From Bedellia somnulentella (Eukaryota > Arthropoda > Insecta > Lepidoptera > Bedelliidae), in contig OY755191.1 of the NCBI GenBank assembly GCA_963576735.1, positions 5,485,608 through 5,549,607 on the forward strand: DNA of 64,000 nucleotides. The letters run 5' to 3'. Shown one piece after another: positions 1 to 64,000 of the stretch. Both the position numbers and the translations under genes were made by a program. The notes beneath the pieces were generated by a model that was not told the DNA's origin, made no database searches, and saw only the letters and a program-made list of their open reading frames with translations. How positions within the stretch are numbered: the stretch's first letter is position 1; each line of letters starts with the position of its first letter.

Positions 1-48
1 CTGGCTACCCCTTCTAGGGAATTATAGCCGTGAGTATATGTATGTATA
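1..48 (+). repeat. SINE-B 3' end
   Basis: The window opens inside a SINE-B copy. Only the last part is present: the block reading ctggctaccccttctaggg, then atagccgtgagtatatg and a short ATGT tail. The rest lies outside the window. Confidence 0.75.
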
Positions 49-888
49 AGGTTGACTGGAAGAAATCGCGTTAAGGCGATAAGTCCGCCTTTGTGTACTA
101 AGTTTTAATGTTCTGTACTTTTGTAAAATACATTACCTATATATCTATTCTGTATGCAATAAAGTGTTCAAATAAATAAATATGTATGTAGGGTAAGAAG
201 TACATAATTATGTTTGTACATTAGTTGAGGAACTTAAAAATAAAAACATGCAATCGAATTGAGTATCTCGTTTTTTGAAAGTCGGTTGAAAGTAACTATG
301 TGAATAATTTTGTGTAGTGTTTTTTGTTGTATCTCCACTATGTACCAAGTTTTCTGTTCTTTCAAAGTTGATGCAGGCATTGGTACTAACATACGCAGTC
401 AATCTATTTATGTTCCATTATTTAAAGATTTTTTCGGATATTCTTCCACTACAACAATTTTACCCTATTACCGAAAGATTGTCACAGATACTAAATCAGA
501 ATTAATAACTTTGTTTTTATCTTCTAAAGGACCGTGGTCGCGTTTATTGATATTATATTACGACGTTTTTGTTTGCTTGGATGAATTTAAGAATTTAAGA
601 ATGTATTGTATTGTAAATATAAATCTAAGTATGGTTTATTTTATACCCGTGTAAAGAGATTGGTTAATACAGACAGCACTTTTTTGTACAACAAATTTGT
701 GTTTTATTTCTAAAAACTCTTTATAGTTCAGCTGGGGCAACTGGCTCTCGCTTTACATTAACAAAGTATGATATTTCACTTACTGTGGCAGAGTGAGAGC
801 TGAAGAATTAAGGCAGTGTTTATATGAACTAACTTTATGTGTCATAGATTATCGCATACATATAAGAAAGAATAGCATAACGTAAAAT
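49..888. other. AT-rich spacer, no supported gene
   Basis: An open frame at 310-654 (plus) would give 114 residues. It has no signal peptide, no recognisable motif, and no splice or neighbour support, so it is not called. Nothing else is recognised here. Confidence 0.4.
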
Positions 889-1212
889 AAATGTTCACGC
901 CAAATATCCCTGAAGGGGTTGGCAGAGGTACTAATACCTCTGAATATCACGTGATATCGTCTCCACGTTTTGCATGGACAGTGTACTCACGTGATAGGGG
1001 GCAGGCCTATTGCCGTTTTTGTACGAATACACTGTCACATGACTAAGTACAACTCAGCCATGTGGGCTTCCTCGCGATGTTTTCACCGTTAACAACCATG
1101 ATAAATTAACCACACATATGTCTTTATAAGAGAATAGGTGTAGGCCCGACCCGGGATTTGAACACTAGTCGTTTGCACGATAACCGGTGTTCTACCCAGT
1201 GAGCTACCTAAA
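889..1212 (-). repeat. SINE-A, tRNA-derived SINE, near full length
   Basis: Minus-strand copy. The tRNA-like head is at the high-coordinate end: a box-B-like block lies near 1155-1170 and a box-A-like 'gctca...tgggtagaac' lies near 1185-1207. The 3' end with the ggggttggcaga block is near 905-925. It differs from the other copies by a few percent and by small gaps. Confidence 0.8.
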
Positions 1213-1305
1213 TCTTAAAATTCTCTTAAATTAATTTTTGAGTTGCTGCCAGTGAAACAAAATTAAATTTACCCTACTCTAATTATTACAATCTAACTTT
1301 TAACT
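1204..1305. repeat. Fragment of the foldback element seen complete at 57.7-58.3 kb
   Basis: The stretch from 'ctacctaaatcttaaaattc' through 'gttgctgccagt' to 'attattacaatctaa' matches the inner left arm and loop edge of the foldback element at 57668-58288. It directly abuts the SINE-A head. Confidence 0.6.
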
Positions 1306-1472
1306 TACTTATTTAACTTATCCTCCCTGAAACACTAATCAACAAATGTCAGTAAGTTCCTCTCTAAACCACTTGTTCCAGTTTCATAGGAACTGATATT
1401 TGCACTTCTCGAATCCATAGTTAATATTACCGTGGAAAAAATCTATGTTTTAAACAATAATTTTGTTTTCAG

Positions 1473-3377
1473 AATTTCAGTGGACTAACTACGCAAAAAT
1501 CTGGACGTCCTCTTAGATTCTCAGAAAAACAAAAAAGAATAAATTTATTGTTTTCTCCATTGTATCTTCTGCAGCAAAAACATCCTAAATGCATTCAGAA
1601 CATTCAATCATCACATTAAACCCGCCATTCATCGCAAAAACTTAAATCACCCCCACAATTCCTGAACATGAAAAACTTGCACAAAGACATATTATTGCCA
1701 CAAAAAAATCAACAAACCTTGAAAAATATGCAAATTCCCAACGCTCAGCATTTCAAAAAAAACTATCAAAAAGTAATTCAGAAAAACTTACAGCTCCTAT
1801 CAAAATACGAAAACCAACATAAAAAAGCAAATATATCAGAGTTTCTTGAACAAATACTGTCAATAACCCAAAAAACATACAAAACTCAGGAAACCCTGAA
1901 ACCTCTTCAAGAACTACCACCACTAACTCCTAGAATACAATCAAATCATCAAAACATCTTTACAAAGACGCCTCACGTAACTCAACAAACTTTACAACCT
2001 CTTCAATTATTACCACAAGAATCCACAAAACAACAAAAAAGCAATAAACATCTGTTTCCAAAGATGAGACCACAAAAACAAAATAAAAAGCGGCAAGTAC
2101 AAGAAACACCATCAATAAAATATGTCTCAAAATCACTGAAAACACTTCTACACTTTCAAAAACTACCACAAATTCAGTTTCCATTAAAACACCCTTTAGC
2201 AATGTCACAAAGCTCATTTACTCACTTTCAAGAATATCCTGTTTTGTTGATGAATATGCAAGTTTCAGAATTACGATCGAAAAACGAACAATCTGAATTT
2301 GCGACCAAAAACCAAGGACAACCAAATAAGTTTCCTAAAATCTTGATATTATCACAAGACTTGTCGCAGACAACCCCATCATCTATAACAAATTTTACTG
2401 AACTTTTAATGAATACTTCTAAAAACAATCCTTCACAATCATTTAACACTAAATTGATTATAAATTCTAGTAAAACGTTGCAAAATGTTTCAATCAATTA
2501 TCAACAACCTGCAAAAATATTGCAAGCTCTTTCACAAGAGACGAATCGTACAACAGATCCAGTTAAAGTTCTGCACCAAACGGTTACCAAAATACAACTA
2601 AAAGATTCAGATTCAAGTATTTACAAACACATGTCACAGGAACTCCTTTTTGTTAAACAAGTAAATGAAAAGTTTAATTACAAACCAGTTTTTCTATTTC
2701 AACAACTATTGTGTAATACAGATCAACCTCATAAAAGCATAAAGAACAAGACGCAGAAAAACCAAATAACAACAAAGAAATTCAAACAAGGACAAAATAA
2801 AACATCACAAAATTTTACTCAAGAGGATCAGCTGCAACGTTTACACGTGGGAATTGATAACCTGGTACAAAATACATCACAGTTTCTTCAAAGTACTCAG
2901 TCATTACTCTTGCAGTCGAAGTCACTACCAATATCTCAGAAATCGGTATTAGCGTATCAAAATGTTAAAAAAACAACGCGACTAAATGAATCTTTTCAAT
3001 TAGTGTTAAACTACACTTCACCAATTATAGCAGAGATACTCGACATACGAGAGAATAAAACGAATATTCTGCAGAAAATTAAAAAGCCGCCGACCGGATC
3101 AGTTATTTTACCACAAAAAAATAAAACACTATCGATAGAAAATCAAAATGTAACAAAATTAGCTGCAGAACCAATAAATTTTAACAATTCTCAGGCAACA
3201 ACAATAACGCTAGCCTTTGAATCTATGGAATCAGTGCCAAAAAATTTGATGTTGGACTTATTACGCTATAAACCTCAGCTTCGGGTAACGAAACTTGTGC
3301 TCAAGCTAACATTTCAGCAAAAACGTCAACCACCAATAGAATTGCTGAAAAGCCTTCAGTTTCAACTAATAGACTAG
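1473..3377 (+). CDS. Unrecognised Q/K/T/S/N-rich repetitive protein, 569 aa (one upstream in-frame stop)
   Basis: From ATG 1668 (context aacATGa) the frame is open for 569 codons to TAG 3375-3377. That is far too long to be chance in AT-rich DNA. The protein is almost devoid of Gly and Trp, rich in Gln, Lys, Thr, Ser, Asn and Leu, and made of degenerate units around L-K/Q-x-L-Q-x-L-P/S-Q, for example near residues 75, 107, 155 and 250. No signal peptide or known domain is seen. The same frame is also open upstream from a good acceptor (tttcag at 1467-1472) to 1616, where a single TAA (1617-1619) interrupts it. This suggests a larger last exon, 1473-3377, broken by one stop, or a separate short end at 1619. 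It could be a decaying gene, a gland or silk-like secretory protein, or a transposon ORF; function unknown. Confidence 0.5.
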
Positions 3378-4082
3378 AATAGTATGTCAAGACATACATA
3401 TTCCTTGCTATATATATGCTACGTGCACCAAGGAATATGATTGGTGGATATCAAACGCATCCATAGCATAGCTGCATAGCACATCTCTGGTAGAAAGGCG
3501 CCCTAATGGTTTTTAATTTAACTCTCAAAATGCTTTACTATGTAGCCAGAGTATGTAAAGACGTTTGGCCGATAAAAATTATGATAAACGCAATTTTTAC
3601 CGGTAATTCGTCCTAAAAACTTAAATATTGAAATCTCACTCTCACATAAACATCCAATATTCGTAATGGCATCATGTCACTTTTCCTAATAGCTATAGTT
3701 CAATATGTCTATGTCTATGCTCACTTATAATACAACATGTTGCAAAGGAAATGCGTTTTGGTGGAGTGTCGTCTTCCAACTTTATTTTATACATTAGTCC
3801 TTGTCAAACTGTTTTCTTGATCAGAATAAATTGTTAGCCAACCACAAATCTCGCCTATTTCTTTCTACTTGCTGTGTTGAATTCGGATTCGAATATGAGT
3901 TACTCATTTCTAATCGCTTTTAATAAAAGGTTTTGCGGCGTCAATTGGTTGTTGAGCAATGTGACCAAGGACCATCACCAACCATCATTTATTTGGTTGA
4001 AGAATGTCAAATTCTGGCTTTCTTTTTTTGGGATTTATAGCCATGAGTATGTATTTATTATTATGAAATTTAAATAAAGTAA
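3378..4082. other. Spacer with a SINE-B 3' remnant
   Basis: Mostly unrecognised AT-rich sequence. At about 3985-4062 a degenerate SINE-B 3' end is readable (gggatttatagccatgagtat), directly followed by SINE-A. Confidence 0.5.
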
Positions 4083-4439
4083 CAGCCTTGATAGTCCAAT
4101 GGGTAGAACGACCGCCCGTCGATACAGACAGGTGTGTGTTCAAATCCCGGGACAGGGTTACACCAATTTGTCTTCTCTGAAGTCATATATGCGGTTAATT
4201 TATCATGGTTGTTAAAGGTGAGGGAAAACATCGTCAGGAAACCAACATGGCTAAGTTGTACTTAACATATGACAGTATATTCGTACCAAACGGCGATAGG
4301 TCTACCCCCTATCACGTAATTACACTGTCCCAGCATAACGTGCGTATACTGTCGGTGACGATGTCACGTGATGTTCAGATGTATTAGTGCCTCTGCCATA
4401 CCCTTCGGGGATATACGGCGTGGACGCTTGATTCTTGAG
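4083..4439 (+). repeat. SINE-A copy
   Basis: The head shows a diverged box A (gatagtccaatgggtagaac) and box B (gttcaaatccc). The body then runs through the acatcgtcaggaaacc and cccctatcacgt blocks. Its 3' end is diverged (cggcgtggacgcttg) and it lacks a clean tail, so it is an older copy. Confidence 0.8.
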
Positions 4440-4523
4440 TTAAATGAAGTAATCTTTTTGAAATTATAATATATAAGCAATCATCAATTTGTTGTGTAGA
4501 AATAGCTTTCAATTTGTTGTGTA

Positions 4524-4570
4524 GGGTAGTGCTATTCTAAGCCTAGAATAGGCTTAGAATAGCACTACCC
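4524..4570. repeat. Perfect hairpin at the head of a SINE-B copy
   Basis: Arms of 21 bp (gggtagtgctattctaagcct and its complement) around a 5-bp centre. It looks like a head-to-head duplication of the SINE-B 5' end. Confidence 0.85.
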
Positions 4571-4780
4571 CATTTCTTCCGGTGGGTGTACGTAAGAGAC
4601 GACTAACGGTATTGGGGCTTTTAAGGGATTTTTGGGCGATGCGGTTGGAGACCCATCACCAACAACCTTTATTTCACCATCTTTTCCCCACGCAACTTCC
4701 AAAAGTGGCTGAAGAATTTCTTATTCCCTAGCTCTGGTAACCCCTTCAAGGGATTTATAGCCGTGAGTATATGTATGTAT
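4542..4780 (+). repeat. SINE-B, nearly complete
   Basis: Runs from ggcttagaatagcactaccc through the ggtgggtgtacgtaagag, gggcgatgcggttggagacc and ctctggtaaccccttcaagg blocks to gccgtgagtatatgtatgta. Confidence 0.85.
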
Positions 4781-4874
4781 GCAATCAATAACTTACTTAT
4801 GGTACATTTCTTATCACTGCGAACTTATATTATTTTTTTGCGAAATTTTGCACGTAGCGAGAACTATAGAATTC

Positions 4875-5037
4875 GAAACACCTCAGAAACTTTTGGAAGT
4901 TGAGTGAGGAAATATTGTAAAATAAACGATAATTGGTTCTGGTTCACCCAAAAATCGTTTATTAATTAAAACATCAGTTGACTCTTGCAACACGCGCGGG
5001 AACTAATGGGTTATTGCTATTCTAAGCCGACACTTTA
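4875..5037 (-). repeat. Degenerate SINE-B
   Basis: The blocks cctcagaaacttttggaagt, acccaaaaatcg and ctattctaagccgacact remain in SINE-B order on the minus strand, with gaps between them. Confidence 0.6.
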
Positions 5038-5080
5038 CAAGTAATATCCATCTATTTAGCAATCTGTGGACCAGAATGGC

Positions 5081-5207
5081 AAGCACGAGCGCTATTTTAT
5101 CGACACGATAACGGTTAGAATGAGATGGCAGTATACGATATTAAGTAAGTGCGTAAGAGATGGCTGCTTTATCCCACGCGATAACTAGTTTAAACACCGC
5201 TCGTACT
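5081..5207. repeat. Small palindromic-ended MITE, monomer
   Basis: About 127 bp. The ends agcacgagcgctattttatc and gtttaaacaccgctcgtact are imperfect inverted repeats. The same unit occurs as a head-to-head dimer at 13517-13781. Confidence 0.7.
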
Positions 5208-5794
5208 AGCCGGGCTGATCTCTTGATGACGATATTTCTATATAACAACTTCAAGGCCCAGCGGCGCAAGTACGTACCATACAAGAGACGCTGAGGTCGC
5301 AATCTTTTGGTTCAAATCTCGTTGAGAATATGTCTTGAACACATCGTAGATTTGACCAAACCATTGCATCGTCTACATTTCACGATTATGCTATCAACTT
5401 TTGGTCATATCATTCCATAAAATATTCAAGACATAATACAACTAACACTTTCTCAACTTTCTTAGTAGCCTCATGAGCCCATGAAATGAGATAGGATAGT
5501 GCTTTTTTAAGAGAACACAAAACTGCTTTTGGTGTGAATTATTTAACTATAAGCAATAATTGCTCAGTATATTATGTGGGTAGGTAATTGAGCTTCTTCT
5601 TTCTTGTGTCGCAGTGTTTGTAACAAAACTAGTTTAAGTATCACAGTGCGCCTAAGAAAAAAACGTAAAACATTTTCATACTACTAGGTCCAAAAGGAAC
5701 TTGTTGACACAAAGTTTGCTGGGTCATCTTGTATTTAACCATATAAAACGCAAGTGCATCAGAGAATAATCATTATAGTATATATTCTTTGCAG

Positions 5795-6027
5795 ATGTTT
5801 ATGGAGTTGACATGTTGGAGTGCTCGGCATCATCATCAACTAGTACTCAGTCAGTCTCATCAACCACTACTACAGTTTCTTCGACAGTAACTACTACAAC
5901 AACGTTAAAAATGACTTCGAAGGGGTTGAAAGATTCTGACTGTTGCATAAGGCCTTTGCAATGGGCAACAACCAAAAGAGGCGAAATCAGAGATTTTTAT
6001 CAAATATTAAAAAACGATATCAAATAA
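5795..6027 (+). CDS. Last exon of a mucin-tailed Kazal-family gene (partial)
   Basis: The exon starts after the acceptor tttgcag (5794) in phase 1 and ends at TAA 6025-6027; an AATAAA (6026-6031) overlaps the stop. It encodes 76 residues plus the split codon: one Cys near the start, a Ser/Thr-rich stretch of about 35 residues likely to carry O-glycans, then a C-C pair, a Trp, T-T and the ending E-I-R-D-F-Y-Q-I-L-K. The same layout, phase and ending occur in the last exon of the complete gene at 7065-9185, so this is a paralogue. I found no signal-peptide or Kazal-like exon upstream to position 1; those exons may lie outside the window across a long intron, or be lost. Confidence 0.7.
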
Positions 6028-6534
6028 TAAAACATATTTTTATTACCTCTTACGTAATAAATAATTTAGTTTTGATGTTCATGTTGTAATCGAAAGGTTG
6101 GCATAGGTAATATTAGTTTTGAAGATAATAAGACATGTTGCTATTTGGTACTCACTTAATTTAAGATGATACACGTAGTGGGGCTTCCACCGTTGTTTTT
6201 CAGCACAGTTAAAGCAACCTTGATTGGTAATAAACTATTCATTGGATCGGAAGAAAAACCTTTTCCCAATGGGCATCCAATTGCTTCGTAACGTAATTTG
6301 ATCCAGTTTAAATGAGCAGTAATTTGATGAATAGAGCAGTTGCGATTGCGACTAAACATAACTAATTTCGTGTAATGTTTATTTTGATCTGTGTTTGTAT
6401 ATAACGATCGTTTATGAAACCAAAGTTTTAAGAAAAAGAACATATTAAATATAATTCTTGCTTGTGGAAAATCTTATCTATTATAAATTTATAAAGAATT
6501 ATCCATTTATTATTAATTGTATTAAAGCGTTGCA

Positions 6535-6775
6535 AATCTTAAGTGGCAATGGGCAGAGGTCATTGTTCGCAACCGGCGGCCGTTGGGGCTTAAAGGTTCT
6601 GGAAAGGCGGCCACGTACCACACAATCAATGTTTGTAGGCCTCCCACAAGGTGGACTGACGACTTGGTCAAGGTCGCGGGAAGCCGATGGATGAGGGTAG
6701 CACAGGACCGGTCGTCGTGGAGATCTTTTGGGGAGGCCTATGTCCAGCAGTGGAGGTCTATTGATGATGATCGAG
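6535..6775 (+). mobile_element. LINE 3' remnant (end of the RT protein)
   Basis: The plus strand reads a diverged C-terminal end of a LINE polyprotein (G-R-P-P-T-R-W-T-D-D-L, then W-M-R-V-A-Q-D-R, then G-E-A-Y-V-Q-Q-W) and ends in a GAT-type tail. Reading-frame shifts are present. It is a 5'-truncated dead copy. Confidence 0.7.
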
Positions 6776-7064
6776 TTAGTGTCAGTTTACTTTTGACAGT
6801 ACGAAGTCTGTTGGATAAGCTAGTTTTTAATACATAAAAAAAACCGAATTTATTTACATTTTTCCTGATATTGTATCGTTATTTTGGTAAGGAAGAAATA
6901 TTGCCTGCTCTAGTTTAAACCATGTTAGTTTCGTGTATGGCTTTGAGTTCGTTTGCAATTTAATTAAGATTGTTTATGCATTTTCGATATTGTAATATAT
7001 TCTGAAATCCAGTTACCGCTACGATTTTTAGTTGATAACATGTTTTACATATCAAAGCGAAAAT

Positions 7065-9185
7065 ATGCTATTCATATTTTTAGTTTTTGTGGGTAAGTGT
7101 TTTAGTTTTTGTTGTCTCATATTCAGAATAAGAGCTTTTAAATTTAAATGATAACTGAGCACGTTTTTTGTTCTTATTTTCAGTTAATCTACCATGGACT
7201 CAGGAACATTATATTCAGGTAGTAATTAAATAAGCATCGAATCGGAGACATATTAATTGAAATTATTATCAAACTTCAACTCATCTATATCTTATATAGA
7301 TATATATATAAAATAGAAATTTAAAATAAATATAAGTTTTAATTTAAATATACATACTATTTAATAATAAATATACATACTATTATTTTCAGACATCCTG
7401 TAGTCCCTCCGATTGTTGTCAACATGACTGGGTGTCAGCGTGTGGTCACGATAAAGATAAAGGATATCGGCTATTTATCGACATCTGCGATATGAAAGAA
7501 TATAACTGTATTTATAAAACAGGTAAAACCACATCAAAAAGGATTTTCCAGAATATAACGAGACTTTTCAGATGTATGAAATACTTATAATTTGCTTTAG
7601 TTATGCCTTGATGGGGACCAAGTCATCTTTATGACTACACTGTTTCACCAAACCAACCGAGGTTGTGCTTTTTTTTTCGGGGTTCTTTACCCCCGTAGTT
7701 ATTGATCCTATCCCGACCGCCCGATCATCTGCCAGCTTAAGACCTCAGAGGCCACTCACGCTCACGGACAAAGAACATACCACTCCAAATTCCGACAATG
7801 CTAGCGATGTCGAAGAACCCACAATTTACCTCGCTTGGCCACTGGTTAAGACTCCTTCCTTTTCTCAGTCCAATATAGCTTAGATAAATACATTTTTGTC
7901 AAGCTAGAGTGGCCCTTAACTATCCGGCACATATAAACGATTTCATTATTCAAGTCATGACGAAGACGCACAGGGCAGGAGCAAACCATCATACGTACAT
8001 ATTCTCACGCCGTTAGTTCCCATTGGGGTAGGCAGAGAATATCGATCGCCACTTTGTACGATCCTGGCAAACCTCTCTAGCTTCATTCACATCCATCAAT
8101 CTTTTTATACATGCTCTTTTATTCTTCGTACTACTGACACCTGCCTTTTTGAGTACATTTTCTATTTGATCCAAATGTGTCCTCCGAGGTCGTCCTCTAC
8201 TAACATTACCTTCCATATTGGCTCTATAGATCTCTTTTACATCATCATCATCATTACAAATAAAACAAATAATTTGCCTGTTATGCATTATCTCATAAAT
8301 TAGTATGAAATCCGTTAGCTGCTTAGTGCTCTAACTCGAATACTCATGCTATGTAGTGTCGGCTTTTAATAGCACGGACCAATAACTTCCTGTAGGTGTT
8401 GTAAGAAGTGACTGAGAGAATTGGGGCCTCGAAATAATTGTTGGGTGATGTGGCTGGACGCCCATCTCCAGCCATTATTCACTTAACAATGTTTTCCCGA
8501 ATTCAACTGCTTTTTTGGATTTTGAAGGTCTGGCTACCTCTTTCTTAGGATTTATAGCCATGAGTTGATGTATTTAAGTATGCGAACTCGGTCATATTGC
8601 TATTGATATTTTGTTTCAATGAGATCTGACAACTCAGCCTTCAAAAAGACGGCTGAGACTCTATGTGATTTTAACCCATCGCTGAGAATCATATTTTTGT
8701 GTTTTTTACATATAACATTCTTTACAGATTATGTATCTGCGAATTTAACGCATTGTAAAATGAACTGTACAATGCATACAACGACTCCTACCACTACAGC
8801 CTCATCAACAACTCCAACTACTACAACTTCTTCAACTACAACTACTCCATCTACAACGACAACTTCTTCAACTACAACTACTCCAACTACAACAACAACG
8901 ACTACTCTATCTACAACAACAACTTCTTCCTCTACAACAACTTCTCCATCTACAACTACAGAAACTAGTTCATCGTCATCTATTTCACCAATGCCAAGAG
9001 AATGCTGCAACGAAATACCAAAATCTTGGGAAACAACAGCTACGGATGAAGTAAGGGACTTTTACAAGATTTTGAAGGATCGCAATACTAAAAGTGCACT
9101 GAGAGGTGTTTTTCGAAATAATAAAATCAATAGTACTAACAATTCAAGTGAGAGTGAAAGTAGTTACTTAGAAAACGACAAATAA
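7065..9185 (+). CDS. Secreted Kazal-like protein with a mucin-like tail, 216 aa
   Basis: Four exons in consistent phase: 7065-7092, 7184-7218, 7393-7522 and 8728-9185. Exons 1-2 encode a hydrophobic start (MLFIFLVFVV), split in phase 1 by a gtaagt donor, as a signal peptide. Exon 3 is the Kazal-like unit: a CC pair, then C-x7-C-G-x13-C-D-M-x4-C, with F-x-D-x-C where classical Kazal domains have Y-x-N-x-C. Exon 4 adds two more Cys, two N-glycosylation sites (NLT, NCT), about 55 residues of almost pure Thr/Ser/Pro (likely O-glycosylated), a CC pair, E-V-R-D-F-Y-K-I-L-K and a polar acidic end. AATAAA (9185-9190) overlaps the stop. The product is probably secreted and heavily glycosylated; the protease-inhibitor role is inferred from the fold only. 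Intron 3 carries an RTE fragment and a SINE-B. Confidence 0.85.
7995..8262 (-). mobile_element. RTE-like LINE 3' end
   Basis: Minus strand. The last about 75 residues of the RT protein are readable (R-A-N-M-E-G-N-V-S-R-G-R-P-R-R, ending A-Y-P-N-G-N-stop) plus the short 3' end cggcgtgagaatatgta. It lies in the third intron of the Kazal/mucin gene and is 5'-truncated. Confidence 0.8.
8358..8580 (+). repeat. SINE-B, diverged
   Basis: The head gtagtgtcggcttttaatag, the middle gttgggtgatgtggctggac and the 3' end ggatttatagccatgagttg are all present with many substitutions. It lies in intron 3 of the Kazal/mucin gene. Confidence 0.7.
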
Positions 9186-9299
9186 ATAAAATTAATTTGT
9201 GTACTTTAAATCCAATGTCTTTGATATTTACGAATGGAGTGGAGAGGCTACGTACCAGACGAAGCTGTATGGTTATGTCTCCAACAAGTTTAACTGAAA

Positions 9300-9475
9300 C
9301 ACATCAGCCACTTTTGGAAATTGAGTTGGTAAAGGAAAAAGAAAGAATGTAATGTGACGGGTCTACAGCTACATCGCCGAAAAATGCCTTTAAAAAGTCT
9401 CCTCTTACGACACCCACGGGCAGAAATATGTTAGTGCTATTCTAAGCCAACACTACACATGTTCACTAGTATTTT
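9300..9475 (-). repeat. SINE-B, 3'-truncated
   Basis: From the complement of gttgagtgggg (9320s) to the head attctaagccaacactaca at 9450-9470; the terminal tail is missing. Confidence 0.7.
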
Positions 9476-9925
9476 GTGGTATAATCAATGTACCAATATT
9501 CATACTAGTGCTCATTCAGAGTATTTCACACAATTGTTTATTAACTAAGTCCGAAATTCGTCATAAAAATTGCGTCAAGAACTGCCAAACTATTTATAAA
9601 GATGTAATCTTGGATATTTTCGTGACGAAGTAATGTATTGCAACTAGTACAAAGGTGTTCTATTGTTAGTTATTTCGATTGAAATCTTAAGGTGAACTGT
9701 AGAATTAAAGTAATGTACTTTTGTTCTTTAAACAAAAACACTTTTGTTAGTTTTTATTGCTTGTGAAATAACATTTCAGTACATTTGCCAATTCTTCAAT
9801 AATCATACTAAAGATAAAAAGTAAGTTAATACAAAGCTATTTATAATTTTCCTTTGACAAGTTTCTACATTATTATTTTCGAAAGTTTGCCAACAGCATG
9901 AGAAGTTGTACAGTTTATTCTTTAT

Positions 9926-10765
9926 ACAAACACAGGTGACAATGTCACGTGATGTTCAAAAGGATATGTACCTCAGCCAACCCCTTTGGGGATATTCGGC
10001 ATGAACGTTTGAGTCTTTGAGTCATTCTGAAATAATGGATTTATCTATAACTTGAGGCTCTTGTTAGACGTTCACCGGTATAGTCTAATTTAATTAAAAA
10101 AGTAAAGTCGTCTGATGCCAAGACCCCTTGAAAGCTCAGTTTGTCTTCCCACTTGAGACCCATAGCGCATGAGATATTAAATTTTGTTTGCATACATACA
10201 TATTCTCACGCCGTTAGTTCCCATTGGGGTAGGCAGAGACTATCGATCGCCACTTTGTACGATCCTGGCAAACGTCTTTAGCTTCATTCACAATTTGTTT
10301 GTGATTTTGTTTGCTTCAAACATATTCTATATTTAAGGAAGTTTTTAGATTACTATGTTGTATTAAATTATGTATATTTTGTGTTTAGATAATTTTATAT
10401 CTTATTCGTAAATGCATTGATGACTATGATGACTGAACATGACTAGATTGAAACTTGCAACATCTCTTTGAGACTTGTATAAAATTCATGAGATTACTGT
10501 TTCTTTTGTAAGTAATTTCTGTTGTGTAAGTGAGGGAAAACATCGTGAGGAAACCCACATGGCTTAGTTGTACTTAGTCATGTGACAGTGTATTCGTACA
10601 AAAACGGCGATAGGCCTGCCCCCTATCACGTGAGTACACTGTCTAAGCAAAACGTGGGTACCTTCTCTGGACACTAGATGGCGCTGCCATGTGAGTTCAG
10701 AAGTACTGGTACCTCTGCTAACCCCTTCGGGGATAAACGGCGTGAACGTTTATGTTATGTTATGT
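9926..10765 (+). repeat. Tandem duplication, copy 1 (with an insertion)
   Basis: This segment and 10766-11476 are direct repeats of about 710-730 bp, with roughly 90% or more identity by eye. Each starts with a SINE-A 3' end (tacaaacac...gtgac), continues through unique sequence, and finishes with a second SINE-A 3' half (gtgagggaaaacatcgtgag to the gaacgtttatgttatg tail). Copy 1 carries an additional RTE insertion. Confidence 0.85.
10191..10302 (-). mobile_element. RTE-like LINE 3' fragment inserted in duplication copy 1
   Basis: About 110 bp in minus orientation, from the tail catacatacatattctcacg through the ggtaggcagagactatcg block. The flanking attttgtttg is present on both sides but only once in copy 2, so it is the target-site duplication. 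Confidence 0.8.
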
Positions 10766-11476
10766 TACAAACACATGTGACAATGTCACGTGATGTTCAA
10801 AAGGATATGAACCTCAGCCAACCCCCATTGGGGATATTCGGCATGAACGTTTGAGTCTTTGAGTCATCCTGAATTGAGGCTCTTGTTAGAAGATCACGGA
10901 TATAGTCCAATTAAATTAAAAAAGTAAAGTCATCTGACGCCAAGCATCCTTATAAGCTCAGTTGGTCTTCCCACTTGAGACCCATAGCGCATGAGCTATT
11001 AAAAGGATTTTGTTTGCTTCAAACGTATTCTATATTTAAGGGAGTTTTTAGATATGTTATATAACTATGATGTATTAAATTATGTATATTTTGTGTTTAG
11101 ATAATTTTATAACTTATTCGCAAATGCATTGATGACTATGATAACTGAACATGACTGGATTGAAACTTGCAACATCTCTTTGAGACTTGTATAAAATTCA
11201 TGAGATTACTGTTTCTTTTGTAAGTAATTTCTGTTGTGTAAGTGAGGGAAAACATCGTGAGGAAACCTACATGGCTGAGTTGTACTTAGTCATGTGACAG
11301 TGTATTCGTACAAAACGGCGATAGGCCTGCCCCCTATCACGTGAGTACACTGTCTAAGCAAAACGTGGGTACCTTCTCTGGAAACTAGATGGCGCTTGCC
11401 ATGTGAGTTCAGAAGTATTGGTACCTCTGCCAACCCCTTCGGGGATAAAACGGCGTGAACGTTTATGTTATGTTAC
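10766..11476 (+). repeat. Tandem duplication, copy 2 (without the insertion)
   Basis: Same order as copy 1 but uninterrupted where copy 1 has the RTE fragment, so it shows the state before that insertion. It has small differences such as a ttatataact insertion near 11058. Confidence 0.85.
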
Positions 11477-12600
11477 GTTTATAATTTCTTTTATAAAGTA
11501 GCAAGTTATCGAGAAATAGTTTTTTCAAATGGTAACTGCTTTTTTTGACATCATAGACGTGTTATATACACTTGGTACCTACGATAGAATTGCCTAGAGT
11601 GGGAATATATATGGAATTAATTATAAACGTTTGTAACACAGCCTTTTCAAAATTATCCATTTTAAGTACTAACTGGAAAATAATTATTAATTTTTATTTT
11701 ATACTTACATATTCAAATTCTAGTTTTTATCAATATCTTAGGTCTTCTCAATCACTACTCAGTCTTCAGGAAATTTTGAGTTAGATAATACTTACATAGT
11801 CCAGGTTTTGTCCGAGGATAGAGTTCTGAAGATTGTAAGTTTCTATTGAAAGAAGGCTTAAAAATCATTTGTCATTCAATCACAGAAAAGCACCACATCA
11901 ACAAATCTTTCTTCATTTTAATAAGCATTTATAAGATAAATTCACAGCCATACCAACGTGGCGTCTCTAATTTTAATGACACTGTCCTTGTTTACGTAAC
12001 ATCCCATTTGTTGAATATTTCTAGCACAAATTTGGACTTTAAACGTGTTTATTTGGACACAACAAGAGATGAGTTTTCCAAGTTCAATGCAATTCATTCG
12101 AGGTCAGGTCATAGATCGTATTTTACATATTTGTTTAATCAAATAATGATGAGTCTTGCTTTATAATATTTTGTAATATTATAAGATTTTCCTAATAAGG
12201 CTTTTAATACCTTAAATTAGTAGTTAGAATATAGTGCCAAAATTTCCGTTTGGAACCACAAAAAACCCTGCATTTACAAATGTATAAAATATTACCAGCT
12301 ATAAATCCAAAAAACTAGAGCTTTAGAATAAAAAAAAACTTTATATGTTTTTAGAATTTGGAAAAAAATATATTGTAAAATAAAGGATGTATGCGATTGG
12401 TATCCAACCACACCCCACAAAAATCACGTATAAAGCCACAAAACCCCAAGTCGCCTCTGACATGATTCATACTCGTTAACACCAAAATAATGATAAGTCA
12501 ATTGAAAAAAGTAAAAATAGCAGATCCACCCTAATAATAATCTTTTTATAAAAATATTTTTTTTATATATTTTTGGCGGTTTGTACATCCACATAAGCCA
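11477..12600. other. AT-rich region without a supported gene
   Basis: An open frame at 11846-12166 (106 codons, plus) has no domain or splice evidence. A strongly decayed SINE-B (minus) is recognisable at about 12370-12490 by its accacacccca and agtcgcctctg blocks. Otherwise nothing is recognised. Confidence 0.4.
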
Positions 12601-12639
12601 CAGCAGCGCAGTGTGGTGTTTCTAACGTGAACCGTCCTG

Positions 12640-12990
12640 TGAACACAGAACAAGAATGCTGAACTCCATCGCTGGCATCTGATGTGGGTGCAAGGACCAC
12701 CAATCTAAATTTGAACTAGGCCTGTCACATTACTCGTATGCACCTAGACTAATGGATGAAGATCACCGCTGACCGGGTGTCACAAGACGGTTGCCGGCGT
12801 AGGGGCAGGCCGAGGTGGAGATGATGGGACGACCTCGACAAGTTTTTACCGCGTTGGTCAGGGGAGGCACAGAGTAGGGACGTGTGGAATCAACAGGGGG
12901 AGGCCTTTACCCAAAAATGGGACACTATAGTAGTAGGCTGCTTAAAAATAAATTGTATTCGTAGGACAAATTTAATATTTGTTTGGTCAG
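12640..12990 (+). mobile_element. LINE 3' remnant, second family
   Basis: The plus strand reads a C-terminal LINE protein end (G-R-P-R-W-R-W-W-D-D-L-D-K-F, then W-N-Q-Q-G-E-A-F-T-Q-K-W) near 12800-12925, followed by non-coding 3' sequence. It is unlike the 6.5-kb remnant in detail but has the same layout. Truncated at the 5' end. Confidence 0.65.
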
Positions 12991-13174
12991 CCTAGTATCA
13001 CAATCTGTAATGTTATTTATCGTTTTATCGACTTTTAAATGAAACAATTGAAAATCTGCAATTGTAATATCATCACATTATATCACATGTTAGTGCTAGC
13101 TATCAATAAGCGGAATTCAGAAGCATTAATGGGAATTAACGGCTTGAGTATATGTATGTATGTATTAATGGATA

Positions 13175-13280
13175 ATTAAATAATAGTCAACTTCCAAAAG
13201 TGCCTTAAGAATTTTTGAATCCGAAGCTCTGGCTACCTTTGTTTTGAATTTGTAGCCGTGAGTATATTTACGTATTTTAA
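13175..13280 (+). repeat. SINE-B 3' third
   Basis: Begins at caacttccaaaagtgcctta and ends gtagccgtgagtatatttac; 5'-truncated. Just upstream (13120-13165) is a very short RTE-like tail, gggaattaacggcttgagta. Confidence 0.65.
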
Positions 13281-13516
13281 ATTAAAAAAATAAGGCAGTC
13301 CATTCTAACTTCTTAGAATAACAGGTGCTATAAACAAAACTTCCGTAGCACGAGTGGGACATTAGGAAATAAATCAACTACAATTTAATGATCTAGTTAC
13401 TATCGATGTTTGTTCCGGGGCAGTAAAGCCTCCCATATGCTTGTACTTCCGCTGATTGATAGAGCTTCCGGTGTGCACATGACAATTAATTTACTCGCCT
13501 TAACTACAGGAGGCTT

Positions 13517-13781
13517 AGCACGAGCGCTATTTTATCGACACGATATCGGTTTGAATGAGATAATAGTATACGATACTAAGTAAGTGGGAGAGACGGCTGT
13601 TTTATACGCGATATCTAGAAGGTAGCTCGTTCTAGCTATGCTGAAGAGCTAGCACGAGCGGTGTTTAAACTAGTTATCGCGTGCGATAAAGCAGCCATCT
13701 CTTACGCACTTACTTAGTATCGTATACTGCCATCTCATTCTAACCGTTTCGTGTCCATAAAATAGTGCTCGTGCTTGCCCT
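13517..13781. repeat. Head-to-head dimer of a small MITE
   Basis: The two halves are inverted copies of the 127-bp unit found alone at 5081-5207. The left half begins agcacgagcgctattttatc and the right half ends aatagtgctcgtgct. The shared internal block agtatacgatactaagtaag appears once in each orientation. The right half is closer to the monomer than the left. Confidence 0.8.
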
Positions 13782-14394
13782 ACTGGAGTGTGATTACTTG
13801 GAATCAAATTAACAGAGTGTTTGAGTATTTTTCACCTTTTTTAAATAAGGGACTTGGCGTATAACACGCCTGTAAATGAAATATAATATACGCTGACTTT
13901 TTTCTTTTCAGTTCTAGTTAGTAAAAACTGATTAAAATAATGAAAGTTGTCTGGAGTAAACACTAAATTGTGAAGAAACTATTATAAATATTTAGTTTTT
14001 GTCCTTTTCAATATTTGGTATTGTTGTGGGTTACCAATAACATTTCTCAATTGTATGATTACAAATTGAACACTATTGAACTTAAAAACTAGGATTATTC
14101 AACAACGGTTAGAATTAAATATATATGTATTCGTACACGATTATTATCATTAAGAATTTTATTTATTTACACTTGACAAACGCGTGGGACGTATAACAAA
14201 AAAATGTGGCGTAATTTTTAATCTATAAATAGTCAATAATGCCTCTATTTTGCCTCTTTTCATTGGAGTATTAAAATAAATTGTAAATACTAAATATAAT
14301 TAGAAATTTCTTATTTTCCGAATATTCTTTTATTTTCGTATGGTGTAATCTAATGAATTAGTATTGTATTTGTAATTGAGTATGTATGTATGTT

Positions 14395-14812
14395 CCGAAA
14401 TATTATACCAATACCCAAAGCTATAAATCCTAAAAAGGTAGCCAGAGCTTCGAAATAAAAATTCCCAAGTTTATTGCATTACTTTATTGCCGTTAATACA
14501 ATCAAACTTATCAATACTTTTGAGATTTCGACACTCAAAGTTTATTACATACATACATACATATACTCACGGCTATATTTCCCTAGAAGGGGTAGCCAGA
14601 GCTAAGGAATTATAAATTCCTCAGCCGCTTTTGGAAGTTGAGAGGGAAAAAGATGGTAAAAATAAAGGTTTTTGGTGATGGATCTCCAACCGCATCACCC
14701 AAAACTCCAATAAAAAGCCCCAATACCCTTAGTCGCTTCTTACGACACCCGTGGGGTAGCGACATTCTAAGCCGGCACTGCACGGCTTTGTATGCCGGCA
14801 CTACACGGCTAT
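14395..14812 (-). repeat. Two SINE-B copies, minus
   Basis: A short degenerate 3' piece (14395-14465, tataaatcctaaaaaggtag) is followed by a well-preserved copy at 14548-14812. The latter has a catacataca tail, gtagccagagctaaggaatt and the head complement attctaagccggcactgcac. Confidence 0.8.
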
Positions 14813-15520
14813 TTATTGTTGTTATCAAAGTTATTTATTGTTTTAAATCATACATGTTTATGTAGTGAAATATATCTCTGCCCTATTTTTTCCTATGAAT
14901 GGATAGGAATACAAGAAATATTCAAATATATATGTTATGCTATTTTCCATGTATCATTCTCTAACTAACACTTTATCATTATATATATGCCCTCATTACA
15001 TATATGTTATCATAATCATCATCATCATTATATTGACTTCTCACAACCTTAACCAAACTAAATATTTAAATAACCACGTAGTTTAAAATTACTTAATATT
15101 TCCGAGGTCGAATTTCGTGACAAAAATACTTCACCGTTTTAGTAATAACAATTTAATTTCTTTCTCAGTAAATTCTTGTGAAATAAAAGAAATAATCTGA
15201 TTCTAGTGGAGTCAGGTACCTTTGCTGGCTTGCGGAAGTATATTTGAAGGTTACCTCTTGTTTGATATATATAGTAAGCTGGGGCTGCGCATGCGCATTG
15301 AGCAGTGCACACTGTTGGCGCATCCACGGTCGTGAAAGTATTTACGTTGTAAGTGTTCCAAGTTCTCATATTGGATGAATGTGATCTGTTTAAAGTGTTA
15401 CTAAAGTGCAATTTGGTTTGAATTATAGATAGGAATCAGTGCGTTTTAGTGACCTACTTGATATTTGAATGTCAAGAACACGTTTGTGAATACTAGATGA
15501 TGTTTTGAAGAATATTTAAA
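14813..15520. other. Spacer, no supported gene
   Basis: An open frame at 15139-15411 (minus, 90 codons) has no signal peptide, no domain and no neighbour support. Nothing else recognised. Confidence 0.4.
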
Positions 15521-15524
15521 CGAC

Positions 15525-15672
15525 AAACATACATATACTCACGGCTATAAATCCCTAGAAGAGGTATCCAGAGATTCGGAAAAGTTCCTCAGCCACTTAT
15601 GGAGGTTGTGTGGGGATAAGATTGTAAAACAGAATAAATGGGGTAGTGTTATTCTAAGCTGATTCTACACAG
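15525..15672 (-). repeat. SINE-B, internally deleted
   Basis: The tail and 3' third (catatactcacggctataaat to gttgtgtggggataagattg) are joined directly to the head (ggggtagtgttattctaagc); the middle is missing. Confidence 0.75.
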
Positions 15673-16035
15673 CTTTTAAACGAGTGGTGTACAAAGTCAA
15701 TGAGGGTACTGAGGGAGTAAAAAGTTCCAATTGTGCGAAGCTATGAATTAACTCATCGCCACTTTTCTTTAACATTGTATTTCTCAATTGAGACCTACAA
15801 TTTTTTTTTAATCATGTAACACCATTTAGTCAAGACTGGAAACCTATTGGGATTTTATTCTTTGGAGATGTTTATCCAGCTTACCATCAAAATACCACTT
15901 TCTCATATGTTTCCGCTGGTGTATTGCGAGGTGACAAAGGGTACAGGGCTATTTATTTGATTGAAGCGCCAAGTTTCTGGAAAACTATTACCAACTCTTA
16001 TATTTACTATATTTTTAAGAGTACTTTAAAATTAG

Positions 16036-16330
16036 TGCCGTGTAGTGACGGCTTAGAATGTGCCGCGTAGTGCCGGCTTAGATTGTGCCGCGTAGTGCCG
16101 GCTTAGAATAGCACTACCCCATTTCTGCCGGTGGGTGTACGTAAGAGGCGACTAACGGTATTGGGGCTTTTAAGGGATTTTTGGGCGATGCGGTTGGAGA
16201 CCCATCACCAACAACCTTTATTTTAGCATCATTTCCCCACTAAACTTTCCCAAAGTGGCTGAGGAATTTAACTCCTTAGCTCTGGCTACCCCTTCAAGGG
16301 ATTTATAGCCGTGAGTATATGTATGTATGT
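16036..16330 (+). repeat. SINE-B with a triplicated 25-bp head
   Basis: The 5' end tgccg(t/c)gtagtg(a/c)cggctt occurs three times at 25-bp spacing (16036, 16061 and 16086) before a normal SINE-B body ending in gccgtgagtatatgtatgta. Confidence 0.85.
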
Positions 16331-16557
16331 ATGATGTTTAAAATTACCAGAATGCGCAGTTGTAGCTACCCTTTTTTGGGATTCGTCACACAATCAGTAT
16401 AGTATAGTATAGATAGCTTTGCAAAATTGCGGTGTTGCATTAATATCAAAAGCTGAGTACTAATAATGACAAACTTATTACTGATTTCCAGAAAATACCA
16501 TTGGATTGAATTGTTTATCTCAGCTATTGATATCGCCGATTACCATTGCAAAGCAGC

Positions 16558-16565
16558 TATATAAG
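16558..16565 (+). promoter_or_regulatory. Possible TATA box upstream of the 17.1-kb gene
   Basis: tatataag lies about 520 bp before the 17081 acceptor. A start site about 30 bp downstream would give a short 5' non-coding exon, with the SINE-A in the intron. No clear donor was identified, so this is only a candidate. Confidence 0.25.
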
Positions 16566-16631
16566 TTTTACATTTCAATAACACACGAAAGTTTAATAAA
16601 AATATTCATGCGTTTACCAACATTATTTTTA

Positions 16632-16993
16632 TAACATAAACATAAACGTTCACGCTGAATATCCCCGAAGGGGTTGGCAGAGGTACTAATACTTCTGAAC
16701 ATCACGTGACTTTGTCACCTGGTGTTCAGAGTACCCACGTTTTGCCTGGACAGTGTACTCACGTGATAAGGGGCAGGCCTATCGCCGTTTTGTACGAATA
16801 CACTGTCACATGACTAAGTACAACTCAGCCATGTGGGTTTCCTCACGATGTTTTCCCTCACCGTTAACAACCATGATAAATTAACCACACATATGTCATT
16901 AGAAAAGACAAATTGGTGTAGGCCCGACCCAGGATTTGAACACTAGTAGTTTGAACGATAACCGAGTTTTCTACCCACTGGGCTATCACGGTT
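16632..16993 (-). repeat. SINE-A, full length, minus
   Basis: Tail complement (aacataaacataaac) at 16635, ggggttggcaga block at 16669, tRNA-like head ending ctatcacggtt at 16993. It lies between the putative promoter and the coding exon of the 17.1-kb gene. Confidence 0.9.
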
Positions 16994-17086
16994 ATTTTTA
17001 TATCAATAATTTAATATTACTCTTTTTTCTAGTAAATAAACAATTTTTATTTATTAAGAATTATTTTTTTATATTTTCAGAGCAAA

Positions 17087-17440
17087 ATGCAAGCATTTGT
17101 TATCACGTTACTCGCGACGGTCGCAGTGGCCAGTGCTCATCCAATCCTTTTCTACTCAGAGCCTATTCACCCCATAGGAGTAGAGTATGCCCATACATCA
17201 GAACCACTAGTTCACCCTCACCCTGCAGTGGAACTAAACGCTGATAGCGAAGCACTTCTTCCTCGAGAGTTGCTGAAGTCCAAAGACTTTTATGACAATC
17301 CGGCAATTGCCGAAGGATTGGCCAAAGAGTCTTGGTTTGCCAATAAAGAGATGCAGGTGGTTGAACGTGAAGCGGAGAAGATTCCAAGACAGAAGATTTA
17401 TAACATTGTTAAAAGTGCCGGGTTTCTAGATCGCCATTAA
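17087..17440 (+). CDS. Small secreted protein of unknown function, 117 aa
   Basis: A single coding exon entered by the acceptor atattttcag at 17080, with ATG at 17087 after only six bases (agcaaa). Residues 1-18 are a clear signal peptide (M-Q-A-F-V-I-T-L-L-A-T-V-A-V-A-S-A-H), probably cut after Ala. The mature part is His/Pro/Glu-rich at first (S-E-P-I-H-P, L-V-H-P-H-P), followed by a charged region (E-L-L-K-S-K-D-F-Y-D-N-P, then E-S-W-F). It has no Cys, so it is unrelated to the Kazal-like genes around it. The look is of a small lepidopteran secretory protein; I do not recognise the family with certainty. The upstream non-coding exon is not resolved. Confidence 0.8.
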   Translation: MQAFVITLLATVAVASAHPILFYSEPIHPIGVEYAHTSEPLVHPHPAVELNADSEALLPRELLKSKDFYDNPAIAEGLAKESWFANKEMQVVEREAEKIPRQKIYNIVKSAGFLDRH

Positions 17441-17951
17441 AGTTTTACTGGTACACGTTTTTATAGTACAGTGAGACTAAAAATGTTCCCGTTGCGATCT
17501 ATGAATTCTGAACTTTTTGTAGTATACTTTACCATGCCATTAGAATTATTAAATAGTGTTTTGAACAACTATAGTATGTGAAGTAGAATCAGATATTTGT
17601 AGAACATCCTTCACATTATTCTTGTAGCTTTTTAAATGTGGTTTGATATTTTTTACTTCAAGAAGAGTTTAAGTGTTTAAAGCATAATGATTGAATAGTA
17701 AAATGGTTATAATTAAGTTGTAAGTCTGATCTAAGTCACTAGTACACTTAATTTATTGATAGCTGTGATCTCGAACAATAAGTACAAATAGTAAGTTATT
17801 GTTCATTTATAATGTAAATATATTTTTATGTGATTTTTCTCATTTCATTTAGTCAATCCTTAGATTATTACTTTTGCAATATCTAACGCACGAAAATTCA
17901 GTATAGTAGATACCCAGGACCTATAAAATTTCTATAGTTATTATTGTCAAA

Positions 17952-18296
17952 ACAACCGTGATAGCGCAGTGGGTAGAACACCGCTTATCGCGCAGAGGAT
18001 GAGCGTTTAAATCCCGGATTGGGCCTACACCAATTTGTCGTTTCTAAAGTCATATGTATGGTTAAATATCATGGTTATTTACGGCGAGGAAAAACATCGT
18101 GAGGAAACCCACATGGCTAAGTTGTACTTAGTCATGTGACCGTGTATTCGTACAAAACAGCCACAGGCCTGCCCCCTATAACGTGAATACACTGTCCAAG
18201 CAATACGTAGGTACTCCGAACACCAGGTGAGAATGTCACGTCTTGTTTAGAAGTATTAGTACCCCTGCCAACCCCTTCGAGGGTATTCGGTTTAAG
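17952..18296 (+). repeat. SINE-A, near full length
   Basis: Head aaccgtgatagcgcagtggg at 17955, B-box-like gtttaaatccc, body to ccccttcgagggtattcgg. It has no clean tail. It lies about 510 bp downstream of the 17.1-kb coding exon. Confidence 0.85.
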
Positions 18297-18538
18297 TCTG
18301 AATTAGTATTTATTGCAAAGCTCATGTAAACTTGTCATCGGTCGCAGCTTTTTACGACCGGCAGTAGACAAAGTATACCAATTTGCACTACTTCGACTTC
18401 TGGTGAAAATGAGATATGATGATTTTAGAAATGTAGATATATGTTCAAAACTTCGTCAAAAGTTCGTTATATTTTAGATCCAAACGCTCATCTTTACCAC
18501 ATCACGTTACAACCCGTATTTACCCAAAAATTACTTTT

Positions 18539-18805
18539 ACACACACACACACACACACACATACACATACTCACGGCTGTGAATCCCTACAAGGGGTAGC
18601 CAGAGCTGAGGAGCTAGAAGTTCCTCGGCCACTTTTGGAAAGTAGAGTGGGGAAAAGATGGTAAAAATAAAGGTTGTTGGTGATGGGTCCCCAACCGCAT
18701 CGCCCAAAAATCCCTTAATAGCCCCAATACCGTTAGTCGCCTCTTACGTACACCCATCGGTAGAAACGGGGTAGTGCTATTCTAAGCCGACACTACACAA
18801 GCAAC
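18539..18805 (-). repeat. (CA)n microsatellite joined to SINE-B
   Basis: A run of CA dinucleotides (18539-18560) merges into the tail of a minus-strand SINE-B, which is complete to attctaagccgacactacac at 18780-18799. Confidence 0.85.
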
Positions 18806-18904
18806 ATACTTCCAATCTTTTCGTATTGAGATAAGATAACTAAAGTTTTGTCGGTAAACTCAGCATGAACTATTTCTGTCTGACTACGGTGAAAGAAGAA
18901 ACAT

Positions 18905-19500
18905 AAGCATTTTGATTTTTAAATTCAAATTCATTTTATTTTGCTTTTTAGACACGGTACATTTGATGACACAATTAAATTATTTAAGTTTCACACGTTT
19001 AACCTTTGCAGGCATGCAAATTCATAACATAATTAAAACATTTATGTAATTTAAAATTCATTATCTAACGTAGCATTAATAATTGAATATCACAGTACAT
19101 TAATGATTAAACAACATTATTAAAAAAATCCTTCATATCATAAAAGCAGCTTTGAACCAACCACTCTTTCAGTTTATACTTTAAACGATTTAATCGACAG
19201 CTCTTCAAATCATCTGGGATGTTATTAAAAATTTTAGTGAGCATCACTCGACAACATTTATTTCCGAAACTTGAATGTGAAAATGGCACTTCAATATTAT
19301 GCGGATATTTCTGCCGTAGTCTACTTCCCTCCTGATACATGGCTTTAAAACTTGAAATATTTTGTCGTACATTCATATATTTTTCTTTAAAATAAGGTCT
19401 ACATGACTCTTGTGGGTCTATACCACAAATAGCACGTATACATCGCTTTTGTAAAACAAATAGTTTGGGTATGTGAACAGAATTACCCCACACGATTATT
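18905..19500 (-). mobile_element. Jockey/CR1-like LINE, 5'-truncated 3' end
   Basis: The minus-strand frame 19493-19107 gives 128 residues matching the C-terminal end of a jockey-type RT protein: W-G-N-S-x-H-I-P-K-L-F-V-L-Q-K-R-C-I-R-A-I-C-G, then E-S-C-R-P-Y-F-K-E. It ends at a proper stop, followed by about 200 bp of 3' sequence to the AT-rich end near 18905. The RT catalytic part is absent. Confidence 0.8.
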
Positions 19501-19972
19501 GTGGTGTTTTAATAACTTTCAATGTATTTTTTCGTTTGTTCGTCTCTACTACTGAATTATTAATATGTAATTTTCTTGACGCTAGTCTTGTGTTTTTTTT
19601 AATATGTGCAGGAATTTTGAGTGAATTGGAATTTTGAGTTTTCACCAATAATTGGCGAACATTTAGGGGTTTCCATACTAGGCCTTAAGTTGGTGTTTAA
19701 TACTGGGGTCGCTGATTTATTTTCACTGGACAAATGTATTGTTGAAATGTCAGATGTTTTTTCAGAAGAGTTATAGTTTTATTCTTTACCGGACTATATC
19801 CAGTTATTGTAGTTCCACGATAAATTTTACGAAATGTATCAAGATAAGACAAATAAAGCATTGTTAGATACTTCATGATTCGTTATTCAAAGTTTAGGCG
19901 ATGCAGTTGAAGACTATCACTAATCATAGTTAATTCAACGATCTTCTCTCAGCTCTCACTGTACTTCTAAAA

Positions 19973-20212
19973 GTACATACATACGTACATACATACATAC
20001 ATACTTACATATAATCACGGCTATAAATCCCTAGAAGGGGTAGCCAGAGCTAAGGAATCAGAAATTCCCAGCCACTTTTGGAAGTTGTGTGGGGAAAAAG
20101 ATCCGCACCGCCCAAAAATCCCTCAAAGCCCCAAAACCGTTAGTCGCCTCTTACGTACACCCACCGGAAGAAATGGGGTAGTGCTATTCTAAGCCGACAC
20201 TACACAGCAAAT
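19973..20212 (-). repeat. SINE-B, minus, with a 5-6 unit tail
   Basis: Tail of (TACA)n from 19973. The body is normal but missing about 30 bp in the middle (it runs from gtggggaaaaagat straight to ccgcaccgcccaaaaatccc). The head ends at gccgacactacacagc. Confidence 0.85.
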
Positions 20213-20382
20213 TCCTTTGCAACTTCCAAAAGTAGCTAAGGAATTTTGAAAACTAAATCTTAGGCTGCTTCTTATTGGGAATTAGAGTATTAGTTTTACT
20301 TTCTTATAGTATAAGTCAATACTATAAGAAAGTAAAACAACCGAAAAATCATAGTTTTATTGAAAAATATATTATTCGACCA

Positions 20383-22704
20383 TTACACTTTATTTTTGGG
20401 TATATCACAGCCGGGGCCTCCATATTGTGGTTTCTTAAAACTCCTTCCTCTTTTACACGTCACCCAACATTCATGGTGTGGTTTCTGAACATAATCTGTA
20501 AAGAAAACTAAATCTTACTTACTGGTTGGTGCAAGCGACTAGTGTTCAAATCCCGGGTGGGGCCTCCACCAATTTGTCTTTTCTAAAGACATAAGTGTGG
20601 TTAATTTATCATGGTTGTTAACAGTGAGGGAAAACATCGTGAGGAAACCCACATGGCTGAGTTGTACTTAGTCATGTGACAGTGTATTCGTACAAAACGG
20701 CGATAGGCCTGCCCCCTATCACGTGAGTACACTGTCAATGCAAAACGTGGGTACTCTGAACACCAGGTGACAAAGTCACGTGATGTTAAGAAGTATTAGT
20801 ACCTCTGCCAACCCCCTCGGGGATATTCGGTGTGAACGTTTATGTTCATGTTATGTTATGGTTTTAAGCAAAATTTATCATGAAAGGAACTTCTGGATAC
20901 AAGGCTGTATTGTAATTTAATTAACACTTTTTGACCTATATTGTTTGTCCTGTATACGAGACAGAGAGCTAATGTTGACTCAATAAATTTTTTAAATTAT
21001 ATTTTGATTTACAATAATATACTTACGCCATTAGTTCACCATCGCCATTATCAGTTCAACGTTATTTTTACGAAAAATGGTTACAGGAATATTTAAACTT
21101 TGATTATAGATGTACTAAAAAACGTACGGTTTTTTATTAGTACATCTATGAGATACACCATTATAATTTATTAAATTTAAATGAATACTTGTGAAATATT
21201 AATTAATATGTAACAAAATGGTAAGTACTTTATAGGATTATCAATAATGTACCAAATAAATTTGTCTAAATTTACATTTACCTCAAATGGTGACAGGAAT
21301 ATTAAAAAAAGGGTTAGGTTAGGTTAATATAAATTTTTGAATTAAAATAAAAGATTAAGAAATATAAACCACAGTGTCCCTACTAAAAAAACAAAGGCAT
21401 TTTAACAGTCTTCTTTATATCCCATTGTTCCTTATCTTGAAATATCGATAAAAGGTTTGGCTTAGGAAGAAAGTAGGTGAAGTGTTTTGCTCTTTTTCCT
21501 CAACCTATTTGTTATGATGTGTCAAGTTTCATAATAACGCATAGAAATACCTTAATAGTTCTGTTTATTAGCAATTTTTTGTACAAAAAATAAGCTTATA
21601 AAAGTTACATATAAATTATACGATCATAAATACATTTATACACACAAACATTTATACATACAATACATATACTCACGGCTATGAATGCCTAAAAGTAGTA
21701 GCCAGAGGCTTCAGAATAACAATTCTTCAGAACTCACTCAACTCTTGGAAGTTGAGTGACGAAAAGATGGAAGTAAAACAAAACCTGTAACCTATTTAAT
21801 TGTTTGCACTATTTATATTTAGTAGTAAAGCTTTCAGTTAAGTTGAGTAGTATACACGTTTTTGTCCCGATAAATGTTTTCGGTTTCGCTGGGATGCTCA
21901 TATCGTGATGCAATTCATCTTTCTTTGTTTAGTAGTGAATGTATTTAGTTATGTGTGAACCAATACCTTTTTTAGAGTCACAATTAAGCTCATGCATGTC
22001 ACAGGTATCGATGAAAGTTCTCATCTCACCGCAGGAGTCTATCCCACATATTGGCACCTGGTCGTGACGACAAATGTCGGCTAGGTTACACTCTTCTTTT
22101 AGCTGGAATCATATTATTTGAAATGATGATACATCATGTAATAAATCACAAAAAGGGTAGCCAGAGCTTAAAAACTAGACATTAGTCGGACTCTTTTTAA
22201 TGTTGGGCTTACATTGTTAAATAAAGTGATGGTGGTGAGAGGGATGGTGGTGGATAAAATCACCCAACAAACGCTTTAAAAAGCGACAATAAGCTGCGTG
22301 GATAAGTGCTTAGATAAGTAATGTCTAAAACGGTACTACACAGTTAAGTAATAAATAAATATTATACACTGATCAAGTTAGCCCCAAACTAAGTAAGACT
22401 TTTATTATGGGATACTAACTCAATGATACACATATAAATAACATTTATGACTATGAAACAAAAATTTATGTTTATCACATAAATATTACTCTTAGCGGGA
22501 ATCGAACCCGCAACCTCTGGACCGAGAAGACTGGACCTATCCATTGGACCACGAACGTCATCAAAATATATTTATTGATATAAGTAATCATAATAAATGA
22601 AAAAGAGAATATGTTTTGTCCAGCGTACTTACCTTTTCACCTTCAATATGGGCTGAACTATATTTAACAATTATTACAATATAAATTACAACCAATTTTT
22701 GCAT
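20383..22704 (-). CDS. Secreted Kazal-like protein with basic tail, 106 aa
   Basis: Three exons on the minus strand: 22704-22633 (24 codons), 22102-21967 and 20495-20383. Exon 1 is a signal peptide (M-Q-K-L-V-V-I-Y-I-V-I-I-V) with a gtaagt donor in phase 0. Exon 2 has the Kazal-like frame C-x5-C-x7-C-G-x13-C-D-M-x4-C plus one extra Cys in the I-D-S-C-G-E-M loop. Exon 3, entered in phase 1, gives H-E-C-W-V-T-C-K-R-G-R-S-F-K-K-P and a further Cys, so the tail is basic and Cys-containing. AATAAA on the minus strand (20361-20356) follows the stop. It is the close paralogue of the 28.6-42.1-kb gene. A small secreted protease-inhibitor-like protein is the likely role. Intron 2 (about 1.5 kb) holds a SINE-A and a SINE-B. 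Confidence 0.85.
20524..20862 (+). repeat. SINE-A lacking the first about 50 bp of the head
   Basis: Starts inside the tRNA-like part (gtgcaagcgactagtgttca) and is then complete to cggtgtgaacgtttatgttc and a TTATG tail. It lies just upstream of the acceptor of exon 3 of the minus-strand Kazal-like gene. Confidence 0.85.
21105..21147. repeat. AT-rich hairpin
   Basis: tagatgtacta and tagtacatcta flank a near-palindromic centre with cgtacg. It lies in intron 2 of the 20.4-22.7-kb gene and may be the core of a small MITE. Confidence 0.5.
21655..21790 (-). repeat. SINE-B 3' half
   Basis: Tail acatacaatacatatactca, then gtagccagaggcttcagaat and ttggaagttgagtgacgaaa; the 5' half is missing. Confidence 0.7.
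22145..22345 (-). repeat. SINE-B, strongly diverged
   Basis: The order gtagccagagcttaaaaact, gtggataaaatcacccaac and aaaacggtactacacag is kept on the minus strand, but identity is low. It lies in intron 1 of the 20.4-22.7-kb gene. Confidence 0.5.
22494..22562 (-). repeat. tRNA-like sequence (relic)
   Basis: The complement has a good T arm (gcgggttcgattcccgc, box B) and a box-A-like gtggtccaatggatagg. The two acceptor-stem sides do not pair, so it is not called as a working tRNA gene. It may be the head of another SINE family. Confidence 0.45.
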
Positions 22705-23505
22705 CCCTACTATAGATTAAACGATTTATTAAACAATACACCAAAGAAGACATTTTTCATACTGAAATTATACTACTTTCAAACTTGTAGCATAAATTCT
22801 TTTTATTATATTTCTATTGTAAACCAAAATAAAATTTGCTAATAAATAAAGTTTTATGTTACTTTTTATTTGTATACTGAATAACGTTGGTTATAGTTAT
22901 AGGAATAATACACAATAGGAACTTTTTTGTCAAATTTTGGTTTTGATGACAAACATTATATTTAACTCTCTTTCCATTGATATCGTACCATGAGCTTTGG
23001 GTTCGAATATTTAGATGATGCTGATTTTCGTGGAGCATAAAAGCCATCGGTCGCAGCTACTGTTACGTTGGTAGTGGTTAAGAGCTTATTCCATTTGTCT
23101 GAATAAAGACGTCTGAAAGCCACAGAATCTGAATTCAGACTAGTGGAATAACGTTCAGAACGCTAGGCTTCTGAAAAGTAGACAAATTTGTGTAGTGGAA
23201 TAACAAGCGTCTGCGGCAGTAACTTCGAAGGACGTCTGAATTCAGAAACGACAAAGTGTAATGGAATAAGCTCTTTAGTCTGTCAGCCAGCCCGTTGTAG
23301 GCATTTGAGGCAGACTATTGCCAAAACCCCTTATTGCGGGTGAATTTCAACCCCTTGGTTGCCTTTGGTACCTATATTTTATGCTCACGTCTATGACTTT
23401 AAAAATGTTAAGCTAGTTTTGGAACCCAAAAATCCTCAAAACAATAATTAACTACAAAAAAATTATAATACAAAAATCTTTATTCAGTTTCATGGTTTTT
23501 TACAG
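22705..23505. other. Spacer, no gene recognised
   Basis: An open frame at 22859-23047 (minus) is short and unsupported. The 23075-23285 part contains repeated 'ctgaattcaga...tggaataa' phrases in both orientations, suggesting a decayed foldback repeat. Confidence 0.35.
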
Positions 23506-23509
23506 AAGT

Positions 23510-24885
23510 ATAAGGTAACATACACAATCATTATTACGTATCGTCACTTCTTACGATCCTGGCAAACCTCTTTAGCTTCGTCTACATCCATCAATCTTTT
23601 CATATATGCTCTTTTATTTTGCATACTTCGGACGCCTGCCTTTTTGATCACTCTCTCAATTTGGTCCAAGTGTGTCCTCCGTGGCCGTCCTCTGCTAACA
23701 TTACGTTCCACATTAGCTCTATAGATACCTTTTACCAATTTACTGTCATCCATCCTCTCTATATGCCCAAACCATCTCAACATTCCTTTTTCCATCTTAC
23801 TTACATTATCATATTTTACACCGCATCTTTCACGAATCACGTCAATCCTCACACGATCACATAACCTTACAATAAAAACTTTTTTGAGGGACCTCATTTC
23901 TACTGCATTAATTCTGCTTTCATGCTTCTTCTGCCACACCCTACATTCACTGCCATATATAAGCGTAGGAACAAGAACAGCATCACGCATAGCCATTCGA
24001 ACCTTTTCGGACTACGATTTACTAGACATAAGACTATCCAGTGCTCCATGAATCGCATTACTACCGTCTAGTTCGGCTGTAAAGTTAAGCACTGTTTTTT
24101 TTATAAACTATTATAATAAAATTGTACGCTTTTCTTGAATAAAATATTTGTATTTGTTATTTGTATTACCCTTTTTCACTCTTCTCTCGATATCTTTAAC
24201 AAACTTTCCATCTCTAGTAAACAAACTTCCCAGATATAGAAACTCATTCACTTGTTCTACTCTCTTACCATTAATCTCAATCACGCATTCGGTCATATTC
24301 TCTTCTCTCTCAAAAACCATGGTTTTGGTTTTACCCACATTCACTCTCATTTCCTTTCTTTCAAATGACGCACATGCAATATTCATCATCTCTTGCAACT
24401 CTTCCGCTGACGATGCAAGTAGCACTTGATCGTCAGCATACAAGAGGCATTAAAAATTAATCCACCCATTCTTAGTCCATAATCACTTTCACGCAACTCT
24501 GTCAAACAGTCATCCATGAACAAATTGAAGAGCCACGGTGAAGCTACACATCCCTGTCGTACACCCCGAGAGATCCCGAACCAGTCAGTATTTTCCCCGT
24601 TTGCTCTTACACATGCACTGGAATCCCCAAACCAAACTTGGATCACACCTCCGACAAACAATTTCTTACCGCCCTATCATACGCCTTCTCTAAATCAATG
24701 AAGGAGTAGTATACATTTTGGTTCTTGGCTAAGAACTTTTCGGTGATGCTCCTTAGAGAGAAGATTTGATCCACATATCCCATTCCTTTCCTAAATCCTG
24801 CTTGCACATTCCATATTTTCTCGTCGGTTTCATTCATCACTCTTTCAATCAATACCTTTGAATACAACTTGAAGAATACACAAAC
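23510..24885 (-). mobile_element. RTE-like LINE, 5'-truncated, broken reading frames
   Basis: Read on the minus strand from 24867. The RT palm (A-G-F-R-K-G-M-G-Y-V-D-Q-I-F, then F-I-D-L-E-K-A-Y-D-R) is followed by G-V-R-Q-G-C-V-A-S-P-W-L-F-N (24661-24462), the catalytic Y-A-D-D-Q-V-L-L-A-S (from 24443), and the C-terminal part with M-L-R-W-F-G-H-I-E-R-M and R-G-R-P-R-R (23996-23544). The parts are in at least four pieces separated by frameshifts, so it is dead. It is the longest copy of the family whose 3' ends occur at 8.0, 10.2, 26.8, 35.2 and 49.5 kb. The endonuclease is missing. Confidence 0.8.
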
Positions 24886-25106
24886 TGAAGTGGCGATTAA
24901 TAGTCACTGCCACTGAGGTGCATTTATGAAAGAATTGAAACACGATAGATTATTGTTCTAATATTTGGCATAATTCAAAAGTTTTACCCAAAATCTTAAT
25001 ACAGAGTGAATACAGTATTTAATTTTTTTCCCAGAGTATCTTGCAAAAACGCAGCCAGGATGTAGAATCCTTCTCCGTGCCGACAGCGATATTAACAGCA
25101 GTTTTA

Positions 25107-25171
25107 CATTCTGTGTACTAAGTATCGGGAATTTGTCAATAAAACAAAAAATACAAATTATTCATCTAAAT

Positions 25172-25202
<31 letters not shown>

Positions 25203-26743
25203 CTTATATTGTACAACATCACAGAAGACTAATTCGTTATACAAATCAAACTAACACTAATAAAATAAGAACATAAAACATAAATGATAAACTCTTAAAA
25301 AGTAACCAAAACATATAGAAAAACATCCAACATAACTTATCTTGGATGTACTTGTACTTATCCATTTCTAATTGTAGCAAATAATTCTTAATGTGACCTT
25401 GGTAAATTCACCCAAACCACAACTGTACAAATCTACTAATTCATTTACTTTATTAAGCACCTTTAAGGCTCTGGTCATAGGCGCCTGCGTCATTTATTTT
25501 ATCGCCTTCAAAGTAGGCCCCATCGCTTGCAATACAACATCTCCACCGCTTCACCCAGTCTTCCATACATTTTTCATAGGCTATTTGCGGTATGACCTTT
25601 AGCTCATTCAGCGAATTTTCTTTTATGGCTTCTATCGACTCAAAACGGTTTCCTCGAAGTGGTATTTTAAATTAAGAAATAAAAAAAAGTCAGACGGAGC
25701 CATATCCGGTGAATACGGTGCTTGGTCGAGAACTTTTGTTGAATTTTTCGCTAAAAACTCTTTCACTATAATGGCTGTGTGTGATGGTGCATTATCATGG
25801 TGCAGCATCCATGAGTTGTGTTGCCACAAATCTGGACGTTTTCGGCGGATACTCTCACGCAAACGCTTCATGACGCCTTAATAATATTCTTTATTCACTG
25901 TTTCTCCCTCTGGAAGGAATTCGGAGTGAACCACACCACGGTAGTCAAAAAAAACTGTCAGCATCACCTTGATTTTGGAGCGATTTTGCCGCAGTTTTTT
26001 GGGTTTCGGCTCGTTTTCGAGACGCCATTCTGAAGACTGTTGGCTTGTTTGCATGTCGTACTCATAAACCCATGTCTTGTCGCCAGTTATTATACGTTTC
26101 ATAAAGGTCGGATCCGTACAAGCTCGGGAAACCATGTCTTCAGCGACATGCTTTCGCTGCGCTTTTTGAACAAAATTGAGCTCTTTTGGAACTAGTCGAG
26201 CGGCGAAGCGTTTCATGCCTAAAATGTCAATGAGAATGTTGTGGACGGACTTAAAAGATATGTTCACCTCACAAGCCAACTCTCTCAGACTCATACGGCG
26301 ATTTTCGAGCACTAGCTTCTTGATTCTGTCGATGTTTTCTATGGTCGTAGCGGTTGAAGGTCTACCAGAACGAGGCAAGTCTACTACTACTTCTCGGCCT
26401 TCTTTAAAAGCCTTATACCATTCATAAGCCCTTGTTTTCGATATACACGATTCGCCGTAGGTATTTCGCAACATTTTTAGTGATTCACCACATGAAATAT
26501 AATTCGAAACACAAAATTTAAGGCACACTCTTTGTTCAACAATATTTTCCATTGCAAAAATCGCTGAGGACTCAAAACTATGACCAACAAAAAATGTAGT
26601 TTAAAACAAATTAAATGACAGATCCCGCTCAAATTTTGCGCGCTAAATCAGTACAGTGCTACCAACATGCAGTAAAAAAATTTGAACGACCTCTTTTACG
26701 CGGGTCTTTTTATTGACATATTCCCGATATTTTTTACACAGAG
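25107..26743 (-). mobile_element. Mariner transposon, dead
   Basis: TA dinucleotides flank imperfect terminal repeats of about 35 bp sharing atatcgggaat and gtcaataaa. The minus-strand frame from ATG 26552 reads an N-terminal helix-turn-helix part, then T-G-D-K-T-W (first catalytic Asp), H-H-D-N-A-P-S-H-T (second) and Y-S-P-D-M-A-P-S-D-F-F-L-F (third), the DD34D layout of mariner. It is inactivated by one in-frame TAA between N-K-E-Y-Y and the following G-V-M-K-R, a frameshift near 25650, and a LINE fragment inserted near its C-terminal end. Confidence 0.85.
25170..25460 (-). mobile_element. LINE 3' fragment with an ATTT-repeat tail inside the mariner
   Basis: A run of seven or more ATTT units (25170-25203) is followed by unrelated sequence, and the mariner coding end resumes at about 25460. 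Tail and orientation resemble the jockey/CR1-like LINEs at 43.6-45.2 kb. Confidence 0.6.
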
Positions 26744-27219
26744 TAGTATATGATTGATTATAGAGTAATAATATTTTGGTACATATTTCATTTTACTTTT
26801 TCTACGTAATACATACATAAATACACATACCTACTCACGTCGTTAATTCCCATTGGGGTAATGGCAATTTGCAAGATTTTCTGGGAAAAATATTAAATAC
26901 TGTATTCACTCTGTATTATGATTTTAGGTAAAACTTTAGAATTATGCCAAATGTTAGAACAATAATCCATCGTGTTTTAATTCTTTGACTAATGCACCAC
27001 AGTGGCAGTGATGTTGTTCACTTGATTATTTATGTTAAATTACATGAGGTCATATTTAATACTTTTAATCTTGAACCTCCGGCCTCAATGTGGAAATATA
27101 ACCGTTAGAACAATATGTCGTAATACATTCAAATATTTTATCATTTTTTCTTGGCTGCTTTCCTATCTTTACTCAACTCATAGTTATACTCCTAAAAGAG
27201 GTGGCCAGTGTATTATGTA

Positions 27220-28493
27220 CGAGGGGCATGCCAATAGAAGTTAGATACTCTTTTCTCATTTAATTGACAGTGGCAAGTTATACACCATCTTATAGGCTGG
27301 TTTTTTTTATTGACATATTTGAATATAGAACACACTTCTTTTATTTATTTTTTATTTGAATGAGCATCATTTTTCCGAGAATCTGGCGGGAATTCACTTG
27401 CAACAATGGAGCTCAGTCGACGTGATTTTCGCGCTATGATTTATTATGACTTTAAAAAAGGTTTAAAGCCACAAGAATGTTTTGAACTTTTTGCTTCTAC
27501 TTTTGGTGAGTCTGCTTGTTCCCGAGCAACTGTATTCAATTGGTTTGCTGAATTTAAAAGAGGACGGGGATAAAGCGAAGACAGGACGGCCGCCAACCGC
27601 GGTCACGCAAGAAAACGTTCGTGCAGTCGAAAAACTTATCCGTGGAAACCGACGAATTACATATGTAGAGCTCAAGCAAGAACTAGAAATTGGATCAGCA
27701 GCAATGCAAACCATAATTCACGACCACTTTTCTCTCCGTAAACGTTGTTCGAGATGGGTGCCGCATAAACTTACCGATGAGCAGAAGGACCGTCGGGTAG
27801 ATTTGTGCCTATTCATGATAGATAAATTCAACGGAGGCGAGAAAAAAAAACGTATATGATATACTGACTGGTGAGGAAACATGGCTATATAACTATGATC
27901 CCGAATCAAAGCGACAGTCGGTGCTTTAAAGACGAGCCAACTCCAACGAAATGTCGCCGTGCACGAAGCACACAGAAACAAATGGTCGCCTCGTTTTTCA
28001 GCAAAACGGGTCATATTGCTACTGTTGTGCTAGAGAATGAAAGAACGGTGAACTCCGAATGGTATGTGACAGTTTGTGCTCCAACAGTAATATACTTGGT
28101 GTGACAAACGACCGAAGTCAGGAATCCGGCACCTTCTCTGGCACCACGACAATGCGGCGCCGCACACGTCTGCCAGAACACTAGACTTATTCAACTCGAA
28201 AAATGTGTCAATTTTCCCCTGACCTAGCGCCTTGTGATTTTTACTTGTTTCCAAAAATCAATGAAAAACTAAAGGGGTAGAGGTTTGAAAGCGAAGAAGA
28301 TGCGCTGGTTGCCTATAATTTCGAGATTTCTGAGGTATCTAAAGAAGAGTGGTCACAGGTATTTTCCAATTGGTTCAGACGTATGAAAAAGTGTATACGT
28401 GCTCAGGGTGAATACTTTGAAAAGATCGATACTTGTAATAAAGAATAAATTTTATAATTTTTGAGAATCTAGTTTCTTTTGGCATGCCCCTCG
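27220..28493 (+). mobile_element. Mariner transposon, second family, complete ends but dead
   Basis: TA at 27218-27219 and 28494-28495 flank inverted ends cgaggggcatgcc / ggcatgcccctcg. The transposase relic runs from ATG 27406 to TAA 28446-28448: M-E-L-S-R-R-D-F-R-A, then F-N-W-F-A-E-F-K-R, W-V-P-H-K-L and P-D-L-A-P-C-D-F. Several frameshifts and small deletions break it, for example after F-K-R-G-R near 27567 and around 27850. A 5' fragment of a sister copy is at 52.8 kb. Confidence 0.9.
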
Positions 28494-28638
28494 TAGATCA
28501 TTTATTTTATCACCCAATCACTTAAATTCTTCTATTCACTACTTCTATGGTTCTATTGAAATGAATCTTGGAACTTGAAATAAATATAAACGAATCATGT
28601 TATGAAATATTTTAATTATTTAAATTAATATTTTATAG

Positions 28639-31600
28639 TTAATTCGCTCTCTTAATATTGCAGTCTGTTCTAAACTCTGGTTTCTTGAAGGAGCGTCCTC
28701 TTTTGCATGTCACCCAGCACTCGTGAATTGGCCGCTGCTTGAAATCTAAAGAAAACATTATTTAGTTATTATTTTATTGTAAATTACATTAAGATTAAAT
28801 GAAAAAAATGCAAAATAGTCATAAACTATGTCAAAATGTCATTTTTGTTTTTTTTTTTTAAATAATATTTTATTTAGAAGACTAACAGCATAATATAATT
28901 AATAAAGAATAAATAAAGGAAAGAAAAACTTCGACACAGGCGGGAATCGAACCCGCGACCTCGGGTATACGCCTGTGTCGAAGTTTTTCTTTCCTTTATT
29001 TATTCTTTATTAATTAGTAATAATCCCCACATGAGGTTTTCATGAACAAAAAGATTTAAAGCATAATATAACTTATAAACTACTACATAAATATTCGTGT
29101 GCCAATAATAAATCTTCGCCAATATTTCCAAGTATACAACTATTACGGAAGAAATAAAAATAGGAATGAGTATAAATAGGATAGATAAACTTCGGACAGA
29201 TAAACTATGCTACATACATCAACATAATAAAACAGTACAGGCAGGAAAACGACTTTCATAGAGATTTTTATAAATCTTTTAGTTTACATAATAATATAAA
29301 TTGAGAAGAAAAAGAAAAGAAAATATTAAGTAAGCTCATGAAACAGTTGTTTGGTAAAGGATCGCCGGACAGAGGAAACACTTGTACAAAATATATCAAT
29401 ATCATTATCATTTGACAGTATTTTAGTTAACCGGTTCTTCAACTCATTCTTTGTCCGTAGCTTGCAAGGATACTCTACTACACTACGGATGGGCCCTGTG
29501 GTACTATATCTAAATAACGTTATGCAAATAATAATCATATCGCAACAGAAATATTCCGTATGCCGTTTTCTTTTTCTAACCTTCCAAGTTTAATCTTTTA
29601 AAAAAGAGAACAATACATGTTTACTTCTTGTTGTTTATGGCAAAATTTCGTCAAGACGTTACGACTATGATAGCGCGTACCCAGATCGGCCATCTTAGTT
29701 GCCATTTGATCTGTGAAGTTGCTTTGTAAACAAAAGTGTTGATTGTGTTTTGGACATTAATTAATCAAGTTTTGGACCATAAAATTACATGGGTAATATA
29801 AATGCACAATGCCCTGTTGCTCTGTTAAAGATTGTGGCGCCCGTAATAGCGAAAATCAGCCCCAATTAACTTTGCACAAGTAAGTAATTATTTTCTTTGT
29901 TTTCACTTCGGTCAAGAGTATTTTTTGGTGTATTTCTTGCTTCCTCGATGTGATCAGAGGAAACTTCATGATCATTGTAATATTTTCGCCATAAAAGGCT
30001 TAGTTTTCATGATTTCTTCCAAAATTATTTCCTCTCATTGTTTACCTAGTGATGTGAAACACTGATCATTTAGTATTATCGATGTTTAAGTACTATCAGA
30101 TTCGGTTTAAGTTGGTTGGTTGGTTAACCTATTAAAAATCTAAATGCCTTCCAAAATGTAGGTAACATTATTTTTATAGTTTACACTTTTCTTCACATTT
30201 GTTACTTTGAGGTGGTTATTGATTACTAAAATTATATAATTTCAGGTTTCCTACAAGTGAAGCACGGAGAAGAAAGTGGCTTGATGGTGTTGGCTTTGAA
30301 AACATCAACCGTCGGCATAAAAATTGACATTGCATTTTAAAAAAATGGTATGGTTTATCATAAAAAATTACGAATGAAAAGGTTTATTAACAGTAAAAGG
30401 TTATAACAAGTTTACGTTATTTAAAAATGAATAAATGTGAAATTTTAAATACGTTGTTTTTTTTATTATTTATATGTACGATCTTGCAATATAAGTCAAG
30501 CACAGCATCAATAATTTGTTGTACGTGTACGACAACTGTGTAGTGTCGGCTTAGAATAGCACTACCCCATTTCTTCCGGTGGGTGTACGTAAGAGGCGAC
30601 TAACGGACTTTTAACGGCGTTATAAGGGAATCTTGGGCGATGCGGTTGGACACCCATCACCAACAACCTTTATTTTACCAACTTTTCCCCACTCAACTTC
30701 CCAAAGGTGGCTGAGGAATTTGTCATTCCTTAGCTCTGGCTACCCCATCTAGGGATTTATAGCCGTTAGTAAGTATATGTAATGTGTACGACAACCGATT
30801 TAAAGTCGTCCTTGAGCATATGGCACCCAATATTAATCTCACTGAACCGCTGATCGATGCACTGCAAGTTAAAAAACTTACCCCACGCCGAAAATCATAA
30901 TAAATTATCGCTCGAAATTGTTCATGAGTTAAATCCATGGTGATGTGTGATCCATGGTGGCGAAACGAAGGTTTAAAACTGGTGTCTAATATCTTGATCT
31001 AAATTAAAAGTATGTGCACACTGTTGTTATAAATTATTTCTACATAAACATGTTGGCAAATTTATCGATATTTTTCTATTCTGATTCTTGCATGATACAA
31101 CCCTAGGTCAGCCATTTTAAGTGCCAATAGGCCACGCCCCCTGCTACGCTCCGAGAGTGTTTAGGGCCGATCCGTAGTATAGAGTATCCCACAGGCTATA
31201 ATCTTACAACAAAATTTTTCGTTCAAGGTCAGACAACCGCGTTAGTTTAGAAAAAAAGTCTCCCTCTCCCCTCCCTTGAGTCAGAGGCCCCCGCTCCTCT
31301 GGCGCCCGCCGCCGCCATTTTGTTCATTGCCTGTGTTCATTTCATTTTCTTTCATTGCATTATTGAGGAGTTTGATCGAGTGAAGTTCATTGTTACCATT
31401 TGTTACATTGTTGTGTTGTTGTGATATCAAGTCTTCTTCGTCATGAAGAACATTTGCTGTGTTTCCTTTTGCAATAGCAATCGCATTTTGAGAAAAGGTT
31501 TGTGACATCTAGTTCACGCCTAAAACAGTCGGCTTATCCTACCTTATTTTCCAATGAGGAAATAAGTACTGGAATACCCTCTCTCTCGACTGAAAATGAT

Positions 31601-34600
31601 GGTGAGTAACAACAATAATACTTGTAATTACATTTCAATACTACACTATGCTACCGAACCATGAAACTTGTTCAAACTTACGTGAAGCCAATAGCCACCA
31701 TAGGACCCTATTTGTTGCATGTATATTGTAATATATTTGAGGCTTTATATTAAGTCATAGCACATAATTACAGACACATAGCAAGGCTTGTAGCTTACAT
31801 AAATATAAATCGTATGTTTGATGTGTATACATACTGTGATTATGATAACATTGCTGAAAAGACAGCCCATCAAAGGATTGTGTATGTGTATTGTGATGTA
31901 GGGTTTATAGTAATATAATTTTATTGCTTAATTATGAGTCTAAACAATGTGACTAATGATTGTAATGTTTAACATTTTCTGCAGGCGTAATGTCGATGCA
32001 CATTATCAAAATACCCAAGAGCCTGGAACATACAATTTATATTGTATGTTCCAGGCCTTGCTATGCGTCGGTAATTATGTGCTATGACTTAACCTTTAGA
32101 ACGCCTAAGGACGGATCCGTCCATACCCCAATCCTTTGCCTAAGGACGTATCCGTCCAAGGAGGAATCATTTTAGTTTTAGTTAATTTTAAATCTTATTT
32201 ATATGACAGGATAGTTGAAATCACTTTAAAGTGATTAAGAATGAGTCCATTGACCATAAACAACATTCGCACCTACATTCACCTATACAAATTTTCGGGC
32301 TAAACTTCATTCAAATCTTGCATTATTCAAACGGTCGTGAGCTAACGAAGTGTTTTTACTTTATTTTATAAATTACGTGTTATTAATTATCCTTATTTTA
32401 GCATAACTTCTTTGTTTTGTTATTCAAAAATGTGACAAAAATTAGTTAGGACGAAAATAAACAAAACTGAACATAAAATTGAGCATATTTCTCAGTCGGG
32501 GTCACTTTTAGGTAAAATTTTTTTTGAAAGGTAGACAATCTAAATAAAGCATATAATGTCCATATATTTTATTACAAATCATAGTTTACCTATCTAACTT
32601 TACATTTCAATCGCTAAACTATACTAACTAAATAAATAATAAGTAATTTACATCAATGTTCTATACCCGTCCGAACACGGTTTATAGTGCCGATACTTCC
32701 GGCAGACGACAGTAACAAGTAGGAAGGTACTGTCAGCCTACGAAAGGTTAAAATAAAGCCTCAAATATATTACAATATACATGCAACAAATTAGGTCCTA
32801 TGGTGGCTATTGACTACACATATGTTTGAATAAGTTTCACTGTTCATCTGTGTTTTTAGGCATTATTTCTAGATATCAACCATTGCAATATTTGTTGTAC
32901 ATCATATCTTGTATACTTATTGTGCCTTATTCTGCCATTCACTTATGCTAGCTTCCCCTTGAACAGTTTATAGTGAACTTCTTTGTTTCTTCCCCCTGAT
33001 AAAACAACTTCTCTTATTACATATATTTTATTTTTTAGAAAACTCTTCCATATCTACGGAACATGATTACTTTGAAACTAGAAAAAGGAAGCTAAGTGAC
33101 CATTCCTATTGTAAACCATTACAAGAAATTCAACTGTTGGAAAATGAGTATGGTAAGTTTGTTTCTTTTAATTTATACAAAAAAATATATTCTACAAGAC
33201 TTCAATTGTTGCTCATTCTGTAGAATGGTGTGCCATGCCAAAGTCTTTAAATAGCTATTGGCAGGATTCTATGATCAATAGACCTTACAGTGCATGTATC
33301 ATGGTGTTATTCTACATTCAATATTTCAAATATTTCTTTCTAACCATATACATGTTTACTCCTGTTTCCTGTTACTGCTAATAAAATACAGTATATTACA
33401 CCACTTTAATAAAAGAAACACATATTTACGATAAATAAAATAGAACTTATACTATTCTTTTTATTTTATATACTCCAACCATTTGTAAAATATTTTGTAA
33501 TATGATTAAAGAATATTTGCTCATTATTTTAGGAATTGCGGTGCCATCCTCATCCCAAAGCACAAATATATATACTGATGACAGTCATTCTCTAAAAATT
33601 ACAGGCAAGTTGTAATATAGTTTATTAATTAAAGTTGAGTTTAAAGTCTTCCATCACCTGGGGAACATAGACTTGTCTAGTGCCTTTATTTTTATTTTTT
33701 ATTACTGACATACTCATGTTAATGATATAAAATATCCTTATTCTCTTTTTTTTTTAGATAAAACCATACCCACTTCATCTCAAGGGTTGAGTGCTACGTT
33801 GATCATTGATTGTGATGATAATATGGATCCACAACTAAGTGGTAATATAATACTGTTAATGCCCTTATACTATGGTACATACATATAGATGCTGTTAGTT
33901 TGCAAGTGGTACATGTGGCCATATTATGTATGAGTGCTTGACCAATTAAATTGACCACCCTTATACAATGGGACCTACTTGAAAAAGGCATGGCAATGAT
34001 TGCTACTTTTAAATCTTAATCATTTGGTGCTATTCCTAAATTTAATTATACGATTTTCACTGCCACCCCTTTCTACCCACGGGTGTCGTAAGAGTAACTA
34101 AAGGTATGGGGCTTTTTAACATAAGTGGGGTTTGGGCGATGCGGTTGGAGACCCATCGCCAACAATACTTTATTTCTTCCATCTTGTCCCCTATCAACTT
34201 CTAAATGTGGCTGAGGAGTTTTTAGCTCTAAAGCTCTGGCTACACCTTTTTGGGATTTATAGCCGTGAGTTTAAGTACGTATGTTTCACTGCGTACGTAT
34301 GTTCCGGGATAATAACTACTTTATGTCATAATTGGGGTCATTATCTGGCATTCTGCTAAATTTCATTCATATACATTCTGTAATTGAGAAGCCTCTTCAC
34401 CTCAAACACACAAATATCCAAACTTCCACATTTATAATATTAATAGGATAACAGTACATTTATTGTATTATTTTGTTGGTATGTTCCTAAGTATGTTGTA
34501 AAGTCCTTCGTCGTAAAGGTGATTGTAACTTAAAAACTCTTAAAAGATGAAAGGGAATAGAGTATAATAAAAAAATAAAGATAATCCCAACCATTTACCG

Positions 34601-37600
34601 CCACGTCAAGGCAATAAAACACGTGTTTCAAAATATAAAAATATCTATTGTAAAATTAAACTAGGCTCGTTTACAATGAGGTCTTTATCTATAAATAACA
34701 ATGCGTCTATTAACTTGAATTGAAATGCAGATGTTCGTTTCTTTTGGTCGGCTTTACAAACGTTTTTAAAATTACGGATAATAAATCTACAAGTTTTATA
34801 ATTTGCCCATAAGTTTTAATAATGCTAAGTTTGTGGCTAGTATTTTCGAAGGTACAGAATATTTATTTCAGTTTGGAAATCATCTGAAATACATTGTTGA
34901 TTTTATGACGATCTTTTATTGTACTACCTCTGATTGCGTTTTTTTTTATTGAACGTATTTTTCAACACAAAATGAATTAACTTGTTTATTTGCACTACGG
35001 AGTGCTCAGATAGCTATATTTAACATTAACTTACAACTAGTGAATAAGAAACTAGTTCTGTACAATACACCAAGACTAAAATATTTACTTAAACTTATTT
35101 ATTTAACACCTGATATATGTAGGCAGGTGTCCGAAGTGTGAAGAATAAAAGAGCATGATTGAGACGATTGATGGATGTGAACAAAGCCAGAGAGGTTTGC
35201 CAGGATCGTACAAAGTAGTGATTGATAGTCTCTGCCTGCCCCAATGGGAACTAACGGTGTGAGAATATGTATATATATAATAACTATAACTATTATTCAC
35301 ACACACACAGACACAAAAATTACATGTATTTCATGATACACTATACTTAAACCTGGTGTAATCATTTGTTTTTTCCCATAAAATTTGGTAATTATGTTTT
35401 TTTTCGTTTTAGATATAATTGTGCCCTCTTCATCTCAAATCATACCCACTGATGTGAAGATGAAGAAACCAATTACAGGTTAGTAATAAATTAGTTTTCA
35501 CTTGTCTTATATGACTGGTGCTCTAATTTCTTATAATAAGAATTAGTTTACTGTATTTTATAATTATTCATACAACAATAATACCATTATCATAGGCATA
35601 CTGCCTGCCAAAGCTTGATGAAAACGACACAAAATAATTAGGTCTTTTTATTCAACTCCTACAACTCTCTTGGAAACAGCATAGTGTGTCAATAAATTTA
35701 AAATATTCTTAAGATTGCTTTATTTGTGTTTTACAGTTGCACGTAAACAGATAGCAAGAAAAATATGTTACATGAAAGCTGATACAAGACTGTATCAAGT
35801 TATACAAGATTTAAAGATAAAATATAAAAAATCTAAACGGCAGTTGAGATATGCTGTGAGGGCTAAAAGAGCTCTAAAATTTTCAAAAATGGACAGCTTT
35901 GACAATTTAATAAAAAAATTAAATCCTTTAACAAGAAATTTTATATGGATGCAAATATCTCAATGCACCAAGCAAAGAAAAGGACGCCAATTTACTGAAG
36001 ACCAGAAATTGATGGCTCTTTCAATTATGAAACAAAGCCCAAAAAGCTATAAGTTTCTAAGAAGAATTTTTATCCTTCCGTCAACCCGTACATTAAATAA
36101 GTTAATAGAAAACTTTGAAATGACGGCTGGATTAAAAAATTCTGTATTTAATGCTATTAAAGAAGAGGTATTTCAACTTTTTTTACTGATACATCTTATA
36201 ATCCTTACACCTATCTCAAAATCATAGCTTATTTATGTGTTTAATGCAATTAAGAAGAGGTATTTCAACTCTTTTTACTGATACATCTTATAATCCTTAA
36301 ACCTATCTCAAAATCATAGTCTTTTTATGTCTATATCATCATTATTTTTGTGATAAAGGTCTTACTGAAAACTAAATAAACTTTTTAATTTTGCAGGTTC
36401 AATACTGGAGGGAACGAAAAAAGTATTGTTCCATTATATTTGACGAAGTAGCATTAGAACCGGGTGTTACATATAATAAAAACAAAGATTGTTTACTAGG
36501 GTTTGTAGAACTAAATGAAAAAACCACAAATTTTGCTGACCATGCGTTAGTTTTTATGGCTCGTGGTGTAGTGGACAAATGGCAACAGCCAATTTGTTTC
36601 TACTTCTGTGAGGGTTCGACTTCGGCGTATATTTTAAAGAATATACTCAAAGAAGTAGTCATTGAAGTTGCAAAAACAGGATTAGTTCCAATAGCTTTGG
36701 TATCCGACCAGGGGTCAGCATTTCAGTCGGCTCTTAATAAATTAAAAGAAGACTCTAGAAGAGAGTATAACAATTATGGTAAGTTTAGTTCTATATGTAT
36801 AGTGTAATGGAATTTATTAAAATTATTCAAGGTTTTAAAACTTTTTCTTTTATAACAGATGATACCATTATCATTGGAGAAAACCGCCTTAATGTTTTTT
36901 ATGATCCACCCCACCTCATCAAGGGTGTTAGAAATAATTTTATAACTAAAAACATTAAACACGAGGGAAAAATTTCGAAATGGAGTGACATTATGGATGT
37001 TTATATGGTGGACCGCGAGCTTGCAGATATGCGCATGCTGAAAAAACTAAATGATGATTACGTGATACCAGATAAAATAAAAAAAATGAAGGTTAGTAAA
37101 ATAATAAAATTAATTTAAAATAATTAATAAAAGGTTAAGGTTAATAAAAGGGAAACAAAGTGAAAAGTTTATAATTGTATTTTTTTTTAACTTAAGTATC
37201 ATCATTATAACATCATTACAACATCATTACTTTTACTTGTAATAAATTAGTTTCCATATGATCCCTGATTAGTAAAATAGTTATGGAAGTGCTATTTAAA
37301 CCTGATAGATATACAGTTGCAGTTTATATTTTTCCTGCCTAACTGATTAGATGTGTTTATATTTCAGGTCAAGAATTGTACTAAGGTTTTGAGTTCTACA
37401 GTTGCAAGTGCACTAACCTACACATCATTATTTCGTAAGTTATTTTATGTTTTTTTTTATTATAATGAACAAACAGTGATGCTTAGTGTTTTACGTTTTA
37501 AGTATTCCCTATCTTTTCCCTTGGGTGTCGTGAGAGCCATGCAAGGAAGCTAAGAGCCATTAGTACTCAATTGGAGATCGGGTTAGCAACCAATTACCAG

Positions 37601-40600
37601 TGACTACTTGTTTTAACATCTGTTCCCCTTGAAACATCTATATATGGTTGAGATTCCTTAACACGTTCACTGTCCCCATACTATAGTTTAGAATGACCCG
37701 GTAAGTCCAAAATAGGTCGAATGCAATCTATAATTTACACTATTGTAGTAGTTCAATCATAGTAGTATTTTTATAACCAGCCATTGTTTTCCACGATTTT
37801 TCCAGTGTTTTTCTTGTGACCCACACGGATTTCTTGTCACGGACTTATAACCATAAAAATCTGTGACCCAATCAGGGTCACGGACTGGTGAGTAAAGATG
37901 TAATATCTAACTTTTGAGGGTAGATTATAAATTTACGAAGGTAGATAGACAGTACAGGTGATAATACGGCTGTGTTGTTGTTGTGCGGAATTAGTATCTT
38001 ATTTGCTAAAATATACCACGACAAGATGTCTTTTTTGTACGGTGAAGATATTCGACGAATACTCGAAAATAGTGACGTCGATAGTGAGGTATCGGAGCTA
38101 GATTGTTTTTAATGTATTGTATGTGTTTTTTTCCGTTCATACGTCCACAGTTAATACAGATCTCTATTGACAAGTTCAAGCTGAAAAACGATGTATCAAG
38201 TTGTATGTGACCAATGACCCAAAAGGGGAGTCACGAACTTGTCACTATAAATTGTCGTGACCCACCAGATGGGTCATGGGACAGTGAACGTGTTAAAATC
38301 TTAACACTCTGATTACCCCAATTTGAGATAAAAGGCGTGAGCAATTTAGCTGAATAAGTAGTGACAACATACTATCATGTATCACAAATTGTACTATTGA
38401 ACAAACAGAGTATATGTACAATAGCTTGAGAACTATAGCAGTAGTGGGTGTATTAAATTCCAGTTTTTTTGTTACAGCCCTTTACCCAGATGGAAAACCC
38501 GTCAGCCCAACTTTAAAAAACACAGCTGATATTGTCACTTTCTTCGACAAATTATTTGACTCATGCAACGGAGCTGCAGCTGGAATTAAAAATATGGGGA
38601 AACCTCTACGACGGGCAGTCACGAAGAAGTCTGAACATCAAGGATTTGCCGAATATGCAAGCTAAAGCGTTAGCTAAATGTAAAAAAAGACTTAAGAATA
38701 AAAAGAAATAAATTATATGCTGTTTTTTTATTGAGACCCTTTTTACCAAAATGATAGACATTTGGCAAATAGTGAATAGTTTGTGGGATTTCAGTATATA
38801 TGGGTGCGTGCCACCTACCCAAGCAAACCACATAATTTCAAATTTCCCGCCTACGTACGCGTACGTTTACCAATGAAAGAAAAATTGGCACAAAAGGTCT
38901 CGATACGTACCGTAAAGCCAATATAAAATAAAAGTAAAAACATGTCAAACTCTAAACTAACGTGCCTACTGTACCAAAAACGCTAGAGTAAGATTCCTAT
39001 CTGATACGTAGTATCTAATTGTAATCTGTGGAGTATCCTTGGTAGCTTGCTACTGAATACTGAATGAGTTGCTTCTGTAATTCACTCTTGCAAAAGAGAC
39101 TGAGAGCAAAGGTCGCTGTCTAAAACCTAACAAGTTGGCTCTCAACCTCTCTCAACCTTATCTTGGATATTAGTTCAGGGCTATCAATATGCCCATAAAG
39201 GACTCTTTACAAATAACACAAGTCTATAATTTCCCTTCTGCCTTCCAAAGGTACGAAGTGATATCGCTTACATCGATTAGAATAGCATTTTAAAGTAAAA
39301 ATACAAGTGATTTTTGGGATCAATAGAAATACTTTTCATTGAGTACTTATTTGTTAAGAATATCTTAATAATAACTTTAAAATTTAATTCAGAATAGATT
39401 TATTGCTTCTTTGTTGTATAATGAAATAATCCTTTCCATGTCAGTTCAGCAACCGTGATAGCCCAGTGGGTAGAACACTCGGTTATCGTGCAAACGACTA
39501 GTGTTCGAATCCTGGGTCGGGCCTACACCAATTTGTCTTTTCTAAAGACATATGTGTGGTTAATTTATCATGGTTGTTAACGGTGAGGGAAAACATCGTG
39601 AGGAAACCCACATGGCTGAGTTGCACTTAGTCATGTGACAGTGTATTCGTACAAAACGGCGATAGGCCTGCCCCCTATCACGTGAGTACACCGTCCATGC
39701 AAAACGTGGGTACTCTGAACACCAGGTGACAAAGTCACGTGATGTTCAGAAGTATTAGTACCTCTGCCTACCCCTCCGGGGATATTCGGCGTGAACGTTT
39801 ATGTTTATGTATGTTTATGTTTATGTTATGTCAGTTCATGATTACGATTAACAGGAAGTTGTAGACGCTGCTAAACTACCACCAAAAGTTTATATTTATT
39901 CCCACATATTTTACATTATTTCCCACATAAACAAATTACTTTTGGGATTAAAAACTATTCTTTCTCATTATATTATTTTATTTTACCTTTTTTGCTATCA
40001 CAGTTAAGCTCATGCATATCGCAAACGTCTATGAAGGTCCTCATTTCCCCACACGAGTCTATACCACACATCGGCACTTTGTCGTGCACACATAGGTCTG
40101 CTATCTTACATTCTTCTTCGTTCTGGAAAGTGAATTTGCAATAAGATTAGAATATTCTTATAAAAGCTTCTTTTTGCAGGTAGTAATAACTTTGTTTACT
40201 GAGGTGAAGAGAACTCGTGCGCCAATAAAAGAGGCATGGGTTCATATCCGAAATCAGACATACTTCTCAGTATTTATTCTGAAGTTATATGTCGTGCGCA
40301 AAGTTACTATGTTAAGTATGCAAAACTGTCACATGATGTTCAAAGTAACTTAGCAATCCCTTCGAGGTGGTTCGGCGGAAATAAGCTGTGACAATAATGT
40401 CTAAGACTACTAAACGCCTGATACCATATCGCTGCAATTTAACAAAAACTGCACAACATTTTTAAAACTTAACTAGGAACTTAAAATACAAAATAATTTG
40501 TATGTAGGTAATTTAATGTTTTTTGACATGAATTCCTCATGTGGGGATTATTACTCATAAATAAAAGATGTTATTGTTTTTCTTTCCTTTAATAACATCT

Positions 40601-42082
40601 TTTATTTATAAGAAAAAAAAAAAAAATCTTTCCTTTAATAACATCTTTTATTTATGAGTTGTATGTAGGTAGTTTCAAAACTACAGCTATTGTTGGGTAC
40701 AAAAATGTCACAAAACTCTGATCTTACGAGTATTGAATATAATGAGGCTGCCAACAAAGCAGATCTCGGATTTAAAATGTAATATTCAACTATCAAAAGC
40801 ATTCTGGGTCCGATTTCCCACATTAAACAGCAAACAAATAATTACATGAAGAAAAGTTCTTACCTTTATAGCTTCACTATGTCCGTTTGCTAATGTTATA
40901 AAACAAAGAAAGAACACTGAAAAACAAAGAAAACCATTATTATTATTTATCCCTCTGCCCTTTATCGTTATTATATCATCTATATATATATATATATATT
41001 GTATCGCAATTATAATTATGATTTCAAAGTTATGTTTAATTAAAACTTCTTTAATTCTTACAATAATATATTTTTAAACAAAACGGGTACAGTTTTAAAG
41101 CCATATGAGGCTTAATTTTTAATACAAAATTTGATCATTACGAAAATTAAGCTCGATAGAATTTTGCTAGGATAGTACAAAGAGCTGATCAATAATCTCT
41201 GAAAACTCCAATAGCGTGAGAATGTTTTTAACATGAATAGTAAATCTAATGATAATTAATACTCAATACTCAATTATTTAATTAATTTAATTTAATTGTG
41301 GTAGTAACGGCTTATAAAAAAACATAGTTACTTAAAATGAAATTCCAAAAGGTGCTGGATAAGGTTTTCTGTGTTTTTATCAAGCTAATACAATTCAAAA
41401 CTCGTAAAAAACAGATGTACAATTAACTAAAGAGACTTTCTGTTCCTTTGACAAATTAAAAAGGAGATTGGTGGTTCCTTTGACAAATTAAAAAGGAGAT
41501 TGGTGGTTCCTTTGACAAATTAAACAGCAGAAGCAATCAGGCGCTAAAAATGTTAAAGACGATGGGCTCATAACTGTATTTAAAAATTTATATCTTAGGC
41601 CAGCATAGAGTTTGTATAGAGTTGAAAAAGATGGAGGAACATGTAGAAATAAAATACGGAGTAATATTTTCCTACAACCCTATATATCCTATAGCTCAGT
41701 GGGTACAACACCGCTTATCGTGCAGATGATAAGGGTTCAAATCTCGGGTCGGGCCTACACCAATTGGTCTATTCTAATCGGTTTCTATTATGGTGGTTAA
41801 CGGTGAGTAAATTTACCTATTCACTCTCTATCGAAATATCTATTGGGCTTAACCCCATTTTAAATAAAAAAGCACATTCATGATCACGGCTATAGATTCC
41901 AAAAATGGGTAGCTAAAGCTTCAGACCTCGATTTTCTTTGGCCGTTTTTGGCCATATATCACACAAGAAACCTAAGTTGCCTCATGCGATACCCTCGAAA
42001 AAACAGGTTATTGCTTTTCTTAGCCGATAAAAAAAACAACGAAGATAAGTTCAGATTCTCACTTACCAAGACTTTCTAACAT
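28639..42082 (-). CDS. Secreted Kazal-like protein with basic tail, 103 aa, huge intron
   Basis: Four exons on the minus strand fit in phase: 42082-42067 (16 nt), 40916-40864, 40122-39987 and 28745-28639. The micro-exon M-L-E-S-L joins in phase 1 to V-F-F-L-C-F-I-T-L-A to make a signal peptide. Exon 3 has the C-x5-C-x7-C-G-x13-C-D-M-x4-C Kazal-like frame with the same extra Cys (I-D-S-C-G-E-M) as the 20.4-22.7-kb gene. Exon 4 repeats its basic tail (H-E-C-W-V-T-C-K-R-G-R-S-F-K-K-P). The link between exons 3 and 4 crosses 11.2 kb and is inferred from phase and from that paralogue; no other matching exon lies between. The intron contains foldback elements and, in the opposite sense, the P-element-type transposase gene. 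Role as for the paralogue: small secreted inhibitor-like protein. Confidence 0.75.
28908..29022. repeat. Foldback element with a tRNA-like centre
   Basis: The left arm aaagaataaataaaggaaag... and right arm ...ctttcctttatttattcttt are perfect inverted copies of over 40 bp. The centre keeps only the T-arm-like ggcgggaatcgaacccgc and ggtatacgcc. A less collapsed copy with the whole tRNA-like part is at 55543-55775. Confidence 0.75.
29023..29600. other. Spacer with a possible LINE 3' remnant
   Basis: A minus-strand frame 29538-29326 (70 codons) might be the end of a decayed transposon protein. A piece at about 29470-29500 is an inverted partial match to 31158-31185 (atccgtagt...gtatcc). No gene is called. 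Confidence 0.35.
29809..30327 (+). pseudogene. THAP zinc-finger start of a P-element-type gene, with a stop
   Basis: Exon 29809-29879 (M-P-C-C-S-V-K-D-C-G, the first two zinc ligands of a THAP domain) has a gtaagt donor and joins in phase to 30246 onwards (K-F-P-T-S-E-A-R-R-R-K-W-L-D-G-V-G-F, typical THAP). The frame stops at TGA 30325-30327, just before the expected C-x2-H. The missing end of a THAP domain (S-H-F-E-K-R-F, R-L-K, A-Y-P-T-L-F) is encoded by the exon at 31478, so this was probably the 5' end of the 31.5-38.7-kb gene. It is now interrupted or mis-spliced. Confidence 0.6.
30535..30785 (+). repeat. SINE-B, full length
   Basis: Head tgtgtagtgtcggcttagaa at 30537 to tatagccgttagtaagtata near 30778. 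It cuts the mariner relic that follows. Confidence 0.85.
30781..30940 (-). mobile_element. Mariner N-terminal relic
   Basis: From ATG 30938 on the minus strand: M-D-L-T-H-E-Q-F-R-A-I-I-Y-Y-D-F-R-R-G, a mariner start. After a frameshift it reads L-K-D-D-F-K-S-V-V-V, where the SINE-B cuts it. About 55 residues survive. Confidence 0.7.
31250..31330 (+). promoter_or_regulatory. GC-rich promoter-like stretch before the transposase gene
   Basis: A C/G-rich block (ctcccctccc..., cgcccgccgccgccatttt) stands out in AT-rich surroundings, about 150 bp before the first solid exon. A weaker gccatcttag motif occurs before the THAP start at 29690. A regulatory role is a guess. Confidence 0.25.
31478..38665 (+). 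CDS. P-element/THAP9-type transposase gene, C-terminally truncated
   Basis: Ten exons stay open and in phase: 31478-31601, 33039-33152, 33533-33604, 33758-33841, 35413-35478, 35737-36167, 36397-36778, 36859-37091, 37368-37434 and 38478-38665 (587 codons). The first exon carries the end of a THAP zinc finger (S-H-F-E-K-R-F...A-Y-P-T-L-F). Four small phase-1 exons form a Ser-rich linker. The 35.7-kb exon resembles the P-element DNA-binding/oligomerisation part. Then come the RNase-H-like core (I-I-F-D-E-V-A-L-E-P-G-V with the first Asp; S-D-Q-G-S-A with the second) and the GTP-binding-insertion start D-P-P-H-L-I-K-G-V-R-N-N. The frame stops after K-P-L-R-R-A-V-T-K-K-S-E-H, followed by AATAAA near 38708, so the last catalytic part is missing. 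A domesticated or repressor-like protein, or a dead transposon. Lies antisense inside a Kazal-like gene intron. Confidence 0.75.
31661..32850. repeat. Foldback element interrupted by a TTAA insertion
   Basis: The left arm (about 31661-31790) is the inverted copy of a right arm now in two pieces (about 32040-32092 and 32748-32850). Shared blocks include atagccaccataggacc, ttgttgcatgtatattg and gtcatagcacataattac. A perfect hairpin with 17-bp arms sits at 32023-32057. It lies in the first intron of the transposase gene. Confidence 0.8.
32093..32747. mobile_element. TTAA-flanked 655-bp non-autonomous element (piggyBac-like)
   Basis: Bounded by TTAA at 32089-32092 and 32748-32751. The undisturbed arm of the host foldback has a single TTAA there. 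The ends share only cctt(t) plus partial similarity. A palindrome ggacggatccgtcc lies near the left end. No transposase is left. Confidence 0.7.
34055..34290 (+). repeat. SINE-B, diverged subtype
   Basis: cccctttctacccacgggtg at 34068, gggcgatgcggttggagacc at 34134, gatttatagccgtgagttta near 34255. It has the 'tctaccc...gggtgtcgtaagag' version of the 5' block. Lies in an intron of the transposase gene. Confidence 0.75.
35125..35275 (+). mobile_element. RTE-like LINE 3' end
   Basis: Plus-strand end of the RT protein (K-R-A, R-L-M-D-V-N-K-A-R-E-V-C-Q-D-R) and the 3' end ccccaatgggaactaacggt with tail gagaatatgtatatat. Stops and frameshifts are present. Lies in an intron of the transposase gene. 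Confidence 0.75.
37505..38335 (+). repeat. Diverged SINE-B split by a piggyBac-type MITE
   Basis: The left piece (cccttgggtgtcgtgagagc to ggttgagattcc) and the right piece (cttaacactctgattacccc to aaaggcgtgag) make one SINE-B when the 631-bp element between the TTAA sites is removed. Confidence 0.65.
37662..38292 (+). mobile_element. piggyBac-derived MITE, 631 bp, with transposase start
   Basis: TTAA at 37658-37661 and 38293-38296 flank perfect 15-bp inverted ends cacgttcactgtccc / gggacagtgaacgtg, with further internal inverted motifs around gtgaccca. At 38026-38112 a 28-codon frame begins M-S-F-L-Y-G-E-D-I-R-R-I-L-E and continues with an acidic S-D-V-D-S-E-V-S-E. This is the style of a piggyBac transposase N-terminus, cut short by internal deletion. 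Confidence 0.85.
38666..39437. other. Spacer after the transposase gene
   Basis: Contains the likely polyadenylation signal aataaa near 38708 and otherwise nothing recognised. It is intron sequence of the minus-strand Kazal-like gene. Confidence 0.4.
39449..39827 (+). repeat. SINE-A, complete, with target-site duplication
   Basis: Head aaccgtgatagcccagtggg, box B gttcgaatcc, complete body, then a ttatgtttatg-type tail. The flanks atgtcagttca (39438-39448 and 39828-39838) are an 11-bp target-site duplication. This is one of the youngest copies and a good consensus guide. Confidence 0.95.
40552..40662. repeat. Inverted repeat with a duplicated right arm
   Basis: actcataaataaaagatgtt (left) is followed by two inverted copies, aacatcttttatttataag and aacatcttttatttatgag, separated by an A-run. 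The left flank cctcatgtggggattatt links it to the tRNA-like foldback family at 28.9 and 55.5 kb. Confidence 0.7.
41442..41530 (+). repeat. Minisatellite, 32-bp unit, about 2.8 copies
   Basis: gttcctttgacaaattaa begins at 41442, 41474 and 41506; the first two units continue aaaggagattggtg. Confidence 0.9.
41687..41806 (+). repeat. SINE-A 5' third only
   Basis: tRNA-like head (atagctcagtgggtacaaca, gttcaaatctc) to gtggttaacggtgagtaa, where it stops. The 3' two thirds are absent. Confidence 0.75.
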
Positions 42083-42672
42083 ATTGCAGCATATTGGTCT
42101 ACGTAGTAAGTACACACATACTAACATATTTCGTAATGCACCTCAAATGAAATTTTTCGTCAATTTTATTATCCTATAAAATACTGATTTCCTCACCATA
42201 AATGGAAACTACAAGAAATATGTATGGCACGCCATGAATATTGGTGAACAAATAAATACTGAAATATAAAATAAAGATTTATTCATATCCCGTAAAGGGG
42301 TAGACAGAGCTTTAGAGCTAGAAACTCCTCAGCCACATTTGGAAGATGACAGAGGTGAAGATGGTAGAAATAAAGTATCGTTGGTGATGGGTCAAAAAGG
42401 GGTAGTGATATATTAAGCTAACATACATACATACATACATATGCTCTTGGCTATAAATCCCTAGATGGGGTAGCCAGAGCTAAGGAATTGGAAATTCCTC
42501 AGCCACGTTTGGAAATTTTAGTGGGGAAAAAATGGTAAAATAAAGGTTCTCGGTGATGGGTCTCCAACCACATCGCCCAAAAATCCCTTAAAAGCTCCAA
42601 ATCCGTTAGTCGCCTCTTACGTACACCCACCGGAAGAAATGGGGTAGTGTTATTCTATGCCGACACTACACA
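41880..42672 (-). repeat. Three SINE-B copies, minus, in series
   Basis: A decayed copy at 41880-42025; a partial copy at about 42285-42410 (gtagacagagctttagagct to gatgggtc); and a complete copy at 42418-42672 with a catacatacataca tail and the head gccgacactacacagc. The micro-exon of the Kazal-like gene (42082-42067) lies between the first two. Confidence 0.75.
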
Positions 42673-42947
42673 GCAGAAAACATTACACGGCATTATTCAA
42701 ATTTCCATTTGCTGATGATAACGCCACCATAAAAGGGAGTTGAATGGCTGTGGTGTAATAAATATAGTGACGAAAATTGAATTCAACGTGGCTGTACATT
42801 TCGTTCTTAGTCAATTTGTTTTTTTTTATTTTTAGTATTTCCCTTCGTATATTGTATTTTAGGGTTCTGGTGTCATTGAGTTCATTGAGGAGTAGCCATT
42901 GCAAAAAAACAAAGTTTTCCTGTTTATGAAATAAGTGTAGATGCTGT

Positions 42948-43195
42948 GTAGTGTCGGCTTAGAATAGCACTACCCCATTTCTTCCGGTGGGTGTACGTAA
43001 GAGGCGACTAACGGTACTGGAGTTGCTAATGGATTTTTGGGCGTTGCGGTTGGTGACCCATCACCTTTATTTTACCATTTTTTCCCCACTCAACTTTCCA
43101 AGAGTGGCTGAGGAACTTCTAGTTTCTTAGCTCTGGCTACCCCTTCTAGGGATTTACAGCCGTGAGTATATGGATGGATGGATGGATGTAGATGA
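42948..43195 (+). repeat. SINE-B, complete, with ATGG tail
   Basis: Head ctgtgtagtgtcggcttaga at 42940s, body with one small deletion (ggtgacccatcacctttatt), tail atatggatggatggatggat. Confidence 0.85.
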
Positions 43196-43621
43196 CTAAT
43201 CTATTGATTTGAAAATGCTGATAATTGTAAACACTTTGAAACAGTTAAATACCCAAGCTATTAAAAGTTTATATTACTAATAAAATAGCTATTAGATCAC
43301 AAACTACGTCATGCGAGAAAGAAAATCAAGTAATACAGTTATATGACTTATCGGTCTTGATACTGGTACAAAATTGTTTATGATAAATAATCAACTCAAA
43401 CTCAAAGTTTCCTGCCATATATTCTAGAGGGGGTTGGCAGAGGTACTAATACTTCTGAATATCACGTGATATTGTCGCGTGGTGTTCAGCGTACTCACGT
43501 TTTGCTTAGACTGTGTACTCAAATGCTAGGGGGCTGGCCTATCGCCGTTTTGTACGAATTCACTGCCACATGACTAAGTTACAACTTAGCCATGTGGGTT
43601 TCCTCACGATGTTTGCCCTCA

Positions 43622-43904
43622 CACTTATTTATTTATTTGAGAAACAAACGGTACACAATATTTCAAATAAGAGAAAAATACAGAGAAGTTCTTGACCTAT
43701 AAAGTTTCTACCAATTGTTATACGGACGATACAGAAGAACGCAAATTAAAATAATTATTGAAAACAAAACAATTATACATCGGTTGTGATATGGATAATT
43801 TATACAGATGAAATTAAGTAAGTTAAATTAATTATATTGTCATTCCCACCAGACCAAGCAAACACTATAAGATTACAAAATATGCATAGAGATTTTAGGA
43901 AATA
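43622..43904 (-). mobile_element. LINE 3' non-coding fragment
   Basis: Starts with an ATTT-repeat tail (acttatttatttattt) and runs about 280 bp without a coding match, up to the tail of the next LINE. Confidence 0.5.
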
Positions 43905-45239
43905 ATTTATTTATTTATTTATTTATTTAAGGAACACCAACAGCATACATATTAACACAATCATATGATTATATATAACTAAAGTCTTATTCTAATATTG
44001 TATGCCAATTAAAGGCGTACACAACACTTGCACAATCATAAATACAACAAACCTTAAACCTAGTAATTTAAATTAAAATGTAAAATGAAAAATAAATTTA
44101 TAAATATCTGATAACTTAAATTTTGAATTGATGCAGTATTTTTCCCTGGAATGTTTTTAAAGAATCATTAAAAATATCAATATTTGGAATTTTTCTATTA
44201 ATTTCATTAAATTCCTGACAGATTCTATTAAGAGGTGCGTACAAGCCAGTATTAGTTCTAGAAAAAGTGGTTTGGAAAAAGTTTTGTATATGTTTTCTGG
44301 GGTGATTAAACGGGACTGATAGTTTAATTTTCTCGGTAAGATGATTGCACTTTATTTTATTTGAGAAAATTTTATGGAGAAATGATAAATCTTGTAAAAT
44401 GCGACGGTCACGTAATGTATTCATTTTAAAAAAATTTAGTCTATTGTCATAGGTGTTTCTATGCGATATTCCTATGGAAGTATATGCCAAGTATCTGGTA
44501 AATGATCTTTGGATACTTTCAAGCCGCTGAGAGTGTACAGAGTAGTGAGGGCTCCATGCGGTACTGGCGAATTCTAATTGGCTGCGGACCAGCGCATTAT
44601 ATAGCATTAATTTTGTGCCTGCATTACGAAAATCTTTAGAATTTCTCTTTAAGAACCCTAACATTTGAGCAGATTTTTGGACAATATGATCGTAATGAGA
44701 AATGAAATTGAGTTTACTGTCAAGTATAACACCCAAATCTCTGATTTCATTTGTTTGTTCTAATTTTGTATTTCCTATGGTGTAAGAAGATGGAAACGGT
44801 AATTTCTTTTTTGTATATTTAATATAATAACATTTATTTGCGTTAATTAACATATTGTTACGGTCACACCATTTTTTTATATTATTAAGATCATCCTGAA
44901 TAAGATTTACGTCTATTATTGAGTTAACTGTTTTGTAAATTTTTAAATCATCTGCAAAAAAAGAGAAGCTGCAATGTTTTATTTCGGCTGTTAAATCATT
45001 AATAAATATTAGAAATAGAAGTGGGCCTAAGTGGGATCCTTGAGGAACACCTGATTTAGCGATATAGGGTTTGGAGTCAAAGCCATTCACTGAAACAATT
45101 TGAGATCTGTTTGATAGATACGACTTGAACCATTGTAACAGCGGGTTATTTATACCAAGTGATTTAAGTTTTTTTATGAGTAATGTGTGGTTCACCAAGT
45201 CAAAAGCACTAGAGAAGTCAGTATAAATGGCATCAAGTA
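43905..45239 (-). mobile_element. Jockey/CR1-like LINE with an intact 360-codon RT end
   Basis: ATTT tail at 43905-43932. The minus-strand frame is open from the truncation point (about 45239) to the stop at 44116. It reads I-Y-T-D-F-S-S-A-F-D (catalytic motif A, before 45198), S-G-V-P-Q-G-S-H-L-G-P-L-L-F (motif B) and F-A-D-D-L-K-I-Y (motif C, catalytic Asp pair), then the thumb and C-terminal part ending F-K-I-stop. The absence of stops suggests a fairly recent insertion. Truncated inside the RT domain; the endonuclease and ORF1 are missing. TSDs are not clear because of the neighbouring LINE piece. Confidence 0.85.
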
Positions 45240-45370
45240 CTTAACAACCATGATGAATTAACCACAGATATGACTTAAGAAAAGAAAAATTGGTGCAAGC
45301 CCAACCCAGGATTTGAACCTTCATCGTCTGCACGATAAGCGATGCTCTACCCACGCTTATCACGGTTATA

Positions 45371-45752
45371 AAATAAACATAAACATAACATAACATAAAC
45401 ATAAACGTTCACGCTGAATATCCCCGAAGGGGTTGGCAGAGGTACTAATACTTCTGAACATCACGTGACTTTGTCACCTGGTGTTCAGAGTACCCACGTT
45501 TTGCATGGACAGTGTACTCACGTGATAGGGGGCAGGCCTATCACCGTTTTGTACGAATACACTGTCACATGACTAAGTACAACTCAGCCATGTGGGTTTC
45601 CTCACGATGTTTTCCCTCACCGTTAACAACTATGATAAATTAACCACACATATGTCTTTAGAAAAGACAAATTGGTGTAGGCCCGACCCAGGATTTGAAC
45701 ACTAGTCGTTTGCACGATAACCGAGTGTTCTAGCCACTGGGCTATCACGGTT
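45371..45752 (-). repeat. SINE-A, complete, minus
   Basis: Long tail of ATAAAC/ATAAC units (45373-45411) then gttcacgctgaatatccccg, complete to the head gggctatcacggtt. It lies directly beside the split SINE-A, head to tail in the same orientation. Confidence 0.9.
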
Positions 45753-45964
45753 GCTAGAACACTCACGAACACACGGTATAAAAGAAATAGTCGTTATTTA
45801 ACCATTTTGTGAAAGGATCAAGATAGTTGGGAAACTATACAATTAGTTGGTATTGTAGTCAGCACTTCGAGAGGCTCCGTAGGGAATTATCGGATTCAGT
45901 TCAGTACCCTATTAGCGCCTCTTTACTCTATGTATTCGATTTTCTTCATTCAATTTGATACATA

Positions 45965-46268
45965 GTTGCTGTGTAGTGATGGTTTCGAGTATCACTAATT
46001 TGATTCTTCTAGTGGGTGTCGTAAGAGCAACTTAGCTATATTTACGGCTATAAATCCCAAAAAGGGGTAGCCAGAGGTGTAGAGCTAGTAACTTCTCAGC
46101 CACATTTGGAAGTTGATAGGCGACAAGATGGTAGATATAAAGTATCATTGTGATGGGTCTCCAACCGCATCGCCCAAAATCGGTTCAAGAAGCCCCATAC
46201 CATTAGTCACCTCTTACGACACCCTTAGGAGAAAGGGGTAGTGACATTCTAAGCCGGCAACCCACGGC
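45965..46268. repeat. SINE-B head (+) followed by full SINE-B (-)
   Basis: A plus-strand 5' piece (ctgtgtagtgatggtttcga to gggtgtcgtaagag, 45967-46029) runs into the 3' end of a minus-strand copy (46045-46268) of the older subtype ending attctaagccggcaaccc. Confidence 0.75.
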
Positions 46269-46810
46269 ATAGCGACTTAGTATTATGGGGCTTTTTGAGT
46301 AGTTATGTATGATTGAAGAATGGATGTGACCCATTACCAAGTATCCCAAAAAATGCCCCAGAGAGTTCTAATTCAGAAGTTCTAGTATATCATGTTAGTT
46401 TATTTACAGTACAGTAATTTATTAATGTGTGAACGAATTCAGTTAAATGAGCACATGTTTTTTTACCATATTGGCAAACTTTTCTGGCTCTGACGTAAAT
46501 TATTGTTTTTTTGTTTAATTTTGTTTTAAATCTGTTATTATCTGCTATTTACAACATACCTCAAAAATTTTGTTTCTCAAACCCAAGCTCAAAAAAGGAC
46601 GAAGCTTTATGAGAAAATTTTCTTAGTCTTTACGTTACGTTTAATTGCAAAACGATTTAATAGGCTTAAAATGAAACTATTTAAATAGTAAATTATGCAT
46701 ATTTATTAATTAGATATAACTTTTGGACATGACTATATGCAATAAAAAACGAAGGTAAGTACATAAGATACATCTACATCGTTAAAGAATAAATTTATAA
46801 TGTGCATATG

Positions 46811-49800
46811 TTAGCCGACACCAAATGGGAGATCTCTTGGGTTTGGACAAGTCTCTTCATCTTTTACGTGGCGATATACTGAAAAGTTAATAATCATTAA
46901 GCTATATTGTAAAAAAATTTATTAAAAAGATGAAAATATTAATAAATTACTTGGCTAATTTCGCCAAATCTAAAAGCAGACACAAGCAATGTTCCAAAAG
47001 TGGGAGGGCGGGAGGTGCACAGTGCATGCCGCATGAAGACTGCGGCAAATACCTGCATTTAGCGGAGTTAACAGAAGTAACTTATTAATATTTGTATTGC
47101 TATGGATTTCCGCAAAGTAACGCCAGATTCAATCCAATATCAGAAGAGTGTTTCTATTATATTAGATGATGGAGAGTCCACCTGATGTATGTATAATCAG
47201 CGGATCATATATGTATTACTGCGGCTAGAAATCGCAAGTAAATTCCTCAGCTACAAATCATTTATTTCCATTTTAAATTTAAATTAATTACTAACCCATA
47301 TTATGTTCACAGGAAAACTCATACATGTCACAAAGGTCCAAAAATGTTCTTGCCTCGTTCACAGATTTACCACATGCGATAATTTCGTCGTGATGGCAGC
47401 TGTATGCGTGGTCGCAATACCTCTTTAGTTCTGCCTGAATAATTATAGGACACATAATTAAATCGCTTTACATACTCATACTTGTTATTGGCTCTGTTGA
47501 TAACTGAATTTATAAACACTTATTGTATGATTTGTGATAGCCCAGTGGATAGAACACTCGGTTATCGTGCAAACGACTAGTGTTCAAATCCTGGGTCGGG
47601 CCTACACCAATTTGTCTTTTCTAAAGACATATGTGTGGTTAACTAATCATGGTTGTTAACGGTGAGGGAAAACATCGTAAGGAAACCCACATGGCTGAGT
47701 TGTACTTAGTCATGTGACAGTGTATTCGTACAAAACGGCGATAGGCCTACCCCCTATCACGTGAGTACACTGTCCATGCAAAACGTGGGTACTCTGAACA
47801 CCAGGTGACAAAGTTACGTGATGTTCAGAAGTATTAGTACCTCTGCCAACCCCTTCGGGGATATTCGGCGTGAACGTTTATGTTATGTTATGTATGATTT
47901 GCTGTGAGTATTCTGAACAAATAAAATAAAAATAAAATACTTTTCTTGAAAATAATATTTTGCTGTGTAGTGTCGGCTTAGAATAGCACTAACCCATTAT
48001 TTCCGGTGGGTGTACGTAAGAGGCGACTAACGGTATTGGGGATTTTTTGGCGATGCGACCTTTATTTTACCATTTCTTCCCCACTAAACTTACCAAAAGT
48101 GGCTGAGGAATTTCTAATTCCCTAGCTCTGGCTACCCCTTTAAGGATTTATAGCCGTGAGTATATGCATGTATGTATGTACTTTTGCATATAACAAGATC
48201 ATTTTTATAGATGTTAATGATACTTACTAATAAAATCTGAAACATATCTACATTCATATATTTACTTAAAAACCAGAGCCTCAGAATCAGAAACTCCAGT
48301 TTTTTTAAAGTTGAATGTGGAAAAGATGATCCCACTAAAAATATTTTCATGTAAAATGTTGCCAAGACGAGCCGATATGACTCGCACTGTCAAAAAGTTA
48401 TCAGATCTCATGTAGAGCCAAGCTTCTAACACTGCACGCCCTAACTCTACAAGGCCTAACTTCACAAACTCTACACCTTAGTCAAAATATGTGGCTTGGC
48501 CATTTCGCTACATTCACATCGGCGTAAGGTGAAAAATCAATTCACTGTTCATTACTTTTGTGTTATACAATAGTTCTTGTAGTAACGAACGGCCAAGCCA
48601 TATATTTTGACTAAGGTGTAGAGTTTGTGAAGTTAGGCCTTGTAGATTTAGGGCGTGTAGTGTTAGAAGCTTGGCTCTACATGAGATCTGATAACTTTTG
48701 GACAGTGCGAGTCATATCGGCTCGTCTTGGCAACATTTTACATGAAAATGTTTTTGGTGGGATTTCATTTCTTTTTGTAAGTTGTTTACAGCAAAAAAAT
48801 TTTTTAATTTTTTTTTTATAACCCGGAGTACCTATACATATATATGTCGCAGGAAAATCGTCAAACTCGTTAACTTATAAGTTTCCTAGGAAACTTGTAA
48901 GTTGACGGAAATCCGTCAAACAGCATGCGAATTTACATCTTACCTGATAGGTTTTAGGAAACTTGTAAAATAACGAACTAACCTCGGTAAAATTGTAAGT
49001 AGGGATCATTTTTGACAAGTTTCCGAGTTTAAAATTCTGTATTTTAGGAACTTTACAAGTTTCCTGAATCCCTCTAGGAAAGTTGTCAATGCAGCGCTGA
49101 CGGCGCGAAGAGAGGGATGTTAGTGAATGCGGATTGGCTGGCGGCGGTAACGTGACGTGACGCATTCGCGCGTCTTTTCAACTCGACAATCGAAACTAAT
49201 ATTTTTGCTAATGCTAATCTATTAATTTGCTATTATTTGCTGTAACTGACATAAAATTAAAAAGTTTTCAGAATATTTATTAAATATAAATTGTTTGAGT
49301 ATATATCGTGATACTTTATTGTTATATAGCATGAATTTAACCTTTAAGAGATGAAATGAAGATGATGAGATGAAATGAAAAACCTTTTAGATTTTTTTTA
49401 AAGAGCGTTTTAATACCGATACATACATACATACTATACTTGCGGCAATAAATCCCTAGATAGGGTGGGTGGATGTTATTCGTGAAAGGTGTGGTGTAAA
49501 AGATGATATTGTAAGAAAGATAGAAAAAGGAATGTTGAGATGGTTTGGGCACATAGAGAGGATGGATGACAGTAAAGTGGTGAAAGAGATCTATAGAGCC
49601 AATGTGGAAGGTAATGTTAGTAGAGGACGACCTCGGAGGACAGATTTAGATCAAATAGAAAATGTGCTCAAAAAAGCAGGTGTCCGAAGTACGAAGAATA
49701 AAAGAGCATGTAGGAAAAGATTGATGGATGCGAATGAAGCTAGAGAGGTTAGCCAGGATCGTACAAAGTGGCGATCGATAGTCTCTGCCTACCCCAATGG

Positions 49801-51376
49801 GAACTAACGGCGTGAGAATATGTATGTATAGGGTGGGTAACCTGACCGTCGGAATAAGAAATTTCTTAGCTAGTTTATAAAGTTAAAGGGGAAAATATTG
49901 TATTTTATATAAAGATTATTGGCGATAGGTCTCCAACCGCATCGCCTCCAATGACATCCATTGTTATAGGTTACCGCCAGAAATATGTTAGTGCTATTCT
50001 TAACCGATGCTTGTAAGATTTTAAATTATAACAAATTTACTGCATTCATAATATTTTATACCGCGGTTGTCCTAAGAGGAAACCAAAGGCTTTTTAAGTG
50101 ATTGTTAGGTGAAGTGGCTGAATACCCAGCGCCACCTTCTGATTTTAGTAGTAATTCGCTACTGTAATGTGAGTGTATGAAAAGCAAGTCAGAAGGTTTG
50201 TTCATTAACGAATGGAAACTAGTGTAAACATCCGTCATCGTAATAAATTATTTGTAGTTTACGTTTATTATTTCGTAAGACTAACGGCCAGGAAACCCTT
50301 CCTAGTCCAGTTCCTCATTTATATTTGAAAATATCACAACATTGTCATTACTTGAAATCCATGCTTTTTTTCTTTACTCAACTCACATCTTAACCAATCA
50401 TCATAAGTAACTTGTTCTATTAACAATTTCACTAGCAGCCATTAGAAGGCTTACAAATTTCCTAAATTATAAATTCAAAACTAGGAAACTTGTCAAAAAT
50501 TATCCCCACTTACAATTTTCCTGAGGTGAGTTCGTTATTTTACAAGTTTCCTAAAACATATCAGGTAAGATGTAAATTCGCATGCTATTTGACGGATTTC
50601 CGTCAACTTACAAGTTTCCTAGGAAACTTATAAGTTAACGAGTTTGACGATTTTCCTGCGACATATATATATCTGAGGGCACCAAATTTTAGATTATTAT
50701 TAGATAAGACCTCTAGCGTCATCAAAATTTAATCTTTTAAAACTACAGGTCTCATACAAACTCCCATCCCCTAGTTTAAGGGGTTGAAGGATGAAAGTTA
50801 CAAGTTTTATATTTTTTTGTTGTTTGTGTGCTAATACTAGCTTACATACAAAATTTCAGCTTTCTAGGACATTAGGAAATACCTTAATAATTTTGATGAT
50901 CATCAGTGAGTCAGTGATGACAGTGTTTTTTAGATATAAATAAAATCTGAGGTATAAAAGCTAATGTAATTAAAACTTAATATGTTCAATAAGTCCGCTA
51001 TTGATAATATATCCCGAAAATTTTGTTGATCTAGCATAATCCAAACCCAAGTTATTAGGGTTCTAAAAAACGACGAAGCGCTTCGAGAAAAGGTGGGTAG
51101 TGCCCGTGCGCTTCGCTTGGCTCGTCTTGGCTGGGGCACTATCGTGCCCCCAGATAAAAAACCCGAAGACTGTGAAATTGGTATTCTAAGCCAGCACTCA
51201 CGTTAGCACAGATATTAAAATATTTCAAAAACCATACTTTAATATAATAATATTTTTTTAAATAAAATACGGAGGCCTGTACTTACCAATTGTGTCCTGT
51301 CCCCATTCAAATGAGCTAATCCATATCTTAGACCAATCATTAAAAACATTAATTGAATTTTAAATGTATATTTCAT
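46811..51376 (-). CDS. Secreted Kazal-like protein with short tail, 98 aa
   Basis: Three minus-strand exons: 51376-51287, 47434-47296 and 46878-46811. Exon 1 (30 codons) is a signal peptide (M-K-Y-T-F-K-I-Q-L-M-F-L-M-I-G) with a gtaagt donor in phase 0. Exon 2 is the Kazal-like unit, C-x5-C-x7-C-G-x12-C-D-M-x4-C, with F-L-D-L-C where Kazal domains have Y-x-N-x-C; its donor is gttagt, phase 1. Exon 3 adds a short end (Y-R-H-V-K-D-E-E-T-C-P-N-P) with one Cys that could complete the six. It is more diverged than the two basic-tailed paralogues. Intron 1 (3.85 kb) contains a SINE-A, a SINE-B, a foldback MITE and a 1.8-kb inverted-repeat element. Confidence 0.8.
47535..47891 (+). repeat. SINE-A with a 10-bp target-site duplication
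   Basis: gtatgatttg flanks both sides (47525-47534 and 47892-47901). The head gtgatagcccagtggataga starts without the first aacc. The tail is ttatgttatgttat. A young copy, in intron 1 of the Kazal-like gene. Confidence 0.9.
47960..48180 (+). repeat. SINE-B with internal deletion
   Basis: Head gctgtgtagtgtcggcttag, then the middle jumps from tttttggcgatgcg to acctttattttaccatttc. Tail atatgcatgtatgtatgta. Confidence 0.85.
48331..48761. repeat. Foldback MITE, 431 bp, about 170-bp arms
   Basis: The ends cccactaaaaatattttc and gaaaatgtttttggtggg open long inverted arms (ttgccaagacgagccgatat, gagccaagcttctaacac, gtggcttggcc). The loop is about 90 bp. Each arm shows a parallel open frame (starting M-K-L-G-L-V-E/D-L-G-R), which is just the repeat and not a gene. 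The left flank is a SINE-B remnant. Confidence 0.85.
49420..50012 (-). repeat. SINE-B split by an RTE fragment
   Basis: The 3' end (49420-49470, catacatacatactatac to ctagatagggtgggt) and the rest (49829-50012, to ctattcttaaccgatgctt) form one minus-strand SINE-B. Confidence 0.75.
49471..49828 (+). mobile_element. RTE-like LINE 3' end with target-site duplication
   Basis: The plus-strand frame 49471-49807 is open to the natural stop: D-V-I-R-E-R-C-G-V-K, M-L-R-W-F-G-H-I-E-R-M-D-D, R-G-R-P-R-R-T, ending A-Y-P-N-G-N. Then come ggcgtgagaatatgtatgta and the tail. The flanking atagggtgggt repeats on both sides (left ends 49470, right starts 49828). The intact end suggests a recent insertion. Confidence 0.9.
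50671..51180. repeat. Interspersed repeat-like stretch, unclassified
   Basis: The phrases ctcccatcccctagtttaagg and tttcagctttctaggacat, and the terminal GC-rich gtgcgcttcgcttggctcg, look like a common lepidopteran interspersed repeat. I cannot assign a family. Confidence 0.35.
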
Positions 51377-51599
51377 TCTTGCTTTGTAAAATGTAAGTCT
51401 GTATTAAGTGCTAGTTCATCTTGATTTGAAGCTACTTGCTACGTATAGTTTGATGAATACCTGATTGATAGGACAATGAAAGGAAATGGCAACAATATTT
51501 TGCTACCGAGAATCTATTGGTGTATGTTATGTTTCATAATTTTCTAGCTTAATGGTATAGGTTTTCTAGAATTGTTTGTGACTGTCTTTTGTGTAAGAA

Positions 51600-51720
51600 A
51601 TAAATTGTACGCAGAACTGATCGCCTTGTTGGCATTCAACGGTTCTGGAATAGCGGTCACGTACTAGGCAACCAGTAGAGGTGGTATACGGGTGAGCCCC
51701 CATCGTGGGTAAATTCAAAC
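51600..51720 (+). repeat. Possible LINE remnant
   Basis: ggttctggaatagcggtcacg resembles the ggttctggaaaggcggccacg part of the LINE end at 6.6 kb. Too short and decayed to place further. Confidence 0.35.
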
Positions 51721-52144
51721 TAGTCTTGAACTTTTAGATAGAGGCAGAAAATTCTTCTTCAACCTTTGGAAGCCTCCATCAGCTATATTTTATTTAACAA
51801 ATAAATTTGTGACAATATCCCGAAGGAGGATGTATATTTAATTTTGATTTTCTCTTAATATTTAGGAAATGGCTTTTGTAAGAAATATTTGCCCTCCCTA
51901 AGGCACCCAAATAAATTTTTACATGACCCCACTACATTACAGTATGTGTAGGAATACCTTAAAGTGACCGACTATACGGATGGCCAGTGCAGACAGTGAT
52001 GGACCTCTCATTATAGGATTCATCTAGTTATACAAAAGTGATAGCATTATGATAGAATTTAGATGTCTATCTTCGAGCCCCTAAACAGAAATCTATCTAA
52101 ACTGCAACTACAAGTAAACTTAACGTAGTATATAGCTCATTAGA

Positions 52145-52340
52145 ATATGCTGTGTAATGTCGACTTAGAATATCACTTACCCATTTCTATCCGTGGGTGT
52201 TGTAAGAGGTGACTTAGGGTTTTAAGGGGTTGATCGTTTAGCGATCCACGAACTCAACATCCACGAGTGGCCAAGATTTTTGTTTTATGAAGCTTTGAGT
52301 TCTTGGGATTTATATATTTAGTCGTGACCACGAACAAGTA
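52145..52340 (+). repeat. SINE-B, decayed
   Basis: gctgtgtaatgtcgacttag at 52149, gggtgttgtaagaggtgact near 52195, then short diverged pieces to tttatatatttagtcgtgac. Confidence 0.6.
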
Positions 52341-52788
52341 TTTTTGTATGTGGAATAATAGATCGCAATTTATATACAATATAAATAGTTTTGTGCCTTA
52401 GCGCAGTAAACAAGAAATTACTATATTATATACTCTAAATCTCAGCCAAAAACTCAAACTGGTTCTAGAAGAAATGATACCTCGATGTAATAAACTCACA
52501 AGTACCGCTATCTAGTGACAATAGAAGGTGCTGGAGTTTACTCCAATTTAGTATGGGATTCTCCTTTATTTTATTTTATTCAGTTTCAGTATTTGTGGTT
52601 TTAGCGGCAACAATAATACGTTATCTATACAAATATCAAATTTCTTGCTATCACGGTTTATTAGATACGACCTTGTGACCGACAGACATACAGCAAAATC
52701 ATAGTAAAAGGGTTCCGTTTTTACCCTGAATGACTAGTTGGTACCCTAAAGGGCAGTGTAACTATCCCTTCGGAAACATACTAGGGGC
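52341..52788. other. Spacer, nothing recognised
   Basis: AT-rich, without a supported gene or a recognisable repeat. Confidence 0.35.
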
Positions 52789-52790
52789 AT

Positions 52791-53881
52791 GCCAATAGAA
52801 AATAGATACTCTTTCCTCATTTAATTGACACTGGCAAGCTATACACCATCTCATAGGCTGGTTTTTTATTGATATATTTGAATATAGAACACACTTCTTT
52901 TATTTATTTTTTATTTGAATGAGCATCATTTTGAAAAAATCTGGCGGGAATTCACTTGCAACAATGGAGCTCAGTCGACGTGATTTTCGCGCTAAGATTT
53001 ATTATGACTTTAAAAAAGGTTAAAAGCCTCAAGAATGTTTTAAACTTTTGGCTTCTACTTTTGGTGAGTCTGTTTGTTCCCGAGCAACAGTATTCAATTG
53101 GTTTGCTGAATTTAAAAGAAGACGGGGATGTTTCGAAGATGAAGCGAAGACAGGAAGGCCGCCAACCGCGGTCACGCAAGAAAACGTTCGTGCAGTCGAA
53201 AAACTTATTCATGAAAACCGACGAATTACATATGTAGAGCTAGAACGAGAACTAGGAATTGGATCAGCAGCATGGCAAACCATAATTCACGACCACCTTT
53301 CTCTCCGTAAACGTCTTTCGAGATGGGTGCCGCACAAACTTAACGATGAGCAGAAACACCGTCGGGTGGATTGGTGCCTATTCGTGATAGATAAATTCAA
53401 CGGAGGCGAGAAAAAAAACGTATATGATATACTGACTGGTAACGTAATATGGCTATATAACTATAATCCCGAATCAAAACGACAGTTGACTGTATGGCGC
53501 TTGAAGACGAGCCAACTCCAACGAAATGTCGCCGTGCACGAAGCACACAGAAACCAATGGTCGCCTCGTTTTTCTGCAAAACGGATCATATTGCTACTGT
53601 TGTACTAGAGAATAAAAGAACGGTGAACTCCGAATGGTATAAGACAGTTTGTGCTCCAACAGTAATATCAGCTTGGTGTGACAAGCCACTGAAGTCAGGA
53701 ATCCGGAACCTTCTCCTGCCAGCACCATGACAATGCGGCGCTGCACATGTCTGCCAGAACACTAGACTTTTTCAACTCGAAAAATGTGTCAATTCTCCCT
53801 CACCCGCCATATTCCCCTGACCTAGCGCCTTGTGTTTTTCACATGTTTCCAAAAATCAAAGAAAAACTAAAGGGGAAGAGG
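52791..53881 (+). mobile_element. Mariner, same family as the 27.2-kb copy, 3'-truncated
   Basis: Starts after TA with ctaggggcatgcc, close to the cgaggggcatgcc end of the other copy. ATG 52964; the frame is readable as M-E-L-S-R-R-D-F-R-A, then F-N-W-F-A-E-F-K-R-R-R-G-C-F-E-D-E-A, W-V-P-H-K-L and P-Y-S-P-D-L-A-P. It keeps a linker (F-E-D-E-A) that the 27.2-kb copy has lost, but has stops and frameshifts, for example at 53023. It ends at K-G-K-R-F, where SINE-B sequence begins. Confidence 0.85.
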
Positions 53882-54040
53882 TTTTTTGGGCGATGCGGTT
53901 AGAAACATATCACCAATCATACTTTATATCTACTATATTCTCCCCTATCAACTTCCAAATGTGGCTGAGGAGTTTCTAGCTTTAAAGATTAGCTATCTCT
54001 TTTGGGATCTATTGGCTTGAGTATATGTATGTATGTACAT
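53882..54040 (+). repeat. SINE-B 3' half joined to the mariner break
   Basis: Starts mid-element (ttttttgggcgatgcggtta) exactly where the mariner stops and ends with attggcttgagtatatgtat and an ATGT tail. A 5'-truncated SINE-B insertion accompanied by loss of the mariner end. Confidence 0.75.
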
Positions 54041-54299
54041 TGACGTATAAGGAATAGTAAATGAGAGAATAAGTCTTTACTCATTATAGTTTATTCCTTT
54101 TGAATATTGACCATATCTTCAAAACATTATCTTCAGCGTAAGAATATGATTTAAATATAATAACAATATCATAAAACTACGCTACATTACATTTCCTGAA
54201 GTAAACACGCTCTAAAACTAAAAGAATGATAACTTTCAATATATTGAATTTACTACACTACTGATAAAAATTACTAAGTCTTCATTAAAACACGTGTAA

Positions 54300-57200
54300 T
54301 TAATCATCATAATAATTATTTAGTGGTCTTCGTGAAGCTGTTAACATAGATTTGTCTTCAGGACATGGAGTCTGTCGGTAATCTGAAAAGACAAGCAAAG
54401 ATGTAGATGGACAAAATAATAAATTAAATTAAAACATTTTGAATCGTGTCAGATTGCAATCAAAAGACAGATTAAATAGATTCTAGGACATTATTGTATC
54501 ATTAAAATATAACACCATTGGGTGTACATGTACAAAATAGTTTTATCAGATTGTTTAAGAAGAAATCTTTTGTAGTAAAAATTGTTGTGTGCTCAATGAA
54601 TCAATTGTAATAATCTTTCTATTCTCCTATTTATTATATGATCATTTATACAATTGCTATTCGTTTACATGCAGAAACGCTAAATTATGCTGTCACTCCC
54701 AAGTTTAAATTCCGAAGCTAGATTACAACTGATATTTTACATAACGAACATTAAAGGAAGAAAGTATTTTATCCCCACACTTCTTCTCCGAATAAAATTG
54801 TACACAAAAATGTCACAAAAGTAAAGAATAAATTAAGGATAAATTAGAAATTATCCCCACATGAGGTTTTCATGAACAAAACATTCTAATTACATGTCAC
54901 CTTTATGTCACAAAAGTGGGGCCCAGTGAAAGATGCAATCACTTCCTAGCTTAAAATATGTTATTTTAGTTGTTTAAGTCTGTTTTTAATATTTTTTATG
55001 CATGTTTGTGTCCTCAAGAGGAAAATAAAGTATTTTTCTTTCTTTCTCAAAGTCCACAGCTGCATCACAATTAATTTTCACACTAACATACATACATACA
55101 TATACTCACGGCTATATTTCCCTAGAAGGGGTAGCTAGAGCTAAGGAATTATAAATTCCTCAGCCACTTTTATAAGTTGAGTGGGGAAAAGATGGTAAAA
55201 ATAAAGGTTTTTGGTGATGGGTTTCCAACCGCATCGTCCTAAAATCCAATAAAAAGCCTCAATACCCTTAGTCGCCTCTTACGACACCCGTGGGTAGAAA
55301 GGGGTAGCGACATTCTAAGCCGGCACTACACGGCAAATTCCCTTAAACGTAAGAATATATTTTCATCTACATACTTCTCCTCCTAACGCAGTTGTAGTCA
55401 AACATGTCGCAAAGATCTCTGAAGCCCATGACGTCACCGGAGTGGCTCAGACCACAGATGGGCACGCGGTCGTGGTTGCAGGACTTGGCCAATGAGCACC
55501 ATTTGGTTCCCATCTGGAATATAATAGGTTATCATAGTGGTAATAAATAAAGAATAAATAAGGGAAAGAAAAATTTCGACACAGGCGGGAAACGAACCCG
55601 CGAACTCGGGTATACGCCCCGACGCTCTGCCAATTGAGCCACCGTGTCAATGGCTGCCAGCGCGAAATTCTTCTATCCTTTATTTCTTTTACACGTTTAA
55701 GTAGTGTTCCCGCCTGTGTCGAAGTTTTTCTTTCCTTTATTTATTCTTTATTTATTAGTAATAAGCCCCACATGAGGTTTTCATGAACAAAAAGATTTAA
55801 ATTATCATATTATTTTATTTGTAGTGTTGGCTTAGAATCGCACTTCTATTTTTTCCCCGCAGGTGGCATGTGAGGTGATAAAGGGATGGGGTTGTTTAAG
55901 CTGTTTTTAGGCGATGCGGCTGGAGACCAAAATACCTTCAAAAGTAGCTAAGAAATTAATAGTTCTTGAATGCTGCCTACCCCTTTTTTTTAGAATATAT
56001 AGCCGTGAGTATGTAACTATTCTGGCCATAAATTCTGTTTTTATTTATATATGCCGTGTAGTGTCGGCTTAGAATAGCACTACCCCATTTCTTCCGGTGG
56101 GAGTACGTAAGAGGCGACTAACGGTATTGGGGCTTTTAAGGGATTTTTGGGCGATGCGGTTGGAGACCCATCACCAACAACCTTTATATTACCATCTTTC
56201 CCCACTAAAATTTCCAAAAGTAGCTGAGGAATTTTTTATTCCTTAGCTCTAGCTACCCCTTCTAGGGATCTATAGCCGTGAGTATATGTATGTATGTATG
56301 TATTTTTTATAATTTTTTGAATGTTGAACTTGGAACAATGCTATGTCTTTTTGTTCATTGAGAGTTACGTTTTGCAAAACTGCAAGATATTTGTAATTAA
56401 TTTAATATTATAAAATTGAGTGGGTTGTTAAAGAAGCTAAACCTTGGCGCTATCGTTCATTTTCAATTTACAAATGTCTTAATTGCGGTTTATTTAATAA
56501 CAGATAGTTAGCTAGTATAACAGTGTTTTAAACAATATTTTAAAGAAACATTTTACCTTTCTTCCCATATTGATATCTTCACGGTCACGATCTTTTGGTG
56601 GTCCATGGCAGTATATCACCGACCACGTGCAGCTTACGATCATAACAACTTGAAAAATTAAGCATAGGAACATAATTATGGTAAATTATTTACAGCTACA
56701 TTTTTCATCCTATATATATACTAAATAATTAAATAATAATTTTGGAACAATATTAAAATACTAAATGTAAACTATAATCAATATTAAAAAGTAGGCGATG
56801 TTCAATACATGATTATTGTAACAGGATGATTTAATTTCAAAATAATGGGGTCAAATCGTCGAACCTCCCCATTTTATTTTAGGTATGATGCAAAACATAT
56901 TCCTTTTAACCGACTTCGAAAAAAGGAGTGTTCTCAATTCGACCGTATTTTTTTTTTGTGTTTTTTCGCCGATTACTTTTGCCGATTGGTACCATGATGG
57001 GTACCAATCGGCAAATGATATTGGGGTCTGATGATGGAATCCTGGAGAAATCTAGGGGAACCCTCAAACTTTATATTGGCATTTGCTTCTGAAAATCATA
57101 TTCTTATGCTGCTGAGCTGATGATGGAAGGTGTGGGTCCTCAATCACTAGGAGTTAGGAAACAGTTCTCTTCATAGCTTTTATGAAGAGAAGTACAGGTT

Positions 57201-58358
57201 CACTAAACATTTCTTTTGTTATGTTATTGTTACCGAGAAGAACCATGAGACCAGGATCTGATGATGGCATCCCAGTAAATTGAGGGGACTGTCGAAACTC
57301 ACAATTATGTGACAGTGTATTTGTTTAAAACGCCAATAGGCCTGCCCTGTATAACGTGAGAACACTGCCCAAGCAAATCGTGGGTACTCTAAACAACAGG
57401 TGACAATGTCACGTGATATTCAGAAGTATTACTACCTCTGCTAACCCCTTCGGGGATATTCTGCGTGAACGTTTGAGTCTTTCTTGAGATGTAGAATTGT
57501 AGACCATCGCCGTTCGAGGGATTTCAAGAACAATGTAAAGTTACATATCGTTGAGCCTCTTTAATGTCGTACAATAATAGAAATACCGGAAATACGAAGA
57601 ATAAAACAGTAACCATCGCTTTCTCATCCGAGAGACATCTTTGCCAGGTCCACCCATCTCTAAAAGTCGTAAAATAAAAGATTTTTTAACAAAAAGAAAC
57701 CCGATTTCATAGTTGTAAAGGCAACCGAAATTAAACAATCTAGTACTAAAAAGTACGAAATAAGTTTTTTAATTGAATATGAGTACTGTGATTAATACCT
57801 TAGCAATTTCTTCATTCCACGCGTCAGTTCAACCTACCTAAATATTAAAATTCTCTTAAATAAATTTTTGAGTCGGTGCCAGTCAAACAAAAGTAAATTC
57901 ACCCTACTATCTATCTCTGATTGTTACAATCTAAACAATATATATATATATATCGTTTAGATGGTAATACGTACAAAAATCAATTAACCCTACAACTACA
58001 AGGTATCCTACATTGTAAATGCATATGAAGGGCGAAATACACACTTATTGTTATCAATCATCACGCAGGCTGGCACCGGCTCACAAATTAATTTAAGAGA
58101 ATTTTAAGATTTAGGTAGGTTGAACTGACGCGTGTGGAATAAAGAAATTGCTAAGGTATTAATCACAGTACTCATATTCAATTAAAAAACTTATTTCGTA
58201 CTTTTTAGTACTAGATTGTTTATTTTCGGTTGTTTTTACAACTATGGAGTCGGTTTTCTTTTTGTTAAAAATTATTTTTTATTTTATGAGCTAAAACCAT
58301 TTCCTAACATCTTTTATTAGTTAATGAGATACTTACCAAAAAATATATTAAACCCCAT
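54300..58358 (-). CDS. Secreted Kazal-like protein with short tail, 111 aa
   Basis: Four minus-strand exons fit in phase: 58358-58337 (22 nt), 56648-56557, 55513-55375 and 54382-54300. The micro-exon M-G-F-N-I-F-F (donor gtaagt, phase 1) joins V-V-M-I-V-S-C-T-W-S-V-I-Y-C as a signal peptide. Its acceptor is caag, which is unusual; alternatively translation could start at ATG 56671 (M-F-L-C-L-I-F-Q) without the micro-exon. The Kazal-like exon has C-x5-C-x7-C-G-x13-C-D-M-x4-C. The last exon (Y-R-Q-T-P-C-P-E-D) supplies one more Cys and a polar end. Its tail resembles that of the 46.8-51.4-kb gene. The introns hold two SINE-B copies, a tRNA-like foldback, a SINE-A piece and a 620-bp foldback element. 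Confidence 0.75.
54383..55084. other. Intron sequence, mostly unrecognised
   Basis: Contains one short match (ccccacatgaggttttcatg, 54855-54874) to the flank of the tRNA-like foldback elements at 28.9 and 55.5 kb, and otherwise AT-rich sequence. Confidence 0.4.
55085..55335 (-). repeat. SINE-B, older subtype, complete
   Basis: Tail catacatacatacatatact, gtagctagagctaaggaatt, then the acgacacccgtgggtagaaa version of the 5' block and the head attctaagccggcactacac. Immediately 3' of the Kazal-like exon of the surrounding gene. Confidence 0.85.
55543..55775. repeat. Foldback element with a tRNA-like centre, longer copy
   Basis: The ends taaagaataaataagggaaa and ctttcctttatttattcttt are inverted. 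Between them the minus strand reads a tRNA-like block, ggtggctcaattggcagagc (D arm, box A) and cgggttcgtttcccgcc (T arm, box B), plus about 60 bp more. The collapsed copy is at 28908-29022. Probably a SINE whose 3' end was duplicated in inverted form. Confidence 0.7.
55815..56310 (+). repeat. Two SINE-B copies in series
   Basis: A decayed older copy at 55815-56020 (gtagtgttggcttagaatcg to atatagccgtgagtatgtaa) is followed by a well-preserved one at 56051-56310 with an ATGT tail. Confidence 0.8.
56905..57295 (+). repeat. Interspersed repeat starting 'ttaaccgacttcgaaaaaa'
   Basis: The motifs ccgacttcgaaaaaaggag, ttctcaattcgaccgtattt and gcaaatgatattggggtctg form a phrase set I have met repeatedly in lepidopteran genomes. 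Family not certain. It ends where a SINE-A 3' half starts. Confidence 0.45.
57298..57485 (+). repeat. SINE-A 3' half
   Basis: Starts at cacaattatgtgacagtgta and runs to ttctgcgtgaacgtttgagt; it has no tail. 5'-truncated. Confidence 0.8.
57668..58288. repeat. Foldback element, about 215-bp arms
   Basis: The arms 57668-57882 and 58070-58288 are inverted, nearly identical copies (acaaaaagaaacccgattt, ttcaacctacctaaatatt, gagtcggtgccag). The loop is about 190 bp with a TA repeat at 57943. It ends 49 bp before the micro-exon of the surrounding Kazal-like gene. A fragment is at 1204-1305. Confidence 0.85.
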
Positions 58359-58503
58359 TATTCTTCCGTTCTCAACCCCTTTCACAGCTAAACTGACTTC
58401 GATAAAACAACTATTAATAACGAAAACTTCGTTGACAAACATATTCTATTGTCTAGTTTATAACACCCTGTACTCTAGGAAATAATAAGTAGTTAAGTTA
58501 TTA

Positions 58504-60541
58504 CTATAATGTTGGTAATTGCTCGCACTTCCACGCACTGGCTATGTCGTAGCCTGAAACCAAATATAAACAGACAATTTTCACACGGTTAATTGTATAC
58601 ATGCATATACTCACGACTTGAAAAGAGTAGCCAGAAGCAGATAAAGGTATATTAAGTTATATAGCCATGAACATTGCCGTGTATGGCCGGCTTAGAATGT
58701 CACTACCCCTTTCTACCCAAGGGTTTCATAAGAGACGACTAAGGGTATGGGGCTTTTTTAAGTAGTTTTTGAACAATGCGGTTGGAGACCCGTCGCAAAC
58801 GATACTTTAATTTCTACTATTTTGGTCCCTATCAACTTCCAAACGTAGCTGAGGATTTTTAGCCCTGAAGCTCTGGTCACCCCTTTTTAGGATACATGTA
58901 TGAATGTTGAATCCAAAAAGACTGGCATATTAAGTAAGAGTGTATTTTTTAAACCAAGTTGTAGATAACCACGCTACGGACTTAACCATATTCCAGTTCT
59001 AAAATTATTGACCACATTATTGGTTTTCTAGAAGATTTGATTTAGATCTCGCAGTTTGTGTTTATGAAGAAAAACTAAAATTTTGCAGAAATAAAGAACT
59101 AAAATCTATAGATTGGAGTTTTTTTCAAGCGTCATAAGGTAACATAACAAATAATTTAACTTACTTGTGCGATACTGGCAGTTAAATTCGATGAGATCAC
59201 AAATATCGAAGAACCGTCGCACATACGTCGTTTTGGAGTCAAAACCACATATCCCTTTGCCGCTGTGAACGCACATTAAGGCGTCATAACAGGTCATCTG
59301 ATAAAGGCATAATACAAATGTGAGTTTACCTTATAAAACAAATTAAATTAAAATAAATATTTAAAAAAAAAAGTATTCGGTCCATTTCCTGCCAGTACGA
59401 GCCACCATAAGGCGGAAAGTGAGTGTGATGTTTCTTTTCATAGTTAGAAAAGCCTCTAGATTTTTTCACCAATCAATGCGCTCTTTTTCAACTACATACA
59501 ATGGCTGTGTAGTGTCGGCTCAGAATAACACTACCCCATTTCTTCCGGTGGGTGAACGTAAGAGGCGACTAACGGTATTGGGGCTTTTTGGGATTTTTGG
59601 GCGATGCGGTTGGAGACCCATCACCAACAAACTTTATTTAACCATCTTTTCCCCACTCAATTTTCCAAAAGTGGCTGAGGAGTTTCTAATTCCTTAGCTC
59701 TAGCTCCTCTTCTAGGGATTTATAGCCGTGAGTATATATGTATATTTATACAAAGGCTGGAAATGGGAAATGAATCCACGATCTTAACGTTTGATGAACC
59801 CTCAATGTTAACCATTTATAGCAACTTATCTTTACCCCAGTCCTTACCCATCAAATGCGATCTTAAGTGCCAGAAGAGCATTGCCTTTGAAAAAGGGTAA
59901 TTAGTTCTGTATGCTCCCCATCAAGTTTAATAAATATCTCAATGCAAAAAGTGGGTTCTAATTCTGAGTCAGGCCTACTTCAATCTGGTTTTATTAAATT
60001 ATGTTAGTGGTTTATTGTTAAGACAACACAAAAGTTAGGGAAAACATCGTAAGCAAGCCATGTATGAGATATCCTATCCAGGCACAAGGGGGTGAACACA
60101 ATGTAACAGAATGTCACGTGATCTCTGCTAGCCTTTAATGGCTGTATGGCTTGAATGATGAACCTAAGAGTTATAGATAGATAGATAAAACCTAACTTCC
60201 ATTATATCGGACCTACTAAAAATAACACAATGAGTTTAATTATAAAAATATAAAAATAGTGAGAAAGCCTACTAGCCAATCATGGCCGGATTAAGGGGAG
60301 GGCTCTTTTTTGCATCAAGGCCCTTAGACAAGTAGCCAATTTAACTGAATGTTGTGCATCACATCTTTACAAATGGAATATAAATCAATTCGCTTGTTTT
60401 CATATCGTAGATCCAAGAGTACCTTACACGTATAATGATAGTATGTTTGGACGTTCTAACTATTACCTGTAAAATAGGGCTTCCTAATGTCTCTTGCAGA
60501 AAATATGTTAGAAGTAGATGAAAGAAAATCATAATTTCCAT
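58504..60541 (-). CDS. Secreted Kazal-like protein with very short tail, 85 aa
   Basis: Three minus-strand exons: 60541-60467, 59297-59165 and 58553-58504. Exon 1 (25 codons) is a signal peptide (M-E-I-M-I-F-F-H-L-L-L-T-Y-F-L) ending in phase 0 at a gtaata donor. Exon 2 has the Kazal-like frame C-x5-C-x7-C-G-x14-C-D-L-x4-C, with F-F-D-I-C at the Kazal Y-x-N-x-C position; donor gtaagt, phase 1. Exon 3 gives only Y-D-I-A-S-A-W-K-C-E-Q-L-P-T-L, whose Cys may complete the six. It is the smallest and most diverged member. The two introns carry SINE-B copies (58.7 and 59.5 kb) and a decayed SINE-A. Confidence 0.8.
58677..58905 (+). repeat. SINE-B, older subtype
   Basis: gccgtgtatggccggcttag, cccctttctacccaagggtt, gaacaatgcggttggagacc and ctctggtcacccctttttag are in order; the tail is very short. 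A tiny minus-strand 3' piece lies just before it at about 58600-58635. Confidence 0.75.
59502..59745 (+). repeat. SINE-B, complete
   Basis: Head ggctgtgtagtgtcggctca to gatttatagccgtgagtata. The body is close to the common form. It lies in intron 1 of the 58.5-60.5-kb gene. Confidence 0.85.
59950..60165 (+). repeat. SINE-A, strongly decayed
   Basis: gttctaattctgagtcaggcc, agggaaaacatcgtaagcaa, tgtcacgtgatctctgctag and tggcttgaatgatgaa follow SINE-A order with large gaps. Confidence 0.6.
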
Positions 60542-61297
60542 GTATTATGCAACTATTTTTCGATTGCGTAGCCTCGGTTTACCAAAACACTCTACAATTG
60601 GCGCAAACAAAATGTTTATATTATACTCAGTTTTGTTTTATTGCTCTTTCAATACAATGTTCTTATCAATGATCAATGAATGTTCGTGCAAACTCGAAAT
60701 ATTAAATTGGCTGATAAATGAAATATAACTTTATGCCGTAAAACTTGATGGGGTAGCAGAGCGAATGTGATATTTCTCTTAGAAATAAAGCATCGTTTAG
60801 TTATTTTTGTCACTATACCTTTAAGAAATAATAATATTTAAAATAATCCCATTTACTTTTATTACTTATCGTAACAGAAATTGATACTGCGAATTCCAGG
60901 CCTTTCAGTAAGCAACAATACGAGTCTTTCCAAAGAAGAAGTCAATTTTTCAAAGTTCCGGTTGTGTATTGTGTCAAAGTATGTCCTATGGGGGCTAAAA
61001 AAGGCTCTTAAGCCTCTAAAGTCTCAAATATTTATCATGGAAAACAAAAACTGGCTGGTTGAAATCCATGGGCGTCCGTCCATCGCCACCTGCCGGCAGA
61101 AAAGAAAACTAGTACAATCTGTACTGTAGCTGATTATGTCGCGTCGGTTAAACTTAGTATAAATAAGTTTTTGTATTTTTACATAGATGGCGCTACATAA
61201 ATCTTACGGACAGTCTAATCTATTTTGCTGATTATATTTAGTTTGTACATAGATTATATTATTTATATTCAGCTGGTTTTCATTTGAACCTAGTGAA
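60542..61297. other. Spacer, no supported gene
   Basis: Open frames at 60540-60728 and 60881-61129 (plus) lack domain, splice or composition support. No repeat recognised. Confidence 0.35.
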
Positions 61298-61530
61298 TTT
61301 TTGCCGGCTTAAAATGACACTACCCGCGGGTGTCGTGAGAGGCGAATAAGGGTATGGGGCTTTTTTAAGTAGTTTTTGGGTGATGCGGTTGGAGACCCAT
61401 CACCAACGATACTTTATTTCTACCATCTTCTCCCCTATCCACTTCCAAATGTGGCTGAGGAGTTTCTAGCTCTGAAGTTCTGGCTACCCCTGTTTTGGAT
61501 TCATACCCGAGAGTGTATATATGTATGTTT
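61298..61530 (+). repeat. SINE-B, older subtype
   Basis: ttgccggcttaaaatgacac, cgggtgtcgtgagaggcgaa, ggtgatgcggttggagaccc, then ccgagagtgtatatatgtat. Confidence 0.8.
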
Positions 61531-61856
61531 AGAATAATTACATTCTGTAGCTTTAATGATTGAAACCTTCGTCCTCGGGGTTCTTATGCGCGCAGATTTT
61601 AAAAGAAATATTATGCACATAATAGGAACTTAGATAATGCTTTGATGAAATAGACATACAAATACAAGTAGAAGTGCCTTTCGTATATCAAAAGTATAAA
61701 TAGATAAAAAAAACATGAGAAATAAAATAAAAGTTAACTAAGTAAGTATTTCTTACTTACTGACCCACTTATACTCATACAAAAATCCCAAAAACCAAAC
61801 CTTAAAATAATATCTTTTAAATAAATGAGAGGTAATGTATACGTAATATATAAGTA

Positions 61857-62105
61857 ACATACATACATATACTCACGGCTATAAATCCCTAGAAGGGGTA
61901 GCCAGAGCTTAGGAATTAAAAATTCTTCAGCCGCTTTTGGAAAGTTTAGTGGGGAAAAGATGGTAAAATAAAGGTTGTTGGTAATGGGTCTCCCACAGCA
62001 TCGCCACAAAATCCCATAAAAGCCCCAATACCGTTAGTGGCCTCTTACGTACACCCACCGGAAGAAATGGAGTAGTACTATTCTAAGCCGACACTACACG
62101 GCAAA
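61857..62105 (-). repeat. SINE-B, complete, minus
   Basis: Tail acatacatacatatactcac, gtagccagagcttaggaatt, gtacacccaccggaagaaat and the head attctaagccgacactacac. Confidence 0.85.
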
Positions 62106-62156
62106 GCAAAGTATATAAGTAAAGATTTATTAAAATAATTTGTATGTTTTCGGAAC

Positions 62157-62620
62157 TGCCGTGTAGTGCCGGCTTAGGGCCAGTTTTTTGATCCTTAGTT
62201 AAAAATATAACCATTTGTCACATTGACTATAGTTACATGACTAACCAGTAGTCAAATCGTAAATCCATTTTGGTTCGATATTTGACATTAGTTACTCTAA
62301 CCACGGGTCAAAAAATGTATTTTGCTGATATCTAACTAATAGTTACGATATTTAACAAATTGTTGAGTTAACCACGGATCAAAAAACTGGCCCTTAGAAT
62401 ATCCTCACCCTTTCTACCCATTACAATAGGCGACTAAGGGATAGGGCTTTTTTTAATTTGCGATGCGGTTGGAGACCCATCACCAACGCTTCTTTATTTC
62501 TACCATCTTGTCTCCTATCAACTTACAAATGTGGCTGAGGAGTTTCTAGCTCTAAAGCTCTTTTTTTTCCCTTTTTGGGATTTATGGCCGTGAGTTTATG
62601 TATGTATGTATGTATTCGTT
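62157..62620 (+). repeat. SINE-B split by a Tourist-like MITE
   Basis: Head ctgccgtgtagtgccggctta (to 62176), then the MITE, then aatatcctcaccctttctac to tatggccgtgagtttatgta and a tail. Confidence 0.85.
62177..62393. mobile_element. Tourist/PIF-Harbinger-type MITE, 217 bp
   Basis: Perfect 18-bp inverted ends gggccagttttttgatcc / ggatcaaaaaactggccc, flanked by TTA on both sides (62174-62176 and 62394-62396), the target duplication typical of the PIF/Harbinger group. The interior repeats related phrases (ttagttac, taaccac) and has no ORF. Confidence 0.9.
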
Positions 62621-64000
62621 TTTGGAAAATCTTTATTAAAGACTAAAGCAATTTTTCTTCTACATAATAAATTCTTATTATACTAGGTTGGCATGGGACC
62701 GTCGGATGCCAATAAAAGGAGCGAAGCTAGCAATTGCCTGATTCTCAGATATTACTTATCGTTGACCGATTTATTCTATAAATATCTCAACACGCGTTGC
62801 TATGCAATTTGTTATGATTCTTTGAATATACTTGTTGGTTTACCTAAACGCGTGATTAATTCTACACAAAACTGCAATGTAGTTATAGTCCTGATTTTTG
62901 AAAACTTAAATTGTTTACAATTATCATTGTTTAAAAAAACATATCTAAATTCCTATTTTCTTTGAAAAAAAAATGTTGAAAAATTTTTGGGAAAAATGTT
63001 CTAGAACTCGAGTATTAGCGTTCAAAAGTTCGAAAAATTACCAACTGTTAAGGCCTATCGAACAATAAGGGGTATCCTAGCGTATGGCTGAATACCGACA
63101 TACATACTAAATTTGCCATCGTTACGAAGAGCCCTTCGCTGCATCCACTTGCCAGAATTGTGTCAATATTTACCAAATGCAAGGAGAAACAACAAACAAA
63201 TACACGACCAATGAAAGATTTTATGAAATACTTCGACTACTTCAATACGATTTTGGGCATAATGAGTACAATCAGAACAAATTAATACAAATAGAGACGC
63301 AGAAACTGTCATTACTGACTGGAATAGATATAAGTCATGAATTCGAACAAACGTGTTCAATTTGGTGATTCACTACAGCGGATACGAAAGTGGCAAAAAC
63401 AATATTATCGAGAAACGTCAACGACTGAAGTATATAGTATCTATAATAATAATTTCGGTAAGGAGTATGGTTGACTCAATCGAAACCTCGTTGTCCTTTG
63501 CGAAACGATTGAAAAACATTATGAAACGGAACGTTTATGTCATCGGGTGACAGTCAATATGGCGACTAAGATTTCTTTGTCAGCAATCAGCACCATTAAA
63601 ATTTAGCAAAATACTCGACAATCCGAATTTTGCGGATAGATATTGTCGACTCAAAATCATTATTTTTTTATGTATTATTATTCAGGTAAGGTTTCGATCG
63701 AGTCTACCGTACCCCGTGACGAAATTATTAATATAGATTCTATTTTCACGTGCTTGGTGCTTGCATTGTTTACGTAATTTTTCCATATACTAACATTATA
63801 TTTTTTTAATGGTGATTATTCCTCTGATTTTTATCAAAATTGACATAAACCATCTAGACATAGTCCTTGACAACCATGCAAAATTTCAGGGTTCTGAGTT
63901 GAGCCGTTTGGGAGGAGTACGATCACAACGAAATGCAAAAGTCGGGGGTAAATAGAGCTTCGCTCGCTACGCTCGCTTCGCTCCAATAAACCCATGCAAA
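62621..64000. other. Terminal region, no confident gene
   Basis: Frames at 62693-62965, 63177-63368 and a 45-codon frame near 63338-63475 (plus; M-N-S-N-K-R-V-Q-F-G-D, with a possible gtaagg donor near 63461) are open but unsupported. The last about 60 bp contain a cgctacgctcgcttcgct repeat. It may belong to a gene or transposon continuing outside the window. Confidence 0.3.

Follow-up and report, generated by a model that had tools for sequence, protein, structure and literature searches.

Kazal domains have six cysteines with C2-x7-C3 spacing, the non-classical forms having a wider C4-C5 spacing. A central helix lies on a three-stranded sheet, the disulfides join cysteines 1-5, 2-4 and 3-6, and inhibition is exerted by a substrate-like loop. 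The P1 residue of this loop usually sets specificity and tends to vary among Kazal inhibitors. According to the accessible portion of the source, CrSPI-1 of the horseshoe crab, a two-domain protein with two disulfides in domain 1, binds subtilisin through domain 1 (P1 His3) and more tightly through domain 2 (P1 Glu) (PMC3082530). Human SPINK9 (LEKTI-2), known here by description and not by sequence, is reported, in the available text, to have His at P1, a residue called suboptimal for KLK5 (PMC12670400), and to have inhibited KLK5 and none of the other serine proteases tested (PMC2631147). For the lepidopteran Kazal proteins Bombyx BmSPI59-68 and Plutella PxSPI45-56, compared by description only, P1 varies where the accessible parts of the papers give it, which is not in all cases: it is Lys, Arg, Tyr, Phe, Ala or a residue of an Ala/Val/Gly class, and never His (PMC3278429, PMC5309989).

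A 64-kb window of Bedellia somnulentella (the whole 64,000-nt stretch analysed) contains six small secreted-protein genes, F on the + strand and A, B, C, D and E on the − strand, together with an orphan last exon. By position, F is the 7.1-kb gene (g7), A the 22-kb gene (g22), B the 40-kb gene (g40), C g47, D the 55-kb gene (g55) and E g59. The initial annotation had described six genes and one last exon of a single architecture, and this description was borne out. Each gene combines a signal-like start with a single domain exon (phase 0→1) of the pattern C-x5-C-x7-C-x13–15-C-x6-C and a last exon carrying the sixth cysteine (six of six gene models). All six domain exons are present in the window, within the expected 130-139 nt (130 for F, 136 for A and B, 139 for C and D, 133 for E), and all enter in phase 0 and leave in phase 1. 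The joins keep the frame exactly (28+35+130+458, 72+136+113 and 75+133+50 nt are all multiples of 3), and the C-C pair noted at the first spacing of gene F is there. The pattern C-x5-C-x7-C-G-x(11-15)-C-x6-C occurred 6 times in the six-frame translation of the window and in 0 of 100 first-order Markov simulations; since it was derived from these very genes, this says only that the pattern is not due to chance. The same pattern and exon scan found no further Kazal-like exon elsewhere in the window. Signal peptides were called by hydrophobicity or by eye rather than by a dedicated predictor.

Gene A (− strand) starts with a 72-nt signal peptide exon (22633-22704), whose AHIEGEK resembles AHVDGAK of orthologues. 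Its 136-nt Kazal-like exon (21967-22102) was assigned by cysteine pattern, phase and tree placement, and its 113-nt last exon (20383-20495), with the sixth Cys and the tail CWVTCKRGRSFKKP, by orthologues. Gene B, on the same strand, has a tentative 16-nt first exon (42082-42067), placed by splice site and frame alone, followed by a 53-nt exon with the end of the signal peptide and GHSEAIK (40864-40916; HSEAIK is identical in Pieris P0006) and by a 136-nt Kazal-like exon (39987-40122) with a core 89-95% identical to 10 orthologues. The 107-nt last exon of B (28639-28745, DFKQRPIHECWVTCKRGRSFKKPEFRTDCN) is nearly identical to those of orthologues; it lies 11.2 kb downstream of the domain exon, past P-element-like transposase pieces. 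A and B have one tail in common, and each of the 22 full models of these two groups has nine cysteines.

The remaining three genes of the − strand are built alike. In gene C, the 90-nt signal peptide exon (51287-51376) codes for HLNGDRTQL, similar to HLVGDKAHL of orthologues, the 139-nt Kazal-like exon (47296-47434) is supported by cysteine pattern, phase and orthologue cores, and the 68-nt last exon with the sixth Cys (46811-46878) is conserved in orthologues. Gene D comprises a 117-nt exon (56557-56673) coding for a signal peptide and HGPPKDRDREDINMGRK, which resembles HGPPKERDNEDIAMGRK of orthologues, a 139-nt Kazal-like exon (55375-55513) supported as in C, and an 83-nt last exon (54300-54382, NYRQTPCPEDKSMLTASRRPLNNYYDD) with a tail recognized in 26 of 30 single-core D models, that of the window included. 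A rival signal-like frame at 57616 was rejected as first exon of D, orthologues favouring 56673-56557. The stretch 54817-54782 weakly resembles the last part of the D domain (E 0.016). Six cysteines were counted in all 40 full C and D models. Gene E has a 75-nt signal peptide exon (60467-60541) and a 50-nt last exon with the sixth Cys (58504-58553) around a 133-nt Kazal-like exon (59165-59297). In the tree, the latter falls beside the E sequences of Euphydryas, Aphomia and Operophtera; besides the window, group E is known from three species.

The entire model of gene F (+ strand) has splice sites and frame as its sole basis. It consists of a 28-nt exon with the signal peptide start (7065-7092; donor GTAAGT, frame-consistent), a 35-nt exon (7184-7218), a 130-nt Kazal-like exon recognized by cysteine pattern and phase (7393-7522) and a 458-nt last exon (8728-9185) with the sixth Cys, a Thr/Ser-rich mucin-like stretch and the tail CC...W.TT..EVRDFYKILK. 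The orphan exon (5795-6027, +) should likewise be a spliced exon, the last of a seventh, F-like gene, because its frame is closed just upstream. It follows the acceptor TTTGCAG, starts with xVYGVDMLEC and continues with a Thr/Ser-rich stretch and CC...W.TT..EIRDFYQILK, so that both tails are Thr-rich and then read CC...W.TT..E(I/V)RDFY.ILK. Because the orphan exon has a similar start, fixed by a splice acceptor, the spliced last exon of F was preferred to a reading of 8619-9185 as a single-exon mucin, which is the less likely alternative. Model P0060 reads FYKILK ahead of its group A domain, probably by chance. No homologue of F was found in one insensitive search (query residues 1-80; candidates had to share three 5-residue words), and the wider profile search took proteins only up to 1.75 x 109 residues, leaving full-length F-like proteins outside; given these two restrictions, the absence of kin is weakly founded.

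The relationship of the domain to Kazal inhibitors is supported by sequence comparison, albeit as a distant one. All 88 cores (P0010 and P0064, with no complete core, were left out) have C2-x7-C3 and C4-x6-C5. With E up to 1 allowed, Pfam Kazal_2 matches 19 of the 43 members, the best at 8.9e-4; no member with a bit score given reaches the Kazal_1 or Kazal_2 cut-off, the highest Kazal_2 score being 17.2 bits against 22.8 (P0077). Three of the six window domains searched alone matched no family, and NCBIfam gave no match for seven of seven proteins. When the core profile was compared with 177,635 PDB sequences, 2n17 (E 0.017) and 3pis (E 0.5, not significant on its own) were the only matches at E up to 10; earlier profiles had matched 2n17 alone. 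All six cysteines were aligned with 2n17 in one search, and the match spans C3 to C6 in two others. This chain, deposited as 'Lysozyme-Protease Inhibitor Protein' (no publication for it was found in the literature search), passes both the Kazal_1 and the Kazal_2 cut-off and has, like the cluster, C3-x13-C4, C4-x6-C5 and RTF..PCDL..YNC; unlike the cluster, it has C1-x3-C2 and a P1 other than His. The loop before F-x-D/N-x-C, called longer than in classical Kazal domains, is indeed long but not unique, its x13 form in group C being that of 2n17. The other chain, 3pis ('Kazal-type serine protease inhibitor SPI-1', non-classical group I), is, to judge from the letters of its chain D, probably CrSPI-1 domain 1. 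As far as the accessible source describes it, it shares with the cluster the loop C-x-H-x-x-x-P-V-C-G and P1 His, and it differs in belonging to a two-domain protein, whereas the cluster proteins have a single domain (PMC3082530). In the PDB match it further differs in its C3-x10-C4 (x13-15 in the cluster).

Profile comparison by hhalign with solved Kazal domains gave 83.6%, above the reversed decoy (0.08%) and bovine pancreatic trypsin inhibitor (0.2%), though this score leans on 2n17 (71.6% alone) and falls to 1.8% for ovomucoid domain 3 alone. AlphaFold returned an all-helical, low-confidence model for the full precursor P0007 (43-row alignment; pLDDT 70, pTM 0.47) and a poorer one for P0077, a homologue model lacking a signal peptide (53 rows; pLDDT 48, pTM 0.27). 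Foldseek found three matches, all with E above 4 and none Kazal. The Kazal-like assignment of the initial annotation is supported by sequence, though below the curated Pfam cut-off and with structure models of low confidence.

Of 562 candidates in the homologue search, 80 matched at E up to 10. The 75 with species names are all lepidopteran (Plutella by look-up), and the listed names, counted by hand, cover 45 moth and butterfly species, including some pests. The names given are 'uncharacterized', 'hypothetical', 'unnamed', 'Kazal-like domain-containing' and, once, 'putative extracellular nuclease'. In the tree, g47 falls with C (95/90), g55 with D (100/100), g59 with E (95/86) and g40 with B (96/97), and g22 lies among the A rows. 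Median core identity between window gene and orthologues is 89% for A (n=20), 92% for B (n=10), 78% for C (n=18) and 86% for D (n=32). Gene E, with 53% (n=2), looks faster-evolving than A-D from these two comparisons. Members of one orthologous group have conserved tails with the same Cys pattern, as measured on 64 single-core models; the other 16 of the 80 lack the expected tail and mostly resemble truncated models. Between A and B of the window, NG86 gave dN of 0.119 (domain) and 0.231 (tail) with dS not computable, and LWL85 gave dN of 0.143 and dS of 1.667 for the two combined; NG86 and YN00 gave no dN/dS, mostly from saturation.

Fused gene models have the order B>A (P0001, P0010), D>C (P0002) and E>D (P0003, P0004, P0008). 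Locus tags agree with this order in Phthorimaea (A 03205, C 03208), Plutella (C 005151, A 005153), Loxostege (A 008375, C 008378), Choristoneura (D 011930 and 011931, C 011932), Mythimna (C 008926, D 008927), Aphomia (C 004718, E-D 004719) and Spodoptera exigua (B 004274, D 004275). Pieced together from these models and tag numbers, the data imply that the order E-D-C-B-A is conserved across several species, although the complete series of five groups is seen in the window alone. No literature naming six of the locus ids was found, and no title or abstract start found describes such a cluster, which is weak evidence of absence as subscription journals and supplements lay largely outside the search.

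Several readings of these data were weighed. That an independent lepidopteran cysteine-rich fold converged on the Kazal spacing appears very improbable: the PDB matches are solely Kazal proteins and the decoy was negative, and these stand against the unreached Pfam cut-off, the low-confidence structure models and weak matches to DUF19 (5 of 43 members, best E 0.0021) and termicin (Toxin_37, which matches P0001 at E 9.5e-5, better than Kazal_2 there, yet below cut-off and over 10 tail residues). An arms-race family with swapped tails, as initially proposed, in which the secreted inhibitors would serve in defence, saliva, silk or reproduction, is unlikely. It would fit the divergent core of E, the mucin-like tail and missing homologue of F (weakly founded, as said) and the orphan F-like tail, which suggests rearrangement. 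For A-D it is contradicted by strong conservation, tails included, across the sampled Lepidoptera and by a dN between A and B far below dS, so that the label 'fast-evolving' is unsupported for four of the six genes. Similarly, the statement that everything after the domain is swapped applies between groups and not within them, nor to the tails common to A and B and to F and the orphan exon.

All 88 cores have His at P1, and 86 of the 88 have Asp at P1'; many of these cores are close orthologues, yet groups such as A and D have about half of their residues in common. Such invariance could mean a structural loop, and in the sources at hand His is never found among moth Kazal inhibitors with P1 given. 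One might hence suppose that the fold was kept and protease inhibition lost, the H-D loop now serving, in an extracellular protein of signalling or matrix, as a structural element or for ligand binding. We regard this as possible but doubtful, as working P1-His Kazal inhibitors exist according to the accessible text on CrSPI-1 and SPINK9, and the remaining loop (C2-x7-C3, mostly V-P-x-C-G) is of canonical form.

The gene structure, orthologous groups, distant Kazal homology and invariant P1 His observed here are rather likely to represent an old cluster of lepidopteran genes for secreted protease regulators of Kazal type with fixed specificity, for which inhibition, target and tissue are inferred. 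Single-domain proteins would be encoded in tandem, E-D-C-B-A on one strand, with the mucin-tailed relative F nearby on the other. Duplications would have given rise to the cluster before the sampled lineages (Plutella onward) split, and copies A to D would later have come under purifying selection and become fixed for distinct tails, apart from A and B, which still have one in common. The C-x-H-D-x-V-P-x-C-G loop may present itself to a serine protease like a substrate, as in Kazal inhibitors. Since His is fixed at P1 and followed by Asp at P1', the targets may be a narrow endogenous set (subtilisin- or furin-like, or kallikrein-like) and not changing foreign proteases, and differences in specificity between paralogues would stem from P2, P2' and the differing tails. 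Nine cysteines in A and B predict one unpaired Cys and perhaps disulfide-linked dimers. A far more speculative extension, to which we give little credence, is a new system in which a Lepidoptera-wide fixed set of regulators is pH-sensitive, P1 His and P1' Asp conferring pH-dependent binding (in silk gland or gut) and the ninth Cys linking A/B dimers. If its members are linked, one-to-one and constrained, the cluster would be a small defined gene set, open to one-by-one knockout or assay, and the invariance of the residue that usually sets Kazal specificity would be a testable oddity.

The cluster of Kazal-like secreted-protein genes is real and was correctly spotted in the initial annotation. 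Six genes, named by orthologous group, share one common plan and are accompanied by one stray last exon: F lies near 7.1 kb on the + strand, and A, B, C, D and E lie near 22, 40, 47, 55 and 59 kb, respectively, on the − strand. A six-frame search of the window with the domain pattern matched precisely six domain exons, and matched nothing in 100 windows simulated with a first-order Markov model (the pattern was derived from these same six genes, and the simulations test chance occurrence only). Phase 0 entry and phase 1 exit are possible for all six domain exons, the reading frame closes in 6/6 models and the last exon codes for the sixth Cys in every one, bearing out the shared architecture, the frame arithmetic and the Cys placement originally proposed. 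Gene B has its last exon at 28745-28639, 11.2 kb from the domain exon; the intron between them holds P-element-type transposase pieces (Tnp_P_element; TNP-like RNase H; 35715-36807) on the opposite, + strand. The first exon of gene D is best placed at 56673-56557, going by the orthologues.

The stray last exon (5795-6027, + strand) codes for a Thr-rich stretch and a gene F-type tail (the residues after the domain exon), CC...W.TT..RDFY.ILK; the six-frame pattern search of the window found no Kazal-like exon upstream of it. A C-terminal module, CC...W.TT..E(I/V)RDFY(K/Q)ILK, follows the Thr-rich stretch both here and at 8728-9185 (+). For gene F itself, one insensitive search found no homologue, a later profile search was unable to return proteins of its length, and it is absent from the core tree placement.

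Profile searching at E up to 10 (562 candidates) gave 80 homologues; a stricter search before it (E up to 1, 249 candidates) had already found 71 of these. Names are attached to 75 of the 80 (45 species, counted from the names), all from what we take to be Lepidoptera, Plutella alone having been looked up (Ditrysia, Yponomeutoidea), and on the strength of its orthologues the window is assigned to the same order. The search demands shared exact words and like protein length, and there may be kin outside this order. A tree of the cores (the domain-exon pattern C-x5-C-x7-C-x13–15-C-x6-C; 63 rows, 44 columns only) supported groups B (96/97), C (95/90), D (100/100) and E (95/86, where long branches meet), with A as the remainder around B, lacking a support mark of its own.

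Automatic gene models that fuse neighbouring genes gave the orders B>A (P0001 of Plutella, P0010 of Operophtera), D>C (P0002 of Spodoptera exigua) and E>D (P0003 of Euphydryas, P0004 of Aphomia, P0008 of Operophtera), which combine into E-D-C-B-A, the − strand order in the window. Locus-tag numbers are consistent with this order in Phthorimaea, Plutella, Loxostege, Choristoneura, Mythimna and Aphomia. The Spodoptera exigua tags skip C (B 004274, D 004275), which may lack annotation in that species. Further species have two or three groups each on contigs of equal printed size, among them Danaus (A, C and D) and Vanessa (A and D), suggesting that the groups of each share one contig. Pieced together from gene models and tag numbers, these data point to a probably conserved row E-D-C-B-A, all five groups being seen together in the window alone.

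The family had been characterized initially as fast-evolving, with tails swapped. This was not borne out for A–D: median core identity between the window gene and its orthologues is 89% for A (20 orthologues), 92% for B (10), 78% for C (18) and 86% for D (32). Gene E, at 53%, looks faster evolving on two comparisons. The tail pattern is kept within each of groups A–D: when counting starts at the first Cys of the core, nine Cys are present in 14/14 A and 8/8 B full models and six in 14/14 C and 26/26 D, those of the window being among them. For this count 86 proteins were examined, 6 being skipped for two cores or none (P0001, P0002, P0003, P0008, P0010 and P0064); the expected tail is missing in 16 of the 80 counted models (A 6, B 2, C 4, D 4). 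The dN/dS comparison of paralogues suggested at the outset was made for A and B of the window: dN is 0.119 in the domain and 0.231 in the tail with dS saturated, and LWL85 on both together gives dN 0.143 and dS 1.667. These values and the within-group conservation argue against rapid evolution and random tail swapping; judged by sequence, four of the six genes are old and constrained.

The Kazal assignment drew evidence of both signs. Pfam Kazal_2 stayed under its cut-off: with E allowed up to 1 it matched 19/43 members, the best at 8.9e-4, and it also matched 8/18 of the core set (best E 0.002) and 2/6 window domains. DUF19 matches in 5/43 members (best E 0.0021) point away from Kazal, and in the double protein P0001 a termicin match over ten tail residues (22.6 bits against a cut-off of 25, E 9.5e-5) beats Kazal_2 (E 0.0094). 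The core profile matched just two of 177,635 PDB sequences, both Kazal: 2n17 (Lysozyme-Protease Inhibitor Protein, E 0.017) and 3pis (CrSPI-1, horseshoe crab Kazal-type inhibitor SPI-1, E 0.5). Two other profiles returned 2n17 as sole match (E 0.0058 and 0.016). With hhalign the core profile scored 83.6% against three Kazal domains and 0.08% against the same three reversed; most of the former comes from 2n17 (71.6% alone). Ovomucoid domain 3 alone scored 1.8%, and bovine pancreatic trypsin inhibitor, which has a different fold, scored 0.2%. Two AlphaFold runs were both poor (pLDDT 70 with pTM 0.47; pLDDT 48 with pTM 0.27). Our verdict is that these are probably divergent Kazal-type proteins, a cluster of an already known kind; no published description of it was found in the open literature searched.

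Elsewhere in the window, neither a 569-codon Gln/Lys/Leu-Pro-rich open frame (1668-3377, +) nor a 117-codon secreted-looking one between genes F and A (17087-17440, +; MQAFVITLLATVAVASAHP...) had a Pfam or NCBIfam match. A reverse transcriptase fragment (RVT_1; 44116-45198, −) lies between genes B and C, and more transposase- and retroelement-like frames occur in other places. ARAGORN reported a tRNA-Tyr-like gene (55576-55649, −) in the first intron of gene D, just upstream of the domain exon; since GGTTCGWTTCCCGC boxes recur at 28953 and 22508, gene and boxes are perhaps tRNA-derived repeats.

In the CrSPI-1 register, with P3 at the loop-opening Cys and P1 two residues further on (as described in PMC3082530), P1 is His in 88/88 cores and P1' Asp in 86/88, with P2 and P2' variable, many of these cores being close orthologues. 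This invariant His differs from moth Kazal inhibitors, which, where P1 is stated in the available parts of PMC3278429 and PMC5309989, have Lys, Arg, Tyr, Phe, Ala or the Ala/Val/Gly class. The cluster cores share it with CrSPI-1 domain 1, described as occupying the subtilisin active site, to which domain 2 (P1 Glu) binds tighter (PMC3082530), and with SPINK9, whose reported P1 His is termed suboptimal for KLK5 (PMC12670400); PMC2631147 gives KLK5 as inhibited by SPINK9, and KLK7, KLK14, trypsin, chymotrypsin, plasmin and thrombin as not inhibited. Nine Cys suggest one free Cys in A and B, through which they would perhaps form dimers. The cluster proteins would act as protease inhibitors, though we infer inhibition, target and tissue alike. 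Because P1 is an invariant His and working P1-His Kazal inhibitors are known, we favour regulation of a fixed target protease over an arms race as their probable role.
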